DNA of 64,000 bases from Rhodohalobacter sulfatireducens. Its GTDB lineage: Bacteria > Bacteroidota > Rhodothermia > Balneolales > Balneolaceae. A model generated the notes under the pieces. It searched no databases, had not been told where the DNA came from, and saw only the letters and a list, made by a program, of their open reading frames with translations. Of this stretch, positions 1 to 64,000 are shown piece after piece (the stretch's first letter is position 1; every line of letters starts with the position of its first letter). A program made the translations under genes and the position numbers. The stretch lies in NCBI RefSeq assembly GCF_022012475.1, contig NZ_JAKLWS010000006.1, forward strand, positions 1-64,000, written 5' to 3'.

Positions 1-46
1 CCGCTCAATCGCTCAAACCAATTTTAAATTCAATACACACACCATT

Positions 47-280
47 ATGAAAGCTTTAAACAACCTCCGACTGTTAACTGCCACCGTAATTATTGCCCTG
101 TTTGCCGGATGCGCCGGAATCACCGAGGCCAACCTCTCCGAGACCAACGCCCCGGATGCGCCTGCCGTATCGGCCGAATCCCCGGTTCAGTCCGCTGAAG
201 CTCCCGGCTATTTCCACGGCGGTGACCAGGAAGATCTGCTCGACATTGAACCTTCTGACGATCACCGTAACCGAGAGTAA
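47..280 (+). CDS. Small putative lipoprotein, unknown function
   Basis: This 77-residue protein starts with a basic, hydrophobic segment ending in a lipobox-like LFAGC, so Cys22 would be lipidated after signal peptidase II cleavage. The rest is short, acidic and rich in Ala, Pro, Ser and Glu, with no recognisable domain. The coding sequence is more GC-rich than the AT-rich CHAT gene that follows 67 bases later on the same strand. It might be a small envelope lipoprotein. I do not recognise a family, and the reading frame rests mainly on the signal peptide. Confidence 0.5.
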   Translation: MKALNNLRLLTATVIIALFAGCAGITEANLSETNAPDAPAVSAESPVQSAEAPGYFHGGDQEDLLDIEPSDDHRNRE

Positions 281-347
281 CTTGCTCGGAAAAAATTCAG
301 GAGAATAGCTACCTTTTATTGAACTTCAAGTTTTTTCTCCATGAGAT

Positions 348-3300
348 ATGTGTAAACGGATTTATAATTACCCGCTCTTATTATTAATTGTATTACTAAA
401 TCCATCCGAGCTTTTATCAGTTCAAGCTGATCAATTTGAGGAGCAAACTATTTACAACAATTGGCTTAATGTTCAAGAGCGGACACAACTTGATACTACA
501 GATGCTAATACAACACTTTATAATAGGCTGAGTGAAAATTATTATGCATTATTTCAAATAACAGATAATACTGTCTACTTGCGCTATGCGCTTTTTGAAG
601 CAGGGAGAGAGAAAAGAGAGGAGATCATTTCCGAGCTAACAGAAAGTGAATTAAGCGATGTTGAGGAAACAATAAACATTCTTAATGGCATCATAAATTC
701 CGAGACTTACTCAATTCGTCCTTTTTCGCCAGATGATTTATACCTATTTATGATGGTTCAGATTCCTGAAGACCTCAAAGAAGACGCAAAAGCTCTGTTA
801 AATCATTGGCATGAAACCTTAAGTAGAGAATCATTTGATGAATTCCCACTCCGATCTGCATTAATTATACAGGCTCTTGTTTATGGGTATGATGATCTCC
901 GTGATTTTAACAAAGCATACGAGGCCAGTAATTATTTAATTGAGTCGAATCCTCTTCCCAAAACTACTTTCACCTTCAATTTGTATAACAGAATAGCATT
1001 TTCAGCACGTACTTCAGGATATTATTCAGATGCGTTAAAGATTTATGAAGAAGTTTTAATATCTCTTGCCCAGGCTCTGGGTTTTGATGAAAGGCTTCTA
1101 TCGGTAAAAATGAGTTATGCTATAACATTATTCCGAATTGGAAATATCCGTCAAGCACTTCAGCAATTCGAAAATATTTACGAAAAAAACTTAGAAAATC
1201 TAATACCGAGTTATAGAACAGTACTCTTCAATAATCTTGCAGTTAGCTATCTTAACACGGGACAGTTTGATCGCTTTGTCCAGTTTCAACTTGAAGCCTT
1301 CGAAATTGCACAAAGAGAAGATAATTATGAACAACAAATAGAAATTTTACGGAATTTATTCATCTTCTACCGTCGACAGAGCGAAACAGAGTTAGCACTC
1401 AATTATTTAAATCAAGCACTGGAGCTATCTCAAAGATTTAATCTTCCAACTGAAACATCAGAAGTACTCCTTTCATTAGGTATATACAAGCGAGAAATAG
1501 AAGATTTACCTGGAGAAGCACTCATTTATTTAAATGATGCACTGAAACTTTCTCAGCAAACTGATAGCTATCAACACCTTTTTAATAGTTATCTGGATTT
1601 GGGTGAGACGCATCACGTACTCAGTAATTCTACTGAATCTGAAAGATTTTTTAGAGAGGCAATAAGAATTAGTGAATCCAGAGGTGATACTAGAAATAAA
1701 ACACAGGCAATCGTACGCTTCAGCAATATGCTTACCGATAACAGCCGTTTTAGTGAGGCTGATAGTCTGATTCATCTAATCTCAAACGATGAACTTGAGC
1801 AGATACCATTCAACCTGGAAGTGCTTGGAAAAAATGTAAAAATCAAACTACTTGAAAATCGAGGAGCGGTTGAAGATGCTCTTGCAATTTCATTAGTTGC
1901 AGTTGATGAGATCTTTCGTTGGCTGCAAGACAGTGCAGACATGCAAACCGGCCACATGCGAATGGATAAAGAGTTTTCAGAAGCATTCCAACTTCACACT
2001 GAACTTCTGCGAAAATCAGAAAATTATGAAGAAGCGATTGCCATAAATGGCAGACTCAGAAATCTTTCAAGAACAGGATTTTTTAACAATCCACTTTTAA
2101 AATCACAGATATTAAGTGAAGAAGAACTGATTAGGGATCATAACCTGAGCAATAAAATTGAAGATCTGAGAAGCAGATATTCCAATGCTACGGAGGAACA
2201 AAAAATATATCTGGGAAATCAACTGGCAAATGCAAATGCTGAACGCAACAATCTGCTAAACCAGGCTTTCCCGAACTACTCAACCAGCGAGTATGAAGAG
2301 TTGCTGCCTCAGGCGATGGATGCATTGAGTTCAAATCAGATGATCATCTATTTTTCAACTTTTGAGGATCAGATATTCCAATACTTTATTACTCATGATG
2401 GAATTGACATGAAGTCTTATCCCGGCAGGGACGAGCAAATGGAACTGCTAGAAAACACTGTTCAAAGTTTTGGCCATGCGTCAACGGATCTGAACCTACT
2501 TCATGAGATCTACAGAACTTACTTTGCCGAAAATATACCTTCTGGCATTGAACATATCTATATGATTCCGGATGGAATTTTTTACAGAATTCCTATTGAA
2601 ATTCTTCCCGTTAGCCCGGTAAATGCAAAGAACAGTTATGGATCCTCGGAATATTTAATTGAAAATTACAGTGTAAGTTATCTAAATACCCTTACAGATC
2701 TTTCAAACAGATCTTCACGAAGTAATTTCAGTTATGACCTGGCGGGATTTGGTATTAGTAACTTTACACAGGCGGGCCATCCTGATTTACCCGATCTGCC
2801 ATTCAGTCCGCAAGAAGTAACTAATAGTGCTGAAAAATTAAATAAATTCAGTAATAATAGATTTTTTATTAACGACAACAGCACAGAAAGTAACTTCAGG
2901 AGTGTTGCCGGAAAGGCAAAAATCATTCACCTGGCTACACACAGCAAAGTAGATGATGAAAACCCTCTCTTCTCTTCACTCTACATGTATTCAAACAACA
3001 GATCAATACAAGAAGACAGCACGGACAATGAAAACGACGGTATTGTTCATGCTTACGAGCTTTTCGACCTAAACCTGAATGCGGATCTTATATTCCTGAG
3101 TTCTTGTGAGTCCGGTTCCGGTGGTTATTTGAAGGGGGCGGGAATTCTTGGCTTTTCAAGAGCCTTTGCCTACGCCGGTGCTCAAAGTTTATCCATTAAT
3201 CTTTGGCCGATACGTGATCAAACTGCTTCGGAAATATCTACTGAATTCTATGCTGCTCTTAATCAAGGAAAAAATAAAGCGAATGCACTCAGAGAAGCAC

Positions 3301-3500
3301 GTTTACATTACCTGAACAACTCAAATAGTGACCCGTATCTTTGGGGAGCATTTATCATGTACGGGAATATTGACCCTCCGGTAAACAACTACCAGTTTTT
3401 AATTCAGCTGTTACTTTCGGGCCTTTTGATTACTGGACTCAGCTTTGTATCACTTTTTGCTTATCAAAGAAAAGCTCTGATCAGATCCTGGATTTTTTAA
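348..3500 (+). CDS. TPR repeat protein with C-terminal CHAT (caspase-like) domain
   Basis: The 1050-residue protein has an N-terminal hydrophobic signal or anchor (about residues 7-26), a long helical tetratricopeptide-type region (about 150-520), a coiled linker, and a C-terminal CHAT domain (about 690-1010). The caspase-like dyad is visible as His865 in HLATHS and Cys920 in LSSCESG. A second hydrophobic helix near residues 1015-1035 suggests membrane anchoring. CHAT proteins are clan CD peptidases in which TPRs sense or bind partners. No gasdermin or obvious substrate gene is adjacent. It converges on the anti-sigma-like gene at 3512. The family call is strong; the substrate is unknown. Confidence 0.88.
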   Translation: MCKRIYNYPLLLLIVLLNPSELLSVQADQFEEQTIYNNWLNVQERTQLDTTDANTTLYNRLSENYYALFQITDNTVYLRYALFEAGREKREEIISELTESELSDVEETINILNGIINSETYSIRPFSPDDLYLFMMVQIPEDLKEDAKALLNHWHETLSRESFDEFPLRSALIIQALVYGYDDLRDFNKAYEASNYLIESNPLPKTTFTFNLYNRIAFSARTSGYYSDALKIYEEVLISLAQALGFDERLLSVKMSYAITLFRIGNIRQALQQFENIYEKNLENLIPSYRTVLFNNLAVSYLNTGQFDRFVQFQLEAFEIAQREDNYEQQIEILRNLFIFYRRQSETELALNYLNQALELSQRFNLPTETSEVLLSLGIYKREIEDLPGEALIYLNDALKLSQQTDSYQHLFNSYLDLGETHHVLSNSTESERFFREAIRISESRGDTRNKTQAIVRFSNMLTDNSRFSEADSLIHLISNDELEQIPFNLEVLGKNVKIKLLENRGAVEDALAISLVAVDEIFRWLQDSADMQTGHMRMDKEFSEAFQLHTELLRKSENYEEAIAINGRLRNLSRTGFFNNPLLKSQILSEEELIRDHNLSNKIEDLRSRYSNATEEQKIYLGNQLANANAERNNLLNQAFPNYSTSEYEELLPQAMDALSSNQMIIYFSTFEDQIFQYFITHDGIDMKSYPGRDEQMELLENTVQSFGHASTDLNLLHEIYRTYFAENIPSGIEHIYMIPDGIFYRIPIEILPVSPVNAKNSYGSSEYLIENYSVSYLNTLTDLSNRSSRSNFSYDLAGFGISNFTQAGHPDLPDLPFSPQEVTNSAEKLNKFSNNRFFINDNSTESNFRSVAGKAKIIHLATHSKVDDENPLFSSLYMYSNNRSIQEDSTDNENDGIVHAYELFDLNLNADLIFLSSCESGSGGYLKGAGILGFSRAFAYAGAQSLSINLWPIRDQTASEISTEFYAALNQGKNKANALREARLHYLNNSNSDPYLWGAFIMYGNIDPPVNNYQFLIQLLLSGLLITGLSFVSLFAYQRKALIRSWIF

Positions 3501-3511
3501 GCGGTTGGTTC

Positions 3512-4294
3512 TTAACTGGCAGGTTGCCTGATAGATTCTAATTTATTTTTTGCCACTCGGCTGAATGATCCGTCAAGTTCAATGACTGTCTCCATGCTCT
3601 CGATCGCTTCATCTCTCATACCAAGTTGAAGTTGAGTGTTAGCTAAGTACCATGTTCCTTTCTCGAGATTCATCAATCCAATTCCTTCAGTACCGTTGAT
3701 GGTTTGGAAAGTTTCCAGGGCTTCGGAGTAGTTCTTGGTGTTATATTGAATAGCACCTTTAACCATTCTAAGGTCAATGCTTTGCTCGGTCGTTAGTTCA
3801 AGAGAAGATGCCTCGTCAATCTGCGCGTAAGCAGCTTCGAGGTTTCCACTTGTAGCAAGGCTCACCGCTTCCTGCAAATAGTTGTCCAGCATAGTTTGAT
3901 TATCGGCAGACCGTTCAATTTCGTACTCAATCATAGCGATCGGGCCGGCATCCTGAGTTTGCTGCACATCTGACATCAGGTTAAAAAGAATTGCAAAACC
4001 TATAATAATTACCATTGCCGCAGCAATGTAGGGCTTGAATTTCTCGTAAAATGTAGTTGGCGCCGTTTCTTTTTTGGCAGCAGAGATTGGGACAACGTTC
4101 GGTTCAGCTTCATAGAGATGATCGAATTTCCCTTCAGCTCCCATCTTTTTCAGAGTAGCTAGAGTTTGCAAATAGTCGAGATCGTCCGGTCGAGCTATTA
4201 ACTCCGACCATAGTTGATCGACTTCTTCAGGTGAAAGATTTCCATCAATAAAATCGTGGATTCTTTCTTTTATGGATGATTGGTGGCTAGTCAT
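3512..4294 (-). CDS. Membrane-anchored anti-sigma-like protein with TPR-type C-terminus
   Basis: The 260-residue protein has a short acidic N-terminal domain (RIHDFIDGNLSPEE and onward) of the type seen in anti-sigma factors that lack zinc ligands. One transmembrane helix lies near residues 90-110. The C-terminal half is helical, with TPR-like repeats (about 135-255). It starts 12 bases after the stop of the response regulator gene, so the two are probably co-transcribed. No sigma factor gene is visible beside it, so the anti-sigma role is inferred from architecture alone. It could equally be a tetratricopeptide scaffold. Confidence 0.6.
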   Translation of the reverse strand: MTSHQSSIKERIHDFIDGNLSPEEVDQLWSELIARPDDLDYLQTLATLKKMGAEGKFDHLYEAEPNVVPISAAKKETAPTTFYEKFKPYIAAAMVIIIGFAILFNLMSDVQQTQDAGPIAMIEYEIERSADNQTMLDNYLQEAVSLATSGNLEAAYAQIDEASSLELTTEQSIDLRMVKGAIQYNTKNYSEALETFQTINGTEGIGLMNLEKGTWYLANTQLQLGMRDEAIESMETVIELDGSFSRVAKNKLESIRQPAS

Positions 4295-4306
4295 GTCAGA
4301 ATTTTT

Positions 4307-4888
4307 TTAACTTTTTTTCTTGGCTTGGTGTTTATTGATCTCTCGGATAATTCCCAAAAGGTAGGCTTTGTCAAAAGGTTTTTGAATGTAGGCATTCATT
4401 CTGGATGAGATGCATTCATCGCGAACGTGGTCGTAATCGTTGGTAGTAAGAGCAATTATGGGTATTTCACTATAATTACCAATCTCCCTGATTTTTTTTG
4501 CCGTTTCAAATCCATCAATTCCGTTTCCTAAATTAATGTCCATCAAAATCAGGTCATATTTATTTGATTCGGCTTCTTTGATGGCTTCTTCACCGTTTTC
4601 CACGCTTACAATTTCAAACTCGTTTTTTAAAAATATTGAAACAAGAAGACGAATTTGAGCGCTGTCTTCAACATGCAACAATCGCGGTTTTTCTTCTGTT
4701 TTACTTTTTCCATTCGGTGAAAAAAGAGACAATCCCCTTCGCATTTTTCTCCGTCCCGGAAAAGTCTCACTTAAATCCTGGGGACTCAAATGGAGTTCCT
4801 GAGCTATTGGAATATCCATGGAGTGTGCCACAGACCCTTCTATATAATTGTATGAAAAAGCATTCGGAAACAATACACAAGTTTTCAT
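4307..4888 (-). CDS. Response regulator receiver protein
   Basis: The 193-residue protein has an unassigned N-terminal stretch of about 65 residues and then a CheY-like receiver domain. The acidic pair Glu74-Asp75, the phospho-acceptor Asp117 in LILMDI, Thr148 and the conserved Lys170 in IQKPF are all present. No output domain follows, so it probably acts through protein contacts or as a phosphorelay intermediate. Met24 is an alternative start. It lies directly upstream of the anti-sigma-like TPR gene, which suggests joint control of a stress or envelope response. No histidine kinase is in view. Confidence 0.85.
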   Translation of the reverse strand: MKTCVLFPNAFSYNYIEGSVAHSMDIPIAQELHLSPQDLSETFPGRRKMRRGLSLFSPNGKSKTEEKPRLLHVEDSAQIRLLVSIFLKNEFEIVSVENGEEAIKEAESNKYDLILMDINLGNGIDGFETAKKIREIGNYSEIPIIALTTNDYDHVRDECISSRMNAYIQKPFDKAYLLGIIREINKHQAKKKS

Positions 4889-5103
4889 ATCACTAAAACT
4901 TCAGTTGCTAATCGATGTTTAAACTTATTGAGCCACATTTATTGTCGCTTCTATTGTTAGGATGCTTGAGAAAGTGATTTGTTACACTTTTATTTTCATT
5001 TTTTACATTATTCAATTCCTTCTATGCCTGTCTTCTTCATCAAATCTATATCAACAGGATGTAGATTTCAGATATACGAGAAATAAAGTAGAGAGAGATC
5101 ATC

Positions 5104-5589
5104 ATGAACCCATTGAATGAAGCTGCAAAATCACTCCTGAATTCAACAAATGTTGCAGTCTGTGGTGTATCATCAAAAGGTGATGTTGCTGCAAATACTA
5201 TTTATAAAAAGCTTCGGGAGAAGAATTACAACGTTTACCCTGTAAATCCCAACGCCAAAATAGTGGAGGGAGATACCAGCTATCCATCCCTGAGCTCCAT
5301 AGCCGGAGCTTTAGAACTCGTAGTAATTGCCACCCATCCGGATGTTGCACCCTCTGTTATGGACGAATGCATTGAACTAAACATCAAAAAAGTATGGATT
5401 CACAAATCCATCGGTGGGGGAAGTTATAATCAAGAAGCTGTTGATAAAGCCAAAGCCGCTGGAATTATGCTTATTCCGGGAGGATGCCCCATGATGTTCT
5501 TAGAACCTGTAGATCCGGCTCACAAATGTATGAGATGGTTTTTCAGAATTAGCGGGAAAGAAGCAAAACCCATTGGCTTTATCGATTAG
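5104..5589 (+). CDS. CoA-binding domain protein (YccU-like)
   Basis: The 161-residue protein fits the small, single-domain CoA-binding Rossmann family. It has an early VAVCGVSSKGD glycine turn, VYPVNPN after the second strand, a conserved VVIATHPD segment and a late IPGGCPM motif. Family members bind CoA through this fold and resemble the N-terminal domain of succinyl-CoA synthetase alpha; their physiological role is mostly unknown. It stands alone, with 215 bases upstream before the divergent regulator gene. The family call is secure from the order of these motifs. Confidence 0.88.
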   Translation: MNPLNEAAKSLLNSTNVAVCGVSSKGDVAANTIYKKLREKNYNVYPVNPNAKIVEGDTSYPSLSSIAGALELVVIATHPDVAPSVMDECIELNIKKVWIHKSIGGGSYNQEAVDKAKAAGIMLIPGGCPMMFLEPVDPAHKCMRWFFRISGKEAKPIGFID

Positions 5590-5738
5590 ATTCTTTACAC
5601 TATCGCTAATCATTTACAGAAATAAAGTTTTAACAGGCGGCACTAATCTGTCATCCATATTGTTTGAGGTCTGTCATCAGTACAATTGGATAATAATTCA
5701 TACGTCGAACCAAAGCTTAGTTTTAGCACACCACTTTT

Positions 5739-6734
5739 ATGACCTCATTAAAATCGCAACTGAAAATTTTTCTTTTCTTAGCTTTTTTGATGGTTCTCGG
5801 ATGGGCCATATTCATGAGTATCACACAAAACTGGTCCCTCTTTCTGGATAACTGGTTTATGACGGTGACCATGATTTTCGGCTCATTTGTTGCCGGTGCC
5901 AGTTCTGAAGGCGGTGGCGCAATAGCTTATCCGGCGATGACTTTACTATTCAATATTGGCCCGGATGTTGCCAGAAATTTCAGCTTTGCCATTCAAAGTT
6001 TTGGAATGAGCTTTGCAGCAATCTGGATATTTCTTTCAAAGATTAAAATTGAAAAAAACTACCTGTTGATAGCCGGGGTCGGTGGTGCAATCGGTATCAT
6101 TTTTGGTTCCTACTTCATCGTTCCGCTGATTACCCCCAGCTATGCGAAGATGATGTTCGTCTCCTTTTGGTTGAGTTTTGGGATGGCCCTATGGGTCGTA
6201 AATTTTGTCCAAAAGCGTGACAGTAAAGAACAGCTACCGGTTCTAACCACTTACCAAAAAGTCGAGTTATTATTGATTGGAGTTCTTGGTGGTATGTTTA
6301 GCTCCGTCTTCGGTAATGGGATTGATATCTGTACATTCGCATTCGTTGTGCTGAAATATGGCCTCTCAGAAAAAATAGCGACTCCCACCTCTGTTATATT
6401 GATGGCATCGAACGCTATACTCGGTACCTTTCTGAATGTTTTTGTGCTGGATACCATGCAAGCCGAAGCGATCAACTATCTGCTTGTATGCCTGCCTGTG
6501 GTCATTTTCGGAGCTCCGCTGGGTGCATTTGTGATTAACCAGATCGGCAGAAAATCGATCGCTACGATACTTATCACGATCATTGTTGTTCAGTTTATTA
6601 CTGCACTCATCATTATCCGGCCAAGCTTTATGAATCTCATTTTTTCACTCGGAATTTTCCTGCTTGGAGTTGCAGTCTTCTTTCTCCTGACAAAGATCAA
6701 ACCCCCTCAAGAAACAAATCAATCTACTTTTTGA
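5739..6734 (+). CDS. TauE/SafE-family sulfite exporter-like permease
   Basis: This 331-residue polytopic membrane protein has about eight to nine hydrophobic helices and the two internally repeated halves typical of TauE/SafE (DUF81) transporters. The glycine-rich GASSEGGGAIAYPA segment comes early and VFGNGIDICTF in the second half. The family moves sulfite, sulfoacetate or other small organic anions; the substrate here cannot be told. It converges on a second, divergent TauE/SafE member 22 bases away. The ATG at 5739 is the best start, since a hydrophobic helix begins soon after. Confidence 0.85.
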   Translation: MTSLKSQLKIFLFLAFLMVLGWAIFMSITQNWSLFLDNWFMTVTMIFGSFVAGASSEGGGAIAYPAMTLLFNIGPDVARNFSFAIQSFGMSFAAIWIFLSKIKIEKNYLLIAGVGGAIGIIFGSYFIVPLITPSYAKMMFVSFWLSFGMALWVVNFVQKRDSKEQLPVLTTYQKVELLLIGVLGGMFSSVFGNGIDICTFAFVVLKYGLSEKIATPTSVILMASNAILGTFLNVFVLDTMQAEAINYLLVCLPVVIFGAPLGAFVINQIGRKSIATILITIIVVQFITALIIIRPSFMNLIFSLGIFLLGVAVFFLLTKIKPPQETNQSTF

Positions 6735-6756
6735 CGATTGATTGTTGTCTTCGCCA

Positions 6757-7563
6757 TCAGGCGATACTGCTGATCATCATGGCAGCGATGATCAGTATCA
6801 GCAAAGAAAAAGCGATTTGAAGGATTTTCTGGTCCAGTGAATGGCCAATTCTGACTCCCAAAAATCCACCGCCAAATGCACCGATAATCAACGGTAAGCC
6901 CGATCCGAAATCCACATAACCAAGTGCATATTCGGTTAATCCCTGGTGACTGCCGGATAATAAAGCATATTGAAGCCAGCCGGATAGTGAGATTAATACG
7001 ATAGCCAGCGAAGAGATACTGACCGCTTTCGACAACTTTAGTTTGTATACCAGGTTCATAATCGGAACAAGTACAATGCCTCCTCCCACACCGGCAAGGG
7101 CCGCAATAATTCCTCCGGAAACACCCGCCGCACCCGCTTTTGAAACGCCAAACGAATCTCTTGTGACCTGGAGATTTATATCTGTCCGACTTCTCCGGTA
7201 GAAAAGAACGGCTACAGTAACCAAGAGAACAGAGAAAAGTGATACAAAAACATCTTTTGTATAATAGGGTGAGGTGACGATCAATTTTCCAAGATAAACG
7301 CCAATACTGCCAACAAGTCCAACGAGAACTCCCTCCCTCCAGTAAAAGTTTCTCTCATTTCTCTGTTGAATGGAGCTGCTGATGGATGCAATAAAAGTAC
7401 AAAACAGAGCCGTTGCGATGGTCCATGGTGTAGGATTATCAAGTCCCGCTGACGTGAATACCAAAAAGAGGATGGGCGTAAACAAAATTCCACCACCGAT
7501 GCCAAAAAGTCCGGCTAATATCCCGGCGACTACACCACCCAATACTAAAATCAGGAACAACAT
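6757..7563 (-). CDS. TauE/SafE-family permease
   Basis: This 268-residue protein shows two repeated halves with GIGGGILFTPIL near the start and GVGGGIVLVPIM in the middle, the classic TauE/SafE (DUF81) signature. About eight membrane helices are visible. The frame extends back to a TTG at 7566, but the ATG at 7563 shares its first base with the TGA of the upstream PhzF gene, which is the usual geometry for translational coupling. I therefore prefer the ATG. Coupling with PhzF suggests a shared metabolic role that I cannot specify. Confidence 0.87.
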   Translation of the reverse strand: MLFLILVLGGVVAGILAGLFGIGGGILFTPILFLVFTSAGLDNPTPWTIATALFCTFIASISSSIQQRNERNFYWREGVLVGLVGSIGVYLGKLIVTSPYYTKDVFVSLFSVLLVTVAVLFYRRSRTDINLQVTRDSFGVSKAGAAGVSGGIIAALAGVGGGIVLVPIMNLVYKLKLSKAVSISSLAIVLISLSGWLQYALLSGSHQGLTEYALGYVDFGSGLPLIIGAFGGGFLGVRIGHSLDQKILQIAFSLLILIIAAMMISSIA

Positions 7564-8339
7564 CAATTGTTGATCTCTCCAATCATATATGTAACGGCTT
7601 CACCCCCGATATCCACCCTGTTCTCTTTCTGTTTGCACATAATATTCCCACCCCGTTTTGAAATCTGGCGAGCTTCAAGAGACGATTTACCCAGCCGTTT
7701 CTCCCAAAATGGAGTTAAAATGGAGTGTGCAGAACCGGTTACCGGATCTTCATAAATTCCCATCGAGGGCGCAAAAAAGCGACTCACAAAATCACAATGG
7801 TCGCCCTTGGCGGTGATGATAATCCCCCGAACTTCCATCCTCTCCAGCAATGCAAAGTCCGGTTTTATGGACTTAACGGTACTCTCATCTTGTAACAGAA
7901 CCAACATATCCCTGTTAACACCTGTGTAGATTGGTATTGTGCCAATGGCCTCCGGCAACAACTTTGGAACAGGGATCGGCTCCGGTGGATTTGAGGGAAA
8001 ATTCATCCAATAAATATTATCCTTTTTTTCAACTGTGAGCTCACCGCTTTTCGATTGAAACACCACCTTCTTTCCATCAAACCCCATCTGTTCGTACAAT
8101 ACGTGAGCAGAAGCAAGAGTGGCATGGCCGCAAATATCCACTTCAGTTTTTGGCGTGAACCATCGAATGCTGTAACTGTCATCAGACTCGTGGACGAAAT
8201 AGGCTGTTTCAGAAAGATTATTTTCAGCAGATATATTCTGCATCTCTTCATCACTCAACCAACTGTCTAATGGTACAACAGCTGCCGGATTTCCTGAAAA
8301 CACTTTGTCCGTAAATGCATCAACCTGGTATAACTTCAT
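7563..8339 (-). CDS. PhzF-family isomerase-like protein
   Basis: This 258-residue protein begins with the family hallmark YQVDAFTDKVFSGNPAAVV. Glu44, the usual catalytic acid, lies in NNLSETAYF. It also has the FTPKTEVDICGHATLASAH segment and, in the second half, DPVTGSAHS. PhzF relatives are diaminopimelate-epimerase-fold isomerases; most single-copy members outside phenazine clusters have unknown substrates. It is the first gene of a two-gene unit with a TauE/SafE permease whose start overlaps this stop. No other phenazine gene is present, so phenazine synthesis is unlikely. Confidence 0.9.
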   Translation of the reverse strand: MKLYQVDAFTDKVFSGNPAAVVPLDSWLSDEEMQNISAENNLSETAYFVHESDDSYSIRWFTPKTEVDICGHATLASAHVLYEQMGFDGKKVVFQSKSGELTVEKKDNIYWMNFPSNPPEPIPVPKLLPEAIGTIPIYTGVNRDMLVLLQDESTVKSIKPDFALLERMEVRGIIITAKGDHCDFVSRFFAPSMGIYEDPVTGSAHSILTPFWEKRLGKSSLEARQISKRGGNIMCKQKENRVDIGGEAVTYMIGEINN

Positions 8340-8875
8340 GACATCTCAGTCCTTGGATTAAAAAATTCAGAATTTTGAAGCTAATAGATAGCCATTGAAA
8401 GAATATGAATCAATCTTAAAAAAGAACTATTTACGAGAGACCATTAAATCATATTTTCCAAAATTTGGAAAACATAGTACTCTGAAAGATAGCATCTAAG
8501 AAACCATAAATTAAATAATATCAATATTTTGAATAATTTTATAAGTGGAAGCTTACAGAAATAGGAAAAGATTGGCCTTGAATAGTTGGCGGAATAAAGG
8601 ACAACGATTGAACCGTGAGAAGAATCCTTTCATACCGGTGAGAAGCGGAATGTAAGGGCTGAAAGCGAGATGGACCATTGCCCCGTAGGGATCCCGTTGG
8701 GGAAAGGATTCCACGGTGAACTCGTGTCCGCCGGCAACTATTCACAGCCTTGATTTTTTCGTTCTTTTGTATCAAGACAAAAGGACAGAAAAGATACAAT
8801 GAGTTTACACTTACAAAGAAAAGCTCTCTTCAGTATCATATTTATATTTCGTAAAAAGTTCACGACCTTTCACAC
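8340..8875. other. Non-coding stretch with GC-rich palindromic segment
   Basis: This 536-base gap separates the divergent phzF-like and mutS2 genes. Its first 200 bases are AT-rich and featureless. The stretch 8539-8799 differs in composition and contains a strong palindrome at 8681-8702, with CCCC/GGGG outer arms around GGGATCCC. An open frame runs through it on the minus strand, but it lacks a ribosome binding site and any protein family features. I treat it as a structured intergenic repeat, not a gene. Confidence 0.4.
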
Positions 8876-11278
8876 ATGGATTCAGAGACAAGTATCGAAA
8901 CGAAAAAAGCTTATCAAAAACTCGGGTTTGAAGCCGTATTGGAGGCTGCATTAAAGCATACCTATACTCCATACGGCAAGGAGTTTCTACACAACCTATC
9001 TCCGGCTACCGACCCTGGAACAGTTTCCAAAAATCTCAGTCTTGCCTCTGAGTGGATGAAGATTCTTCAGAGCAGTTCAAATCATCCGCTCTCCGTGATA
9101 GATGATGTTACCGATATCCTGAAAGCCAGCCGGATCAAAGAAAGTACGCTGCCGCTTGAAGATTTCCTCATCGTCCTTGAAAATGCCCGGTTAGGCAGAA
9201 CCCTCAAAAATTTCTTTAAAGAGAATGAGCTCGATCTTGAAAACCTGTCATCTCTCTCAGAGCGGCTTGTAAACCATCAACCGGTGGAAAAAGCAATTCA
9301 ACGTGTAGTAACCGACAATGGAGAGCTGCGGGATGATGCCAGTTCCGAACTGAAAAAAATTCGCGGTAAGCTGAACCGGGAGCGAAATCGGCTTCGGGAT
9401 ACTATTCACTCAGTGATGCGTCGAGTCTCCAAAAAGGGCATGACATCAGATGAAGGACCCACCATCCGAAGCGGCCGCATGGTGATTCCCATCCAGGCTG
9501 AATTCAAACGCAAAGTGGATGGTTTTATCCACGATGTATCTTCAACGGGACAGACAATATACCTTGAACCGGTTGAAGCGCTTCAGATCAACAATGAAAT
9601 TCGACAGCTTGAATCGGAAGAACAGCGTGAAATTGAACGAATTCTACGGGAGCTGACTGCCGAAGTCGGGAAATACTCGGATACTCTTGAACGGAATATC
9701 CCTATCATTGCACAGTTTGATGCCATCCACGCCCGTGTAAAACTTGGCCTGAACCTCGAGGGCAGCATTCCTGAATTGAGTTCCGATGGCCGTTTGAATT
9801 TGATCCGGGCGATGAATCCCAACCTGGTACTCAAAAATTTATCCTTAAAAGATCCGGAACCGGTCATACCGCTTAACCTGGAGATGAACCCGGATGAGCT
9901 TGCACTGGTGATAACCGGGCCCAACGCAGGTGGTAAATCTGTAGCGATGCGAACAGTTGGAATGCTGAATTTAATGCTGCAAAGCGGCTTTCCGATCCCG
10001 GTTCAGCCCGATTCAAAAATGCCCGTGCTGAATGGAATTTATATCGATATCGGGGATGATCAGTCCATAGAAAACGACCTGAGTACATTTTCATCGCGCC
10101 TGCAATGGATGAGAAACACATTACAAAAGATCAAAAAGAACTCTTTGGTTTTGATTGATGAAGCGGGTTCCGGAACGGATCCCGAAGAAGGTGGCGCGCT
10201 CTTCCAGGCATTTGTTGAAAAAGTGATTGAAATGGGTTCACGTGTGATCGTCACAACACACCACGGATCACTCAAAGTTTTTGCCCATGAGCATGATAAG
10301 GTGGTCAACGGTGCAATGGAATTCAACCAGGAGAACCTCACTCCCACCTATCGGTTCAAAAAAGGATATCCCGGCAGCAGTTACGCCTTTGAAATTGCCG
10401 ACCGGCTGAACCTTCCGAAAGAGGTGATGAAGCGGGCTCGGGAGCTACTGGGAGAGAAGCGAGATTCCATGGGTGATCTCCTTGTCAGTTTGGAAGAGAA
10501 TATGCAGGAGTTCGAGCAGTTGAAACGGGAGTATGAAAAACGACTCAGGTCGGTTGAGAAGAGAGAAAAGGATTACGAAGAACATCAGAAAAACATAAAA
10601 AATAAGCGGAAAAAGATCCTCGAAAAGGCTTACAAAGATGCTGAAGAGATTATGAAGGGGGCGAATCAGCGGATTGAACAGGCTGTTGAGAAGGTGGTGA
10701 GTGAAGGGCGTGAAGACAAGGAAAAAATTACCGAAGCCCGCCGTGATATCCTTGAAGCGAAGAGAGAGATCAAGTCCGACAAGGAAAAAGTTGAGCAGGA
10801 GGAAAAGCCGTTCCGAAGTAAAGAGAAACCCAAAGTTGGCGACTACGTGCTTATTGAGGACAGCAATACATCGGGTGAGCTGGTTGAACTTTCAGGAAAG
10901 AAAGCCACAGTTTTGGTAAATGGAATGAAGATCAAATCTAACCTGAACAAGCTGGTGAAAACCAATCCGCCGAAGAAAGAGAAGAAATCAATAAAAACAC
11001 GGGCATACAGTCTGTCAGAGGATACGGATTTGTCTGTAAAACCCTCCCTCGATTTGCGAGGAAAACGCGGCGACGAAGCGATGAAAGAGCTCACCAAATA
11101 CCTCGATAATGCGCTGACCCGCGGCCTCAGCCAGGTGGAAATTATCCATGGAAAAGGCGAGGGTATTCTACACAAACTGGTTCATGAGCATCTTGAAAAA
11201 CGACCTGAAGTGAAATCGTTTGAAATTGCGCCGTGGGACAGCGGCGGATCGGGATGTACCGTTGTTCATTTGAATTAA
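8876..11278 (+). CDS. mutS2: MutS2-type ATPase with Smr nuclease domain
   Basis: This 800-residue protein is of full family length. After the MutS core, the ATPase has Walker A GPNAGGKS at residues 348-355 and a Walker B stretch LVLIDEAGSGTDPEEG near 423-438. A long charged coiled coil (about 520-650) follows, and a C-terminal Smr domain begins LDLRGKRGDEA and includes IIHGKGEG. MutS2 acts on branched DNA and suppresses recombination; some family members act on collided ribosomes instead. It is not the mismatch repair MutS, because the N-terminal mismatch-binding domain is absent. It appears to be monocistronic. Confidence 0.95.
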   Translation: MDSETSIETKKAYQKLGFEAVLEAALKHTYTPYGKEFLHNLSPATDPGTVSKNLSLASEWMKILQSSSNHPLSVIDDVTDILKASRIKESTLPLEDFLIVLENARLGRTLKNFFKENELDLENLSSLSERLVNHQPVEKAIQRVVTDNGELRDDASSELKKIRGKLNRERNRLRDTIHSVMRRVSKKGMTSDEGPTIRSGRMVIPIQAEFKRKVDGFIHDVSSTGQTIYLEPVEALQINNEIRQLESEEQREIERILRELTAEVGKYSDTLERNIPIIAQFDAIHARVKLGLNLEGSIPELSSDGRLNLIRAMNPNLVLKNLSLKDPEPVIPLNLEMNPDELALVITGPNAGGKSVAMRTVGMLNLMLQSGFPIPVQPDSKMPVLNGIYIDIGDDQSIENDLSTFSSRLQWMRNTLQKIKKNSLVLIDEAGSGTDPEEGGALFQAFVEKVIEMGSRVIVTTHHGSLKVFAHEHDKVVNGAMEFNQENLTPTYRFKKGYPGSSYAFEIADRLNLPKEVMKRARELLGEKRDSMGDLLVSLEENMQEFEQLKREYEKRLRSVEKREKDYEEHQKNIKNKRKKILEKAYKDAEEIMKGANQRIEQAVEKVVSEGREDKEKITEARRDILEAKREIKSDKEKVEQEEKPFRSKEKPKVGDYVLIEDSNTSGELVELSGKKATVLVNGMKIKSNLNKLVKTNPPKKEKKSIKTRAYSLSEDTDLSVKPSLDLRGKRGDEAMKELTKYLDNALTRGLSQVEIIHGKGEGILHKLVHEHLEKRPEVKSFEIAPWDSGGSGCTVVHLN

Positions 11279-11436
11279 TGATCTCGGTAGGCTTTAGATG
11301 CCTGATGAAGTATACCTTCAACCCGCCTATTAAGAGTAACAAAGTGCAAACAAAAATTATCTTCACTATTGTTAATTTTAAGTAGATATCGTAACTGGTA
11401 TTATACTTTTTTAAAATTAACAAGTTAAACAGCCCT

Positions 11437-11745
11437 ATGGAAAATTCCCGTGTCATTGACATTGAGCAGATCAAATCGATTCTCAGGGAGCATAAATCGG
11501 AATTTCAGACAAAGTATAAGGCAGAAATTCTTGGAATTTTTGGATCGTACAGCCGCTACGAGGCTGATAAAAACAGTGACATTGATCTGTTGGTACGCTT
11601 CCATAAAGGAGCATCATTGTTTGGTTGGGCTGGATTAGCCAATGATCTTGAAAAAAAACTTGGCGTCTCTGTGGATGTTGTCCCCGAAAAAAGTCTCAAG
11701 AAAGAATTGCGTCCCCGGGTAGGGAAGGATTTGATTGAAATATGA
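11437..11745 (+). CDS. MntA-like minimal nucleotidyltransferase (antitoxin)
   Basis: This 102-residue protein is a minimal nucleotidyltransferase. The active-site motif GSYSRYEADKNSDIDLLV carries the GS pair and the two aspartates that bind metal. Such proteins are the antitoxins of HepT/MntA (HEPN/MNT) modules, where MntA adenylylates the HEPN toxin. Its stop overlaps the ATG of the downstream HEPN frame in an ATGA, as is typical of the pair. The partner is interrupted by a stop, so this gene may now lack its usual target. Confidence 0.88.
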   Translation: MENSRVIDIEQIKSILREHKSEFQTKYKAEILGIFGSYSRYEADKNSDIDLLVRFHKGASLFGWAGLANDLEKKLGVSVDVVPEKSLKKELRPRVGKDLIEI

Positions 11746-12080
11746 GGGATCAAAAACTTTATGTTAATGACATACTGAAGGCTATAGACCTTATCCAGTC
11801 ATTCGTTTCAGGCATGGGAATGGAAGAGTTCTAACAAGACCTGAAAACTCAAAGTGCAGTGATTCGTCAGTTTGAAGTAATGGGGGAAGCCGTTAAAAAA
11901 CTCGATAAAGAACTGACCAATCAGTACTCAGACACTGATTGGACTGCAATTGCGGGAATGCGCGATCTATTGATTCATCAATATTTTGGCGTAGATCTGG
12001 ATCTTGTATGGGAGTCGGTGACAGAGGATCTGCCAAAATTCAAGAAAACAATGATGGCTATAAAAAAACAATTAGAGTGA
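11742..12080 (+). pseudogene. HepT-like HEPN toxin gene with in-frame stop
   Basis: The frame from the ATG at 11742 reads MRDQKLYVNDILKAIDLIQ and continues to Phe30, where TAA occupies 11832-11834. Downstream, the same frame continues with QDLKTQSAVIRQFEVMGEA and keeps the HEPN RNase motif R-x4-H (RDLLIHQYF). The intact gene would be about 112 codons, normal for HepT. A GTG at 11859 could start a 73-residue protein that keeps the RNase motif but lacks the first helix. The nonsense change probably inactivates or tames the toxin. A sequencing error is possible. Confidence 0.8.
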
Positions 12081-12439
12081 ATGAAAACCTGATGATTACG
12101 TCAAATCCAATTTTTGTAAGGATTCACTTTATTGCAAGATCATCAGGTGAAATATTTAGGCGGGACTGAGACATCCGATGAGTGTTTGAGGCAGGTACTT
12201 TATTCCAAGCCATCTTACTCATCTGATGACTGTGTGAGAAAACCATTCATATTGAGATTAACGTTTGAACACCCACTACTACGCAAATGCTTCGTAGTGC
12301 AGGCCTCTGTGTCTCCCCTTTTTAGGGGAGAATTTTTCACCCATTCAGCCCAGTCCCCCACTCTCTCTTTTCCCAATTCCCCATCAAAACTACTATCAAG
12401 TCAGATCTTTACAGCTTGTTTGATGGTTGATTTCCTAAA
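12081..12439. other. Intergenic region with hairpin repeat resembling the 3' end of the RND gene
   Basis: No convincing gene lies here. A CTCCCC/GGGGAG hairpin at 12313-12330 is followed by T-rich sequence. The next 70 bases resemble 34778-34880, where the same pattern forms the 3' end of the RND permease gene (shared CTCTCTTTT, CCCAA and CCCATCAAAA blocks). The two copies have the same orientation. This looks like a dispersed repeat or a fragment left by rearrangement. The hairpin could also help end transcription of the minus-strand propeller gene or the plus-strand toxin gene. Confidence 0.45.
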
Positions 12440-13645
12440 TCATTCTGACAACCCCAACGAAAACCGGCGAACGGTCGGAATATCATTAGGAGAGGCAAAC
12501 AGGTAGAAACGATCTTTTTCGTCTTTCCAGTTCACTGGCGAATATTGGGCAAATTGATGCCGCTCCGGATAAGCAAACAGGTAGCTGTGCGCCCGGAGGC
12601 TTCCATCCTGATCAAAAATCTGAACATAAAGATCCATTAGGTGGGTATTTGAATCAGGACTCTTGGTGTATCCTTCTCTCCACTCAGCATAAAAATGTAC
12701 AATTCGTCCATCCTCAAGACGGTACAATCCCGCGTCCATGCTCAATTGTCTGCCCATATATATTCCATCCCGAAAATTTGCTTTAATTGCCTTGGGGTCT
12801 TGGTTTTCAACTGCTTGGATATATTTTTGTTCAGAATCAAAAACCTCATAGGGCATAACATTAGGGGGGCTACCTCGAAGAGTTTTGTCAAATTCCCAGT
12901 TTCCATTGGCTTGTTTTTTGTACATGAAGAGAGAACCATTATAAACTCCCGGTGAAAAAACAAGTACATTCTGGTCCATTATATACTTGAAGCTGCCTGG
13001 ATGATACGCCATCAAAATCCAAGGAAACATCCCTTTAAGCTCAAGATCTTTGAATGGCACAAATGAAGATTTTTTCTGCTGAAAGTCAGTGGTATAAACA
13101 TGGAACAAATCACGATTAAATATTTGAATATCTTCTGCTGATGAGGAATTTAGGAAAAGCGCAAGTATCTCATCATTCATATACGAGATACCTTGAGGAT
13201 AGAACTGTTTGGATAGGTTATATGGCCAAGCCTCCACGAACTCGCCCTCGGTTGAAATGACCTTATATTTTAGCAAACCTCTATCCATCACAACCAAATC
13301 ACCATCCGGAGTTATCTCCATTAATTCAATATCTTGAAACTCACCAGGGCCCCTGCCTCTTCCACCAAGGTTTTTAAGGTGATTCCCCTCCTCATCAAAC
13401 ACTTTGATCTGTTTACTGGCACGGTCGGCAATATAAATATTGCCCTCCTCATCCGTTCGGACGGCAATGGGACGTCCCAACTGATAGTCCAGCGGCTGGT
13501 CTTCTGCACCGATGATCAAATCAATGGAAATGTCTATGGTGGGGGTACGGTCTATGGGTTGATGAGTGTCAGATTTGCTACAAGAAACGAATACAAACAA
13601 CAGTACTGCCAAAAAAACAATAGAGTATTTATTAATATCCGACAT
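12440..13645 (-). CDS. 6-bladed beta-propeller lipoprotein (1)
   Basis: This 401-residue protein has a lipobox ending at Cys22 (VFVSC). It then follows the family pattern: a blade reading GNIYIADRASKQIKVFD and the signature GRGRGPGEF near residues 95-103. Repeated WD-like or NHL-like blades follow to the C-terminus. An in-frame ATG lies 14 codons earlier, but the 13645 start matches the start of its tandem paralogue at 13741. Such lipoproteins are envelope-located and of unknown ligand. It is the last gene of the unit that begins at the peptide gene 17578-17832 and its closest relative is the next gene upstream. Confidence 0.87.
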   Translation of the reverse strand: MSDINKYSIVFLAVLLFVFVSCSKSDTHQPIDRTPTIDISIDLIIGAEDQPLDYQLGRPIAVRTDEEGNIYIADRASKQIKVFDEEGNHLKNLGGRGRGPGEFQDIELMEITPDGDLVVMDRGLLKYKVISTEGEFVEAWPYNLSKQFYPQGISYMNDEILALFLNSSSAEDIQIFNRDLFHVYTTDFQQKKSSFVPFKDLELKGMFPWILMAYHPGSFKYIMDQNVLVFSPGVYNGSLFMYKKQANGNWEFDKTLRGSPPNVMPYEVFDSEQKYIQAVENQDPKAIKANFRDGIYMGRQLSMDAGLYRLEDGRIVHFYAEWREGYTKSPDSNTHLMDLYVQIFDQDGSLRAHSYLFAYPERHQFAQYSPVNWKDEKDRFYLFASPNDIPTVRRFSLGLSE

Positions 13646-13740
13646 ATTCTTTCTTGTTGAATAGAACAATTGAAATCTCTCAGGCATACAAACTTTTACA
13701 ATTATTACGTATACAGGTCAATAACCGCTAAATCTATATA

Positions 13741-14958
13741 TTATTCAAGAATATCAATTGAAAATCTTCGAATAGTTGGTACCTGATTCCCCCCACCTGG
13801 GTCCAATAGATAAAAAGAACCGTTATGATCTCTCCAGTTGACCAATGTCTGGGGCAAATAATATCTGTCGATCGTCAATGTGGCGACATAACCGGATTCG
13901 ATGACCTCTCCGTTTTGAGAAAAAACTTGAGCGAACAGGTTAATTTGGTTCTCTGTTCTTTCTAAATCCTGTTTTTCGGGTTCCATCCAATCGGCATAAA
14001 ACTGGACAAACTGATGATTATCCAAAAAATGTATACCCGCATCCAGATAATTTATGCGACCTAAGTATGGACCTCCCGAGAAATAAAGTTGTCGAGTTAG
14101 AGGAAGATGTTTATTCATTTCAAAGGCTGATTCAGACTCATATACAATGTATGGCTTCTCGGGAGGTACTTTGCCTGTAATCGTTCGATTGTAAATCCAT
14201 CGTCCATCCATATCTTTTGTGAACATAAACAGTTTGCCGGTATAAATACCCGGCGAATAGATCATACGGGTGCGATCTTTTGATATAGAAAAACTGCCTG
14301 GATAATACATTAAATTCACCCATGCAAATCTATCACTCATCCCCAATTCTTTAAACGGAAACAAAGCATACTTTTGCTGCTGAAAATCATTCTCATAAAC
14401 ATGAAACAGTTTCCGCTCAAACATAGGAGAACGGTCCGGCACTGCTCCGTTTAAAAAAAGCCCGATATTCCGACTCCCTGCAAAAGATATGGAAGCAGGA
14501 TAATATTGGGTAAGCTGACCTGATATGTCTACTGGATGTGATGAGAGATATTCGCCTTCCTTGGTGATATAAACATATTGTAACAAACGTCGGTCCAGAA
14601 TTACAAGATCGTTTTCTTTAGTAAATTCCATCAGGCTAATATCATGAAATTCGCCAGGCCCACGTCCTCTCCTTCCCAAAGACCTAAGATATTCACCATT
14701 TTTTGAAAAAACTTTAATTTCCAAACTTGCCTTATCCGCTATATAAATATTGCCAATGCTGTCTGTACGAACGGCAATTGGCTGTCCCAATTGGTGTTCC
14801 AGCGGCTGATCTTCTGCACCGATGATCAAGTCAGTGGTACTTTCAACGATTGGAGTGGGTTCTACGGGCTTGTTGGTTTCCCCAGAGCGACTACAGGAAA
14901 TGAATACAAACAACAGCAGGGCCTCAAAAACAATAGAGTATTTATAAATATTCGACAT
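13741..14958 (-). CDS. 6-bladed beta-propeller lipoprotein (2)
   Basis: This 405-residue protein is a tandem paralogue of the neighbouring propeller. It has the same leader style (MSNIYKYSIVF, lipid Cys22), the same DLIIGAEDQPLEHQLGQPIAVRTD opening blade and RRGRGPGEF near residue 100. The N-terminal third is nearly identical between the pair and the C-terminal half has drifted, as expected if conserved blades carry structure and variable blades carry specificity. It lies 95 bases after the Sec-exported Cys-rich protein gene, so this is another small-Cys-protein plus propeller pair. Confidence 0.88.
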   Translation of the reverse strand: MSNIYKYSIVFEALLLFVFISCSRSGETNKPVEPTPIVESTTDLIIGAEDQPLEHQLGQPIAVRTDSIGNIYIADKASLEIKVFSKNGEYLRSLGRRGRGPGEFHDISLMEFTKENDLVILDRRLLQYVYITKEGEYLSSHPVDISGQLTQYYPASISFAGSRNIGLFLNGAVPDRSPMFERKLFHVYENDFQQQKYALFPFKELGMSDRFAWVNLMYYPGSFSISKDRTRMIYSPGIYTGKLFMFTKDMDGRWIYNRTITGKVPPEKPYIVYESESAFEMNKHLPLTRQLYFSGGPYLGRINYLDAGIHFLDNHQFVQFYADWMEPEKQDLERTENQINLFAQVFSQNGEVIESGYVATLTIDRYYLPQTLVNWRDHNGSFYLLDPGGGNQVPTIRRFSIDILE

Positions 14959-15053
14959 ATTTTTTCTTGCTGAATAGAAGAAACCGGCACCAAGTATTCT
15001 GTAAAGTGCCGGTTAATAGATTATTTATAATTTATTCAATCTTGATGTCACCG

Positions 15054-15356
15054 TTAGCCGGGATCTTCTGTTTCTCCAGGCTCTCCCGGGTCACCGCCAC
15101 CTCCACAATCACTGCCACAGAGGACACCACTTAATTCACAGCCACCTAAGGGATTACAAGTAGTCATCCCACAAAATTCAGCAATTGCACAACCTGTTGG
15201 TACTCCGCCAGGTCCTAAACTACACGTCCAGCAAATTGATTGTGTCGATGCATTTGCGTTATTAGCCTCAGGTATCAGAGTGAATGCACTCGTACATAAA
15301 AAGAATGCCACTGATAATAATACAAGAAGGTTACTTCTTTTTGCTTCTGCTTTCAT
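15054..15356 (-). CDS. Sec-exported small Cys-rich protein (NVEALA-like)
   Basis: The preferred start at 15356 has an AAAGGAG ribosome binding site. The protein is 100 residues: a hydrophobic signal peptide (about 9-27), then a mature part with eight cysteines beginning C-x2-C (SICWTCS) and ending in a Gly/Pro/Asp/Glu tail. Size, signal and the PEANNANA segment near the cleavage site recall the NVEALA family of Bacteroidota, which is often encoded beside 6-bladed propeller genes as here. The link is by resemblance, not proof. The upstream gene encodes a CPPC thioredoxin that could oxidise or isomerise its cysteines. Function is unknown. Confidence 0.75.
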   Translation of the reverse strand: MKAEAKRSNLLVLLSVAFFLCTSAFTLIPEANNANASTQSICWTCSLGPGGVPTGCAIAEFCGMTTCNPLGGCELSGVLCGSDCGGGGDPGEPGETEDPG

Positions 15357-15376
15357 GATGATTTCTCCTTTTTTTG

Positions 15377-16006
15377 TTAAGGGTTGTTGGGTGTATGAAA
15401 CGTTTCGTTTAGATCTTGAGAATGTCGAACCGTATTTTCTGCTAACCTGCGTTTCCATAGCTCTACGGTTTCATGAAGCTCTCCTTCCTTATATGCAAGT
15501 TGTGTTACCCCATTCGGGATTACAATATCATGAAATACAACTTGTTCCGTGGGATCCACAAACATTAAATTTTGTTCTGCTTCAAGAAACAGAGAGACTG
15601 CATCTTCCGAACGAATCAATTTGAAGGTAATATCCAGATCAGTCGTTGCAACAAATCGTTCCGCAGCAGTTTTTTCAACATCCACAAATACAAGTGTCGG
15701 TTCAAAAAACAGGGGATCGTTTTTCAAAAGATTGGCATAATCATCCATATTATTCACACAGGGCGGACAAATTTTTGTTGTAACCACCATCAAGGGTAAA
15801 ATTTTGGGCTCGTTTGACTTCTGCTTCATAACCAATTCCTCCATCCTATCTCCTAAAAACTGTAGATCTACAGGCACAGATAAAGAAACCGAGTCGGGAA
15901 GTTCCACAGATGGTTCTATAGTCTCCGCAGGTTGAAGTAAAACCAACATCACAACCCCGAGAAGAATCAGTACAACACTAATGAGATATTTAACTTTGGT
16001 ACTCAC
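15377..16006 (-). CDS. Membrane-anchored thioredoxin-fold protein with CPPC site
   Basis: This 209-residue protein has one N-terminal transmembrane helix (about 8-24), so its body is probably periplasmic. The segment LMVVTTKICPPCVNN places a redox-type Cys80-Pro-Pro-Cys83 after the first strand of a thioredoxin fold, and a later VDPTEQVVFHDIVIP resembles the C-terminal strands. It is likely a thiol-disulfide oxidoreductase. The Cys-rich secreted protein gene follows 20 bases downstream, making that protein a plausible substrate. The gene belongs to the same minus-strand unit as the Cys-rich peptide at 17578. Confidence 0.8.
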   Translation of the reverse strand: MSTKVKYLISVVLILLGVVMLVLLQPAETIEPSVELPDSVSLSVPVDLQFLGDRMEELVMKQKSNEPKILPLMVVTTKICPPCVNNMDDYANLLKNDPLFFEPTLVFVDVEKTAAERFVATTDLDITFKLIRSEDAVSLFLEAEQNLMFVDPTEQVVFHDIVIPNGVTQLAYKEGELHETVELWKRRLAENTVRHSQDLNETFHTPNNP

Positions 16007-16094
16007 AATCTTCGTGGACTCGCGAATTTTTTTATCTGTTGTGATTAAGTGTATTAAAAAATGGACAAAATATTTTACTCAATATTTTGAGTAG

Positions 16095-16393
16095 TCAGTC
16101 TATCTGCTCTTTATAGTATGTATCAGTCCATTTCTTCAAGCTGCCTCTTCCTTTCAGATCCAGCTTTTTACAAATTCGCGCGCGGGTATTCTCAATGGTT
16201 CGGACACTCAAGCAGAACTCTTCCGCAATTTCACGATTGGTTTTCCCTTCTGCTACCTTTTGCAGCACCTCACTCTCACGGCGGCTCAAGAGTTTTAATG
16301 CTTCAAGTAAGACATGGAATTTATTAGTCGCCTGATTAGATTCCGACTCGATCGATTCTTCTTCTCCGTTGAGTTACTATTCGCATCTTTCAT
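16095..16393 (-). pseudogene. GerE/LuxR-type HTH regulator, frameshifted at the 5' end
   Basis: The C-terminal frame reads LLEALKLLSRRESEVLQKVAEG and contains a full GerE helix-turn-helix (SVRTIENTRARICKKL), closely matching the intact regulator at 34167-34442. It has no ATG in its frame. A good ATG at 16393, 11 bases after the upstream propeller stop, opens another frame that meets a GAAGAAGAA run and then ends. A one-base indel in that run would join the two frames into about 98 residues. A TTG at 16289 could still start a 64-residue HTH-only protein. Decay, slippage switching or a sequencing error all remain possible. Confidence 0.6.
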
Positions 16394-16404
16394 GATTCTA
16401 ACTT

Positions 16405-17574
16405 TCAAGACTCAAACATTGTTTTAATCAGGTAATGTTTACCATCTTTTTCCTCTACGATACTGTATAATATGTTCTCTTTGTATCTTGTTACACCTGT
16501 TTCCGCTGGCAGCATAAAATAACTCATTCCATTCTTTTCCTGGTGCAGCCATAACATGACAATATCATCACCGGGGGCCGGCCTAATGCTGAGTATGATA
16601 TGAGTATTATCTGTCCAAATTCCCGAAAGTACTGGTAGTGTTTCAAGGTTCTCCAGATATGCCCAATAATCTTTGTTGGAATCAAAATTGTAAGCACTGT
16701 CAGCGGTAGCCAGGTAATAATCGTTATTAGGGCGTACAGGCAAGTTTGTTTCGTAAATAACAATATCCTCTTCGGTTTGAAAAGGATAGCCTTTTATCAG
16801 CGCCTCGTAATTGTTGGTATAATAGAACATGTTATCATTGTGGCTCCACAAGTAATCATTGCTGTAATCATGGGGGCCATATAATAAAAAATCACCTGTA
16901 TTTCTCACTTTTCGTATCTCTCCTGGAAAAGTCAGTTTTTGCTCAATGGGCTTAAAATTTTTATCCAGTTGATATAATATATATCGATTCTCGGGTGTAT
17001 GAAATCCTTCTGATTCATTGTACAAACCATAAATTCCTTGTTTATTTATAAAAATATTGTATAACGTATGCGACTCCGGAGTTTCATAAACTATGGTATC
17101 CAATAATCTTAGTTCATTATTTTCAACTGCATAAACAGTTATCCGTTTTAAAATTGCATCATGTACGTACATGTGATCATCATTACCTATATGTGTGCCG
17201 GTGATTAGTTCAAACTCGCCAGGTCCTCTTCCAGATCTTCCGGTTACAGATAGAATCTCACCGTCTTCATCCAGAAAAAAGAGCTTTTTTTTTGCATTAT
17301 CTGCTATAATAATACTCTTCCTGTTGTTTAAAATTTCAATCATCACTGGTTGTACAATATCCTCTGGTAATGATATTATATTTTGAGTAATAGATTTTTC
17401 GGTAAGATTCTTCAGTAAATTATTTGTATAAGGATCATCTTGTTCCTTATTTGAAGGAATTTCAAAAGAACAGGAGACAAGCAACGAAAGAAAAAAATAG
17501 GTTAAACCTATATAAACCATCATTTGTATAGGTTTAACCCTTCTAAGACTTATTTGCTTAAATAAGAATGGCAT
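16405..17574 (-). CDS. 6-bladed beta-propeller lipoprotein (3), paired with peptide 17578-17832
   Basis: This protein of up to 389 residues has a lipobox at LLVSC (Cys35, or Cys18 if Met18 at 17523 is the start). The signature SGRGPGEF lies about 65 residues further on, followed by diverged propeller blades. The start is only 3 bases after the peptide gene stop, so the two are almost certainly co-translated. The tight coupling makes this lipoprotein the best candidate partner of that one peptide, for example as receptor, immunity or display factor. None of these roles is shown by the sequence. Confidence 0.83.
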   Translation of the reverse strand: MPFLFKQISLRRVKPIQMMVYIGLTYFFLSLLVSCSFEIPSNKEQDDPYTNNLLKNLTEKSITQNIISLPEDIVQPVMIEILNNRKSIIIADNAKKKLFFLDEDGEILSVTGRSGRGPGEFELITGTHIGNDDHMYVHDAILKRITVYAVENNELRLLDTIVYETPESHTLYNIFINKQGIYGLYNESEGFHTPENRYILYQLDKNFKPIEQKLTFPGEIRKVRNTGDFLLYGPHDYSNDYLWSHNDNMFYYTNNYEALIKGYPFQTEEDIVIYETNLPVRPNNDYYLATADSAYNFDSNKDYWAYLENLETLPVLSGIWTDNTHIILSIRPAPGDDIVMLWLHQEKNGMSYFMLPAETGVTRYKENILYSIVEEKDGKHYLIKTMFES

Positions 17575-17577
17575 AAT

Positions 17578-17832
17578 TTATAACCTATCCATAAATAATT
17601 GCATACCTGCACCGCCTTCAGGGTGGCAAGTTCCATAACAATTACCAGCTTGTTCATCACACACTTCAATCATAGTACGCCCTGCCGGTGATAACAAGCC
17701 TATTGATTGTGCAGCAGCGGTACAAGCCATCCAAATATCGGTGCACTGTTCATAACATCCTGCTGTACCTGCCATAATCTCTTTCATATCACTGCGACTT
17801 AGTACTTGACCTACGGATAATAGATCTTTCAT
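17578..17832 (-). CDS. Cys-rich exported peptide precursor, GG-type leader (A)
   Basis: The 84-residue precursor has the leader LSVGQVLSRSDMKEIMAG and a putative C39 cleavage after Gly22. The core holds six cysteines (26, 30, 37, 58, 65, 69) in a mirror-symmetric pattern, C-x3-C-x6-C, then 20 residues, then C-x6-C-x3-C. Such spacing suits two amphipathic helices stapled by nested disulfides, as in glycocins such as sublancin (C-x6-C twice). Its propeller lipoprotein follows by 3 bases and a conserved palindrome lies 137 bases upstream. The leader resembles GG-Bacteroidales-type precursors. Activity and modification are unknown. Confidence 0.85.
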   Translation of the reverse strand: MKDLLSVGQVLSRSDMKEIMAGTAGCYEQCTDIWMACTAAAQSIGLLSPAGRTMIEVCDEQAGNCYGTCHPEGGAGMQLFMDRL

Positions 17833-17968
17833 ACTTTTTCCCCGTTTTATTTAGATAATTAGTTCAATACTTCATCCCTCAAGTAAAACCTGGAGTGTGA
17901 ATAATTGCAAAACTCTATTTTAAGATTTGCAGATTATTTATAGAATATTAAAATAAAATTTTACCTGC

Positions 17969-17988
17969 ACCCCTATTATATTAGGGGT
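17969..17988 (-). promoter_or_regulatory. Palindromic operator-like site 1
   Basis: An inverted repeat, ACCCCTA-TTATAT-TAGGGGT, lies between the glycosyltransferase stop (18024) and the peptide gene start (17832). Three more copies, differing by one or two spacer bases, lie before other units of this locus. GerE/NarL-type dimers often bind such 7-base half sites, and small GerE proteins are encoded here. No T-run follows on the minus strand, so I favour an operator over a terminator. Confidence 0.65.
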
Positions 17989-18023
17989 TATATGCTTTAG
18001 ACACTCATATCTAAAGAAAATTG

Positions 18024-18809
18024 TCACCACCCTTCTATCTCCTCCACCATCTCCTCTTTTGACATCGCATAGAGCCGAAAAACCTTGGAGGCTTTAATAT
18101 CGTCTTGTTTGGGAGAATGAAACTGACTGTTGATTCCTCTTTCATGGGTTAGATGAAATAGTGGCCCGTTGACTCGTTTATATCGGTATCCTAAAATTTT
18201 CCACCTGTTTATTCTTTCACCATCCTCCCTTCCCCAACCATAAAATTTTTCGTTTTCCATCCCTGCTTCAATATATTTTTCTCTGTTAGCAAGGAACCCA
18301 CCACCAACCGGGTTCGGTGAATACATTTCAATCATTTTTCCTTTATTCTCTTGGAGAAGATTGATGTCTTGAGTTTTAAAGTACAGTTCCCTTAGGATGT
18401 GCGTCGTATCAAAGGCTTTCTCTTTATAAGGCGATACAAAATCGGCCTCATCTTTACGTAGCAAACTTATAGACTGAGCCATCTGTTGTATGGGTACAAT
18501 GACATCTGCCTCCCAAACGGCAATAAACTTTGTATCACATTTTTTAACCATTTGATTCATATACTTTGTGTAATGATAGATCGGATCGTAGTCCTCTTCG
18601 AATGTTAACGTAATCTCTTCTTGAAGAAGTTTTTCCAGTATATGATTGTTGTGCTTTGCCGTTTCCATAACATCAATATGGGTATCAAAATGAGAGCGCA
18701 TGTAATCAACCACCATTAGCAAATTTTCCAGGCGGTCCATCGAATCAACTCTGATACGAATTAGGAAAGTAACGTCCTTAAAATTTAATTTGGTTTCTCG
18801 TGATTCCAT
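18024..18809 (-). CDS. Putative glycosyltransferase, galactosyltransferase-like C-terminal domain (1)
   Basis: This 261-residue cytoplasmic protein has a GT-A-type layout. FKDVTFLIRIRVDSMDR opens the first strand, AVWEADVIVP sits at the metal-binding position, and GWGREDGERINR followed by FHLTHERG matches the C-terminal domain of the GT7 galactosyltransferase superfamily. The usual DxD is EAD here. It is a paralogue of the gene upstream, which overlaps it by 25 bases. Within a peptide export locus it may glycosylate a Cys-rich peptide, but a polysaccharide role cannot be excluded. No lipid-carrier or polymerase genes accompany it. Confidence 0.8.
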   Translation of the reverse strand: MESRETKLNFKDVTFLIRIRVDSMDRLENLLMVVDYMRSHFDTHIDVMETAKHNNHILEKLLQEEITLTFEEDYDPIYHYTKYMNQMVKKCDTKFIAVWEADVIVPIQQMAQSISLLRKDEADFVSPYKEKAFDTTHILRELYFKTQDINLLQENKGKMIEMYSPNPVGGGFLANREKYIEAGMENEKFYGWGREDGERINRWKILGYRYKRVNGPLFHLTHERGINSQFHSPKQDDIKASKVFRLYAMSKEEMVEEIEGW

Positions 18810-19585
18810 CTGTTTACATATTCTTCTAATTCCTGGTTAGACATTGCAAGAATTTTATAGAGTTCTGAACGGGCAATTTCTTCTTTTTTATTCGTATAAA
18901 ATGTGCTGTTTTTCCCTCTTTGATGCGTTAAATGATAGATTACACCGTCAAGTCGTTTGTATCTGTATCCTAATAATTCCCACCGAATGATGCGCTCATC
19001 ATCTTCAGCCCCCCACCCATAAAATCTTTCATTTTCCATACCGGCTTCAAAATATGTTTCCTTGTTTGCGAAAAAAGCACCACCGACAGAAGGGTTTGGA
19101 GAACGAGTTGGAATCATTTTGTTTTGGTTTTCTTGCAATACCTGGATGTCTCTTTTCTTAAGATAAAGCTCTCTAAGTAACTCTGTAGTGTCCAAAGCAA
19201 CAGCTTTATAAGGAGTTATAAAATCAACCTCTTGTTTTCGAAGCAGCTCAACTGATTCAATCATTTGATCTGGAGGTGCAAGTACATCAGCATCCCATAT
19301 GGATAAGTATGGAGTTTGGCACTTTTGAGCCATCCTATTTAGGTATTTGGTCTGATGAAATACTGGATCATAATCCTCAATGCAAGTGACCAACACGTCG
19401 TTTGGAAGGAGCTTCTCCAATATCCTGTTCTTATAATTTCTGACCTCCAGGACATGAATATTAGTTTTAAAATGATCAGATAAAAAATCTATAACCATCA
19501 TACAGTTTTCGATCCGATCCATCGAATCCACTTTTATGCGGATCAGAAACGTAACATCTTTAAAATCTACTCTGTTATCCATCAT
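18785..19585 (-). CDS. Putative glycosyltransferase, galactosyltransferase-like C-terminal domain (2)
   Basis: This 266-residue paralogue of the next gene keeps a canonical DAD at the metal site (SIWDADVLAP) and GWGAEDDERIIR near residue 205 with YHLTHQRG after it. The N-terminal strand motif (FKDVTFLIRIKVDSMDR) is nearly identical in both. The stop overlaps the downstream start by 25 bases, so both are made together. The shared core with different middle sections suggests two transferases acting on different acceptors or in sequence. It follows the LanC-like gene after a 212-base gap with a hairpin. Confidence 0.82.
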   Translation of the reverse strand: MMDNRVDFKDVTFLIRIKVDSMDRIENCMMVIDFLSDHFKTNIHVLEVRNYKNRILEKLLPNDVLVTCIEDYDPVFHQTKYLNRMAQKCQTPYLSIWDADVLAPPDQMIESVELLRKQEVDFITPYKAVALDTTELLRELYLKKRDIQVLQENQNKMIPTRSPNPSVGGAFFANKETYFEAGMENERFYGWGAEDDERIIRWELLGYRYKRLDGVIYHLTHQRGKNSTFYTNKKEEIARSELYKILAMSNQELEEYVNRWNHEKPN

Positions 19586-19641
19586 CTAAAATCTTAATCA
19601 AATAACCTGTTTTTCGGTTTTAACCGACAACTGTCTTATTT

Positions 19642-19660
19642 CTCCCCTTCAAAAGGGGAG
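19642..19660. repeat. CTCCCCTT/AAGGGGAG hairpin in intergenic gap
   Basis: The hairpin CTCCCCTTCAAAAGGGGAG is followed on the plus strand by ATTTTTTT, giving the look of an intrinsic terminator in the direction opposite to the flanking genes. Related hairpins occur at 12313-12330 and 34781-34800, so it may be part of a dispersed repeat family. In the direction of local transcription it has no T-run, but it could still limit read-through or stabilise the upstream mRNA. Confidence 0.5.
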
Positions 19661-19797
19661 GATTTTTTTGCCATCCTTATAATTCCTATCCTCCTCAATA
19701 ATCATCAACTAATTTTTTTATCCCCAGAGGGGATTGTTTGTTCATACATCTATTGCAGGATTAACAGCCTGGCGGGACGATATTGCAAAGATCTCTA

Positions 19798-20865
19798 TCA
19801 CGATATGAACTCCTTTTTTGTTAATTCCAGAAGTTCCAATCCTATACCGGCATGGCCGAACAGCAAGCCCCAGCTTTTCCTTTGAACATCCCCGTTTTTC
19901 AAATCTTGCCAATATTCTGAAACTGTAATTTTTCTGATGAGCTCCTCTTGATTAAATACAAATTTTTCCTCCCTGGCAACTTGATACATCCTGCGGGCTA
20001 TCAAAGAAATACCCGTTACTCCATTTAAAAAAAGAAGGTTTTTATTTTTTAATTCATTTTGCAAGATATGCGCTACCTGCAAATTCTCTTGTAGAAGGTC
20101 AGCATGTTTTCTCCAATCAACCAATGAAATTTCTTTCAATAGTGCTTCAATGCTATACAACAAGTATAATCGGTTGCTTAATAGACGCGGGTAAAGAGAC
20201 AACACAAGAGGGGTTAAATGATCTATAATTCTATCAATTTTAGCATTATAGATATTCAGTACTCTGATTTTACCAAGCAAGATCAAACAAATCGGAAGAT
20301 CCCAAGTAATATCAAATGAGAATGGTTCCTCTGTTGAAAACTTTCTGTTTTCAATGTTATCACCAAGCCGGTTGACCAATTCAATCAACAAACGTTTAAA
20401 AATAAAGCTATCGGTGCTTTCATCATGAATATCTTTTCCTTCTAAACGCGATAAGATATAGAGGATATATCCCATGATACCTTCTAATATTCCTGAGGGC
20501 AGCTCATCAGCCGATACAAGGTGACGGTATATTTTATCATCCACAACGGATAAGACATCATCCGTTTCAGCCTCCACAAAGCCCTGTTGGACCAAATATT
20601 CTATCCCCCAGGCAATTCCAGCTAATCCGTCTTCAAAGTTCGGAGGCGTACGGCCTTTACTTACCTCTTGATATACGTCATCTATGAGAGTTTCCGCAAT
20701 CTCTTGGTGCTTACCATCAGATGTATTCTTCGCAAGATGAAAAAAATATATACTTATTCCCATCTTGCCATTTAACAAACCGTTGTTATTCATTTTGTCA
20801 GCATCGTGAAGCAATATGGTATTGATGATCTCTAATTTGTCCCGGACTTCATCTGGTTTGTTCAT
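19798..20865 (-). CDS. LanC-like protein lacking visible zinc ligands
   Basis: This 355-residue protein has the repeated Gly-rich helix-pair motifs of the lanthionine synthetase C-like fold: NGKMGISIYFFHLA, EDGLAGIAWGIEYL, LEGIMGYILYIL, LNGVTGISLIAR and FGHAGIGLELL. Classical LanC enzymes bind zinc through two Cys and a Cys-His pair. This protein has a single cysteine, in PICLIL, so thioether cyclisation by the known mechanism is unlikely. It overlaps the HlyD gene by 4 bases. Relatives in Bacteroidota accompany peptide clusters without a lanthionine dehydratase, as here. Its role may be structural or in precursor handling. Confidence 0.82.
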   Translation of the reverse strand: MNKPDEVRDKLEIINTILLHDADKMNNNGLLNGKMGISIYFFHLAKNTSDGKHQEIAETLIDDVYQEVSKGRTPPNFEDGLAGIAWGIEYLVQQGFVEAETDDVLSVVDDKIYRHLVSADELPSGILEGIMGYILYILSRLEGKDIHDESTDSFIFKRLLIELVNRLGDNIENRKFSTEEPFSFDITWDLPICLILLGKIRVLNIYNAKIDRIIDHLTPLVLSLYPRLLSNRLYLLYSIEALLKEISLVDWRKHADLLQENLQVAHILQNELKNKNLLFLNGVTGISLIARRMYQVAREEKFVFNQEELIRKITVSEYWQDLKNGDVQRKSWGLLFGHAGIGLELLELTKKEFIS

Positions 20866-22202
20866 CGTAACTCTTTTGTCATGTTATTATATACTCTTTC
20901 AAGCAATCTCATATCCTGCGTAATGATCTCTGCCTGACCTGTCATTCCATTTCGTGGTGGTATTTCTTGCCCATAACTGGTGGTGAGACCGTCAGGAAAC
21001 TGAACTTTGGCAAAGAATAAGCTGTCCTGGACTGGAAATTCAGAAAAGTATTCTACCTGACCATAGACGGAACCAAATTCGTGGTAAGGATATCCACTAA
21101 AACGGACCAATACCTGCTGGCCCTCTTCAATTTTTCCAAAGGAGCGCTGCGAAACGATCAGCTCTCCAAAGTATTGGGTATTATCCGGCTGGATGTAAAA
21201 CAGATCCTGTCCTGTTGAGAGAGTCTGATTTTCCTGGATCACACCTGCGTGCACAACCTCACCCTCAAAAGGGGCTATGAGAAGATAGGTCTGTTTCCAT
21301 TCATCAATTGCACTTTTCATAATATTGACTGCCTGCAGGAAAACAGAGCGCTGTTCCGCCATTCGTTTTTCGAGTTCAATGATCTCTTTTTCTTTTGCCG
21401 TCTGCGATAGTTGGTTGTTAATGATGGCCGATTCGCTCTGCTCAAGCGGCAGCCGGCGGGCTGACAACTCGCTCTCCGCCCTTGCCAGTTCAACAGGGGC
21501 TATGAAATCGTTCTCTGCAAGTTGTTTTTGCATTTCATACTCCCTATTGGCTAACTCAAAATCTCTCTGTTGAATCTGTTTTTGTTCATATATTTTTTCG
21601 AGAAGTTGTTGTGTATACGTCAACTCCTGCTCTAAAATCTGCCTTTGCTGCTCATAAAATCCTCCGGGTAAAAAATCTCTGAACTCTCTGTAGGATTGCT
21701 CAAAATTCTGGAAAGCCGTTTGCAGCTCTCCCAGATTTCTAAATGGAGTAAGACCATTCTCCATAGTCTGGAATCGAGAAAGTTTACCATCCAACAACCA
21801 GGTTCGCATGCTGTCCACCTCATTCGACAACCGGATCACTTCTTCATGGCTCGCCGTGCTCTCCATCCACCCCAAAACCTCCCCTTCCATAACTTGACTG
21901 TTATTTTGTGCTATAATTCGTACTATTTTTCCATTAGTGCGTGCTTTTAAAGTCTGTGGTGCATGAATCGCCGTTAATCGTATTGGGGTTTGAATCACTT
22001 CGGGATATTCGATGATGGAAGCTGAAAGAAGAACCATCCCTAATACACCGAAAAAGGCGGTAATCCCCCAGCGAATCAGCCAATGCGGCGGCCGGCCGAT
22101 AATCTCCTGCACCTCCTCACTGCGAACATCGAGTTCGGACCAGTTGGTGGTGGGTTCAGATTTGGGTGGTATGTTGTTTGACGAATCGTTGTTCATGTTC
22201 AT
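20862..22202 (-). CDS. HlyD-family periplasmic adaptor of peptide exporter
   Basis: The 446-residue protein has a cytoplasmic N-terminus, one membrane helix (about 45-65 in this numbering), a biotinyl-lipoyl-like segment (RIIAQNNSQVMEGEVLGW), a long alpha-hairpin coiled coil (about 120-300), the second lipoyl half (APFEGEVVHAGVIQ) and a C-terminal beta domain. This is the MFP adaptor that links a C39-type ABC exporter to the outer membrane. The frame extends to 22229, but the extra residues are encoded by a palindromic repeat, so ATG 22202 is preferred. It is translationally coupled to the LanC-like gene. Confidence 0.88.
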   Translation of the reverse strand: MNMNNDSSNNIPPKSEPTTNWSELDVRSEEVQEIIGRPPHWLIRWGITAFFGVLGMVLLSASIIEYPEVIQTPIRLTAIHAPQTLKARTNGKIVRIIAQNNSQVMEGEVLGWMESTASHEEVIRLSNEVDSMRTWLLDGKLSRFQTMENGLTPFRNLGELQTAFQNFEQSYREFRDFLPGGFYEQQRQILEQELTYTQQLLEKIYEQKQIQQRDFELANREYEMQKQLAENDFIAPVELARAESELSARRLPLEQSESAIINNQLSQTAKEKEIIELEKRMAEQRSVFLQAVNIMKSAIDEWKQTYLLIAPFEGEVVHAGVIQENQTLSTGQDLFYIQPDNTQYFGELIVSQRSFGKIEEGQQVLVRFSGYPYHEFGSVYGQVEYFSEFPVQDSLFFAKVQFPDGLTTSYGQEIPPRNGMTGQAEIITQDMRLLERVYNNMTKELR

Positions 22203-22208
22203 ATGTAC

Positions 22209-22369
22209 GCCGGACAGCCTGTCCGGCACCTCCGAATTATGACAAAATTATTTGTTTTATGTTTTGCAAGTAATGTCTCCTAAGGAGAGTATTACCTTAA
22301 TCAAGCTGCTGCCATACACAAATACCACAAGTACATCAACGCTCACAAGAGCCGGACAAGCTGTCCGGC
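22209..22369. repeat. Pair of GCCGGACA palindromes in inverted arrangement
   Basis: Two nearly identical palindromes, GCCGGACAGCCTGTCCGGC at 22209-22227 and GCCGGACAAGCTGTCCGGC at 22351-22369, lie between the exporter and adaptor genes. Their outer flanks GTAC/GTAC mirror each other, so the 161-base segment is bounded by inverted repeats. The inside has no reading frame of note. It may be a small non-autonomous repeat or paired transcript-stabilising hairpins. Confidence 0.6.
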
Positions 22370-22432
22370 GTACGTTATAGTGAACGGCTCAGCCCTCCTG
22401 CGCCAAGGCTTCTGAGGACTATGCAAGCCGTT

Positions 22433-24160
22433 TTACGAGCTTAATTCCAATTGATTCTTCACCAAATCAAAATATTCTCCTTCCTTCTGAATAAGTTCAC
22501 CGTGTGTCCCTTGTTCAAGAATCCGGCCTTCCTCCAACACCACAATATTATCGGCATTTTTGACGGTACTCAGCCGGTGTGCGACCACCAAAACCGTACG
22601 TTTTCGGAGAAACTCCTGCATATTTTGCATGATTGTCCGTTCGTTGTTGGCATCCAGGGCGTTGGTGGCTTCATCAAAAAAAATGAATTCGGGATCTTTA
22701 TATACCGCCCGGGCAATTAACATCCGCTGGCGCTGTCCCTGGCTGATGCCGTTTCCCTCCGCCCCGATTTTTGTGTTATAACCCAACGGCAGTGATTCAA
22801 TAAACTTTCGGATGTTGGCCACATCCACTGCGTGTTCCAGTTTTTCCAGGTCCGGTACCTCCTCTCCTATCGCGATATTCTGTGCGATGGAGTCGGAAAA
22901 AATAAACCCGTCCTGCATCACCACCCCGCACTGTTTACGCCATGCCTTGGGGCTGATATGATCAAAATTTCTTCCTCCCAACCGAATCTTGCCTTTATCG
23001 GGAGAATAAAATTTTAGCAACAGTTTTAACAGGGTGGTTTTCCCCCCGCCGCTCATTCCCACAAAAGCTGTGATCTTTCCTTCCGGTATCAAAAGATCAA
23101 TATCTCTTAAGACCGGCTCATTCCCGGCCCCCGGATAGGTAAAGGTGAGGTTTTCCAGGGTGAGGTCTTTTTTCTCTGGCAATTTGATCATGTACATTTT
23201 TTCCGCCGGCTCCTCATTCTCATGTTCATGCACTTCATTCAGCCGTTCCATACTGATCATGGCATCCTGGGTGGACTGGACGAACCCGATTAATTGTTCG
23301 GTGGGACTGTTCAATTGACCGATGATATACTGGATAGCCAGCATCGCTCCCAACGTGAGCTGCCCATTCACAACAGCCACGGCCGCAATAAAGGTGATAC
23401 CAATATTTTTGCCTTCATTAATGAAGAAAGCGCCACCCTGCTGGTACTGCTCCAGGGCCAGGTTTTTTATACGGTAGCGGAACAGATTGGCCTGCACCCT
23501 TTCCCACTCCCATCGCTTGGATTTCTCGCAGTTGTTTAGTTTGATCTCCTGCATCCCCTGAATCAGTTGAATCACGACGCTTTGATTATTCGAGGAGATA
23601 CCAAACCGCCGGTGATCCAGCTCACGCCGTTTTCTTAAAAACAGAACAACCCAGATCAGATACAACACGCTTGCAGCCAGAAAAACAGTAAAAATCATCA
23701 TGTTGTAATATGCCAGTACTGCTGAAAAAACCAACAGATTCACAAAGGAAAACAGCGTGGTCAGGGATTGATTGGTCAAGAAGCTCTCTATCCGGGCGTG
23801 GTCACTCATCCGCTGCATAATGTCACCGACCTTTTTGGTGTCGAAAAACGGCATCGGCAGCTTCATCAGCTTGATCAGGAAATCGGACAGAATGGAGATA
23901 TTAATGCGGGTGCTCATATGCAGTAAGATCCATGAGCGGATAAACTCCACACTCGTCCGTCCTATAAACAGCATAATCTGTGCCAGCAGGATAATGTATA
24001 TGAAGTTCAGGTCCCGGTTTTGAATCCCGATATCGACCACCGCCTGTGTGAGAAACGGAAAGATGAGTTGCAGGATGCTTCCCGCCAGCAACCCCAGTGC
24101 GAGTTGAAAGAGTAAATTTTTATAGGGCAGGATATACTGGACCAAAATCCCAAAACTCAA
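22433..24160 (-). CDS. Peptide ABC exporter, permease-ATPase half (split from its C39 domain)
   Basis: The 575-residue frame has a six-helix permease (about 1-290) and an ATPase with Walker A GMSGGGKT, signature ISQGQRQR, Walker B FFDEATNALD and H-loop AHRLST. It begins at a TTG, with GAAGGG 13 to 18 bases upstream as a possible ribosome binding site. Upstream, the same frame continues through 13 sense codons (PKFYDLEG and onward) to a TAG at 24200-24202, which ends the C39 peptidase frame. A single codon therefore separates the parts of a normal C39-ABC exporter. The two pieces may work as separate polypeptides, or the exporter may be broken. Confidence 0.88.
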   Translation of the reverse strand: MSFGILVQYILPYKNLLFQLALGLLAGSILQLIFPFLTQAVVDIGIQNRDLNFIYIILLAQIMLFIGRTSVEFIRSWILLHMSTRINISILSDFLIKLMKLPMPFFDTKKVGDIMQRMSDHARIESFLTNQSLTTLFSFVNLLVFSAVLAYYNMMIFTVFLAASVLYLIWVVLFLRKRRELDHRRFGISSNNQSVVIQLIQGMQEIKLNNCEKSKRWEWERVQANLFRYRIKNLALEQYQQGGAFFINEGKNIGITFIAAVAVVNGQLTLGAMLAIQYIIGQLNSPTEQLIGFVQSTQDAMISMERLNEVHEHENEEPAEKMYMIKLPEKKDLTLENLTFTYPGAGNEPVLRDIDLLIPEGKITAFVGMSGGGKTTLLKLLLKFYSPDKGKIRLGGRNFDHISPKAWRKQCGVVMQDGFIFSDSIAQNIAIGEEVPDLEKLEHAVDVANIRKFIESLPLGYNTKIGAEGNGISQGQRQRMLIARAVYKDPEFIFFDEATNALDANNERTIMQNMQEFLRKRTVLVVAHRLSTVKNADNIVVLEEGRILEQGTHGELIQKEGEYFDLVKNQLELSS

Positions 24161-24199
24161 CCGGTTTCCGGTTTTCCCTTCTAAGTCATAAAACTTCGG

Positions 24200-24661
24200 C
24201 TAAGGTTCTAACAGCAGAGCGATACCCGTCCCCCTTAGTACGGAGTCCGACCGCTGGCGGGAAGGGAGATTTGAAAGGATATCATTCCCGGTCCATGATT
24301 CACCATTTTCTTGAGGGCCGCTGCTATTCAACCATCCTTCTAAGAATTCCTCTTTGGTAAATGCAGTCTTCCCTTTTGCCGGATCGGAGATATACACCTT
24401 ATCCTTTTTGATCCGGTAGACCACAATAAAATGAACCTGATTCCAGAAGACTATACACGGCAGTTTCGCTTCATCTCTCAACTGCTCCCAGGTTAACTTC
24501 ACACCGATGCTTCGAAAGCCAATCTCTTCGGCCGCTTCACTGATACCTAACAGGGATACCCCCTCCCGATTAATGCCACTTTTTTGCCGCAGGGAATCCA
24601 TGGAATAACGGCGGCCATAATGCTTTGCCACCATCCGCAGGCAAGTGGGGCCGCAGTCCAT
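24200..24661 (-). CDS. C39 peptidase domain, split from exporter by a TAG codon
   Basis: This is the leader-cleaving domain of a bacteriocin-type exporter, with catalytic Cys3 in MDCGPTC, His77 in NQVHFIVV and Asp93 in ISDP. It would cut after the Gly of the GG-type leaders encoded nearby. The homologous frame extends upstream through IKPFPFFKQYDA to the TAA of the preceding gene. In the remnant copy at 28319 an ATG stands where this copy has CGA, so the normal start seems lost. Translation may begin at ATG 24661, at an ATT at 24700, or by re-initiation. The C-terminus runs in frame into the ABC part after TAG. Confidence 0.82.
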   Translation of the reverse strand: MDCGPTCLRMVAKHYGRRYSMDSLRQKSGINREGVSLLGISEAAEEIGFRSIGVKLTWEQLRDEAKLPCIVFWNQVHFIVVYRIKKDKVYISDPAKGKTAFTKEEFLEGWLNSSGPQENGESWTGNDILSNLPSRQRSDSVLRGTGIALLLEP

Positions 24662-24718
24662 CGCATCGTATTGTTTAAAAAAGGGAAATGGCTTTATTCG
24701 AAAAATATCGGCTTGCTC

Positions 24719-25570
24719 TTAATGATGATAAATTCTTGTGGGGCTGATTGAAAATACATCCGGAAGAGGATCAGGAACATTTTTGGGCTTAAAAACCTTT
24801 TTAAAATAGATCATATGATATAGCATGATTTCATAGGCATTCTTGTAAAACAACTTGCCTTTTTCCCACTTCAGCCTGCCGGGGAGCCCTTCTATCACAT
24901 GAAAATCGAAATAGGTTTTTAACTCATTATTTTTCTCAAGTCTCTTAACCAAATGCATCATACTTTCTACTTCATGTTTTCTTTTTGGATATGTATTCAG
25001 ATCCGTAAATTCTCCCCACTGAAAATTGGTTTCATCAAAACAGTAATGAATGGAGCTGCTGAGAACCTTTCTGTAGTCTTTACTCCTCATGAAAAGAGTA
25101 TTCATCTTTTCGTTATTTTCGAGAAGAAGGAAATAGCCTGATATAAAATCGTGCCGGACGTTCACTAATTCATGGTTTTCCAGCACTTCGTCCGTAATAA
25201 ACTGCCGAATGTCTCCAAAAATAACGTCAATATCTCCGTGACCCCAGAAATCATACCCTTCAACAAGTTCAGGGAAGAGATATCCGTAAGCCGGTTTAAA
25301 ATCGCAAAGTTTATATGCTTCCCCGATGTTGGTTGCAAATCCCAGCTTTTGGGTAGCTTTACGGTTAATCTCATTCATCTCTTGATGGATCAGTCTAACA
25401 TTTTCCGGCAAAGAGGATGACCAACTTTGGTCGTCAGTGATAATGAAAAAATCGATTGTAGAATTAAACTTGCAAGTATGAACAAAATAGTTGAAATACC
25501 ACGGGAGTTTTCCAAAAAAACAAATCAGGATTGCTATTTTCTTTTTATGTTCAATTGGATCAGAAAACAT
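24719..25570 (-). CDS. DUF6625-like putative glycosyltransferase
   Basis: This 283-residue protein starts with KKIAILICFFGKLPWYFNYF and a TCKFNSTIDFFIITDD strand, and has a GHGDIDVIFGD segment whose DID suits a GT-A metal site. The pattern fits the DUF6625 family, usually found in glycan synthesis loci. It lies 23 bases after a propeller gene and in the same frame as the C39 domain, which starts 57 bases downstream. Two truncated copies of its N-terminus remain at 27742-27853 and 30511-30610, so it was once part of each duplicated module. It may modify the exported peptides. Confidence 0.72.
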   Translation of the reverse strand: MFSDPIEHKKKIAILICFFGKLPWYFNYFVHTCKFNSTIDFFIITDDQSWSSSLPENVRLIHQEMNEINRKATQKLGFATNIGEAYKLCDFKPAYGYLFPELVEGYDFWGHGDIDVIFGDIRQFITDEVLENHELVNVRHDFISGYFLLLENNEKMNTLFMRSKDYRKVLSSSIHYCFDETNFQWGEFTDLNTYPKRKHEVESMMHLVKRLEKNNELKTYFDFHVIEGLPGRLKWEKGKLFYKNAYEIMLYHMIYFKKVFKPKNVPDPLPDVFSISPTRIYHH

Positions 25571-25593
25571 CGGTTTTATAAATAGGATTGGAC

Positions 25594-26883
25594 TTACATT
25601 TCTAACTCTTTCATCTCAATCCGATACTTTGTAATGTATGGGAGGCCGGTTTCAGTATCTGTTTCTTGAGTGTACAAGTAGCCGTTTTTCACCAGTGCGA
25701 TTAATTTGTCCCGCGGCCACAAAAAACGAGCCAACAGCTTTCCGGATTCATCGAGTATCCAGTACTGGTCTTCTTCAAGATTCTCAGTAAACGTTGATAC
25801 CCACAACTGGTTTTCAACAAGTGTTCTCATGGATTTCAGTATCGGCCAGGTTACCGGAAAATCACTACCTGGGGCATTCTGTACAACACTTGTCCAGTAA
25901 TCGATAACTTGTTCATCTACCTCTCTCCCAAGTAAATTTTGATATGTACTAACCTTGGCCTTAATCAGACGTAAAGCGTCTTTCCTTGAAAATGGTCTCT
26001 TTTTTACCGGGTAATAAAATGCCCGCACATATCTGCCGCCAGGTTCATATACCTTAATCAAAAACTCCTGTGAACTGGGTGAATGATAAATTTGCTTTAC
26101 ATCCCTTGAAAAGGTAATCAGGTTCATTGGGTGGCCTGCCAGTGGAAGTGCCAATGCCCTGAACTCTCCATTCACAGTGGCGGTTAACGTGATACCAATA
26201 CCACACAGTTCAAAAATTTTATCCGGTAAAATACGACCTTCATCGTCGGTTAGATAGTATTTTGTAATTTGTCTCTCTTCCAGCTCAGAGGAAGATTTTA
26301 CAGGAATCGGATTTTGAATGCCAAAAGCGGCAAGAAACTTCGTATCGTTAATAAAGTATATTGACTTGACATAAAAACCCTCCAATTCCTCAATATCTTC
26401 CTGGTTTTTCACATTCAGATCTATGGTTCGCAGTAGTTCAAATGTATCCGTTGAATAGACACTGACCCGGAACTGCATAACGTCATGGATATACAAACGG
26501 TTGGATTTCACGCTGACAGGGTTTGGCGGACTGATAAATTCACCGGGGCCTCTCCCCTCTCGCCCAATACTGGTCACATAGCTGCCGTCCGGAGAATATA
26601 CATGAACCACAAATTCGGCAGCGTCCCCAATAAATATACGTCCATCGTCCGCTACCGCTAATCCTCCAATCCTCCCGATTAATACCTCATCCGAGAGACC
26701 AAAACTTGTTGCCCTGGAAAATTGAATATCCAAAGTAGGATTGTCATCCGGTGTATATACCGTCAAATTTTCAAGCTCTCGCCAATGTTTAGGAAGTTCA
26801 TCTTCCACTTGTTGACAGCCTAAAAATAGTACAAGCGGGATGAGCAGCCATATTTTGTTAGAATTGATAAATTCAAATCGCAT
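25594..26883 (-). CDS. 6-bladed beta-propeller lipoprotein (4), paired with peptide 27059-27376
   Basis: This 429-residue lipoprotein (lipobox LFLGC, Cys23) has the opening LENLTVYTPDDNPTLDIQFSR, blade DGRIFIGDAAEFVVHVYSPDGSY, signature GREGRGPGEF (near residue 110) and the C-terminal ETGLPYITKYRIEM. The last blade closes the ring with a DESGKLLARFLWPRD strand. It follows its peptide gene by 175 bases and precedes the DUF6625-like gene by 23 bases. It belongs to the subgroup that includes the propellers at 28342, 30667, 41698, 42975, 44324, 45556 and 54757. The ligand is unknown. Confidence 0.88.
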   Translation of the reverse strand: MRFEFINSNKIWLLIPLVLFLGCQQVEDELPKHWRELENLTVYTPDDNPTLDIQFSRATSFGLSDEVLIGRIGGLAVADDGRIFIGDAAEFVVHVYSPDGSYVTSIGREGRGPGEFISPPNPVSVKSNRLYIHDVMQFRVSVYSTDTFELLRTIDLNVKNQEDIEELEGFYVKSIYFINDTKFLAAFGIQNPIPVKSSSELEERQITKYYLTDDEGRILPDKIFELCGIGITLTATVNGEFRALALPLAGHPMNLITFSRDVKQIYHSPSSQEFLIKVYEPGGRYVRAFYYPVKKRPFSRKDALRLIKAKVSTYQNLLGREVDEQVIDYWTSVVQNAPGSDFPVTWPILKSMRTLVENQLWVSTFTENLEEDQYWILDESGKLLARFLWPRDKLIALVKNGYLYTQETDTETGLPYITKYRIEMKELEM

Positions 26884-27058
26884 ATATATTTCTTTTTTAA
26901 AATGAAATAGGTCGAATCGGGCTTCTGACTTATCAACACTGAAATACCAAGTAAAGGTGTCAGGTTCTGCAGGTTATGAATTCAAATCTGAATCCTTGCC
27001 CTTAACATACCTGACACCATTATGGTTTTCTTGACAAATTCCAATTTTCCAGAATACA

Positions 27059-27376
27059 TTACACACAACAAGAACAGTCTGTAGAAGTACCCCAAGATGC
27101 AGAAACCAATACGCCACCCGGACAGTTAGAACCAGCAGTAGCTAGTGTTTGCTGGCAGACCGTCATTGGAGATGTACCATTGGCATGTGCACAAGAACAT
27201 GCTTGATAAACACAATACCCAAACCCTCCTTGCAACGGATCGTAATCCTGCACCTGACAGATAACAGTGTCAGTCGTTGCATTATCACCACATCCTGATC
27301 CAGCCATTATCTCCCTCATTTCTGAGCGGTTGAGGGTTGTACTAATTGCACCAATATCGATCTTTTTTCGATTCAT
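27059..27376 (-). CDS. Cys-rich exported peptide precursor, GG-type leader (B)
   Basis: The 105-residue precursor starts MNRKKIDIGAISTTLNRSEM and has the REIMAG cleavage motif at residues 21-26. The core holds ten cysteines, ending D-C-S-C-C-V, and is rich in Gly, Thr and Ser. A strong AAAGGAG site lies 6 bases before the ATG. The 5' leader region resembles those of peptides C and D, including a GGGACAAG block about 65 bases upstream, and the palindromic site lies 245 bases upstream. Leader identity with C and D contrasts with unrelated cores, as in RiPP or bacteriocin families that diversify the core. Confidence 0.85.
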   Translation of the reverse strand: MNRKKIDIGAISTTLNRSEMREIMAGSGCGDNATTDTVICQVQDYDPLQGGFGYCVYQACSCAHANGTSPMTVCQQTLATAGSNCPGGVLVSASWGTSTDCSCCV

Positions 27377-27621
27377 CTTTTTCTCCTTTGTTTTGGTTTA
27401 ACTGGCAACTTGTTCTACCACAGTTATGATTATATAGGCGGGACAAGATCTTTTGCCCCCCGAACCATTGAACTCGCTTTAGAGTTGTTCACCAAACACT
27501 CTGCTTTCATACTATATGTATTTTGAGAGTGAGCTTTTCCATCCTGTCTTAATTAGAAAAATTACATTTCTAAAACAACATTTGGTCTGAGGAAATCTTA
27601 ACAAACAAAAAGCATAATCGC

Positions 27622-27641
27622 ACCCCTATTATTTTAGGGGT
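27622..27641 (-). promoter_or_regulatory. Palindromic operator-like site 2
   Basis: The site is ACCCCTATTATTTTAGGGGT, identical to sites 3 and 4. In minus-strand orientation it is followed by GCGATTATGCTTTTTGTTTG, nearly the same as at site 3. The conserved T-rich stretch about 15-30 bases beyond the palindrome may be the core promoter of the peptide B unit, with the palindrome as an upstream activator or repressor site. Confidence 0.7.
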
Positions 27642-27741
27642 TTGCACGTAAGCTTCTTATTACATGGTAGGCAAACCATTCTGCTACCTTCACTTTCACT
27701 AAAACCTCAGCTTTTGGGGTTAATCTGATCGATCATTGGTT

Positions 27742-27853
27742 TTAAGTAAAATATACAGTGGGGTTGTATTTACAGGTATGTGCAAAATAGTGGAAATACC
27801 AGGGGAGTTTTCCAAAGAAACAAATCAGGAGGGTTATACTTTTACCTCTGTTA
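27742..27853 (-). pseudogene. Remnant of DUF6625-like gene (N-terminal fragment)
   Basis: The minus strand reads ITLLICFFGKLPWYFHYF, then AHTCKYNPTVYFT and a stop at 27742-27744. This matches the first 40 residues of the intact gene at 24719-25570 at both protein and DNA level. There is no start codon in the expected place and the rest of the gene is missing. It lies just upstream of palindromic site 2, and a sister fragment with the same end lies before site 3. Both fragments share the same break, so the truncation predates duplication. Confidence 0.8.
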
Positions 27854-27971
27854 TTTTTAGATGGGTTCATTTATGCACACTATTTATTAACCGATACAAC
27901 AGAACCATCTTAAATCGTTTACTTTTACAATGAATTGCATCATTTTAAATTCATTTTTTAACAGTTTCATC

Positions 27972-28319
27972 TCAATCTTGTATCTCATAATGTGCTGTAG
28001 CCCGATCTCCGTTGTTCCCGCTGCCGGTTTGCAGCCAAATGGCCAAGCTCACATTGACCGGCCAAGCGGCCATGGTGATGGTCGGCGGGACCTGCCTTAC
28101 CAGTTGCTCCCACTTCAGTTTAGCTCTGATGGTCCGGAAACCGATGTTCTCGGCCACCTCGCTGATACTCAGCAGCGATATCCCCTCACGGTTGATCCCG
28201 CTGCGGCCCAGCAGGATCTCCATCTTGTAGCTGCGTCCATAATGCTTTGCGACCATGTGGAAGCAAGTGGACCCGCAGTCCATAGCGTCATGTTGGCGAT
28301 AATAGAGAAACTTGATCAT
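27972..28319 (-). pseudogene. Truncated C39 peptidase remnant fused to a propeller tail
   Basis: The first 73 residues (MIKFLYYRQHDAMDCGSTC to KLKWEQL, 28101-28319) match the C39 domain at 24200-24661, including the catalytic Cys. Similarity then stops before the His-Asp part, at a GC-richer insert of about 90 bases. At 27961-28012 another frame reads TEIGLQHIMRYKIEM, the typical C-terminus of a propeller gene. So pieces of two gene types are joined, 22 bases after the intact propeller at 28342. It cannot encode an active protease and is evidence of an ancestral longer module. Confidence 0.8.
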
Positions 28320-28341
28320 ATCGAAATAGACCTTTATGAAG

Positions 28342-29589
28342 TTATCGTTCGGTCAGATTGATGCTGTATTTGACAACTTTGCTTTCCCAGCCTTCCGGAT
28401 CATCGCTGCCCTTTGAATCAAAAGATTTTGTATAAAGGTACCCGTTTTGAATATCGCAGATCGCTTCATTTTCGGGGGCGATAATCTTTGCAAGAAGCTC
28501 TCCTGATTCTCCGAGCATCCACCACTCGCTTGTCTCCGTGTCTACTGCAACGGTCACCCAAATTCTGTTTTCGTCATCGATTCTCATATTGTGTAAAACC
28601 GGGGCCGTTTCCGGAATCTCCACATCAGCCTCCTCCAATGCATTTTTGATGGCGAGTTGGGAATGACCTCCAGGCAACCGAACAGAATCTACATCAAACG
28701 GGGGGCCCATTACCGGGTAATAAATTGCGAATTGGTAGATGCCCTCCGCATCATATTTCTTGATCAAAAAGTCTTCGGTCTGGGAGACCGTATATATCGC
28801 ATTATCATGAGATAAAACATATAAAGATCGCCCCATAAGTGACAACTGCATACGCAACGGTAACAATGTATTGCCCCGATTCTCATTTACAATGTAAAAT
28901 GGGGATGGCAATTCTATCAGCGGCTCAGGGTTTAAAACATTTCCCTCCGTGTCAACCAGCATGAATTTTGTATTCGCGGTTCTGCCGGAACCGGTCGGTA
29001 GGCCACTGAATATGGCCAACAGATTGCCGTCACTTCTGGCTCGGAAATCGCTCAATTTCATGTCCCGGACCGCCTCAAGATCTCTGACGTTCCAATCTTG
29101 AAGGTTTGTTGTTTTTTCAAATGAGTAATCATCGGCGGAAAAAAAACTAAGACGTTTGGTTGATTGGTCCTGCAGAAAAACTCTGCCTGCATTGATTTGA
29201 AAGTTGTTTGATACGAATTCGTATTCACCGGGTCCTCTTCCGGATCGGCCAATTTGCATGCGGTACGACCCGTCGGGATTATAGACATGAAGCTCGGTTT
29301 TAAAATCGTTATTCTGTCCCCTGATAATCACCCGGTCATTGTCATCCACTGCACAACTGGTAATAGTTATCAAATAGGGTTCTCTCGGATCATTTCCCCC
29401 ACCAAAAGACTGCTCTTGGACAAGATCCACCTCATAGGCCGGTTCCGAGTCGGCCGGATATACCGTGAGGCTGTCAAGCTCCTGAATATGTTCTGCTTTT
29501 TCTGATCCAGAATTATTGGAGCATTGAATAAGGTATAGACATGATAGTATGCTCAATAATAATATTTGGGAATATCGCAAGTATTGCAT
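28342..29589 (-). CDS. 6-bladed beta-propeller lipoprotein (5), paired with peptide 29740-30042
   Basis: This 415-residue lipoprotein (lipobox YLIQC, Cys23) reads LDSLTVYPADSEPAYEVDLV after the anchor, with the signature GRSGRGPGEYEF near residue 115. The C-terminus is diverged (WESKVVKYSINL) compared with the ETGLQ ending of its relatives. The last strand WMLGESGELLAKIIAPENE is conserved. It follows its peptide gene by 150 bases. The middle blades differ strongly from neighbouring propellers, as would fit a specific partner. A C39 remnant follows at once, where the other modules have or had the glycosyltransferase. Confidence 0.87.
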   Translation of the reverse strand: MQYLRYSQILLLSILSCLYLIQCSNNSGSEKAEHIQELDSLTVYPADSEPAYEVDLVQEQSFGGGNDPREPYLITITSCAVDDNDRVIIRGQNNDFKTELHVYNPDGSYRMQIGRSGRGPGEYEFVSNNFQINAGRVFLQDQSTKRLSFFSADDYSFEKTTNLQDWNVRDLEAVRDMKLSDFRARSDGNLLAIFSGLPTGSGRTANTKFMLVDTEGNVLNPEPLIELPSPFYIVNENRGNTLLPLRMQLSLMGRSLYVLSHDNAIYTVSQTEDFLIKKYDAEGIYQFAIYYPVMGPPFDVDSVRLPGGHSQLAIKNALEEADVEIPETAPVLHNMRIDDENRIWVTVAVDTETSEWWMLGESGELLAKIIAPENEAICDIQNGYLYTKSFDSKGSDDPEGWESKVVKYSINLTER

Positions 29590-29739
29590 TACATAGCTTG
29601 AAAAACAAAAAGGGTATTAGATAATACGTAGATGTTTAGCGGATTGAATCAAACAACCTGACAGAGTACCGTTCTTTTTGCTTCCTGTCAGGTCGCTAAA
29701 CAGCTAAGATAATACCCATTTGTTTTATTAATCTTTAGT

Positions 29740-30042
29740 TTATCCATAGTTTATACCGCACTGTGCTATTGCCTGCGCCCATAATTGGTTTACTTGTTGT
29801 ACACATTCCATCTGACATGAAGGAGTATTACACTCAGCCATACAAGCGGCATTCAAACAATTATAAAAATAACTAGCAGTAGAACAACCACTATATATGC
29901 ATCCTGGTGCAGTTCCACAACCACAACCGCCAGTACCATCGCCACCGCCTCCAATGTCACCTGAACCCGCCATAATCTCCTTCATTTCTGAGCGGCTAAG
30001 GGCTGAACTGATTGCGCCAATATTGATCTTTTTACGCTTCAT
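29740..30042 (-). CDS. Cys-rich exported peptide precursor, GG-type leader (C)
   Basis: The 100-residue precursor starts MKRKKINIGAISSALSRSEM and continues KEIMAGSG. A glycine-rich spacer (DIGGGGDGTGG) leads to a core with ten cysteines. The middle has C-x4-C-x3-C-x4-C-x3-C (residues 62-80), a twin C-x3-C arrangement that would staple two helices. The AAAGGAGATAAAG ribosome binding site is strong. The upstream region, including palindromic site 3 and the 5' leader, is a duplicate of that of peptide B. The core is unrelated in sequence to A, B and D. Confidence 0.86.
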   Translation of the reverse strand: MKRKKINIGAISSALSRSEMKEIMAGSGDIGGGGDGTGGCGCGTAPGCIYSGCSTASYFYNCLNAACMAECNTPSCQMECVQQVNQLWAQAIAQCGINYG

Positions 30043-30331
30043 CTTTATCTCCTTTGTTTTAATTTTACTTGAAACTTGTTTTGTCTACTCCTAATTACAC
30101 AGACGGGTACAAGTCGTTTGAACCTTTTTGCCTTACTGACATCCACTTTATAGCACGCTCACCAGGCAAACTGTTTTTTTATCTCTCCCGGCCACTGCTG
30201 TTTAGAAGACTGAAGGTTTAACTCTCTGCGCGTATAGGTTGTACTTCTCCAACTTCGCTTCATTGCAAAAGTATGATTTCTATAACATCATGTGGCCTGA
30301 ATGAAGCTTAACAAACGAAAAGCATAATCGC

Positions 30332-30351
30332 ACCCCTATTATTTTAGGGGT
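30332..30351 (-). promoter_or_regulatory. Palindromic operator-like site 3
   Basis: The palindrome ACCCCTATTATTTTAGGGGT lies 290 bases upstream of the peptide C start, inside a 623-base non-coding gap (30043-30666). The surrounding 60 bases are nearly identical to those at site 2 (AGCATAATCG before and TTTGCAxGTAAGCTTC after, plus strand). The rest of the gap holds the conserved 5' leader near 30102-30113 and a decayed gene fragment at 30511-30610. Confidence 0.7.
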
Positions 30352-30510
30352 TTGCATGTAAGCTTCATATTATATGATAAGCCAATTCTCGTACCTTCTT
30401 TCACTAAACCCTCGACTTTTGGGTGTTAATCTGATCGATCTTTTCCTTCTCTTGATAGATGACATATTTTATCTTTAGGCAATAGGTTGGACCAACTTCG
30501 ATCATCAATT

Positions 30511-30610
30511 TTAAGTAAAATACACGATAGGATTATATTTACAGGTATGAACATAATAGTGGAAATACCAGGGAAGCTTTCCAAAGAGGCAAAACAGGAT
30601 GGCTATTTAC
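30511..30610 (-). pseudogene. Remnant of DUF6625-like gene (second N-terminal fragment)
   Basis: The minus strand reads IAILFCLFGKLPWYFHYY, then VHTCKYNPIVYFT and a stop at 30511-30513. This is the same fragment, with the same end point, as the remnant at 27742-27853, and it matches the start of the intact gene at 24719-25570. It lies 57 bases after the stop of the propeller at 30667, the position where the intact module has its glycosyltransferase gene. It shows that tandem copies of a peptide, propeller and transferase module have lost their third gene. Confidence 0.8.
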
Positions 30611-30666
30611 TCTATTTTTCTCGACTTGAAGGCCTCGTCTACGGTAAGTGACTATCATTATTCTAA

Positions 30667-31857
30667 TTACTTTATCTCAAAACGGTATTTTACTATCTGC
30701 TGAACTCCTGTTTCCTTATCAGTTTCACGGGCGTATACATATTCATCTTTGACAACCTCAATGTGGCGGTCTCGCGGCCAAATGAACTTTGCTAGCAGTT
30801 TGCCGGATCTCTTAAAGATCCACCATTCATATAAGTCTGGATCGTCTAAAAAAGTGGATATCCAAATACGATTTTCATCATCCACTTTTAGAAAATCAAA
30901 AGCCGGCCATGTTGTGGGTAGCTCGTCAGTACGAATCGCATTCCTCGTCTGCTCATCATCGTATTGAATCAAGACATCTCTTTCCGTTAGTTTAACTTTC
31001 GAATAAGGATAGAAGAAAGCACGTTGATATGTTCCATTCTCATCATAAAACTTAAACAACATTTCTTCAGTCCGGCCATAAACTAATTGTCCTTTGTAAT
31101 AGTCAAATTGTGTTCCCGGTTTGTAAGGCACGTTAAACATCACTAGACCCTCATTTACAAGTACCCTCCCTCCCCAATCGAATGAAAATATTTCATGTTC
31201 TAGATAGTTTCCCTCTTTAGGATTAAAAGTGGAGATCTCATAGGTACGGCTCTCAACATTATCTGCAGAAGAAACGCCCTCATCGCTGAAAATAATCAGG
31301 TAATTGCCATCTGAACGAATATAAAAGTTGGTCACCCTGTAAAACAAACCTTGTTGACTTGTACGGTTTTTCCATAAAGGTTTATTATCACTCTCTTGGT
31401 CAATTGAAATATTAATATCCCGCTCATGTTCCAGATTATTAAGATCAAAAACTGAAATCTTCTGAAGTTGATAATCCAATGCATGTAGATAGTTTCCACT
31501 GATCCTGATCACCCAAATCATTTGAAACTCACCTGGCCCTCTGCCTTCCCTACCAAGACTTCCGAGATATGAGCCATCGGTATTATAAACGTGAATGGTC
31601 TTAGTCATAAAATCTGCAATATAAACGCGACCATTCTCATCCACAGCCGTACTTCTAACAATGGAACCTAAGAATACTGCCTCTGTTTCCCCAAATGAGA
31701 TTTCTGATACAAAGGTAACATCAAAAAGTGGCTCTGCTTCTTGAGAATAAACACTTAAATTATCTAAACCTTGTAGCCGTTCTGGGATATTGGAAGATTT
31801 AGGGTGCGAGCAACTTATTAAAATAAATAAGAAAATGTATCCTAAATTTATTTTCAT
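30667..31857 (-). CDS. 6-bladed beta-propeller lipoprotein (6), paired with peptide 32018-32263
   Basis: This 396-residue lipoprotein (LFILISC, Cys16) has LDNLSVYSQEAEPLFDVTF at the mature start, blade NGRVYIADFMTKTIHVYNTDGSY, signature LGREGRGPGEF and C-terminal ETGVQQIVKYRFEI. It is most like the propeller at 44324 in the array downstream (shared IRSDGNYLIIFSDEGVSSAD and SFDWGGRVLVN patterns), which links the peptide locus to the propeller-only array. It follows peptide D by 160 bases and is the last gene of the unit that begins with the VKOR-thioredoxin fusion. Confidence 0.88.
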   Translation of the reverse strand: MKINLGYIFLFILISCSHPKSSNIPERLQGLDNLSVYSQEAEPLFDVTFVSEISFGETEAVFLGSIVRSTAVDENGRVYIADFMTKTIHVYNTDGSYLGSLGREGRGPGEFQMIWVIRISGNYLHALDYQLQKISVFDLNNLEHERDINISIDQESDNKPLWKNRTSQQGLFYRVTNFYIRSDGNYLIIFSDEGVSSADNVESRTYEISTFNPKEGNYLEHEIFSFDWGGRVLVNEGLVMFNVPYKPGTQFDYYKGQLVYGRTEEMLFKFYDENGTYQRAFFYPYSKVKLTERDVLIQYDDEQTRNAIRTDELPTTWPAFDFLKVDDENRIWISTFLDDPDLYEWWIFKRSGKLLAKFIWPRDRHIEVVKDEYVYARETDKETGVQQIVKYRFEIK

Positions 31858-32017
31858 GTCTTTTCAATTATATGTAAACACATTATAATTTTGACTATAG
31901 GTATTTTAATTCTTTAGATTATAAAATTGAATAGGAGCCTTTAATTAAAGGCTCCTAATAAAGATTTTTTATTCTAATATAAATCAACTTAGAAACTGAG
32001 ATAGAAGTCTACTTTTA

Positions 32018-32263
32018 CTAACCTATACAAGTTGATGATCCTGACGTATCACATCCGTAGTCGGGATATCCCCTATCTGTACATTTGGTTTTACCATGCT
32101 CTCCAGTTCCAACCTGATAACAGTGTATACCACCGATGCATATATAACAGCCCCCCGTACCACCACCGCCTCCACCTTGATCTGAACCAGCCATTATCTT
32201 CTTCATTTCCGATCGATTAAGGGTCTTTGAAATTGCACCAATATTGATCTTTTTTCGTTTCAT
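32018..32263 (-). CDS. Cys-rich exported peptide precursor, GG-type leader (D)
   Basis: The 81-residue precursor has MKRKKINIGAISKTLNRSEM and the KKIMAGS cleavage motif, then a Gly6 spacer and a core with six cysteines (39, 42, 48, 61, 71, 79) starting C-x2-C. The core is hydrophilic, with several Gly, Thr, Tyr and His. A strong AAGGAGATAAA ribosome binding site precedes it. It lies 145 bases after the VKOR-thioredoxin gene in the same orientation with no palindromic site between, so it is probably co-transcribed with the protein best suited to oxidise it. Confidence 0.86.
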   Translation of the reverse strand: MKRKKINIGAISKTLNRSEMKKIMAGSDQGGGGGGTGGCYICIGGIHCYQVGTGEHGKTKCTDRGYPDYGCDTSGSSTCIG

Positions 32264-32408
32264 TTTTATCTCCTTGTTTGGTTTAGTTTATAGCCTGTTT
32301 TACCCACACTCATAATGACACGTAGGCTGGGACAAGCCATTTGAACCCTTTTGCGTGGTAAATTCGCTTTAAGAAGCGTTTTAACCTGTAAAACTGTTTG
32401 CATATTTA

Positions 32409-34058
32409 TTATCCGACTGAAACTGTTTGCTGCTTTTGATCCATTTTTTCCCAAGAAGTCAACTGTTCGATCAATGCGGGCATTAAATTTTTAATATCAT
32501 CTATTCTGTAACCTTTCGGCAACTTGCAACTATTAATAAAAAACGTAGGTGTTATATGAATTTCTTCTCGTTTAAACCAATCGGCATGCAAATCAATAAT
32601 ATTAATATTCTGATCATAACTAACTCGTTCACTCGATTCAATTGGGTGCCTCTTTTTGAAGTCGTCCAGTCTTACAAAATTATACATAGAATCGTACCAG
32701 TTTTGTAACAACCAAACAGTTCTATCAGATTGATTCTTTTGACCATAGATATTCTGCAGCCATACATTCAAAATGTATCCACCCGGACTATTAATCTCAT
32801 CACCTTTTTTATAATTATCCAGGAATAAACGAATCGACAGATTCACAGTATCCGGCCATCGCTCCACCAGTTGAACAGCTTTCTCAAAACCATCTTTACA
32901 AGGGCCACATCCAAGGCTGGCCGCCATTATAATCTGTATTGGAGTATCCGGTTTTCCAATAAGAAGCTCCTTTTCAAATGGAGAGGTATCTACCCGTTTT
33001 TCCTTACTGAGCAGTTGTGTAAAAACTTTCGGGGAATATTTCACCCTGTTAGCTGCAATCTCCGCCGCAGCAGCCTCACTGCCCTCCTCCATTCGGTTTT
33101 TCAAAAGAAATTCAAGAGAAGTGACAGCCACCAACAAAAGTATGATCTGAGTGATAGCCCAAAACCCTGTATCACTGAATTCAAAAACATTCGTTGTGTA
33201 CATCCATCCGAAAAGAACAGCTTGTACCAAGAATACCGCTCCAACCAACAGACAGAGTCTGCACCAGGATTTCAGCTTCATAGCCTGCACATATAAGGAA
33301 TACCCAACGGCTGGGAGGGAAAGCATAACAGAAACAAACAAAACGGATAAAATGGATGTGACTTCACTTCCCACTGGAAGCCAGATACCGGCTACAATCA
33401 GTTGAAAAGTAAAGTAGCTCAGCACGGCATCCGAAAGCTTGAAGCGACCAAACAGGGTGGCTTCGTCAGAGGTCAGAACACGATCGCAATTTATGTTTTG
33501 TCCTGCGTTGCAAAACGACTCAACAATATCATATCGAATCCCAATATCTTTTGCCGTTAATAGAAGTCCAAGGACGGTTCCCGAAAGAGATGTGGCCAGT
33601 AGTATTATATTGTACCAGGTAAAATGCTGCGTAAGCAACATTCCAAGAAACAAAAGAGCAGACAGCCCGAGAATAACAAACCCCCATTTTGCCGACTTTT
33701 CTCTTGATAGATACTCCTGGTGCTCTTTGTCTTTTGTTATATCACCATCCTCTGCATAAAGTATGACCCCGTCCCAATCGTCCAAATCAGAGCGATGTTC
33801 TTCCAGCTCTTTTTGGTTACGAATGAGAAGCAGTTGTCCCTGTCCTCTCTTCAGATGCAGCACGAATGGAATCGGAAGGTTTTCGAGATCCTCCTTTTGA
33901 ACCCTTGCTACCGCGTGCTCAATGCCAAACCGCTCCAATGTATCGGCAACGCTCAGAATGGACGGATACTCCGGGTGAGAGGCCACACATTTTCGGAAAT
34001 ATGTTTTGGAAACGGGAATGTCGAGAAGTTTCAAGTAGTCAAGAAGTACCTGTTCCAT
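32409..34058 (-). CDS. C39-like / VKOR / thioredoxin three-domain membrane oxidoreductase
   Basis: From Met at 34058 the protein has 549 residues. Residues 1-100 resemble a degenerate C39-like domain (FGIEHAVARVQKEDLENLPIPFVLHL) without the catalytic triad. Residues 125-315 are a VKOR-type membrane domain with Cys183, Cys191 and the redox pair Cys266-x2-Cys269 (SWCRLC). The C-terminal part is a DsbA/thioredoxin-like domain with Cys384-GP-Cys387. Such proteins make disulfides in exported proteins using quinone. It opens the unit containing peptide D, so oxidative folding of Cys-rich peptides is the most direct reading. The longer frame to 34133 overlaps the palindromic site and is unlikely. 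Confidence 0.88.
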   Translation of the reverse strand: MEQVLLDYLKLLDIPVSKTYFRKCVASHPEYPSILSVADTLERFGIEHAVARVQKEDLENLPIPFVLHLKRGQGQLLLIRNQKELEEHRSDLDDWDGVILYAEDGDITKDKEHQEYLSREKSAKWGFVILGLSALLFLGMLLTQHFTWYNIILLATSLSGTVLGLLLTAKDIGIRYDIVESFCNAGQNINCDRVLTSDEATLFGRFKLSDAVLSYFTFQLIVAGIWLPVGSEVTSILSVLFVSVMLSLPAVGYSLYVQAMKLKSWCRLCLLVGAVFLVQAVLFGWMYTTNVFEFSDTGFWAITQIILLLVAVTSLEFLLKNRMEEGSEAAAAEIAANRVKYSPKVFTQLLSKEKRVDTSPFEKELLIGKPDTPIQIIMAASLGCGPCKDGFEKAVQLVERWPDTVNLSIRLFLDNYKKGDEINSPGGYILNVWLQNIYGQKNQSDRTVWLLQNWYDSMYNFVRLDDFKKRHPIESSERVSYDQNINIIDLHADWFKREEIHITPTFFINSCKLPKGYRIDDIKNLMPALIEQLTSWEKMDQKQQTVSVG

Positions 34059-34131
34059 ATTCAGTCCATTCAGAATATAAATTATTAAACAATGATCTGA
34101 ATAGATGCTAATAAATGAACAGCAGTTTTGC

Positions 34132-34151
34132 ACCCCTATTATTTTAGGGGT
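34132..34151 (-). promoter_or_regulatory. Palindromic operator-like site 4
   Basis: The palindrome ACCCCTATTATTTTAGGGGT is identical to sites 2 and 3. It lies 15 bases after the stop of the GerE-type regulator and 73 bases before the VKOR-thioredoxin start. In minus orientation it is followed by GCAAAACTGCTGTTCATTTA, like the other sites in its spacing of T-rich sequence. Its position beside a regulator gene makes that regulator the first candidate to bind all four sites. Confidence 0.68.
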
Positions 34152-34166
34152 TACAATAAGCCGTTA

Positions 34167-34442
34167 TTACTGAGATCTTATCCATTTTCTCAGGCGGCCA
34201 CTTCCATTTTTCTTTAACTTTTTGCCAATATTAGTGATATGATTCTCAACCGTCTTCTTGCTAAGAAAAAGTTCATCGGCTATCTGCCGACAGGATTTAT
34301 CCTCCTTGATCTTCCCCAGCACTTCGCATTCACGGCGGCTCAAGCGTTTATAAGCTTCGAGTAAGGTTAGGGGAGATGATTGTTGGTTGGTTGGTTGGTT
34401 GGTTGTTCTTTCCCGATGCGGCTCTGTTTGATGAGTCGGCAT
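34167..34442 (-). CDS. Stand-alone GerE/LuxR-type HTH regulator with tetranucleotide repeat
   Basis: This 91-residue protein consists of a low-complexity N-terminus and a GerE helix-turn-helix (RLSRRECEVLGKIKEDKS, then LSKKTVENHITNIGKKL). No receiver or ligand domain is present. The coding sequence near residues 13-21 runs through (TTGG)5 at 34383-34402 on the plus strand, read as TTNQPTNQQ. A second ATG at 34452 opens a different frame through the same repeat. Changes in repeat number would switch frames, so expression may be phase-variable. It precedes palindromic site 4 and the VKOR gene and is a paralogue of the frameshifted regulator at 16095. Confidence 0.8.
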   Translation of the reverse strand: MPTHQTEPHRERTTNQPTNQQSSPLTLLEAYKRLSRRECEVLGKIKEDKSCRQIADELFLSKKTVENHITNIGKKLKKNGSGRLRKWIRSQ

Positions 34443-34812
34443 AGTTGCTCATGATGGTTTTGGTTTTGTCCTAATGAATGGCCGGCGTCTCTCGCTGCTT
34501 TGGCCAGTTTAAACGTAGTTCACTGTATATGTATGATGCATGGATTTGGTATTTGTTACAAATTTTTTTGGTTTTTGAATATCTTAACATGTTGTTAAAA
34601 TTCAACTTCCGAATTGGTAAAGAGTCATCCGATGAGTTTTTGCGGCTGAACTTTCGTTTTTTCTCTAAAACCTCCAAGGTTTCGGAAACCTTGGGGGTTT
34701 GGCTTGGTTAGGTGTACTCTTCGGGTGACGGCTGAGAAAACCGGTGAACGCTGCAATTTACGTTTAAACATCCCCCTCTGTCCCCCTTTTCTAAGGGGGA
34801 TTTTTCTCCCCG
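34443..34812. other. Intergenic region with two hairpins, no gene
   Basis: The first 220 bases are AT-rich without a supported gene. A strong hairpin at 34668-34700 has AAACC-CCAAGGTTT and matching arms around CGG; on the minus strand it is followed by TAGAGAAAAAA. A second hairpin at 34781-34800 (TCCCCC/GGGGGA) resembles those at 12313 and 19642. Both lie downstream of the RND permease stop and may end its transcript. An open frame here on the minus strand is read from repeats, not a protein. Confidence 0.55.
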
Positions 34813-37800
34813 TCACACACTCACCCCATCTCCCCTTCTCTCTTTTTCCCAAATACCCATCAAAAATAAAATTAGAGTCAAACTCGTCCCAAGCCCCCAA
34901 AGCACCACCACCGCTAAATCCGTCCAGAATTCGTTGGAGCCAAACAGGATCATCGGCAGCAGGCCGCCCATGGTGGTGAGGGATGTGATCATGACAGCTC
35001 TCATTTTGTTGCGATAAACCTGCACCCAACTTCTCAGTCCGTAAATGCCGAGGGAACGGCAGCGCTGTTTTTCGTGAATCAGCAGTATGGAGTTGTTGAC
35101 CACCACACCCACGGCCAACAAGGTCCCGGCGATGGCTCCCTGGTCGAAATTGATATCGTGGTAAAGGGCACCGGCCATCACTCCAATCAGGCTGAGTGGA
35201 ATTGCCAGGATTACCACCAGCGGATCACGCCAGCTTTCCAGCAGGGCCGAGACGATCATCCAGACACTCAGAATGGTCAGCAGCAACAGAAGCAGATAAT
35301 TGGTAAGTTGCTCATCCTGACCGAAGGAGAAGAAGCTGTTCCCGAACTGAATGGAAGCCCCCACGGGAACGGGAACGGTTTCAAGGACCGACTCGATGTA
35401 GTTTGTAGCCAGCCGCGGCGGACCCAAAAAATCGACCGTAACGGTTCGCTGGTACGACTGGTCTTCGCGTATGATTTGCGACAGTGTCTCTTCTCTTGTC
35501 AGGTCTGCTACTTCATCGATTGTAAACATTTTCTCGCCTGACTTTCTCGCCCGGTTCACAAAATCTTCTTCGTAATTGGTTTGTGCCTGGTTCCTTCCCA
35601 CCAGGTACATCCGCTCGCCATCAAGATCCACAAGTCCGCGGATGTTGGTTGGATTGACATCGAGCTGGATGGCGTCCAGTACCTCCCTGCGTTCCAGCCC
35701 TTTCATCGCCATCCGATCCTCATCCAGGTTCAGTACATATTGGAACAGGTCATTGCTGCGCCATCCCACGGTGTGGATATCCACTTCTCTGACTCTCGGA
35801 TTTGTTTTCAGCCGCGCAGCGATATCTTCAGCCAGAAGCAGCAGTTCTTCGTAGGAAAATCCTCTCAATGAAATTCGCTGCCCCGAAAAACCGCCGCCAA
35901 AACCGGTACTGAATCCGTCTCCCAGCCCACTCACCGAAATACCCGAGTTGCCTGTCCGGGCCGCCAGGTACATCGCCTCTCCATAGTAGATGTACGGCTC
36001 GGGCTCATACAGGTATTCGTCTTTGATATAAAATTGCAGCCTCGCTCCGTAGTACTCCGAGATATCGGCCTCAAAATATTCGAACGCTTCCATGTACGGC
36101 ATGGCGATGGCCTCAAAATTGCGGGCCATCTTGTCGATCTCCTCCATCGGCGTTCCCTGCGGGGTGTTGATGTTCACATATATCCGCTCTCCCTGATGCC
36201 GTCCGCCCCACGGTGTACCGAAATAGGTATCGTTAAAGAATTTGTAGGTCAAACCGCCAATCCACGGATCGATGTCGACGCGATTATCGAAATAGGTACG
36301 GGTAAATTCCGGCCAGCTTGTTCCCTCTTCCCAATCGGGTTCTTCGATGGCAAACAGCGGAATGCCGAAAACAGCAATCAGTCCAACATAGAATACCCAT
36401 CGCAACCGGTGCCGCCAGTAGAAGAATTTCAGCATGGCGGCATCCACCATCCGGCTCAGTTTTTTCTTCAGGTGTCTCTCCTTCTGTTGAGAAGATGCGG
36501 GGACGAGCCAGACCAATGAATATGGAATCCAGCTCAGGGCGATCAAAACAGAAGAAACCAGTGTCAAGGTGAGTGCCACAGCAAGGGGTACCAAAAACAG
36601 TTGCAACTCTTCCATCGCAAAAAAGAGCGGGATAAAAATTCCGACTGTCGTCAGCGTACTTCCCAAAACAGGTACAAAGGTATAAGGAAGTTCTTTTTTG
36701 ATATGATCCAGACGTTCGGATCGCCCTTTCGGAAGTTTCGGGTTGATCTGTTCAAAAACCACCACTGCGTTGTCGATAATCATCCCGAGGGCAACTGTCA
36801 GGCCTGCAAGCGTGAGAACGTTCAGCGTGTAATCCATCAGAAAGAGGATGCCAAGGCTCATCAGCAGGGAAAAAAGAATGCTGCCTAAAATAACAAAAGG
36901 TGCCCGGAAGCGACGGATGAAAATCAATAAAATAATAAACACAAACAGCAGGCTGAATGCCGACTGGTACTGGAGATCGCCAAACTGAGCACGGAGGTCT
37001 TCGGTGGAATCACGTTCGAGCTGAAGTGTGATATCTGACGGAAATGCTGATTGAATTCGCTCCATTTCGGTGCGGACCGTTTCCGCGAGTCCCATCGCAT
37101 CCGATCCGCTTTCTCTCACAAATATGATCGTAAGGGCGGGTTTCCCATTCAGCCGTTTCAGGCTTTTGACGGGATAGTCTTCAATTTGAACATCGGCAAT
37201 ATCCCGAAGGTTGATTTGACGGGTGCTGTTGGGAATGGTAATCTTCATCCCACCAATATCTTCCACCGAATTGAACTGTGGAGGCACCAACATGCTGATC
37301 CGGCTGCTGCTTTTCTCCACATAGCCGCTTGAACGCCATGTAAGTTTCTCCCGGATTTGCTGCATGAATTCTGATGAATCAAAATCATACAACTCAAGCA
37401 TTTGAGTGTCAAATCGTATGGTCAGTGCCGGATCTTCCGCTCCCTGGATTTCGATCTCAGCTAAACCTTCCAGTCCCAACAACTGCAATCGGATTTGCTG
37501 CCTGGCTAATTGATACAACTCCCTCTTCGAGCGCTCTCCACTGATTGAGTAAGCCATAAAGGTCTCCTGCTCCTGGAGTTCTTCCGGGATGGATCGATTA
37601 ATAGTCGGCTGACGAACCTGCGGAGGAAATTCTTCCCGAAGTCCGTACAGGTACTCCTGGAGTTCCAAAATCCGGTACTCGACCGGGGTCTCTTTCTCAA
37701 ACGTAATCGTCACACTCGAACGGCCCTCTTGAGAAACGGACCGGATCTGTTCCACATTTCTGAGACGCGTTGCTGCCGACTCCACCCGCCGCGTAATCTC

Positions 37801-37974
37801 TTTTTCCATCACCTCCGGCGATGTACTACCCCAGCCGTAACTCACCGTAACCGATGGCAGCCGAAGATCCGGAGCCATCTCCAGCGGGATATTCATCCAC
37901 GCCACAATTCCCACTACCACGATCAACATGTAGCTTAAAGAGATAAAATATTTTCGGCGGAAAATTTCGTGCAT
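34813..37974 (-). CDS. RND-family efflux permease (2)
   Basis: This 1053-residue protein has the RND layout: one N-terminal helix (IVAWMNIPLEMAPDLRLPSVTV), a large periplasmic loop, a block of helices with LTVALGMIIDNAVVVFEQI in TM4, a second loop, and final helices with LLAVGVVVNNSILLIHEKQR. The essential acidic residue is present in the GMIIDN segment. The final 15 residues (EKERRGDGV) are encoded by sequence that recurs as a repeat at 12345-12400. No adaptor gene is directly beside it. The adaptor (47422) and a second permease (49234) are now separated from it by the propeller array and DUF559 elements. Confidence 0.9.
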   Translation of the reverse strand: MHEIFRRKYFISLSYMLIVVVGIVAWMNIPLEMAPDLRLPSVTVSYGWGSTSPEVMEKEITRRVESAATRLRNVEQIRSVSQEGRSSVTITFEKETPVEYRILELQEYLYGLREEFPPQVRQPTINRSIPEELQEQETFMAYSISGERSKRELYQLARQQIRLQLLGLEGLAEIEIQGAEDPALTIRFDTQMLELYDFDSSEFMQQIREKLTWRSSGYVEKSSSRISMLVPPQFNSVEDIGGMKITIPNSTRQINLRDIADVQIEDYPVKSLKRLNGKPALTIIFVRESGSDAMGLAETVRTEMERIQSAFPSDITLQLERDSTEDLRAQFGDLQYQSAFSLLFVFIILLIFIRRFRAPFVILGSILFSLLMSLGILFLMDYTLNVLTLAGLTVALGMIIDNAVVVFEQINPKLPKGRSERLDHIKKELPYTFVPVLGSTLTTVGIFIPLFFAMEELQLFLVPLAVALTLTLVSSVLIALSWIPYSLVWLVPASSQQKERHLKKKLSRMVDAAMLKFFYWRHRLRWVFYVGLIAVFGIPLFAIEEPDWEEGTSWPEFTRTYFDNRVDIDPWIGGLTYKFFNDTYFGTPWGGRHQGERIYVNINTPQGTPMEEIDKMARNFEAIAMPYMEAFEYFEADISEYYGARLQFYIKDEYLYEPEPYIYYGEAMYLAARTGNSGISVSGLGDGFSTGFGGGFSGQRISLRGFSYEELLLLAEDIAARLKTNPRVREVDIHTVGWRSNDLFQYVLNLDEDRMAMKGLERREVLDAIQLDVNPTNIRGLVDLDGERMYLVGRNQAQTNYEEDFVNRARKSGEKMFTIDEVADLTREETLSQIIREDQSYQRTVTVDFLGPPRLATNYIESVLETVPVPVGASIQFGNSFFSFGQDEQLTNYLLLLLLTILSVWMIVSALLESWRDPLVVILAIPLSLIGVMAGALYHDINFDQGAIAGTLLAVGVVVNNSILLIHEKQRCRSLGIYGLRSWVQVYRNKMRAVMITSLTTMGGLLPMILFGSNEFWTDLAVVVLWGLGTSLTLILFLMGIWEKERRGDGVSV

Positions 37975-38041
37975 TTTTTATTGGAGTGAAAAGGCAAAAG
38001 TGAAAGGTAAAAAGTGATCAGACCGTTAGAAGGCTGATTTT

Positions 38042-38543
38042 CCCCTCCTTCTCAAGGAGGGGCGTAGGGGTGGTTGAAACTCAAATCATGATTTGGAGCA
38101 ATACCCAAATCCTTAGCTTGGTTAAGAAAAACATCTTCTAAATACCCAATCATACTTTCATAATCCTCTTCCAAATCCAGAGTTTTAATTCTAACAGCTT
38201 CAATTTCCTCCCCTTCCAAATGCCGATCTTTCTGCTGATCCTTTTTCTTTTTTTCAGTGAAATAATGAATATCGCCATCTACTTCTACAGCCAATTTTAA
38301 TTTTGGACAATAAAAATCAACGACATAATTATAAAAACCATACTGCCTGCGAACCTTAAAACCAAACATTTTCCTGTCTTTCAGATTATTCCATAGCCGT
38401 ATTTCCAACTAAGTTATGTCGTTTCGGAGATAGCGTCGGTGATTTTTTGTGTGCTTTGGATTTCCTCTCATCGCAAAATCAAGGATTCTCAATTCAAATA
38501 ATCGTTTTTCTACCTCCCCTTACCCCTCCTTATCATGGAGGGG
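38042..38543. mobile_element. DUF559 element copy a (inverted-repeat-bounded, 502 bp)
   Basis: The ends are CCCCTCCTT/AAGGAGGGG palindromes at 38042-38062 and 38523-38543. The outer sides form longer inverted repeats (GGGGCGTAGGGGTGG at the left, CCTCCCCTTACCCC at the right). Inside is one DUF559 frame. The size matches copy b (501 bp) almost exactly. I see no transposase. Copies in this one window lie only between genes, which suggests insertion into intergenic sites. Confidence 0.72.
38052..38471 (-). pseudogene. DUF559 endonuclease-like gene, interrupted by TAG
   Basis: The full frame from ATG 38471 reads MRGNPKHTKNHRRYLRNDIT, then TAG at 38409-38411, then LEIRLWNNLKDRKMFGFKV. The intact copy b has TKWEIYLWND at this place, so the stop replaces its Lys. 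The body keeps the PD-(D/E)xK-like VDFYCPKLKLAVEVDGDIHY core. A TTG at 38408 could start a 118-residue product. DUF559 proteins resemble Vsr-type nucleases and are often carried by small mobile units. This copy is probably inactive. Confidence 0.78.
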
Positions 38544-38631
38544 AATTCCTCATTGCAATTAAAAATGTGATCATCTGACAAATAGAATTCCCCCGACAAG
38601 AATAAAGTAAATTTCATATATCTTTTTTATC

Positions 38632-39768
38632 TCAAAATGAATACGTCCTGATTTCAGCTTCTTCCGTAACTATATAAATGCGATTGCCTGCAAAATCAAT
38701 ATCGAAGATCGGCAGCAGATCTGCTCCTTCCGAAATCAGTTTATACCGGCCGGTCAACTCACCTGTATTGCTGAATCGGTGTATCAAAACCGGATTCGTA
38801 CCCATAGCCAAGAAAAGTTCTCCTGAAGGGCTGCTTCTCCCCGAACTATAGTACTGCAGATCGATTCTGTTTCTCAGATCAGCTTGCTGCAATCGCTCCA
38901 TTGTTTCATAGAAACGGTTTGTAACGGAATCGACCTCGGCAATCGGGGGAATAGTGCGTTCCCACAATAGCTGACCATTCATATCGTACTTTGCGATTTT
39001 TGGAATGGCGCTGTAAATCAGAAAAATCTCCTCAGAATTTGACTGATCTGTAACAGGAAAGGCACTGGGACGGTAATATGAAGGCACTACACGGTTTTCG
39101 ACATCCTCTTTCATTTTGTTATAGTCCAGATTGTACGTACTGCCTTCCGGAATTTTGCCAATGTCTGAAAGGTGACTTCCATTACGATCACTCAATTCAT
39201 AAAGCGTACTGTCTGATTGTTGGGAGGGAAACATCACATCGTTACTCAGTGTAACAACTGGCTGGTTATCTGGGTTGGGAACAACAATCTTTCCCAGAGC
39301 CATTGGTACTGGAGGCGGTGCGCCTACAGGTTCTCCGTAGTCTAAACTTGAAGTTAACTCACCGGTCCTGTCAAACGTGTAGATATAAAACTTAAGATTA
39401 TCAACGGCGTGGAGATGCTTGTCCGTTATAAAAATATTGTTCAAACTTGCAAACTCTCCGGGACCCTGACCCTTTTGACCATATTCATGAATTATTTCGC
39501 CCCGATCATTTAACTCCAGTATTTTTCCGTGTCCGCCATCATAAACGAAAAGACCTGAACCGTTGTATCTGAGAATAGACGGAACGCCCAAAAGGTTGTC
39601 CTCTACCTCAACCAACGTTTTAAATTCTGTAAGTTCTGTTTTTCCAATCTCTGAGGAAGAGAGCGTTTCGGACCGGCAGCCAATTAAAATTCCCAGAATG
39701 AAAATTCCAAATGAAATTTTTGCATCTTTGAGAAACAAAAAAAAAGGTTTTTTGGAAATGACTGGCAT
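38632..39768 (-). CDS. 6-bladed beta-propeller lipoprotein (7)
   Basis: This 378-residue protein has a lipobox at ILIGC (Cys31). It belongs to a second subgroup with the GQKGQGPGEF signature near residue 95, shared with the interrupted gene at 40576. The mature start (TELTEFKTLVEVEDNLLGVPSIL) and the C-terminus (GNRIYIVTEEAEIRTYSF) differ from the ETGLQ-ending group. No small Cys-rich gene is visible upstream. A toxin-antitoxin pair on the other strand separates it from the next propeller. Confidence 0.84.
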   Translation of the reverse strand: MPVISKKPFFLFLKDAKISFGIFILGILIGCRSETLSSSEIGKTELTEFKTLVEVEDNLLGVPSILRYNGSGLFVYDGGHGKILELNDRGEIIHEYGQKGQGPGEFASLNNIFITDKHLHAVDNLKFYIYTFDRTGELTSSLDYGEPVGAPPPVPMALGKIVVPNPDNQPVVTLSNDVMFPSQQSDSTLYELSDRNGSHLSDIGKIPEGSTYNLDYNKMKEDVENRVVPSYYRPSAFPVTDQSNSEEIFLIYSAIPKIAKYDMNGQLLWERTIPPIAEVDSVTNRFYETMERLQQADLRNRIDLQYYSSGRSSPSGELFLAMGTNPVLIHRFSNTGELTGRYKLISEGADLLPIFDIDFAGNRIYIVTEEAEIRTYSF

Positions 39769-39960
39769 GGTTGATGAAGGTTTTTCTATCAGTCTTGATA
39801 TAGATTGAGTTTAATTAACTTAATACGATTAAATTATAAAAAACAATGAGTTTAGCAACTTGATTTTAAAACAGACCGTGAAATATTGATCGGTTTATCG
39901 ACGTTTATTAGATTGTATGAAATCCTACAATCCTACAAATATGAATCCAAGCTTTTCCGT

Positions 39961-40194
39961 ATGAGTGTTATGAGTATCCGTGTTGATGATGAAAGAAAGA
40001 AGCAACTGAAAGCGATCGCTTCCCTGCAGGGTAAATCCATGAGCAGTATTGTTGAGTCTCTCATCGACCAATATGTTGAAGAGTTCAAAACGTCCCGGGA
40101 ATTGGATGACGATCTAAAAGCCATCATGAAAGTTTCCGAACCATCCTTTGAAGAGTGGGATAATGATGAAGATGAGATCTATGATGAAATGTAA
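39961..40194 (+). CDS. Ribbon-helix-helix antitoxin
   Basis: This 77-residue protein starts MSVMSIRVDDERKKQLKAIA and continues QGKSMSSIVESLIDQYVEEF, a ribbon-helix-helix DNA-binding domain. An acidic C-terminal tail (EPSFEEWDNDEDEIYDEM) is suited to bind a MazF-type toxin. The frame extends further upstream, but the ATG at 39961 starts the RHH strand correctly. Its 3' end overlaps the toxin start by 11 bases. Antitoxins of this kind repress their own operon. Confidence 0.85.
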   Translation: MSVMSIRVDDERKKQLKAIASLQGKSMSSIVESLIDQYVEEFKTSRELDDDLKAIMKVSEPSFEEWDNDEDEIYDEM

Positions 40195-40519
40195 GACCTG
40201 GGATATTGTCTTGGTACCTTTTCCATTTACAAATTTACAGACAACAAAGAAGCGGCCCGCACTTATTATTTCACCGGATAATTATAATAAGGGGCCGGAT
40301 TTCATCATCCTATTTATTACAAGCAACGTTAAATCTTTTGGAAGAACCGGAGATACAATTATAAAAAAATGGAAAGAGTCAGGACTTCCAAACCCTTCGA
40401 TGATTCGAATGAAGTTTGCTACTCTCGAACGGTCCATGATTCTCAAAAAAATCGGTAACCTTAACAACACTGACAGAGAAAGAGTTAGAAAAACAATATT
40501 GGATTTTTTTGATGGCTAA
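40184..40519 (+). CDS. MazF/PemK-family endoribonuclease toxin
   Basis: From ATG 40184 the protein is about 111 residues and starts MKCKTWDIVLVPFPFTNLQ, the typical first strands of MazF/PemK. KKRPALIISPDNYN and MIRMKFATLERSMI follow in the usual order. Such toxins cut mRNA and are neutralised by the overlapping RHH antitoxin. ATG 40181 is an equally placed start. The pair sits alone on the plus strand inside an array of minus-strand propeller genes and may stabilise this accessory segment. Confidence 0.87.
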   Translation: MKCKTWDIVLVPFPFTNLQTTKKRPALIISPDNYNKGPDFIILFITSNVKSFGRTGDTIIKKWKESGLPNPSMIRMKFATLERSMILKKIGNLNNTDRERVRKTILDFFDG

Positions 40520-40575
40520 CCGACGATTGGCTTACTTTTATTAATGAAGTCAGTAAAATTAGACCTACTTTCTTC

Positions 40576-41658
40576 TCAAATTGGCCATTCAGCCTCATAA
40601 ATAATTCCATCCTGTACATTTAGAAAATAGGCCCTTGAATCGTCAACAGATACGCTAAAAGATCCCAAAAAACCAAACTCCTCCTGATCTAGCCCCGGAA
40701 AGGTAATCACATCCAACCGGCTTCCGTCATCGGGCACCCGGGCTACTGTTACCGGATTTCCCTCAGGTGTATTCAACAAAACCGCAACGCCATTTTTATT
40801 GGCATCCATTGCCTTTGCATAGGCAAAAAGTTGTGTTGGTTCACCTCTTTTGCTTGCATCCTGATTTTTACGGGAAATCTGATCGAACAGATTGTCTTGT
40901 GCAGGAACTTTCAGATTTTTCTCCCAGATCAGTTCCCCCGAATTCGAAAATTTTTCGAGTATTCCTGTGGTTTGCTGAAAAGAATAGATGTTGGAAAAAC
41001 TACTTTCCAGTATCACCAAATTCATATTTACATCCGGTATTTCTCCTTTCGAATATGCCTCTTGAACTTCTTCATGGTTATAGGATCCTATGTGCTTTCC
41101 AATAGATTTTCCTGCAAATCTCATTTCTTCTGTTTCGATATTCGTAATCGCAAAAAGTGAACCATTTCTGCCCCCTGATGGTATGAGCAATTCATGAGAT
41201 GAGATAGCATGCACGGTGATGGGTATATTTGGTGGGAACCCCGGATTCACCGGGTTTTCTTCTACAACTTTCTCGTCAATGAGATCTCCCTGGTAATCAT
41301 ACGAAATAAACTTGAAGCCATTGTAATCGTATACCAGGTACTCGTTATCAAACACCCAAAACCCGGCAATTGATTCAAGCTCACCCGGCCCCTGGCCCTT
41401 TTGACCGAACGAGAGAAGTAAATTCCCATCACTGTCCACCTTGGTGATCCGTTAGAAACCTTCATCTGTAAAATAAAGTCCTCCATCGTACGCTTTTATG
41501 AGGGTGGGCCTGCCGATAAAATCGGAGGTTTTCGGGCTTAAGAATATGGATGATTCACTAACGGAATACTCGTTAAAGGCAGGCACTTCTTGCTCATCTT
41601 GCGGAGAACAGGCAATTATTAACAATAAAAGCAAAATGTATATTTTTGGATTTTCCAT
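40576..41658 (-). pseudogene. 6-bladed beta-propeller lipoprotein (8), interrupted by TAA
   Basis: The 5' frame (MENPKIYILLLLLIIAC, Cys17, then GRPTLIKAYDGGLYFTDEGF) stops at TAA 41452-41454. The same frame resumes RITKVDSDGNLLLSFGQKGQ and continues with GPGE and propeller blades to 40576. One codon change therefore splits an otherwise complete 360-residue gene within the first blade. It is closest to the propeller at 38632. A shorter product from Met at 41439 would lack the lipoprotein signal and be non-functional in the envelope. Confidence 0.82.
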
Positions 41659-41697
41659 AAAAGGTGTGAGTTGTTCTCTATTTCAGAATAAAGAATC

Positions 41698-42912
41698 TTA
41701 TTCATTTATCTCAAACCGGTACTTTACAATCTGCTGTAGTCCTGTTTCATCATCTGTTTTACGGGTGTATATATTACCATTCAGTACCACTTCAATGGGT
41801 TCATCCCGCGGCCATTCAAATTTGGTAATCAGCTCTCCGGTCTCTTCAAGCACCCACCATTCATAAATGCTCATATCTTCCGCCGTAGTAGCAATCCAAA
41901 GTCGGTCAAGATCATCGATTTTCATATCTGTAATAACCGGCCAATACTGAGGCAAATCTATAGATTTTATATTTTTGAGAAGAAAATCAGGCCTGAAATG
42001 TGTATTGGCAATTCCGCCATTCTTTATAGATTCTTGCGTCAAAGGAATTTGGGGATGCTGATAATGAAAAGCACGCATATAGACTCCGTTTGGATTATAA
42101 ACCTTAACAAAGAATTCAGATTCGTCAGACACGTAAATATTGTTTTGACTTGACATGGTGATCATTGGACTCCCGAAAAAAACTTTAATATTGTCTACCA
42201 ATCCACCAGCTACAGTGTGTGTTTGATCAACATCAAAAAGTTTTGTTGAAGATATTCTTCCGGTCTCATCCAACAGGTAAAACAATATCTTATAATCTAC
42301 ATTTTGCCATGGTTTGAATTCCTGAGTATCTGGATGTATGATAAATCCGGCGAGATAGGTAGCGTTATTCCTTACATATAAATTATTTATCCATGGGAGG
42401 GACCTGCCTAATGCCTGGTAATCTCCTCTGTTCTCAGCAAGAAAAATCGAGCTCTTGTTGGCAAGGTTATCGAGCGTAAATACACTTATCTGGTATTGAT
42501 CCGGTTCATAGACATATAAACGATTCTTGCAGATTTGTAAACTTCTTATGGTGCTGAATTCATCCGGTCCTTTCCCTTCTCTTCCAAGTTGAGTAATAAA
42601 CGCACCGTCAGCTCCAAAAACATAAATTGACTGCTTTTGCATATCGACAACAAAAACTCTTCCTGAACTATCAACGCCAATGTCTTGAATTCTTCCAATC
42701 AAGATCTCTTCAAAAGTGCCATAATTGGCAACCTTTTGGAAGGATACAATTGCTTCGGGCTTTGCATTTGCTGAATAGACAGTCAGGTTTTTTAAATCTC
42801 GCAACTTTTCTGGGATTTCATCTTCTTGAGATGAGCAGTTGATCAATAATAAAAGGATCAGTAAACTGAATAGAACACTCCGCCAAAAGATTTTTGGTGA
42901 TTGTAAGTTCAT
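41698..42912 (-). CDS. 6-bladed beta-propeller lipoprotein (9)
   Basis: This 404-residue lipoprotein (LLLINC, Cys26) has LKNLTVYSANAKPEAIVSF, blade SGRVFVVDMQKQSIYVFGADGAF and a variant signature LGREGKGPDEF, where Asp replaces the second Gly. The C-terminus ETGLQQIVKYRFEI is standard. It lies 39 bases before the interrupted propeller and 62 bases after the next one, so the array is tightly packed without room for peptide genes. The leader style (SSQEDEIPEKLRDLKNL) is shared with the gene at 42975. Confidence 0.87.
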   Translation of the reverse strand: MNLQSPKIFWRSVLFSLLILLLLINCSSQEDEIPEKLRDLKNLTVYSANAKPEAIVSFQKVANYGTFEEILIGRIQDIGVDSSGRVFVVDMQKQSIYVFGADGAFITQLGREGKGPDEFSTIRSLQICKNRLYVYEPDQYQISVFTLDNLANKSSIFLAENRGDYQALGRSLPWINNLYVRNNATYLAGFIIHPDTQEFKPWQNVDYKILFYLLDETGRISSTKLFDVDQTHTVAGGLVDNIKVFFGSPMITMSSQNNIYVSDESEFFVKVYNPNGVYMRAFHYQHPQIPLTQESIKNGGIANTHFRPDFLLKNIKSIDLPQYWPVITDMKIDDLDRLWIATTAEDMSIYEWWVLEETGELITKFEWPRDEPIEVVLNGNIYTRKTDDETGLQQIVKYRFEINE

Positions 42913-42974
42913 TCTACATTGACGTTTTAAATTATGTTTTTGTATTCTATTCTTGCGTTTAGAATGACTTCAAT

Positions 42975-44249
42975 CTAATCCATCTCAATCCGATACTTCA
43001 CAATGGTTTGCAATCCTGTCTCTTCTTCGGTTTCGCGGGTGTACATGTAACCGTTTTTCACTACTTCAATTGGTTTGCTGCGTGGCCAATTGAAGCGGGC
43101 CATCAACTTCCCGTTTTGATCCAAGACCCACCATTGGCTGATTTTTTGATCGTTCATTATCGTGGACACCCAGAGGCGATTTTCATCATCCACCATCAGA
43201 TCATTTAAGGCAGGCCAGTTTGGAGGGAGATCCATTTGACGAATCAAGCGCTGGCGGCTGTTCATCATAGTCTGAATCATACTCTCGCTCATACCTTCTC
43301 CTGACATGGCAAGTATCAGTCTGCTCATTGAAGCATTACTGCTTTCTAAAGCAGTTTCTCTGGTTAACGAAACGTTTTGATAGGGATGGTAAAACGCTCG
43401 CAAACATTCTCCGTCCGGACTGTATTTTTTGATCAAAAAATCTTTTGAATGAGCCGCATAGATCGATCCATCATTAGAGACAGTAACCAATGGTTTACTA
43501 AAGAAATTGAGGCTAACGGGTCCAATATTCTGAAAAACAGATCCGATTACAACAGGTTGATCTTGAATTTTTAAGACTTGCTTCGGGATAAGTCTGCCTT
43601 CTTTATCCATTGGATAATAGCTCCGGGTAAGAGTATCTATTTTCGTTCCTTCGGGAAGGTCAGAAACCTCACGCAGGAATTTTTTAAAACTAACTAAAAA
43701 CGTTCCGCCTTTCTCAGGAATTATTTGATGGATATAGTAATCGTCTAATGCCTTAATTTGGTTTGTTGGATTTATGCTTACAGTACGAATCAGATTGAGA
43801 GAACCAACAGAAAAGACACTGATTCTATATGCCCGTAAGTCAACCGCAAATAGCCGGTCAGAAAAAATATGAATGGCAGGATAAGCAGACGAGAATTCCC
43901 CGGGCCCCTGGCCTTTCCGGCCGATATGTGTCAGATGTTGGCCATCCGGTTCAAAGACATGGATACCATTTGGCCCGCCAGCCGTAAAATAAACTCTGCC
44001 TGAATCGTCTACAGCAATAGTTCCTATATGATCAATTAACAGATCGTTTGTACTTCCGTAACTGGTATCCCGTTTTATTTGGATGGTGTTCTTTGGTTGG
44101 ATATCTGCCGGTATCACGGTTAAATTTGCCAGTTTTTGGAGAGGTTCGGGTATTTTTTCTTCTTGAGATGAGCAATTTGTCAATGTTAAGAGAATCAATA
44201 AGCTAACTAAGACAATTTGATAACGGTGATTTGATGAGAGTAAATTCAT
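42975..44249 (-). CDS. 6-bladed beta-propeller lipoprotein (10)
   Basis: From ATG 44249 the protein is 424 residues with a lipobox at LTLTNC (Cys26); the frame extends to 44282. It has LANLTVIPADIQPKNTIQIK, signature GRKGQGPGEF and C-terminal ETGLQTIVKYRIEM. Extra helices rich in Met and Ser (about 290-330 region, SSNASMSRLILAMSGEGMSE) are inserted between late blades. The penultimate strand WWVLDQNGKLMARFNWPRS is the conserved ring-closing element of this subgroup. Confidence 0.86.
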   Translation of the reverse strand: MNLLSSNHRYQIVLVSLLILLTLTNCSSQEEKIPEPLQKLANLTVIPADIQPKNTIQIKRDTSYGSTNDLLIDHIGTIAVDDSGRVYFTAGGPNGIHVFEPDGQHLTHIGRKGQGPGEFSSAYPAIHIFSDRLFAVDLRAYRISVFSVGSLNLIRTVSINPTNQIKALDDYYIHQIIPEKGGTFLVSFKKFLREVSDLPEGTKIDTLTRSYYPMDKEGRLIPKQVLKIQDQPVVIGSVFQNIGPVSLNFFSKPLVTVSNDGSIYAAHSKDFLIKKYSPDGECLRAFYHPYQNVSLTRETALESSNASMSRLILAMSGEGMSESMIQTMMNSRQRLIRQMDLPPNWPALNDLMVDDENRLWVSTIMNDQKISQWWVLDQNGKLMARFNWPRSKPIEVVKNGYMYTRETEEETGLQTIVKYRIEMD

Positions 44250-44323
44250 TAGTACTGGAACTTGTATTTTCCGTTTTCGCATTTTTATTTCTTTGTTTTA
44301 AAAAGACTGCGTGTGAGCAAGTT

Positions 44324-45529
44324 CTAATTCATCTCCACCCGATACTTAACAATTCTCTGTAAACCTGTTTCGCGGTCGATTTCGTGGGTGTAGAAATAGT
44401 CATCTTTTATCACTTCAATGGAATAATCTCTTGGTAAGGTAAATGTTGTGAGTAACTCTCCGGAATCTTTTAAAACCCACCACTCAAATACGTCAAGATC
44501 TTCAGAAGTAACAGATATCCAAATCCGTTTTTCATCATCTAATTTTAAAGTGTTAAAAGCGGGCCAGGAATCTGGCAGATCATCATTACGGATTGCATTT
44601 ATGAGTTGCTCATCGGCAGCTTGATAAACGGCGAGGGCATCCTCCTCTTCCAGGTTTACCCGTTTGAGAGGATAGTACAAGGCACGCTGGTACTCCCCAT
44701 CCATACTGTAGAATTTAAACAAAGGGTCATTCGTCCAGCCATAGACTAATGTATTATGATTAAAATCAAATTGAGAGCTTCGTTTATAGGGTACCTTAAA
44801 CATTATCAAATTATCATGAACGAGTACCTGTCCCGTCCACCTGAATGAAAACAGATTATGATTCTCATATTCACCCGTCTTGATATTAAATATGGAAGCC
44901 TGATATGTCCGTTTATCCAAATGATCGGCTGTGGTAACCCCCGGATCGCTAAAGAAAATCAGGTATTTATCATCGGGAAGGATAAAGAAATCGGTTGGCT
45001 TCAAAAATGCCTGATACCTACGCGACTGATCCACCCATGCAGGTTTTTCTGAAGGCTGATTTTCTAATGAAACATCAATATCCCTGATATGTTCGTACGT
45101 TTGCAGACTGAAAGTAGATATTTTTGATTGGTTAAAATCTAACACATGCAGATGATCGTTACTGACTTGAATTGCCCAGATCATCTGAAACTCTCCCGGC
45201 CCTCTTCCGGCTCTGCCAATAGCTTGAACATAGGATCCATCAGGATTAAAAACATGTATCTTATTTTCCCGAAGGTCAGCAATATAAACTCTTCCATTGT
45301 CATCAACTGCAAAGTCTTTAAGAATAGCACCCAAATGAACGGTATCCGTATCGCCGAATTCTCTCTCCTTCTCTATATTGATATCCAACTCAGGTTTTAA
45401 TTCAGCAGGATATACTTCGAGATTTTCCAAGTCTCTGATTTCTTCAGGAACCTCGACTGAATCCTGATTTAGGCAGCCCACCAATGCAACAAAAATGATG
45501 ATGTGTAAGAAGACTCGGGGATGTTTCAT
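44324..45529 (-). CDS. 6-bladed beta-propeller lipoprotein (11)
   Basis: This 401-residue lipoprotein (VALVGC, Cys19) carries LENLEVYPAELKPELDINIE, blade NGRVYIADLRENKIHVFNPDGSY, signature GRAGRGPGEF and ETGLQRIVKYRVEM at the end. It is clearly a paralogue of the propeller at 30667, which is paired with peptide D. The shared middle motifs (FFSDPGVTTADHLDKRTY here) suggest recent exchange between the peptide locus and this array. The ligand is unknown. Confidence 0.88.
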   Translation of the reverse strand: MKHPRVFLHIIIFVALVGCLNQDSVEVPEEIRDLENLEVYPAELKPELDINIEKEREFGDTDTVHLGAILKDFAVDDNGRVYIADLRENKIHVFNPDGSYVQAIGRAGRGPGEFQMIWAIQVSNDHLHVLDFNQSKISTFSLQTYEHIRDIDVSLENQPSEKPAWVDQSRRYQAFLKPTDFFILPDDKYLIFFSDPGVTTADHLDKRTYQASIFNIKTGEYENHNLFSFRWTGQVLVHDNLIMFKVPYKRSSQFDFNHNTLVYGWTNDPLFKFYSMDGEYQRALYYPLKRVNLEEEDALAVYQAADEQLINAIRNDDLPDSWPAFNTLKLDDEKRIWISVTSEDLDVFEWWVLKDSGELLTTFTLPRDYSIEVIKDDYFYTHEIDRETGLQRIVKYRVEMN

Positions 45530-45555
45530 TTTGTGTGGATTGTTGAATTAAATAT

Positions 45556-46827
45556 TTATTGAGTGATTTCAACCCGATACTTCACAATGGTTTGCAGTCC
45601 GGTTGTTTCTTCGGTTTCCCGCGCATAGAGATAACTGTCTTTTATTTTTTCAATCGATCGGTTTCCCGGCCATCTGAATGTTGCAAGGAATTCTCCCGTA
45701 TCTTGCAAGACCCACCAATCATAGCTTAAATCCTCACTATCTGGAATCGTAGATACCCAAAGGCGATTTTCATCATCCAGGATAATATCCCCTAATGCCG
45801 GCCATTTTTCGGGTAATTCAGCGTGAATTAGTAAATTTTCGTTTTCCTCGTCCCCCTCGCCATACAGTTTAATTAGTTCTTCCCTAATTATTCTCTTCTT
45901 TTCTATCGGTATGTAAAATGCCCTGAGAGAATCACCATTGGGAGCATACATTTTGACCAGAGATTCTTCGCTGTTAGCCGAGACAATATGACCGTCATCA
46001 GAGATGGATACCAGTGGTTGATTCAGGAATGTTACAGGGGCCATATTCCATAAATGACGGCCGCCAACATCGGCAGTGATAATCTTTTGACTTTTTAATT
46101 CGAATAGCATATCAGATACGACCTTTCCCTCCCGGTCCACAATGTAGTATCTGCCGGGCCTCGATTTATCAAGATTATACCTTGGTGTCCCAACATTTGC
46201 ATTTGCATATTCATCCATATATCTAACCAGGAATCGCTCATCATCAATAAGCTTATTCCCATTGTATAGCCAGCCGGTTAATTCCTCAACATCCGGAGAA
46301 CGGCTCAGATAAGCATTTTTAACGTCATCTACTTTAAGTGAATCGAGAGAAAAAAAGGTGGTGCGAAATTGTAAGAAATCAAACGCATATAGTTGGTTGG
46401 ATTGAATTCTTATCTCTGTTATTCCCTTAAACTCACCGGGCCCATTTCCCTCGCCACCAATATTTGTCAGGTATGAACCAGTAGAATCAAAAACCTGGAT
46501 TGTCTTTTCTGGTCGATTACCAACATATATCCTGCCAGAATCGTCCACTTCAACCCCGGCAATCCAACCGGCTCCCCCAAAAGGGAATCCACCACTTGTG
46601 ATATCTTTAAACCATGTTTTGGTAGCATTCCTGTCATCAATGACTGCATCTCGAATGAACTCAATTGAAGATGCTGGTTCACTGTTTGGTTGGATCACAA
46701 CCAAATTTTCCAACTCATTGAGATGTTCGGGGATTTCTGCTTCCGGGGGTGAGCAGTTTGTTAATGATAGAAGTATCAGCAGGCATACTGAAATAACTTG
46801 ATGAAGGTGATTTGATGATGATTTCAT
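45556..46827 (-). CDS. 6-bladed beta-propeller lipoprotein (12)
   Basis: This 423-residue lipoprotein (LSLTNC, Cys25) has LENLVVIQPNSEPASSIEFI, then an insert with Gly-rich SGGFPFGGAGW before the first blade, signature GGEGNGPGEF and C-terminal TTGLQTIVKYRVEI. It is the first gene of the array and lies 79 bases from the inverted repeat of DUF559 element b. The N-terminal leader is much like that of the gene at 42975, so the two probably arose by local duplication. Confidence 0.87.
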   Translation of the reverse strand: MKSSSNHLHQVISVCLLILLSLTNCSPPEAEIPEHLNELENLVVIQPNSEPASSIEFIRDAVIDDRNATKTWFKDITSGGFPFGGAGWIAGVEVDDSGRIYVGNRPEKTIQVFDSTGSYLTNIGGEGNGPGEFKGITEIRIQSNQLYAFDFLQFRTTFFSLDSLKVDDVKNAYLSRSPDVEELTGWLYNGNKLIDDERFLVRYMDEYANANVGTPRYNLDKSRPGRYYIVDREGKVVSDMLFELKSQKIITADVGGRHLWNMAPVTFLNQPLVSISDDGHIVSANSEESLVKMYAPNGDSLRAFYIPIEKKRIIREELIKLYGEGDEENENLLIHAELPEKWPALGDIILDDENRLWVSTIPDSEDLSYDWWVLQDTGEFLATFRWPGNRSIEKIKDSYLYARETEETTGLQTIVKYRVEITQ

Positions 46828-46905
46828 TATAGCACCACTTTTTGATTCTGTCTTGTTTTAATACCCAGCTCCAGAAGGCATGTCCCTAAACCAAGGGTTG
46901 ATTTT

Positions 46906-47406
46906 CCCCTCCTTCGCAAGGAGGGGTGTAGGGGTGGTTGAGTCTCACATATTTTCGAAACCTTTATTTAATTCTGCGGCTCGGTCTTTAAAAACAGCTT
47001 CCAAATAAACAATCATACTTTCATAATCCTCCTCTAAGTCCAATGTTTTGATCCTGATAACCTTGATTCCTTCCTGTTTCAAATACCGATCTTTTTCCCG
47101 ATCTGTTCTTATTTTCTCTTCGAAATAATGAAAATCACCATCCACTTCTACAGCCAATTTTAGTTCTGGGCAGTAAAAATCAACAACATAATTGTCAAAA
47201 CCATACTGTCTCCGAACTTTAAAACCATACATTTTTCTGCTTTTCAGGTCGTTCCACAGGTATATCTCCCATTTTGTCATGTTGTTTCGGAGATACCGAC
47301 GCTTCTTTTTTGTCTTTTTTGGGTTACGTTCCATATCAAAATCAAAGGTTTTCAATTCTAATCGTGTTATTTCTACCTCCCCTAACCCCTCCTTCGCAAG
47401 GAGGGG
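46906..47406. mobile_element. DUF559 element copy b (inverted-repeat-bounded, 501 bp)
   Basis: CCCCTCCTT/AAGGAGGGG palindromes stand at 46906-46926 and 47386-47406, with mirrored outer G-rich and C-rich flanks (GTAGGGGTGG and CCTCCCCTAA). The single gene inside is intact. The right end lies 16 bases from the stop of the RND adaptor, so the element ends close to a coding region without cutting it. Of the three copies, this one is the best candidate for an active form. Confidence 0.74.
46945..47334 (-). CDS. DUF559 endonuclease-like protein (intact copy)
   Basis: From ATG 47334 the protein has 129 residues: a basic N-terminus (MERNPKKTKKKRRYLRNN), then TKWEIYLWNDLKSRKMYGFK, VRRQYGFDNYVVDFYCP and ELKLAVEVDGDFHYF. 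Later it has IKVIRIKTLDLEEDYESMI. The Asp, Glu-x-Asp and following lysine pattern fits a PD-(D/E)xK nuclease fold related to Vsr. The longer frame to 47421 reads through the terminal repeat and is not credible. It may act in movement of its own element, but no experiment on this family is implied by the sequence. Confidence 0.85.
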   Translation of the reverse strand: MERNPKKTKKKRRYLRNNMTKWEIYLWNDLKSRKMYGFKVRRQYGFDNYVVDFYCPELKLAVEVDGDFHYFEEKIRTDREKDRYLKQEGIKVIRIKTLDLEEDYESMIVYLEAVFKDRAAELNKGFENM

Positions 47407-47421
47407 AATTTTCCATTTCAA

Positions 47422-48522
47422 CTATTCTTCAGCCTCCTCAACTCCTTCCTGAACAATCTGCCCTGCCATTCTTGGCCGCACCTGCTGCAGATGACTGAGT
47501 GCAAAGTGCCGGTCCACCGCCAGGGTATCCCCGGGGCTGATCTCTTCGTGATTCACAATAGCCCATTCAGAGGTTTCGAATTCTGGTTCTACATAGATCC
47601 ACTCTACTGTATTGCCGTTTAATTTGAAAACAAGTGTCCTGCCTCCATCTCGCTCAAGTATGGCTGCTCGCGGAATTCTGGCATCGCCATTGTGAGATTC
47701 AATCTGAATTCTTCCTTCTACTGTCATTCCGGGCCGGAGTGTACGCTCCCGGTTTTCAACTTCAACAATCACCTGGCCCGTTTTGCTTTCCGAATCAACA
47801 ACCGGAGAAAGTGCTTTAACGATACCGGTTTTTTGAATCCCGGATGGGGTTGTCAGTTCTACCGCCATTCCTGTTTCCAGGCGACTTAGCTCTGCTTCCA
47901 GTACATCAAATCGAATTAATACTGTGGTGTCGTCAATCAATGTACCAAGTTCACTGCCGGCCGCTATATACGCGCCGCTTGTAATTCGATCCTGAACCGA
48001 CAGTTCACCGGAAAAGGGAGCTTTAATGGTTGTGTATGAAAAATCCAGACGAGCTCGCTCCAATGCCAATTCCGCATCCGCCAGCCCGGTACTGATTCGA
48101 AGCATATTATCATTGTCTGGATTTGAATTTCCATTATTTTGACGCTGCCGCTTTTCAATATTGTATTCAATCTGAGCTGTTTCAAACTCATTTTGAGCTT
48201 CCTGAAGCTGGTATACCCACTCCTGGTCATCAAAAGCCAAAATCGTATCGCCTTCAAAAACCCGGGTTCCGTCATCTAAAAGACTTTGGGTGATAAACCC
48301 GCTGATTCGGGGACGAATGGTCATCTGATGAATCGGCTCCACGATCCCCTGGCTTTCGATGTAAACCCGCAGCGGTTGGTCGTCTGCCAACAAAAAAATC
48401 ACTTCCGGCCGGATATCCACTTCTTCGGGAGGTTCGGGACGGTCCTGGTCATCGCCTCCGGAGCAGGCGGTGAGAATTAGAATGGTGGTGAGTATTGCGG
48501 TAGCTATTAATTTTTTTAGCAT
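47422..48522 (-). CDS. RND efflux periplasmic adaptor lipoprotein
   Basis: This 366-residue protein has a lipobox at LILTAC (Cys20), then the standard adaptor order: SQGIVEPIHQMTIRPRISGF lipoyl half, an alpha-hairpin (about 105-165), the second lipoyl half APFSGELSVQDRITSGAYIA, a beta-barrel and a membrane-proximal domain. It would link an inner-membrane RND pump to an outer-membrane channel. It is flanked on both sides by DUF559 elements, which separate it from the permease at 49234 upstream. No TolC-like gene is in the window. Confidence 0.9.
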   Translation of the reverse strand: MLKKLIATAILTTILILTACSGGDDQDRPEPPEEVDIRPEVIFLLADDQPLRVYIESQGIVEPIHQMTIRPRISGFITQSLLDDGTRVFEGDTILAFDDQEWVYQLQEAQNEFETAQIEYNIEKRQRQNNGNSNPDNDNMLRISTGLADAELALERARLDFSYTTIKAPFSGELSVQDRITSGAYIAAGSELGTLIDDTTVLIRFDVLEAELSRLETGMAVELTTPSGIQKTGIVKALSPVVDSESKTGQVIVEVENRERTLRPGMTVEGRIQIESHNGDARIPRAAILERDGGRTLVFKLNGNTVEWIYVEPEFETSEWAIVNHEEISPGDTLAVDRHFALSHLQQVRPRMAGQIVQEGVEEAEE

Positions 48523-48547
48523 ACTGTTTCGTTATTAAGACTATTTT

Positions 48548-49188
48548 CCCCTCCTTTGCAAGGAGGGGCGTAGGGGTGGTTGAAAATCTTTATTCATCAT
48601 TAGATCTCAGTTTCAAACTTTCAGTATTTTCCAATTTTGATGTCTGTGTATTGCCAATATTAATATCTTTCATTTTGAACCACTTTTTATCTACCTCCCC
48701 AAACCCCTCCTTAGCATGGAGGGGATAAGTTTCATTTACCAAGATCAATACCCAACTCTCTGGCTTGGTCTTTAAAAATATCTTCCAAATAACCAATCAT
48801 ACTTTCATAATCGTCTTTTAAATCCATTGTTTTCAATCTGATGACTTTGATATCCTCTTCATTCAAACGTTGTTCTTTTTCCCGGTCCTTTTTCATTTTC
48901 TCCTTAAATAATGAACATCACCATCCACTTCTATAGCCAATTTTAATTCCGGACAGTAAAAATCCACTACATAGTTATCAAAACCATACTGCCTTCGAAC
49001 TTTAAAACCATACATTTTCCTGCCTTTCAAATCATTCCAAAGGCAGATCTCCCACTTTGTCATATTGTTTCGGAGATAGCGTCGTTGCTTCTTTGTTTTC
49101 TTTGGATTTCGTTTCATGGTAATATCAAAGTGGTCATTGTAAATATCATTTTTCTACCTCCCCTACGCCCCTCCTTCGCAAGGAGGGG
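48548..49188. mobile_element. DUF559 element copy c with an extra terminal repeat
   Basis: Three palindromes occur here, at 48548-48568, 48704-48724 and 49168-49188. The outer pair spans 641 bases and the inner pair with the gene spans 485 bases, close to copies a and b. The 48569-48703 stretch carries no gene but starts and ends like an element, with left-type GTAGGGGTGG and right-type CTACCTCCCC flanks. It may be an emptied element beside a second one. The gene inside is frameshifted. Confidence 0.65.
48732..49117 (-). pseudogene. DUF559 endonuclease-like gene, frameshifted
   Basis: The frame MKRNPKKTKKQRRYLRNN to ELKLAIEVDGDVHYL matches copy b and then ends at RRK-stop near 48893. A shift of one base after HYL restores KEKMKKDREKEQRLNEEDIK, then VIRLKTMDLKDDYESMIGYL, and runs to a TGA at 48732-48734. 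So one indel in a short A/T run destroyed the second half. The nuclease core is retained in the short product, but the C-terminal helix is lost. Confidence 0.8.
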
Positions 49189-49233
49189 AATGTTCAAACC
49201 CGCCATTTTTTCACAGCACTAAATATTTTCATT

Positions 49234-52200
49234 TCACGTTTGCCTTTTCACTTTCCCCGTCTCCACCCATTTAAAAATCAACGGGATTAAATAGAGAGTT
49301 AAAAACGTACTACTCACCATCCCTCCCATCAGTGCAATGGCAAGTGACTGACGAAACGCATATCCGTCACCAAAGGGAATAAGCATCGGAACGAGGCCCA
49401 AAACAGTCGTGATACTCGTCATAACTACGGGACGGAACCTGTGTTTACCGGCCAGTTCTACCGCTTCCAGCAGATTCCCGGTCTCTTCAAGATACCTTCG
49501 CATGAAGTCGACTTTCAGGATTGAATCGTTGACGGCTATCCCGGTTAAAATCAGGATTCCCATAAATGACAGTGCGTTCAATGAGAGTCCGCTAACCCAC
49601 AACAACAAGACAGAACCAATCCAGGCGAACGGGACAGCTGTGATGATGATCAACGGGTACTTCAGGTTCTCAAACTGGATGGATAGAATGATATAGATAA
49701 TGAGGATGCTCAAAAGCAGCAGTTTTCCCATATCTGTCATCAGGGATTGAACCATCAGGGCATTTCCGGCTACCTGTACTTCCTGGCCTGTGTTGCGCAT
49801 AAATTGTTGAATCGATTCCACTGTTTCACCGCCATTCCACCACCAATCCGCCAAATTCCAATTGGCTACATAGCTCAAAACCGGCGTTTGATTGACACGC
49901 TCTAACTGCTCTGGTTCTGTTGATTTCTCAATTTCAGCTATATAGCTCAGCGGAATTTCGCGGGCTCCCAGCCGGAGCGAAATACTCTCGGGACTATAGA
50001 TTTGTTGCTCACCATCTCTTCCTTTTAAACGTATGGCAATTCGTTCATCCTCGCGGTTCCAGTCCGTTACAAAGCTGCCACGCGTAACAGATTCCAGATA
50101 TCGGATTACCTCCTGCTCGTCGATACCAAGCTGCAGCAACCGGTCAGAACGGAATCTCAGGTTCCAGATATCCACTTCCTGTTCGTATTGTTTTTGGAAC
50201 TCTACCAGCAATCCCACATCAGCCATATAATTCTGCAATTCGGATGACATCCGTTCGCTCTCTGTTCGATCCAGCCCGATCATTCGAAAAAGCACCGGGG
50301 GCTGATCGGCACCAATCATTGTACTCCAGCTTTGAGTATCTGCAATGGGTTCAGTTGTCCACCCAGGGAAATCACGATCAAATTTCGATATTAACTCCTG
50401 GACTTTTTCTGCCTCTTCATATCCATTCACCGGGATATTGATACTGAATTTATTGAGCCCCTCGCGGGCAAGGTTTGCCAGGTTGGTTTGATCAGTATAC
50501 CCGCCTTCCATCTGGATCTTTTGCCCGCCAAGTTGTGCATTTTGTAATCTGAGTCTCAGCGCATCCGCAGCTTCTTTCGTGGAATTCAACGAGGTATTTC
50601 CGGGCAACTGAATTCGGTACGAAACGAGGGAAGGCTCGTCCTCCGGCAAAACAGTTTTGGGAACCGACAAAAACGCATAGACTGCGCTGAAGATCAACAG
50701 TATCGCTATGATGCAAATAAAGGCGGGCTTTTTTAGAACTCTCTGGAGGCTCTCTTCATATCGATCCAACAGGTTGTCGAAGAATTTTCGTGTATTAAGC
50801 CTCCCTTCAGTCTGGTTGTTACTTGAACTACTTTCATTTTTCTTCTTTATCTGAACGACTAAAACCGGCAAGATGATCAGGGCTACCAGCAGTGAGGCCA
50901 AAAGGCTAATGGAAAGTGTATAGGCCTGATCCTGGAAAAAAGCTCCTTCAAATCCACCTAAAAAAACAAGTGGTAGAAACACCGAAATGGTGGTAAATGT
51001 TGATGCGGTAACGGCCAGTGAAATCTCTTTGGTTCCCACAGCCGCCGCCCGTTTCACAGATGGCGCCACCGGCATGTGTCGGTTGATATTTTCGAGTACG
51101 ACAATGGCATTATCCAGCAGAAGGCCAATTCCAAGAGTGAGGCCGCTCAGAGATACGATATTTAATTGAATGCCTGATCCGTACATCACGAAAAACGTGA
51201 GAAAGATAGATACAGGGATGGCGATGCCGATGGTAAACGGCGTACGGATATCATTCAGAAAGGCAAAAAGGACAAAAAACGCCAGGATTCCGCCGATGAG
51301 CAGAGTTTGCAATAAATTCTGAATGGCTTTGCGGATGAACGTGGCATCTTCTCGCAAAACCTCTATGCTGATATTGGGGTGTTGTTCTCTCATCTGGTCT
51401 AAAAGCGGTGTTAAGGTGTCGTATACCTCCACGGTGTTGCTGCCAAACTCTTTTTTAACCAATAAATTCAAAACCGTTTCGCCGGAAACCGTTGCGAATG
51501 ACCTGGGATCTGCTTCTGCCAGTTCAATCTCCGCAACTTCCCCCAACGTAAGTATCCTGCCCTGGCCAAGCCGGCTTAGGGGAACATTTTCAAGATCATC
51601 CAACTCTTCAATTCTACTCTCAATCTTCAATGAGTAGCGGTACCAGCCATCCCGCAACTCACCACTGGATGTAAATAGATTGGCACTTTGCACCAGCGAC
51701 TGTACCTGGCTCAATGAAAGACTAAAACGGTCGAGTTCTCTCGGCAGGTATCGAATTTGGACTTCAGGTTCTACAGCTCCAACCAATACAACTTGCGCAA
51801 TCCCTTCGGCCTGTTCCAACCTGCGTGAGAGCACCTGTTCGGCCCATCGCTTCAAGTCAAGGCGGGTATCAAACTGTTCATTGGGGCGATTTTTTGATGT
51901 AACCGCCAGGACGGCAATCGGTTCGTCGGCCGTGGTATTAAAAATCAGCTGGGGACGCTCCGCTTGTTCCGGAAGACTGTACTGTACCTGGTCTAATTTC
52001 TCGCGGACATTCAGAAAAGCGAGGTCCATGTTATGCCCCCAGCGAAAATTGAGGTAGATAATACTCTGCCCCTGCCGTGCAAATCCATGAACACGTTCAA
52101 TTCCCGGAATAGTGCTCAGTACTGCATCAAGGCGTTCATTCACCCGGTTTTCAATCTCTCTTGGAGAAGCGCCCTGCCAGTCTGTTCGTACAACAAGATT

Positions 52201-52314
52201 TGGCGAATCCACATCCGGCAACAGATCTACCGACAGCTCATTCAGTGCAAGCCCGCCGAAAATAAAGGCTGCAAGAATGAGGATGATAGCCGTTATGGGG
52301 CGGTTTAGAAGCAA
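49234..52314 (-). CDS. RND-family efflux permease (1)
   Basis: This 1026-residue protein is of normal family length. It opens with a helix and LNELSVDLLPDVDSPNLVVR, has two large periplasmic loops, and has LGIGLLLDNAIVVLENINRH in TM4 with the expected Asp, plus LTGIAVNDSILKVDFMRRYL near the end. The substrate cannot be told. The first gene of the former efflux unit, it is followed by DUF559 element c, the adaptor, element b and then the propeller array. The second permease at 34813 is now nearly 10 kb from the adaptor. Confidence 0.92.
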   Translation of the reverse strand: MLLNRPITAIILILAAFIFGGLALNELSVDLLPDVDSPNLVVRTDWQGASPREIENRVNERLDAVLSTIPGIERVHGFARQGQSIIYLNFRWGHNMDLAFLNVREKLDQVQYSLPEQAERPQLIFNTTADEPIAVLAVTSKNRPNEQFDTRLDLKRWAEQVLSRRLEQAEGIAQVVLVGAVEPEVQIRYLPRELDRFSLSLSQVQSLVQSANLFTSSGELRDGWYRYSLKIESRIEELDDLENVPLSRLGQGRILTLGEVAEIELAEADPRSFATVSGETVLNLLVKKEFGSNTVEVYDTLTPLLDQMREQHPNISIEVLREDATFIRKAIQNLLQTLLIGGILAFFVLFAFLNDIRTPFTIGIAIPVSIFLTFFVMYGSGIQLNIVSLSGLTLGIGLLLDNAIVVLENINRHMPVAPSVKRAAAVGTKEISLAVTASTFTTISVFLPLVFLGGFEGAFFQDQAYTLSISLLASLLVALIILPVLVVQIKKKNESSSSNNQTEGRLNTRKFFDNLLDRYEESLQRVLKKPAFICIIAILLIFSAVYAFLSVPKTVLPEDEPSLVSYRIQLPGNTSLNSTKEAADALRLRLQNAQLGGQKIQMEGGYTDQTNLANLAREGLNKFSINIPVNGYEEAEKVQELISKFDRDFPGWTTEPIADTQSWSTMIGADQPPVLFRMIGLDRTESERMSSELQNYMADVGLLVEFQKQYEQEVDIWNLRFRSDRLLQLGIDEQEVIRYLESVTRGSFVTDWNREDERIAIRLKGRDGEQQIYSPESISLRLGAREIPLSYIAEIEKSTEPEQLERVNQTPVLSYVANWNLADWWWNGGETVESIQQFMRNTGQEVQVAGNALMVQSLMTDMGKLLLLSILIIYIILSIQFENLKYPLIIITAVPFAWIGSVLLLWVSGLSLNALSFMGILILTGIAVNDSILKVDFMRRYLEETGNLLEAVELAGKHRFRPVVMTSITTVLGLVPMLIPFGDGYAFRQSLAIALMGGMVSSTFLTLYLIPLIFKWVETGKVKRQT

Positions 52315-52548
52315 ATTGTTTTATTGATGAATAAAAAACCCTTTTCAAGTGATTGAGGATCAATATCTCTTAATGCACGATACTGATGAATTTATACAAC
52401 TTCTTTTAAATTAAATACGAATATTATCGTAGATTCTATGGTAAACTGCAAATTGCTGTTTCTTTCATCTTTTTATGTAACAGTTAATTTGACCATCTGC
52501 TATTTTTTAGCCCAGCTATAAAATAATTTTGGATTGAAGTTAACAGCT

Positions 52549-53619
52549 TTAAAAACCATCCAGGTTAATCTCTAATTTTACAACCTTGTACTGATAATCC
52601 CGGGTTCTGATTAGAAGATATGCCAACTGATTATTGATTCTCTTGATTTCTAAAACTTTCCTTTCCTGTAAACTCACTCTGTGAAGGAGTCCTCCCGTAT
52701 GTAGCTCTCTTAATTCTAAAAAATATTCTGAAATAGTCTCATTATTCTTATCTGATTCAAAATTCACCCAAACCAATAAATAATGCTCATCACTTAACAG
52801 TTGATTTTCAATTGCCATGGGATAATAATCCACTTTATACGTTTCGGGAGTCATTGTCATATGTGTTTCCCAGGGGACAGGTAATAAATCATCTTCAAGT
52901 GTATTGATTGGCTCAAACTCCCTGTTGTACAATGTTGTTCGATGAGGTGCCGCAAGACCTACTAACAAGTTGCCGTTTAATGAACTTGTATGAACCTGAC
53001 TGAGTTGTATCTTCCCCATATTGGTGTGTATGATATTATCAAAATCTATCAATGCACCAAAAGATTTAACTGTTGAACCATCCGGATCTAAGACATGAAC
53101 CAACGTATTTTTATTTTGATGAAATCCAAGCAACAATAATTCATTCTCAAAAACATCGAGCTGGTTTAACCTTGTTACGTAGGTTGAATTCAGGTTTATA
53201 GCAGATTTATAGGAGCCGTCGTTGGTATTATAAGATACAACTCTGGCATTTCTGTAATCCAGTACAAATAATTCATTCTCCGTATCATTTAATCCGATAG
53301 AAAAACCTTCGAGAAACTCGCCCGGTCCTCGACCCTCCCTCCCATATTCTTGAATCAATTTTCCCTCATCATCCAACTGATATACTTTCGAAGCACTCCT
53401 GTCTAGCAAAAAAGCTTGAGCATTGGCCCCTAAAACACCATCACTGATATCTCCTAAAACAACCGATTTATGGACCCCATCATTAATTGTATAGGTTTCT
53501 TGAAAATTGAAAATAGAGGTATTTAAGGAGTTGAGTTCATTAGATTGAGAATAGCAGCTAATAACGGCTAAATTGTACAACAGAAAAAGTGATAAGACTT
53601 TATAAAGTTTCAGAAACAT
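52549..53619 (-). CDS. 6-bladed beta-propeller lipoprotein (13), paired with a broken Cys-rich protein gene
   Basis: This 356-residue protein has a lipobox-like AVISC (Cys22), blade ANAQAFLLDRSASKVYQLDDEG, signature YGREGRGPGEF near residue 90 and a C-terminus ending YQYKVVKLEINL. It is the shortest intact propeller here and belongs to neither of the two main subgroups. It lies 76 bases after the Cys-rich secreted protein frame at 53696-54184, repeating the small-Cys-protein then propeller order seen five more times in the window. Confidence 0.84.
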   Translation of the reverse strand: MFLKLYKVLSLFLLYNLAVISCYSQSNELNSLNTSIFNFQETYTINDGVHKSVVLGDISDGVLGANAQAFLLDRSASKVYQLDDEGKLIQEYGREGRGPGEFLEGFSIGLNDTENELFVLDYRNARVVSYNTNDGSYKSAINLNSTYVTRLNQLDVFENELLLLGFHQNKNTLVHVLDPDGSTVKSFGALIDFDNIIHTNMGKIQLSQVHTSSLNGNLLVGLAAPHRTTLYNREFEPINTLEDDLLPVPWETHMTMTPETYKVDYYPMAIENQLLSDEHYLLVWVNFESDKNNETISEYFLELRELHTGGLLHRVSLQERKVLEIKRINNQLAYLLIRTRDYQYKVVKLEINLDGF

Positions 53620-53695
53620 CGTAAAAAATTTTATTTAAAAAAAAAGGTGCCACGATATGAATTTATGGCACCTTAAAAGATTGTTTTATTTATTT

Positions 53696-54184
53696 TTAAA
53701 TACTCGCTACAATGGAAGCCATTTTCTCACCATCACATAAACTATACATGTCAAATTTATTTTCCATCAGCGGATAGGCGATGAATTCAGTATTATTTAA
53801 CCTATAAAAGCCAATCTTTTCACTAAAGTAAACCAATTCTGAATGTTTGGTCCCAATGTAACCACCATTGTGAACTTCTTTCAAGAAATCGGCCAATTCA
53901 TCCTGCATTACTTCAATTTTCAAACCTTCTTCAGGAACTTCTATATCTTTTAAATCAAGTTCTGGAGATAATTGAAGTGTATTTCCACCCGGCCTTCCTG
54001 AACACTCACCATAACATTGACATCCGCTTCCACATCCACAAGCATCATAGGCATCAAAATCAACACTCTCTGTAGAACATCCATCTGATGTTTGAAAACA
54101 TGCAATGCATTGAGCATTTAAAGAATATGAAATGCCTAATGAAAGTTAAAATGTAACCGTAAGTGCATAAATTAATTTATACAT
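53696..54184 (-). pseudogene. Sec-type Cys-rich small protein with stop codon in signal peptide
   Basis: From ATG 54184 the frame reads MYKLIYALTVTF, then TAA (54146-54148), then LSLGISYSLNAQCIACFQTS and onward with eight cysteines in the next 50 residues. The last 75 residues (EVMQDELADFLKEVHNGGYI and onward) form a more ordinary folded tail. The C-x2-C directly after the signal resembles the Cys-rich protein at 15054. Without the stop it would be a 162-residue exported protein. The stop should prevent export unless it is a sequencing error. Confidence 0.75.
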
Positions 54185-54256
54185 AAGTTTTGGATTTTGA
54201 TTAAAGGTTATTGAAAATAAAATTCAAATAGATTTTATTCTCAAATTATTTAGATA

Positions 54257-54592
54257 TCATTTTTTACTCTTATAATTTTCGGGAGGATTGCCTGTTTGTT
54301 GTCTTATGAAATGGTTCAGAGCTTTCTCATCCCGTTTACCAATTTTCAACGCAATCTCGTAGTTACTTAGATCCTCTCCGTTTGAAAGTAACTCAATGGC
54401 TTTATCCACTTTCATCTTTTTCATGACCACACTGGGTCTCTCCCCAAAATGGTTTCGAAAGAGTCTCGAGAATTTTTTAGGGTTATTGAAGCCGCAAGCC
54501 TCTGCCCACTCATATACGCGGTCAATCTTTGTAATATTTTCTTGTAAAATCCTGATGGATTTTTCGATAGGAACCTCTTTGTCACTCTTCAT
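54257..54592 (-). CDS. AraC-type HTH DNA-binding protein
   Basis: This 111-residue protein is little more than an AraC DNA-binding domain. The first helix-turn-helix includes VYEWAEACGFNNPKKFSRLF and is followed by RNHFGERPSVVMKKMKVDKA. The second half (NYEIALKIGKRDEKALNHFI) is a diverged helix-turn-helix ending in TGNPPENYKSK. The N-terminal sensing domain typical of the family is missing. An eight-cytosine run at 54650-54657 lies about 60 bases upstream. It sits between a propeller and the broken Cys-rich gene and may control them. Confidence 0.78.
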   Translation of the reverse strand: MKSDKEVPIEKSIRILQENITKIDRVYEWAEACGFNNPKKFSRLFRNHFGERPSVVMKKMKVDKAIELLSNGEDLSNYEIALKIGKRDEKALNHFIRQQTGNPPENYKSKK

Positions 54593-54756
54593 GATATAGA
54601 AGTTTCTCGTTCTTAATGATGAATTTGTCTTATACTCTTAGGATGCAGTCCCCCCCCACCTGTTACAGTGATTTTTCAAAAATTAATAATTCTTAATGAA
54701 TCTACTTGATTTGCATTACCCTTGAACTCACTTCTCCAATCAGTCCGAAATTCTGT

Positions 54757-55938
54757 TTATCTATTTTCAAACGTTATCCCATACTTCACCACTTCCCGCA
54801 GCCCGGTTTCTTCGTTGGTTTCAAGAGTGTAAAGAAACCCATTTTTTATTTCCATCACTTCTTTATTGGAGGGCCAATTAAACGTAGCTAACAACTCTCC
54901 GGAATTTTCTAAGACAACGAACTCGGATTCATCACGGTTCTCAGTTAGTTTCTCAACCCAGATTCTGCCTTCATCATCTACGGTGAATGACTCAAACACC
55001 GGCCAGGATTCCGGCATGTCGTCTCTCCGAACCATATCCTGCCACTGCTCTTCGTGATCTGAATAGAGTTCAAGAACCTGGTTGCGGTCCAACGACACAT
55101 TTTCATATGGATAGTAGATGGCTCGTTGGTATCGCCCGTTTTGATCGTACACTTTCAGCAAAAAATCCTGACTCCATCCATAAATAATCTCCCCATCTTG
55201 CACAGAAATTACAGATTTTCGATTGTACGGAACTGACATCACCATCATTGAGTTCTCCTCTCGATGAATAAGTGCTTCGGCGGAAGGGAATGATACAATG
55301 GCTGAATCACCAGTCTTCTCGGTCTTTACATTCAATATTCTGCCTTCAATTGTTCTATCTGTATCCTCCTCTGCATCTCCCGCAGTGAATCCAGTCCCGA
55401 TCTGCAACAAATATGTACTGTCACTCAATAGATAAAATCCCTGCGGGTACTGAAAATATCCGTCGGTTTCACCTCTGTCTACAGTTAGAGAAATATCCCC
55501 CTCTACCTCAAAAGTATCGAGATTGTACCGGGTAATCTTGGTAAGGTTCCTATCCATCAAATGGAAATAACTGCTCCCGGCTTGCATGTTGCCAATTCTG
55601 CGATATTCCCCGGGGCCTTCTCCCTCCTGTCCTATTTGACGATTATAGGTACCATCGGGATTGTACAGGTGGAGGACAATTTCCTGGTTGTCAGCAATGT
55701 AAACCCTGTTACGATTATCCACTGTCACAGACAATCGACTTCCTAAAAGTATGTCTTCGGTATCACCGTAAACAGTTTGTCGGTCAAGTGTAATTGTATA
55801 CTGTGGTTCACTGTCTGCCGGAAAAACGGAAACGTTCTCATATTCTGAAATTTTCTCAGGTATTTCAATTTCTTCAGATTTAGAACAGGCAGTTGATAAG
55901 AATAGAAGTATGATGAAATAGATGTTTAGTCGGCTCAT
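54757..55938 (-). CDS. 6-bladed beta-propeller lipoprotein (14)
   Basis: This 393-residue lipoprotein (LFLSTAC, Cys18) has YENVSVFPADSEPQYTITLD, blade RNRVYIADNQEIVLHLYNPDGTY, signature IGQEGEGPGEY and C-terminal ETGLREVVKYGITF. The penultimate strand VVLENSGELLATFNWPSN is standard. It groups with the array at 41698-46827 though it lies 8 kb away across the RND genes. It is the last accessory gene before ordinary chromosomal genes resume. Confidence 0.87.
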   Translation of the reverse strand: MSRLNIYFIILLFLSTACSKSEEIEIPEKISEYENVSVFPADSEPQYTITLDRQTVYGDTEDILLGSRLSVTVDNRNRVYIADNQEIVLHLYNPDGTYNRQIGQEGEGPGEYRRIGNMQAGSSYFHLMDRNLTKITRYNLDTFEVEGDISLTVDRGETDGYFQYPQGFYLLSDSTYLLQIGTGFTAGDAEEDTDRTIEGRILNVKTEKTGDSAIVSFPSAEALIHREENSMMVMSVPYNRKSVISVQDGEIIYGWSQDFLLKVYDQNGRYQRAIYYPYENVSLDRNQVLELYSDHEEQWQDMVRRDDMPESWPVFESFTVDDEGRIWVEKLTENRDESEFVVLENSGELLATFNWPSNKEVMEIKNGFLYTLETNEETGLREVVKYGITFENR

Positions 55939-56305
55939 GATTTGTCTTTGCTTATTTGTTGATGAATAAAACCAAGAAAAATCCCAACGATTTTTATCTC
56001 TGATCAGGAATAGCTGATACTCAAAATCCCCTTAATGGTTGATTTCGATGAACTTATATGGAATTCTTAAATATTATCGTTGATAGATGTATAAACTGCA
56101 AGGAATAATTTTTTGGATTTTTTTGGAGCTAACTCTATTACGCCCCTTATCAGTGCCTCATTGAATCGCTGAAAGAAATATAATTAACGATTAAAGATGA
56201 ACAACTTTCATTATTTGATGACATCTTATTAATCTTATTTTCACACAGAATCGTAATATATTGTTTGTTGGAATTAACGTTATTTGGTACAGAAAGTAGA
56301 TCACC
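55939..56305. other. Divergent intergenic region, nothing recognised
   Basis: This 367-base AT-rich gap lies between the minus-strand propeller and the plus-strand glycerophosphodiesterase. It must contain promoters for both. I see no gene, repeat or clear operator. Confidence 0.4.
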
Positions 56306-57211
56306 ATGAGATTATTACTCACACTGTTTATTTCATTTACATTTATGAGCTGTTCAAGCAACAATACCCCCCAAACATTCGACCTGCAGGGGCATCGAGG
56401 AGCCCGTGGCCTGATGCCTGAAAATACAATTCCCGCTTTTTTGAAAGCTGTTGACCTTGGAGTGGATACGATTGAATTGGATATGGTAGTAACGAAGGAT
56501 GAGAGAATTCTTGTCTCACACGAACCTTGGTTCAACCATGAAATCAGCACCAAACCGGATGGGTCGCCGGTCACTGAAGAGGAAGAGATGGATTTGAACA
56601 TTTATGAGATGACCTACCAGGAAACCCAACAGTTTGATGTGGGAAAAAAAGGCCACCCCTCCTTCCCAAACCAAGAGAGAATGGAGGCTAAAAAACCTTT
56701 GTTGAGCGAAGTAATTCGAACCGTTGAAAATTATACCGACGAACAAGGATTGCCTGATGTGAAATACAACATCGAAACCAAAAGTGAACCGATGCGATAC
56801 GGTGTTTATTACCCACAGCCGGAAAAATTCGCACGGCTTCTGAATAATCTTTTAATGAAGATGGATGAGGAGTTCGGTATTCTGGACCGGGTGATTATAC
56901 AGTCTTTTGACCCCGCTACCTTGGTCGAGTTTTATAGGCTCAACCCCGATATATCCAAAGCCATTCTGGTTGCCAATAGACAGACCATCCAGCATTATGT
57001 GAATCAGTTGGGATTTGTACCCGATATCTGGAGCCCGAATTATGAGTTGGTTACTTCACGAATGATTGCTGAAGCTCACTCCATGGATATGAAAGTGATT
57101 CCATGGACGGTAAACACGACCGAAGAAATGAATGACCTGGTTGAGATGGGAGTGGATGGTATTATTACAGATTACCCTGATAGTGCTGCAGTTATTCACA
57201 GACCAAATTAA
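56306..57211 (+). CDS. Glycerophosphodiester phosphodiesterase, lipoprotein
   Basis: This 301-residue protein has a lipobox FMSC (Cys16) and then GHRGARGLMPENTIPAF, the diagnostic GDPD start with the catalytic His-Arg. TIELDMVVTKDERILVSHEP gives the Glu-x-Asp metal pair and the second His. A late MKVIPWTVNTTEEM and GVDGIITDYPD close the TIM barrel. It would hydrolyse glycerophosphodiesters to glycerol-3-phosphate and an alcohol in the periplasm. The cupin gene follows 31 bases downstream on the same strand. Confidence 0.92.
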   Translation: MRLLLTLFISFTFMSCSSNNTPQTFDLQGHRGARGLMPENTIPAFLKAVDLGVDTIELDMVVTKDERILVSHEPWFNHEISTKPDGSPVTEEEEMDLNIYEMTYQETQQFDVGKKGHPSFPNQERMEAKKPLLSEVIRTVENYTDEQGLPDVKYNIETKSEPMRYGVYYPQPEKFARLLNNLLMKMDEEFGILDRVIIQSFDPATLVEFYRLNPDISKAILVANRQTIQHYVNQLGFVPDIWSPNYELVTSRMIAEAHSMDMKVIPWTVNTTEEMNDLVEMGVDGIITDYPDSAAVIHRPN

Positions 57212-57242
57212 ATTATTGAATAACCTATAAATCAAACCTCTT

Positions 57243-57743
57243 ATGAAATCAAGAACAGAGCAACTTATCGAACATCTTAATCTTCAGCCCCATCCTGAAG
57301 GCGGTTTTTATACAGAAGTGTACCGCAGTGATGGAATCATAGAAATTGACGAAGATGAATTTCCTGATGGCCGTCATTACAGTACGTCGATCTACTATCT
57401 GCTGGAAAGTGACGATCAATCACATTTCCACCGAATTAAATCGGACGAAATTTGGCATCACTATGAAGGGTCTCCACTTACCATTCACCTGATTACGCCA
57501 ACCGGCTCTTATCGAACATTGTCACTTGGAAAGAATCTGGAAAAAGGCCAAAAACCACAACAGATTGTACCTGCCGGTTATTGGTTCGGCGTAACCGTTG
57601 AGGAACAAGACAGTTTTGCCCTCTGCGGATGTGCCGTCTCTCCCGGATTTGATTTTGATGATTTTGAGATGGCTGACAGGTCCGATCTTCTGGAGCAGTT
57701 TCCTGAGCACGAAGAGATCATTAAAAAATTAACCCGGGAGTAA
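57243..57743 (+). CDS. DUF985/cupin_5 family protein
   Basis: This 166-residue protein starts with LNLQPHPEGGFYTEVYRS, the mark of the DUF985 (cupin_5) family. SIYYLLESDDQSHFHRIKSD provides the cupin histidines and PAGYWFGVTVEE with ALCGCAVSPGFDFDDFEMAD ends the barrel. These are RmlC-like cupins of unknown substrate. It probably shares an operon with the upstream GDPD gene. The family call is firm, the role unknown. Confidence 0.9.
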   Translation: MKSRTEQLIEHLNLQPHPEGGFYTEVYRSDGIIEIDEDEFPDGRHYSTSIYYLLESDDQSHFHRIKSDEIWHHYEGSPLTIHLITPTGSYRTLSLGKNLEKGQKPQQIVPAGYWFGVTVEEQDSFALCGCAVSPGFDFDDFEMADRSDLLEQFPEHEEIIKKLTRE

Positions 57744-58357
57744 AGTGATTGAAGTCATCGGGTGAGTGGTGTAGCCTTCACCGAGACATTGTATTTTTTC
57801 TTATCGGAAATGAGTGTCTGAATAACTCAAAATTCTGAGTTTCTACTGAATTTCTTAATGGCTTGAAAAATACAATGTCTACATCTAATACTTTATACGT
57901 TCTCCCTTTCTGGTGCAAGGTTAAGCAATGAAAACCCTCGGGACAGAAGAATTGGACAATTCGAAACTTACAAAATCATCACCCCGATCTCTCCACCCGT
58001 CTTCCGAAGCTTCAGCGAAGGCAGGTTCGTTTTCCCCTTCTAAGAGGCTGTGAGAGAAAAAAGTTTCAAATCTAAATCAGATTCGTGAAATCAACCACGA
58101 AGACCCGATCGGCCGAAGGTTCACAAAGTCCAAATAGCTGATATTACTAAACTTCGTGTATCTTCGTAACTTTGTGTCCTCGTGGCAAGAAAACCTGACT
58201 GATAGATGTATTAATCTTTTTTTCACAGCTTCCAAACGGGGGGACTTTTTATCTTTTCCGACCCTGAGGGTCGGTGTATTAAACCAGCTATGATTAAAAG
58301 GCTCGACTATTCGCAGACCTGTCAAACTCTCGAAGGTTCTTAATAGATAAATATTTC
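57744..58357. other. Long intergenic region with repeat-like text, no gene supported
   Basis: This 614-base gap separates the convergent cupin and hemD genes. The stretch at about 58080-58200 (minus-strand CACGAGGACACAAAGTTACG and similar) is of the kind seen as dispersed intergenic repeats in many genomes. An open frame on the minus strand covers it but has no ribosome site or protein features. No terminator hairpin with a clean T-run was found. Confidence 0.4.
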
Positions 58358-59104
58358 CTATTCTGTCAGTGCCGCCAGTAATGAGCGCCATGATCCACGG
58401 GCTTCTACAGTAGGTTCTATCCCAGCCTCCTGTAGCTTCTGAGTCACAGCCTGGCCCGAAGAGATACATTCAAGTTTTGAAAAGTCAAGGTCCGGAAAAG
58501 CTATTTGGATTCGGTTTACGGATGAACGGGAGTGAAATATCACTGAATCGAAATCTGAGTTGGCTGCTTTATCCCGGTATTGTTCCAGTGTTTCAGATGG
58601 TAACACCTCCTGCCTGCAAACCTGAAATTCAATGACGGGCATCTCCAGTTCTTGCAGCAGACCGGGCACCTCTTCATCACGCTGATCGGTTGTTGGGTAG
58701 AGAACAGTTCCATCTCTTGATATTCGAAGCATAAATTCTATGATATCGATCGGGCGAGCTTTCTTCCTCGGCATAATAGCGGGAATCTCATAGTCTGCTA
58801 AGAAATCCACTGTTGCCTGGTTGGGAACAAGGTGCACAATTTCCTTTACTTGGTCTAATATCTCTGCCTCTTTCACCCATTGAATAAAAAAGCGGGCATT
58901 CCTGAGATTTCCATGGATAATAAATGAAAATGTATCCATTTTTCTCTCAACCAACTCAACCTCTTCCAGGTTTACGAAGTAGGAATAGTTCTCGAGCGGC
59001 AAATGCATTAATTGCAAAAATACAGATTGGTTGATCTCACTCAAAAATGAGGTTGCGATATCTTCGTTTGCCGTAAAAAGTGCTGTTTTATCCTTACCCA
59101 TCAA
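58358..59104 (-). CDS. hemD: Uroporphyrinogen-III synthase
   Basis: This 248-residue protein has the two-domain layout of HemD. The first domain begins KTALFTANEDI, where the family usually has a strand and short loop. The hinge includes RDGTVLYPTTDQRDEEVPGL, and the second domain carries SDFDSVIFHSRSSVNRI and LECISSGQAVTQKLQEAGIE. It closes and inverts ring D of hydroxymethylbilane to form uroporphyrinogen III. HemD is poorly conserved, but the hinge and the ISSGQAVTQKL segment are convincing. HemG is encoded about 3.4 kb further on. Confidence 0.85.
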   Translation of the reverse strand: MMGKDKTALFTANEDIATSFLSEINQSVFLQLMHLPLENYSYFVNLEEVELVERKMDTFSFIIHGNLRNARFFIQWVKEAEILDQVKEIVHLVPNQATVDFLADYEIPAIMPRKKARPIDIIEFMLRISRDGTVLYPTTDQRDEEVPGLLQELEMPVIEFQVCRQEVLPSETLEQYRDKAANSDFDSVIFHSRSSVNRIQIAFPDLDFSKLECISSGQAVTQKLQEAGIEPTVEARGSWRSLLAALTE

Positions 59105-59146
59105 AAATTCTTATTAATTTTAAAATAGTGTTTGTAAAAAAACTCA

Positions 59147-59270
59147 TAGTGTCCTACGAAAACGTCAAGATCAAGGCGCGCGAAGCCCCAAAAAGCGCAG
59201 TGTACCAAGCGTACATGAGCATTTTTGGGGCAAGTGGAACGCAAAGATTGACGTTTTCTTAGTGACACTA
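59147..59270. repeat. MITE-like 124-bp element with TAGTGTC ends
   Basis: The ends TAGTGTC (59147-59153) and GACACTA (59264-59270) are perfect inverted repeats, extended imperfectly by CTACGAAAACGTCAAGA and its mirror. Inside, GCCCCAAAAA and TTTTTGGGGC form a second nested stem around TGTACCAAGCGTACA. The element encodes nothing and looks like a palindromic miniature element. Its right end supplies the TAG stop codon of the outer-membrane protein gene at 59268. Confidence 0.72.
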
Positions 59271-60437
59271 AAATACATAGCCGGCCCCGAAATAGAACCG
59301 GAACGCTTCATCAGAAAAACCTACATCAGAACGCAACATTAAGTCCGGGCTGAAAAGAGTAAATATAATTCCGCCACCGTAGGAGTTTTGCCAGTTGTTG
59401 AACAGAGTATCTGAATCAGATTCCGAAAAAACCCGGCCACTATCCCAAAAAAGCTGGCTGCCAACTTGTATCTCATCATTCCATACTGAAAATAACCAGG
59501 TTCTGAGCTCCAGCAGGTGCATAATGGAGTGATCTCCCCGAAACCGATCCAAATGATATCCGCGAAGACCATTATTCCCCCCCATGATAGAGAGATCCCA
59601 AAAAGGAGCATTCCCCTGTATCGATTCGATATTCAGATTATTTGCTAATACAAATCCGTCCAGTACTTCCAGGTAGTGCCTCAAATCGATCTTCAGGTCG
59701 GAGTAGGCATAATCACTTCCAAAGATAGAGGAGCTCACCTCAAACGAAGCCTCATACCGTATCCCTTTTGTGGGAGAGAATTCACTGTCACGGCTGTCCG
59801 AAATAAATCCAAACCCGGCCTTGTTGGACCAGCTTTTACCGATTCCAAGTGGGTTATCCTCCTCAAATTTTGAAGTTTCGCCCCTCGTAAGACTATTTAA
59901 GTAGGAAAAATCAACTGAGCCGGTCAAATCAAAGATACCATGCTCTCCGAATGAAGCGATCTGCTTTCGGGCCTGGTAATAGATGGCCAACTCCCGGTTC
60001 TCAAAAAGGAAAAAATTGTTATCAAACTGCTGATCGGAATACTCTGTATTGTTTCCAATTCCAAAGTAGTACCCCTGGCGTATTTTTTGTCCGGTAAACT
60101 CAACCAAACTGCGAACGTCAGAACCTAAAGTACGAGTATGTTCATAGTAAAGATCAAAATCTATATTACCTTTCGTTGATATGGTAAAATCGGCAATTAA
60201 ATTGCTTAAGAAGGGGCGGATGTTGTTTCCATATCCAATACGCTGAATCAGTCCGCCGCCAAATAGCCCTAAGTCTGACGTATATCCCCCAACGGGCAGC
60301 AGTGAGTATTCGCTGCCAATCCGAATATCCGGTTGTTCAGAATCATCGGAATCCGGCGGAATAACTTGTGCAGAAAGAGTTCCGGCACTTACCACTGAAA
60401 TAATCAGGAAAAAAAGGAGAATCTTAATCAATCTCAA
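59268..60437 (-). CDS. BamA/Omp85-type outer membrane beta-barrel protein
   Basis: This 389-residue protein has a signal peptide (LLFFLIISVVSAGTLSA) and about sixteen amphipathic strands. It shows the surface-antigen features GIRYEASFEVSS and GGNNGLRGYHLDRFRGD. The last residue is Phe after GAGYV, the classic C-terminal signal for barrel assembly. There are no POTRA domains, so it is a stand-alone barrel. The stop codon is the first triplet of the inverted repeat of the miniature element. The start overlaps the AhpD-like gene stop by 4 bases. Confidence 0.85.
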   Translation of the reverse strand: MRLIKILLFFLIISVVSAGTLSAQVIPPDSDDSEQPDIRIGSEYSLLPVGGYTSDLGLFGGGLIQRIGYGNNIRPFLSNLIADFTISTKGNIDFDLYYEHTRTLGSDVRSLVEFTGQKIRQGYYFGIGNNTEYSDQQFDNNFFLFENRELAIYYQARKQIASFGEHGIFDLTGSVDFSYLNSLTRGETSKFEEDNPLGIGKSWSNKAGFGFISDSRDSEFSPTKGIRYEASFEVSSSIFGSDYAYSDLKIDLRHYLEVLDGFVLANNLNIESIQGNAPFWDLSIMGGNNGLRGYHLDRFRGDHSIMHLLELRTWLFSVWNDEIQVGSQLFWDSGRVFSESDSDTLFNNWQNSYGGGIIFTLFSPDLMLRSDVGFSDEAFRFYFGAGYVF

Positions 60438-60808
60438 AGGAGTCCCTCCTCCTCGAGAGCTTCTATGGTTGAGATGGAGTGACGAAGATGCGGGATGACA
60501 ATACTGCCTCCTACAACCATTGCTACATTCAGGGCATCAATAATCTCCTCTTTGGTTGAACCGGATTTGGCGCACTGCTCCAGGTGATAGTCAATGCAGT
60601 CATTACACCGTAAAACAGCCGATGCCACTAGCCCCAGCAACTCTTTGGTTTGAGCCGGTAAAGCTCCGTCCTGGTACGTATTATGATCGAGATTGAAGAA
60701 CCGCTTGATCCCCAAGTGGTTCAAATCCATGATTTTTTCATTCATCATCTCTCTATTTTTCCGAAAATCTTCCAGAGAGTTTGTTTTTGATGCCATATTC
60801 TTATTCAT
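60434..60808 (-). CDS. Carboxymuconolactone decarboxylase (AhpD-like) family protein
   Basis: This 124-residue protein has KELLGLVASAVLRCNDCIDY, followed by HLEQCAKSGSTKEEIIDALN, typical of the all-helical CMD/AhpD fold. The CNDC redox pair and the following His fit an alkylhydroperoxidase-type activity. VAMVVGGSIVIPHLR follows as in the family. It is translationally coupled to the outer-membrane barrel gene by a 4-base overlap, though a functional link is not obvious. Confidence 0.9.
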   Translation of the reverse strand: MNKNMASKTNSLEDFRKNREMMNEKIMDLNHLGIKRFFNLDHNTYQDGALPAQTKELLGLVASAVLRCNDCIDYHLEQCAKSGSTKEEIIDALNVAMVVGGSIVIPHLRHSISTIEALEEEGLL

Positions 60809-60855
60809 TTATGCAGATCAAAATTTATAAAGGTTTAAAGTAAGGATTTCATCAC

Positions 60856-62361
60856 TTGTTTCGGAGCAGAAGATCATACAAACATAAACTTGTTTCCATG
60901 GGCGACAGCATGGCGCAGGGGTTCAAAAATGGCGGGGTTTATCGCACGGATTTGAGCTTTCCGGCCATACTAAAACGATCACTTCAGCCATCGGCTGAAT
61001 TTGACCTTCCCTCATTTTCGGCACAAGCGGGAATCCCCATCAATATAGAAGTTCTGATTCGCGGTCTCGCTGAAAAATATGGGAATGGCATCACGCTTGG
61101 TAATTCAATCGGGGCGGGATCTGAAATCTATAAGACACTGCGCCGGATTAAATCGTATTGGGAGGGTCACCTGAAATCCCTGAAGGTGGAACAGGATACT
61201 CCATTTCACAACCAGGCGATCTGGGGATTTACCATCAGCGACTGTATACTGATGAGCGAAGAGTATTGCCGCAAATATATCAGCACAAACAGGCCTGAAT
61301 ACTCGGTATTTAATGTACTTCCGGATCATGCCATGTACATTACCGCAAGATTGGTTCTGAATCCCTCATTCAGCAAGAAGTTTGAGAATAACTCTATGGT
61401 CGATAATTTAAGGCTTCTGAGTGAAGATGGGGGCATCGAGAATCTCATTGTGTGCATTGGCCATAACAATGTTGTAGGAGCCGTAACCAATTTAGATATC
61501 CAATATTCCGAGGAGTCCGACCTCAATGCCCGTTATGCCGATCGAAACTGTACGGTTTTTCGGCCGGAGCATTTTAAATCTGAATTGAGGTCTCTTTATG
61601 AGGAAATTGCGAAACTGAATACTAAAAATGTTTTTGTTCCCACCATACCCTACGTAACCATTCCACCGGCCATTCGGGGAGTAAATGAGGATAAAGAGAA
61701 ACCCAGATCCGGTTATTTTGATTACTACTCACGCTTCTGGATTTGGGATGAAGATTTCGACCCCGACAAACATCCACATTTAACAAAAGATGATGCAATC
61801 GAACTGGATATCGTCGTGGATCAGTATAACGCTATTATTCAGAAACTGGCTGATGAGTATGAATTCTGCGTTGTTCCTGTTCACAAATATGTTCGTGCTG
61901 CTGCACGCAGACGCCTCGGAAAAGATAATGTGAGCCCCTTCCCTCCCGGTTTTGTTAAAGCTCTCCAAAAAAATGAAAAAACAACTTACCTGGTGGAGGA
62001 TCTGGAGAACATTCGTATCTCAACGGATTATTTGAGGCTTGATGAAGATACCGGCAAAATCGACCGTGGCGGTATTTTTAGTTTAGATGGCCTCCATCCA
62101 TCCACGATCGGCTACGGCCTGATTGCAAATATCTACAAAATGTCGATGGAAAAACGTAAGGTGGAATTTGAAAAACCTATAGATTGGGATTATATCATTG
62201 AAAGCGAAACTCTTATAACTGATCCCCCGCCATTAATGAAAGATCTTCGCGTGCTGCTGAAATTCCTTGCATTGAGCCGGCAAGAGCGACTTACATTCCT
62301 GGGCAAAAACTTATTACAACTTGTGCTCGAAGCGTTCTCTTCGAAACCGGAATTGGACTAG
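60856..62361 (+). CDS. SGNH/GDSL hydrolase-like protein
   Basis: This 501-residue protein has VSMGDSMAQGF near its start, giving the GDS nucleophile block, NLIVCIGHNNVVG in the position of block III, and SLDGLHPSTIGYGLIANIYK near residues 412-431 for the Asp-x-x-His of block V. The frame starts at TTG 60856, directly after an in-frame stop; ATG 60898 would begin just before GDSM. There is no signal peptide, so it seems cytoplasmic. It is longer than usual esterases of the family and the substrate is unknown. Confidence 0.75.
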   Translation: MFRSRRSYKHKLVSMGDSMAQGFKNGGVYRTDLSFPAILKRSLQPSAEFDLPSFSAQAGIPINIEVLIRGLAEKYGNGITLGNSIGAGSEIYKTLRRIKSYWEGHLKSLKVEQDTPFHNQAIWGFTISDCILMSEEYCRKYISTNRPEYSVFNVLPDHAMYITARLVLNPSFSKKFENNSMVDNLRLLSEDGGIENLIVCIGHNNVVGAVTNLDIQYSEESDLNARYADRNCTVFRPEHFKSELRSLYEEIAKLNTKNVFVPTIPYVTIPPAIRGVNEDKEKPRSGYFDYYSRFWIWDEDFDPDKHPHLTKDDAIELDIVVDQYNAIIQKLADEYEFCVVPVHKYVRAAARRRLGKDNVSPFPPGFVKALQKNEKTTYLVEDLENIRISTDYLRLDEDTGKIDRGGIFSLDGLHPSTIGYGLIANIYKMSMEKRKVEFEKPIDWDYIIESETLITDPPPLMKDLRVLLKFLALSRQERLTFLGKNLLQLVLEAFSSKPELD

Positions 62362-62546
62362 TGTTGTTTCAAACCATAGCTGTCAGTAATGTGAAAGCCA
62401 CAGAGCATTCCCGGTGCTTTTCCGGGTTTCTGTCAGCGTCGTTTGTTTAGAAAAGGATGAACAGATGATGATTTTCCAAAACCCAACGTTGTCAGATCCA
62501 GTGGGTGCTGACAGGTTTCGGCCAACATCGTATCACTGACTTTACA

Positions 62547-63890
62547 TTAGTCTGCGAGCTCTTTAGCCAAATGCAATCCATTTTTAATACAATCCGGTAC
62601 AGAGACCCCATCCCTGAAGTTACCGGCAAGGTGCAAGCCGGGGTTACTCTTCTCGATCGAGTTAAACGCGTCCAGCACACGATCATACCCTACATGATAT
62701 CCCGGAATGGATTTTGGCCAAAAGACATGCTCTTTGAATATAGGTTCACCGGTAACTCCAATCAAATCTTCGAGTTCAGCTAAAACAATTTTTAAAAGTG
62801 ATTGGCTCTCCTTTTGAGCCAGTTCGGGATTACGACCACCGCCAACAAATACAGTTAACAAGTGAGAATCGGCCGGTGCCCTGCCGGGAAAAAGCGTAGA
62901 TGAAAAAAGTGCTCCGAGGATATTCCTGTTCTCTTTTTCCGGAACCAGGAATCCAAATCCATCCAATGGATGTGAAACCTGGCCTTTCTTAAATCCAAGG
63001 TGGAAAACAGACAATGGTGGATAATCAACTGTTTCAATTTCTTCATGTTTTTCCTGCTGAATCGGCAAAAGTCTTTTATTCCATTTATACAATGGTGCAT
63101 TCAGTATAACTTTTTCATAAGGCCCTTTATCTCCAAATTTACTTTTCAGATACCAGCCATCGTCCAATTTCTGGATTTTTTTAATTTGATGGTTGAAGTA
63201 GATCTCATCAAGTTGGTCGGTAATTGTCTCGACAATTTGATGAAGGCCGTTATTGAATGAAATCAGTTCACGATCGATTCGTCCTTCACTTTTTCTTTTT
63301 TTTCGTCCTGCGAAAGTTCCCCAAATCAGTGAACCATACTCCTGTTCCAGTTCATACATTTTGGGAAATGTATGGCGAAGAGAAAGCTTCTCGGGCCGGT
63401 TTGCATAAATTCCGGCAATAAATGGATTCAACGCATAATCCAGCATCTCTTTTCCGATTCTTCGTTTAACAAATTGAGCTACCGTTTCATCTTGATTATC
63501 TGTCTTTGATATAAAGGGCTCTTTCAAGACAGCTAACTTACCCAAAGTTGAAAAAAGCGGTGTCGAAATAGCTTCAGACAGGGAAGACGGAAGTTTTACG
63601 AGTTGTCCATTTTTTATGATAAATCGTTTTGAGCTTTCAGGATTGGCAATGATTTTCTCCTCCCAGATCCCTAGCTCTTTTAAAAAATCGGCTACTTTTT
63701 TGTCTTTCAAAAGCAGTGTATTCGGACCGTATTCGAGCAGCCACCCATCTTCTATAACAGACTTTATCGAACCACCGGCATACCCATGCTGCTCAAACAG
63801 TTCAACTTTATGTCCCATCCTTTTAAGTGACCACGCTGCGGTTAGTCCCGTAATACCTGCTCCGACAATCGCAATTTTATTTTCTTCCAT
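62547..63890 (-). CDS. hemG: Oxygen-dependent-type protoporphyrinogen oxidase
   Basis: This 447-residue flavoprotein begins KIAIVGAGITGLTAAWSLKR with the FAD dinucleotide fold and FEQHGYAGGSIKSV after it. VAQFVKRRIGKEMLDYALNPFIAGIYA is a strongly conserved PPOX segment. The C-terminus has LHLAGNFRDGVSVPDCIKNG, which closes the FAD site. It oxidises protoporphyrinogen IX (or coproporphyrinogen III, in the coproporphyrin-dependent route) in heme synthesis. HemD at 58358 supports a heme role. Which of the two substrates is used cannot be told by eye. Confidence 0.92.
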   Translation of the reverse strand: MEENKIAIVGAGITGLTAAWSLKRMGHKVELFEQHGYAGGSIKSVIEDGWLLEYGPNTLLLKDKKVADFLKELGIWEEKIIANPESSKRFIIKNGQLVKLPSSLSEAISTPLFSTLGKLAVLKEPFISKTDNQDETVAQFVKRRIGKEMLDYALNPFIAGIYANRPEKLSLRHTFPKMYELEQEYGSLIWGTFAGRKKRKSEGRIDRELISFNNGLHQIVETITDQLDEIYFNHQIKKIQKLDDGWYLKSKFGDKGPYEKVILNAPLYKWNKRLLPIQQEKHEEIETVDYPPLSVFHLGFKKGQVSHPLDGFGFLVPEKENRNILGALFSSTLFPGRAPADSHLLTVFVGGGRNPELAQKESQSLLKIVLAELEDLIGVTGEPIFKEHVFWPKSIPGYHVGYDRVLDAFNSIEKSNPGLHLAGNFRDGVSVPDCIKNGLHLAKELAD

Positions 63891-64000
63891 TTCAATAAAT
63901 TACCGCCTTCAAAGAAAAATAAGATAGCGCAAGCGTACCGCTTGTGCTCCTCTATATAAGTCATAAAGATTTTTGGGGCACGAGCGAGTTTACTACGCCA

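Follow-up and report, generated by a model that had tools for sequence, protein, structure and literature searches.

Positions 1–64,000 of contig NZ_JAKLWS010000006.1 from Rhodohalobacter sulfatireducens (64,000 nucleotides, here called the window) include, at 15054–34442, a locus that appears to make, export and probably fold small Cys-rich peptides. On comparison of related loci, the best reading is that a peptide and the propeller lipoprotein encoded beside it form a cognate specificity module, and the pairs appear to be exchanged as cassettes. The chassis (C39 exporter, HlyD adaptor, thiol oxidase and GG peptide) is of a kind known across Bacteroidota, and the propellers are the new part of the locus.

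The main genes between 12.4 and 34.4 kb were each scanned with Pfam, NCBIfam or both. The gene inventory of the preliminary description was borne out, with every gene in place on the minus strand: four Cys-rich GG precursors, C39, ABC, HlyD, LanC-like, VKOR-thioredoxin, membrane thioredoxin, three glycosyltransferase-like and two GerE genes. Listed from high to low coordinates, the features are:

34167–34442, minus: GerE2, small GerE/LuxR-type HTH regulator; homologues precede VKOR in several relatives
32409–34133, minus: VKOR fusion, C39-like (no catalytic Cys) + VKOR + DsbA/ScsC-like thioredoxin; start likely 34058
32018–32263, minus: GG precursor 4; core 55 aa, 6 Cys
30667–31857, minus: PROP6 propeller lipoprotein, GG4 partner; DUF5128 2.5e-12
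30366–30606, minus: GT3/DUF6625 gene remnant behind PROP6; tblastn identity 73%, E 5e-9, q 0.04–0.31
29740–30042, minus: GG precursor 3; core 74 aa, 10 Cys
28342–29589, minus: PROP5 propeller lipoprotein, GG3 partner; DUF5128 1.7e-11
28077–28325, minus: C39-ABC gene 5' remnant directly after PROP5; 72% identity, E 9e-30, q 0.00–0.12
27748–27870, minus: GT3/DUF6625 gene 5' remnant behind the C39 remnant; E 2e-10, q 0.00–0.15
27059–27376, minus: GG precursor 2; core 79 aa, 10 Cys
25594–26883, minus: PROP4 propeller lipoprotein, GG2 partner; DUF5128 1.3e-15
24719–25570, minus: GT3, DUF6625 protein; Pfam 2e-59
24200–24661, minus: C39 peptidase part of C39-ABC; Pfam E 1.9e-35; in-frame TAG at end
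22433–24160, minus: ABC exporter part of C39-ABC; family match
20862–22229, minus: HlyD-type adaptor; TIGR01843 6.8e-28
19798–20865, minus: LanC-like protein without zinc ligands; E 8.3e-12
18785–19585, minus: GT2, glycosyltransferase-like; Glyco_transf_7C
18024–18809, minus: GT1, glycosyltransferase-like; Glyco_transf_7C
17578–17832, minus: GG precursor 1; core 62 aa, 6 Cys
16405–17574, minus: PROP3 propeller lipoprotein, GG1 partner; DUF5128 4.4e-10
16095–16289, minus: GerE1, head of the Sec module; GerE 4.1e-14
15377–16006, minus: Sec-module CPPC protein, thioredoxin-like and membrane-anchored, read from sequence, without a Pfam match
15054–15359, minus: Sec-type Cys-rich peptide; ORF called 15054–15458, start likely near 15359
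13741–14958, minus: PROP2 propeller lipoprotein; DUF5128 4.6e-9
12440–13687, minus: PROP1 propeller lipoprotein; DUF5128 2.1e-7
38632–55938, minus: further propeller array, with an RND gene and other genes in between; no Cys-rich peptides recognised
38632–39768, 40576–41658 (broken), 41698–42912 and 42975–44282, minus: array ORFs, first half
44324–45529, 45556–46827, 52549–53619 and 54757–55938, minus: array ORFs, second half

The leaders of the four window precursors (22, 26, 26 and 26 residues) share the motif RS[DE]M[KR].IMAG. The precursors found no NCBIfam model at E 1, and Pfam gave no match to the window peptides. Among 47 family cores of 36–79 residues, Cys makes up 13.4% of residues (0.40% in window ORFs of at least 250 aa), Lys is almost absent (0.8%), and net charge runs from −10 to 0 (mean −5.4), so that every core is at 0 or below. 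The number of Cys is even in 43/47 cores, or 37/40 with similar ones removed (p 2e-8, counted without a control set of unrelated Cys-rich ORFs). Odd counts occur in four cores, all three G441 cores among them. Acidic cores with even Cys numbers favour disulfides over thioethers or S-sugars. In the closest trio, dN/dS of 0.03–0.16 indicates purifying selection on the cores.

C39 and ABC, taken for separate genes in the preliminary description, are both present but belong to one gene that is split by an in-frame TAG. In relatives, C39-ABC is a single ORF of 729–738 aa; the window gene also lacks the usual start codon and, given the in-frame stop, may be decaying. The VKOR fusion matched VKOR (Pfam E 4.8e-16) and Thioredoxin_4, its AlphaFold model (pLDDT 91.5) aligned with VKOR (VIA Z ~14) and ScsC (15.2), and its N-terminus was related to C39 (hhalign 97.1%). 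The expected co-occurrence of the VKOR fusion and C39-ABC was found, the two being present in the same 6/28 genus genomes. Small GerE regulators are present in several loci.

In this system, C39 would cut after MAG/GG during export, and in the periplasm the peptide disulfides would come from the thioredoxin domain, which VKOR would re-oxidise. The fusion's inactive C39-like domain may serve to hold the leader, and the propeller would bind its cognate peptide in the envelope.

The bacteroidetocins (class IIf) resemble this arrangement, as they combine a Bacteroidota host, a GG leader, a Cys-containing peptide, a C39-ABC exporter and a thiol oxidoreductase (PMC6671954). Leader alignment and family matches point to the same leader and exporter here, and the VKOR-thioredoxin fusion is the dedicated oxidoreductase. 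The bacteroidetocin unit, as described, has four genes, including one for a 5-TM protein, and a single somewhat basic peptide with a leader of 15–16 aa and a core of ~42 residues, which the locus peptides do not match; the available part of that account reports no immunity gene, mentions no propeller and describes producers without immunity (PMC6671954). Their target is given as BamA (PMC8546649). The locus differs in having an HlyD adaptor, the VKOR-Trx-C39-like fusion and several acidic cores, most with a propeller. Among the listed genes, none was recognised as coding for a 5-TM protein. In other families, some of the precursors found next to this VKOR fusion match NF047798 ('leader_Chryseo') or TIGR04149, one above the NF047798 cut-off and the others below cut-offs. 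Novelty of the exporter and oxidase part finds no support, given bacteroidetocins (PMC6671954) and NF047798 leaders. Peptide production, export and oxidative folding are supported as first interpreted; glycosylation as a general trait is not.

Glycosyltransferase-like genes are seen in the window, G022, G430 and G268. GT12/GT3 models and a size listing revealed none in the other Balneolaceae loci fetched, among them several short contigs. Pfam does not call DUF6625 (GT3) a glycosyltransferase; that was the reading of the preliminary description. Lanthipeptide LanC proteins bind zinc through Cys and Cys-His ligands. Alignment of seven LanC-like proteins revealed no ligand motif of conserved Cys or His, which leaves the lanthipeptide link unsupported, and no Ser/Thr dehydratase family was found among the scanned window genes (12.4–34.4 kb).

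Lipoproteins with a DUF5128/TolB-like propeller are widespread in Bacteroidota; in the literature searched, no function was assigned to those beside such peptides. The genes placed in 15054–34442 are real, but the propeller array runs far outside that range: the whole genome has 15 DUF5128 matches, 14 of them at 13–56 kb of the window, 10 of these 14 outside 15054–34442. The AlphaFold model of PROP6 (pLDDT 90) matched NHL-type propellers, giving a confident propeller fold, and its structural neighbours include the BtuG ligand-binding surface lipoproteins. A lipobox is present in 78/94 propellers. DUF5128 propellers also occur in 17/22 genus genomes that lack the system.

That propellers are dedicated partners of the peptides is supported by adjacency. 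In 20 Balneolaceae loci, counting neighbours within 1500 bases, a DUF5128-type propeller directly follows 42/49 precursors and 51/208 other genes (Fisher p 2e-15). Core similarity tracks partner-propeller similarity (Mantel r 0.47, p 1e-4, 37 pairs), also when partners are shuffled inside genomes only (p 1e-4), although the relatedness of the loci means that the tests overstate independence. Between genomes, 14 pairs of cores are similar (score >0.3); in 13 of them the top-ranked propeller is the partner, one of the 13 having just one candidate. One core is nearly invariant (90–97% identical), and a propeller at least 70% identical to its partner propeller was found in only 3/28 genus genomes, those in which the core was seen, the genome-wide search being for the propeller only. 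Leader homologues unlinked to exporter or propeller had been named as evidence against the proposal, and to a small extent such cases exist: in G119 and G313a (40 kb each), precursors, three of them in G119, adjoin VKOR and C39-ABC without a propeller. The propeller is thus usual, not obligatory.

Fragments of conserved genes accompany the pairs. Six sit immediately ahead of a precursor, at most 132 bases away, and each is the 3' end of VKOR or HlyD; the nine interior ones that come after a propeller without directly preceding a precursor are all 5' parts (C39 in eight, GT3 in one). Remnants also lie between the window pairs (C39 at 28077–28325, DUF6625 at 27748–27870 and 30366–30606). Among the nine 5' fragments, those of G221 and G325 are the sole copies seen, in decayed loci, and reflect loss rather than displacement; for the G021c 3' fragment, the contig ends 77 bases away. 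The polarity is as expected if a new pair recombined in VKOR, HlyD or C39, by which route it would enter the slot and displace the old pair.

The thioredoxin and Sec-type peptide genes at 15054–16289 are also real, but they are a separate, parallel module rather than part of the same system. By our count the peptide has 8 Cys after a signal-like segment, and a Sec-type peptide occurs with a thioredoxin and a propeller in 7/8 fetched loci. In Bacteroidales, NVEALA (PF14055) peptides are similarly small, secreted and Cys-containing, with their gene directly before a TolB_like/DUF5128 propeller gene; they are signal-peptide-like, whereas the window precursors have a GG leader. Models for C39 or VKOR found no match in four fetched NVEALA stretches, nor did PF14055 in the R. 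sulfatireducens genome. Outside Balneolaceae, four of five scanned genes after a GG precursor encode a TlpA-like thioredoxin (L033, L036, L124, L130); the fifth (L039) had no match.

As to what the pairs do, the likeliest role, which we put at about an even chance, is antagonism between relatives, in which the propeller would be the cognate immunity lipoprotein and propellers without a peptide orphan immunity. A putative variable effector with an adjacent, co-diverging partner is seen in the precursor–propeller pairs, as are displaced modules with conserved-gene remnants (G221, G325 and G021c aside), both as in polymorphic toxins. The orphan modules of CDI/Rhs systems are comparable in these respects, except that their effector is a C-terminal toxin domain, where here it would be a small exported peptide with a propeller lipoprotein as partner (PMC3150448). 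The acidic cores are unlike the somewhat basic bacteroidetocins, whose producers showed no immunity (PMC6671954), and the absence of a close copy of the one cassette propeller searched from non-producer genomes (best 46%) gives no support to orphan immunity protecting them. To our knowledge, no immunity protein is a 400-residue propeller, which is large for that role. A good deal less probable is ligand–receptor or kin recognition, with the secreted disulfide peptide serving as signal or identity tag and the propeller, at the surface, as the cognate protein that senses or binds it. Co-divergence and cassette traces fit any cognate pair, and acidic, nearly Lys-free cores unlike membrane-active peptides, the likeness to BtuG and the GerE regulators all suit it. 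However, no sensor kinase was among the genes recognised beside propellers, and it is chiefly from toxin systems that orphan modules of this displaced kind are known (PMC3150448).

We consider it unlikely that the propeller folds its own peptide or anchors it at the outer membrane as a maturation, chaperone or display factor, the pair being one extracellular device. The usual ratio of one propeller to each peptide, the frequent lipobox and the TlpA-like thioredoxins encoded after precursors outside Balneolaceae would fit, but many propellers stand without a peptide (a precursor directly precedes 42/93) and G119 has none in 40 kb. An ordinary bacteroidetocin-like cluster, by chance in a propeller-rich region, would share its exporter, oxidase and GG-peptide logic (PMC6671954) and is made conceivable by the 14/15 propellers in the window; adjacency far above local background and co-divergence under within-genome shuffles make it very improbable. 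We give almost no credence to Cys in thioether rings or S-sugars. Glycocins of the sublancin type do join a C39 exporter, thioredoxin-like thiol oxidoreductases and a glycosyltransferase (PMC12457901), and the window has LanC-like and glycosyltransferase genes, but the glycosyltransferases are accessory here and most of the other Balneolaceae loci showed neither kind of gene; Cys numbers are even as a rule, zinc ligands are absent from 7/7 LanC-like sequences and the window scans revealed no dehydratase.

The apparent swapping of pairs hints at a new toxin–immunity or recognition system. More tentatively, Bacteroidota may have a general recognition code of disulfide-locked secreted peptides and cognate six-bladed propeller lipoproteins, exchanged as cassettes and served by at least three export routes, which would be C39/VKOR for GG-leader peptides, Sec together with a membrane-bound thioredoxin, and NVEALA in Bacteroidales. 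If so, peptide–propeller pairs would be a new polymorphic toxin–immunity or kin-recognition class, and if they are antagonists with immunity, polymorphic weapons would gain a further kind whose partner fold is unusual. For the propellers, being paired with a specific secreted peptide provides a concrete, testable ligand hypothesis and offers a route to many unannotated disulfide-rich peptides.

The genes listed in the preliminary description are all present in the window on the minus strand. Reading from high to low coordinate, their order is:

Minus strand, GerE2, small regulator
Minus strand, VKOR fusion, a protein with C39-like, VKOR and DsbA/ScsC-like thioredoxin parts
Minus strand, GG4-PROP6, GG-leader Cys-rich precursor and DUF5128-type propeller lipoprotein
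Minus strand, GG3-PROP5, precursor and propeller
Minus strand, GG2-PROP4, precursor and propeller
Minus strand, GT3, glycosyltransferase-like DUF6625 protein
Minus strand, C39/ABC, exporter
Minus strand, HlyD, adaptor
Minus strand, LanC-like protein
Minus strand, GT2 then GT1, Glyco_transf_7C proteins
Minus strand, GG1-PROP3, precursor and propeller
Minus strand, GerE1, small regulator
Minus strand, thioredoxin-like protein
Minus strand, Sec-type peptide
Minus strand, PROP2 then PROP1, propellers

One propeller follows each of the four GG precursors. The whole genome has 15 DUF5128 matches and the window holds 14, of which 10, some broken or divergent, fall outside the originally delimited locus, at 13-15 and 39-56 kb. 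Within a peptide-less array, one propeller gene (40576-41658) is broken by a stop codon. Two large ORFs that look RND-like by inspection of the sequence (34813-37974 and 49234-52314) lie among the propeller arrays, and similar large ORFs recur beside propeller or thioredoxin-peptide loci in the related genomes G022, G021, G020, G002, G008, G268, G325, G109 and G313. This recurrence suggests a possibly conserved site in the chromosome.

In 20 Balneolaceae loci, 49 precursors were defined by leader pattern alone. With genes ordered by midpoint, the next gene was a propeller for 42/49 precursors vs 51/208 for all other genes. The automatic next-gene count was 39/49, because the long called starts of three propellers (G003, G021b, G109) overlap the precursor; a narrower leader pattern gave 48 precursors, 37 of them before a propeller. 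The proposed co-occurrence with propellers held for the 42 precursors of the midpoint count and failed for seven. Three of the seven are in G119, where no propeller was found within 40 kb; the other four are a tandem precursor in G109 and one precursor each in loci G313a, G313b and G430. Similar cores (the part after the leader) from different genomes also have similar propellers (Mantel r 0.47, 37 pairs, reached by 0/9,999 permutations), and the outcome was unchanged when partner exchange was restricted to within a genome. Two cores of <30 residues (G325, G221) were left out of the Mantel and Cys counts. Given the adjacency and co-divergence, chance clustering of propellers was rejected as the only cause, and cognate peptide-propeller pairs are well supported by these comparisons. 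In the closest trio (G003, G021 and G024) the cores are 90-97% identical with dN/dS of 0.03-0.16, the propellers are 63-74% identical and the leaders are different. When a propeller of this trio was used to query the genus, matches of ≥70% identity were confined to the trio's three genomes. Protection of non-producers by orphan propellers was not supported in this comparison of one propeller with 28 genus genomes, where the best match elsewhere, in a non-producer, was 46%. In four loci from other Bacteroidota (L033, L036, L124, L130), a TlpA-like thioredoxin protein, not a propeller, follows the precursor as an alternative partner.

The 47 cores of ≥30 residues are 36-79 aa long, with 13.4% Cys and 0.8% Lys. 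Their mean charge is -5.4 and none is positive; with a charge of 0 or below in 47/47, the reading as a membrane-active cationic peptide was rejected. Host halophily could add to the low charge. Cys numbers are even in 43/47 cores, and in 37/40 among dissimilar cores (p 2e-8 vs one half), the odd counts being three G441 cores and one G119 core, which favours complete disulfide pairing. The known zinc ligands of LanC are absent from the LanC-like protein in all seven aligned sequences, so it is unlikely to form thioethers. On these two grounds a lanthipeptide reading was rejected, and the likeness to glycocins seen earlier, prompted by the transferases, is likewise disfavoured by the even Cys numbers.

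The VKOR fusion was modelled confidently (pLDDT 91.5). When the model was compared with known structures, VKOR aligned over residues 145-290 (Z about 14) and ScsC/DsbA over roughly residues 350-535 (Z up to 15.2). All 42 sequences compared share six invariant Cys (C183, C191, C266, C269, C384 and C387), which can be read as the two VKOR pairs plus the CGPC motif. Over its first 110 residues the fusion matches the exporter C39 domain (hhalign 97.1%) but lacks the catalytic Cys; the C39-like call comes from this profile comparison, because the structural comparison barely covered residues 1-144 and listed no C39 chain. This domain may hold the leader. For the modelled propeller (pLDDT 90), structural matches were to NHL propellers, BF0058, a DUF4221 protein and BtuG.

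The expected co-occurrence of VKOR and C39-ABC was borne out in the genus, where the same 6/28 genomes carry both the VKOR fusion and an ABC exporter of 80-87% identity. The fusion is present in 14/92 family genomes and in 41/394 sampled phylum genomes (E 1e-20 or better; some matches partial). A single-sequence scan of genome contigs returned no loci, whereas an alignment-based scan gave 23 named loci, including Fodinibius roseus (strain DSM 21986, locus L028), Fodinibius halophilus, Cyclobacterium, Aquimarina, Maribacter and Flagellimonas; at least five are the same contigs as genomes of the genus and family sets. As read from the listings, VKOR occurs together with C39-ABC, C39 or a matching ABC stretch in 13/23, a leader-like Cys ORF (loose pattern) is present in 17/23, and C39-ABC and HlyD lie ≤8 kb from VKOR in 9/19 further phylum-sample loci. 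These counts indicate that exporter, VKOR and GG peptide form a chassis, already known as a kind, that occurs across the phylum. Some leaders beside the fusion match the NCBIfam 'bacteriocin-like protein' family NF047798, or TIGR04149 weakly. Signs of decay were seen in some loci, and the Fodinibius halophilus fusion (L029 10001-11620; L108 4502-6121) is split by an in-frame stop. DUF6734 proteins ('QSFWS' start) adjoin the fusion in Cyclobacteriaceae and Flavobacteriaceae (L033 14016-15662, L044 11533-12423); several of the Flavobacteriaceae loci also have a protein of 208 residues next to them.

In relatives, C39 and ABC are a single gene with one open frame. In the window, the linker (24160-24320) contains ~26 extra residues and an in-frame TAG, and the usual start codon is missing. 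Both halves are otherwise open, the ABC half being 82-84% identical to full-length relatives. A mobile repeat was not supported as the cause, as the stretch matches only itself in its own genome and the window. The interruption may reflect an assembly fault or a recent loss, or the two halves may still work as a split gene.

Probable traces of pair replacement were also found. Six broken pieces of conserved genes lie directly before a precursor (within 132 bases), all of them 3' ends (three HlyD, three VKOR), and 4/6 also follow the propeller of the preceding pair. Nine interior fragments that follow a propeller and are not directly before a precursor are all 5' parts (eight C39, one GT3), two of which (G221, G325) are the sole C39 copy of a decayed locus. 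These counts omit contig-end fragments, distant ABC paralogues (G022 2147, G313a 33375), G015 6676 (VKOR, no precursor after), G430 8568 (C39), a GT3 5' part after a C39 remnant at window position 27748, and 5' VKOR fragments of G022, G221 and G430. In the window, a C39 5' remnant ends the GG3-PROP5 pair and a GT3 remnant ends GG4-PROP6. In Balneolaceae loci, a precursor comes next after VKOR in 14/18 steps and after HlyD in 5/11, and C39-ABC or GT3 can come directly after a propeller. Fragment polarity and gene steps are the pattern that would be left if a new pair took the slot by recombination between flanking conserved genes and the old pair was shifted aside. This pattern resembles orphan CDI and Rhs modules (PMC3150448).

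Segment 15054-16289 of the window belongs to a module of its own (GerE-thioredoxin-Sec peptide-propeller), and most genomes that carry this module lack the VKOR system. Its thioredoxin-like protein was matched in 11/89 family genomes, nine of which lack the VKOR fusion. In 7/8 loci fetched, which did not include the two weakest matches (G253, G141), this gene precedes a small, signal-peptide-like ORF rich in Cys, after which comes a propeller; the peptides contain 8, 8, 12, 12, 12, 6 and 10 Cys, the same peptide occurring in two loci. In the eighth (L150), the propeller follows the thioredoxin-like gene and no peptide was flagged. Among 23/24 Bacteroidales NVEALA loci examined, 14 had a motif-bearing ORF. 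The next gene was long enough to scan in 12/14, and matched TolB_like in 9/12 and DUF5128 in 5/12. A profile of these NVEALA-adjacent propellers matches Balneolaceae propellers at 99.0%. In loci L137 and L139 of one Bacteroidales genome (G282), propeller genes lie directly after NVEALA peptide genes. With the Sec-type and NVEALA pairs, peptide-propeller pairing extends beyond the C39 route.

In the part of the open literature that was searched, we found no paper linking propellers with such peptides, nor any on NVEALA. While the chassis is known, the peptide-propeller partner arrangement is, as far as we know, the new part. Of several possible roles for these pairs, toxin and immunity appears the most likely.
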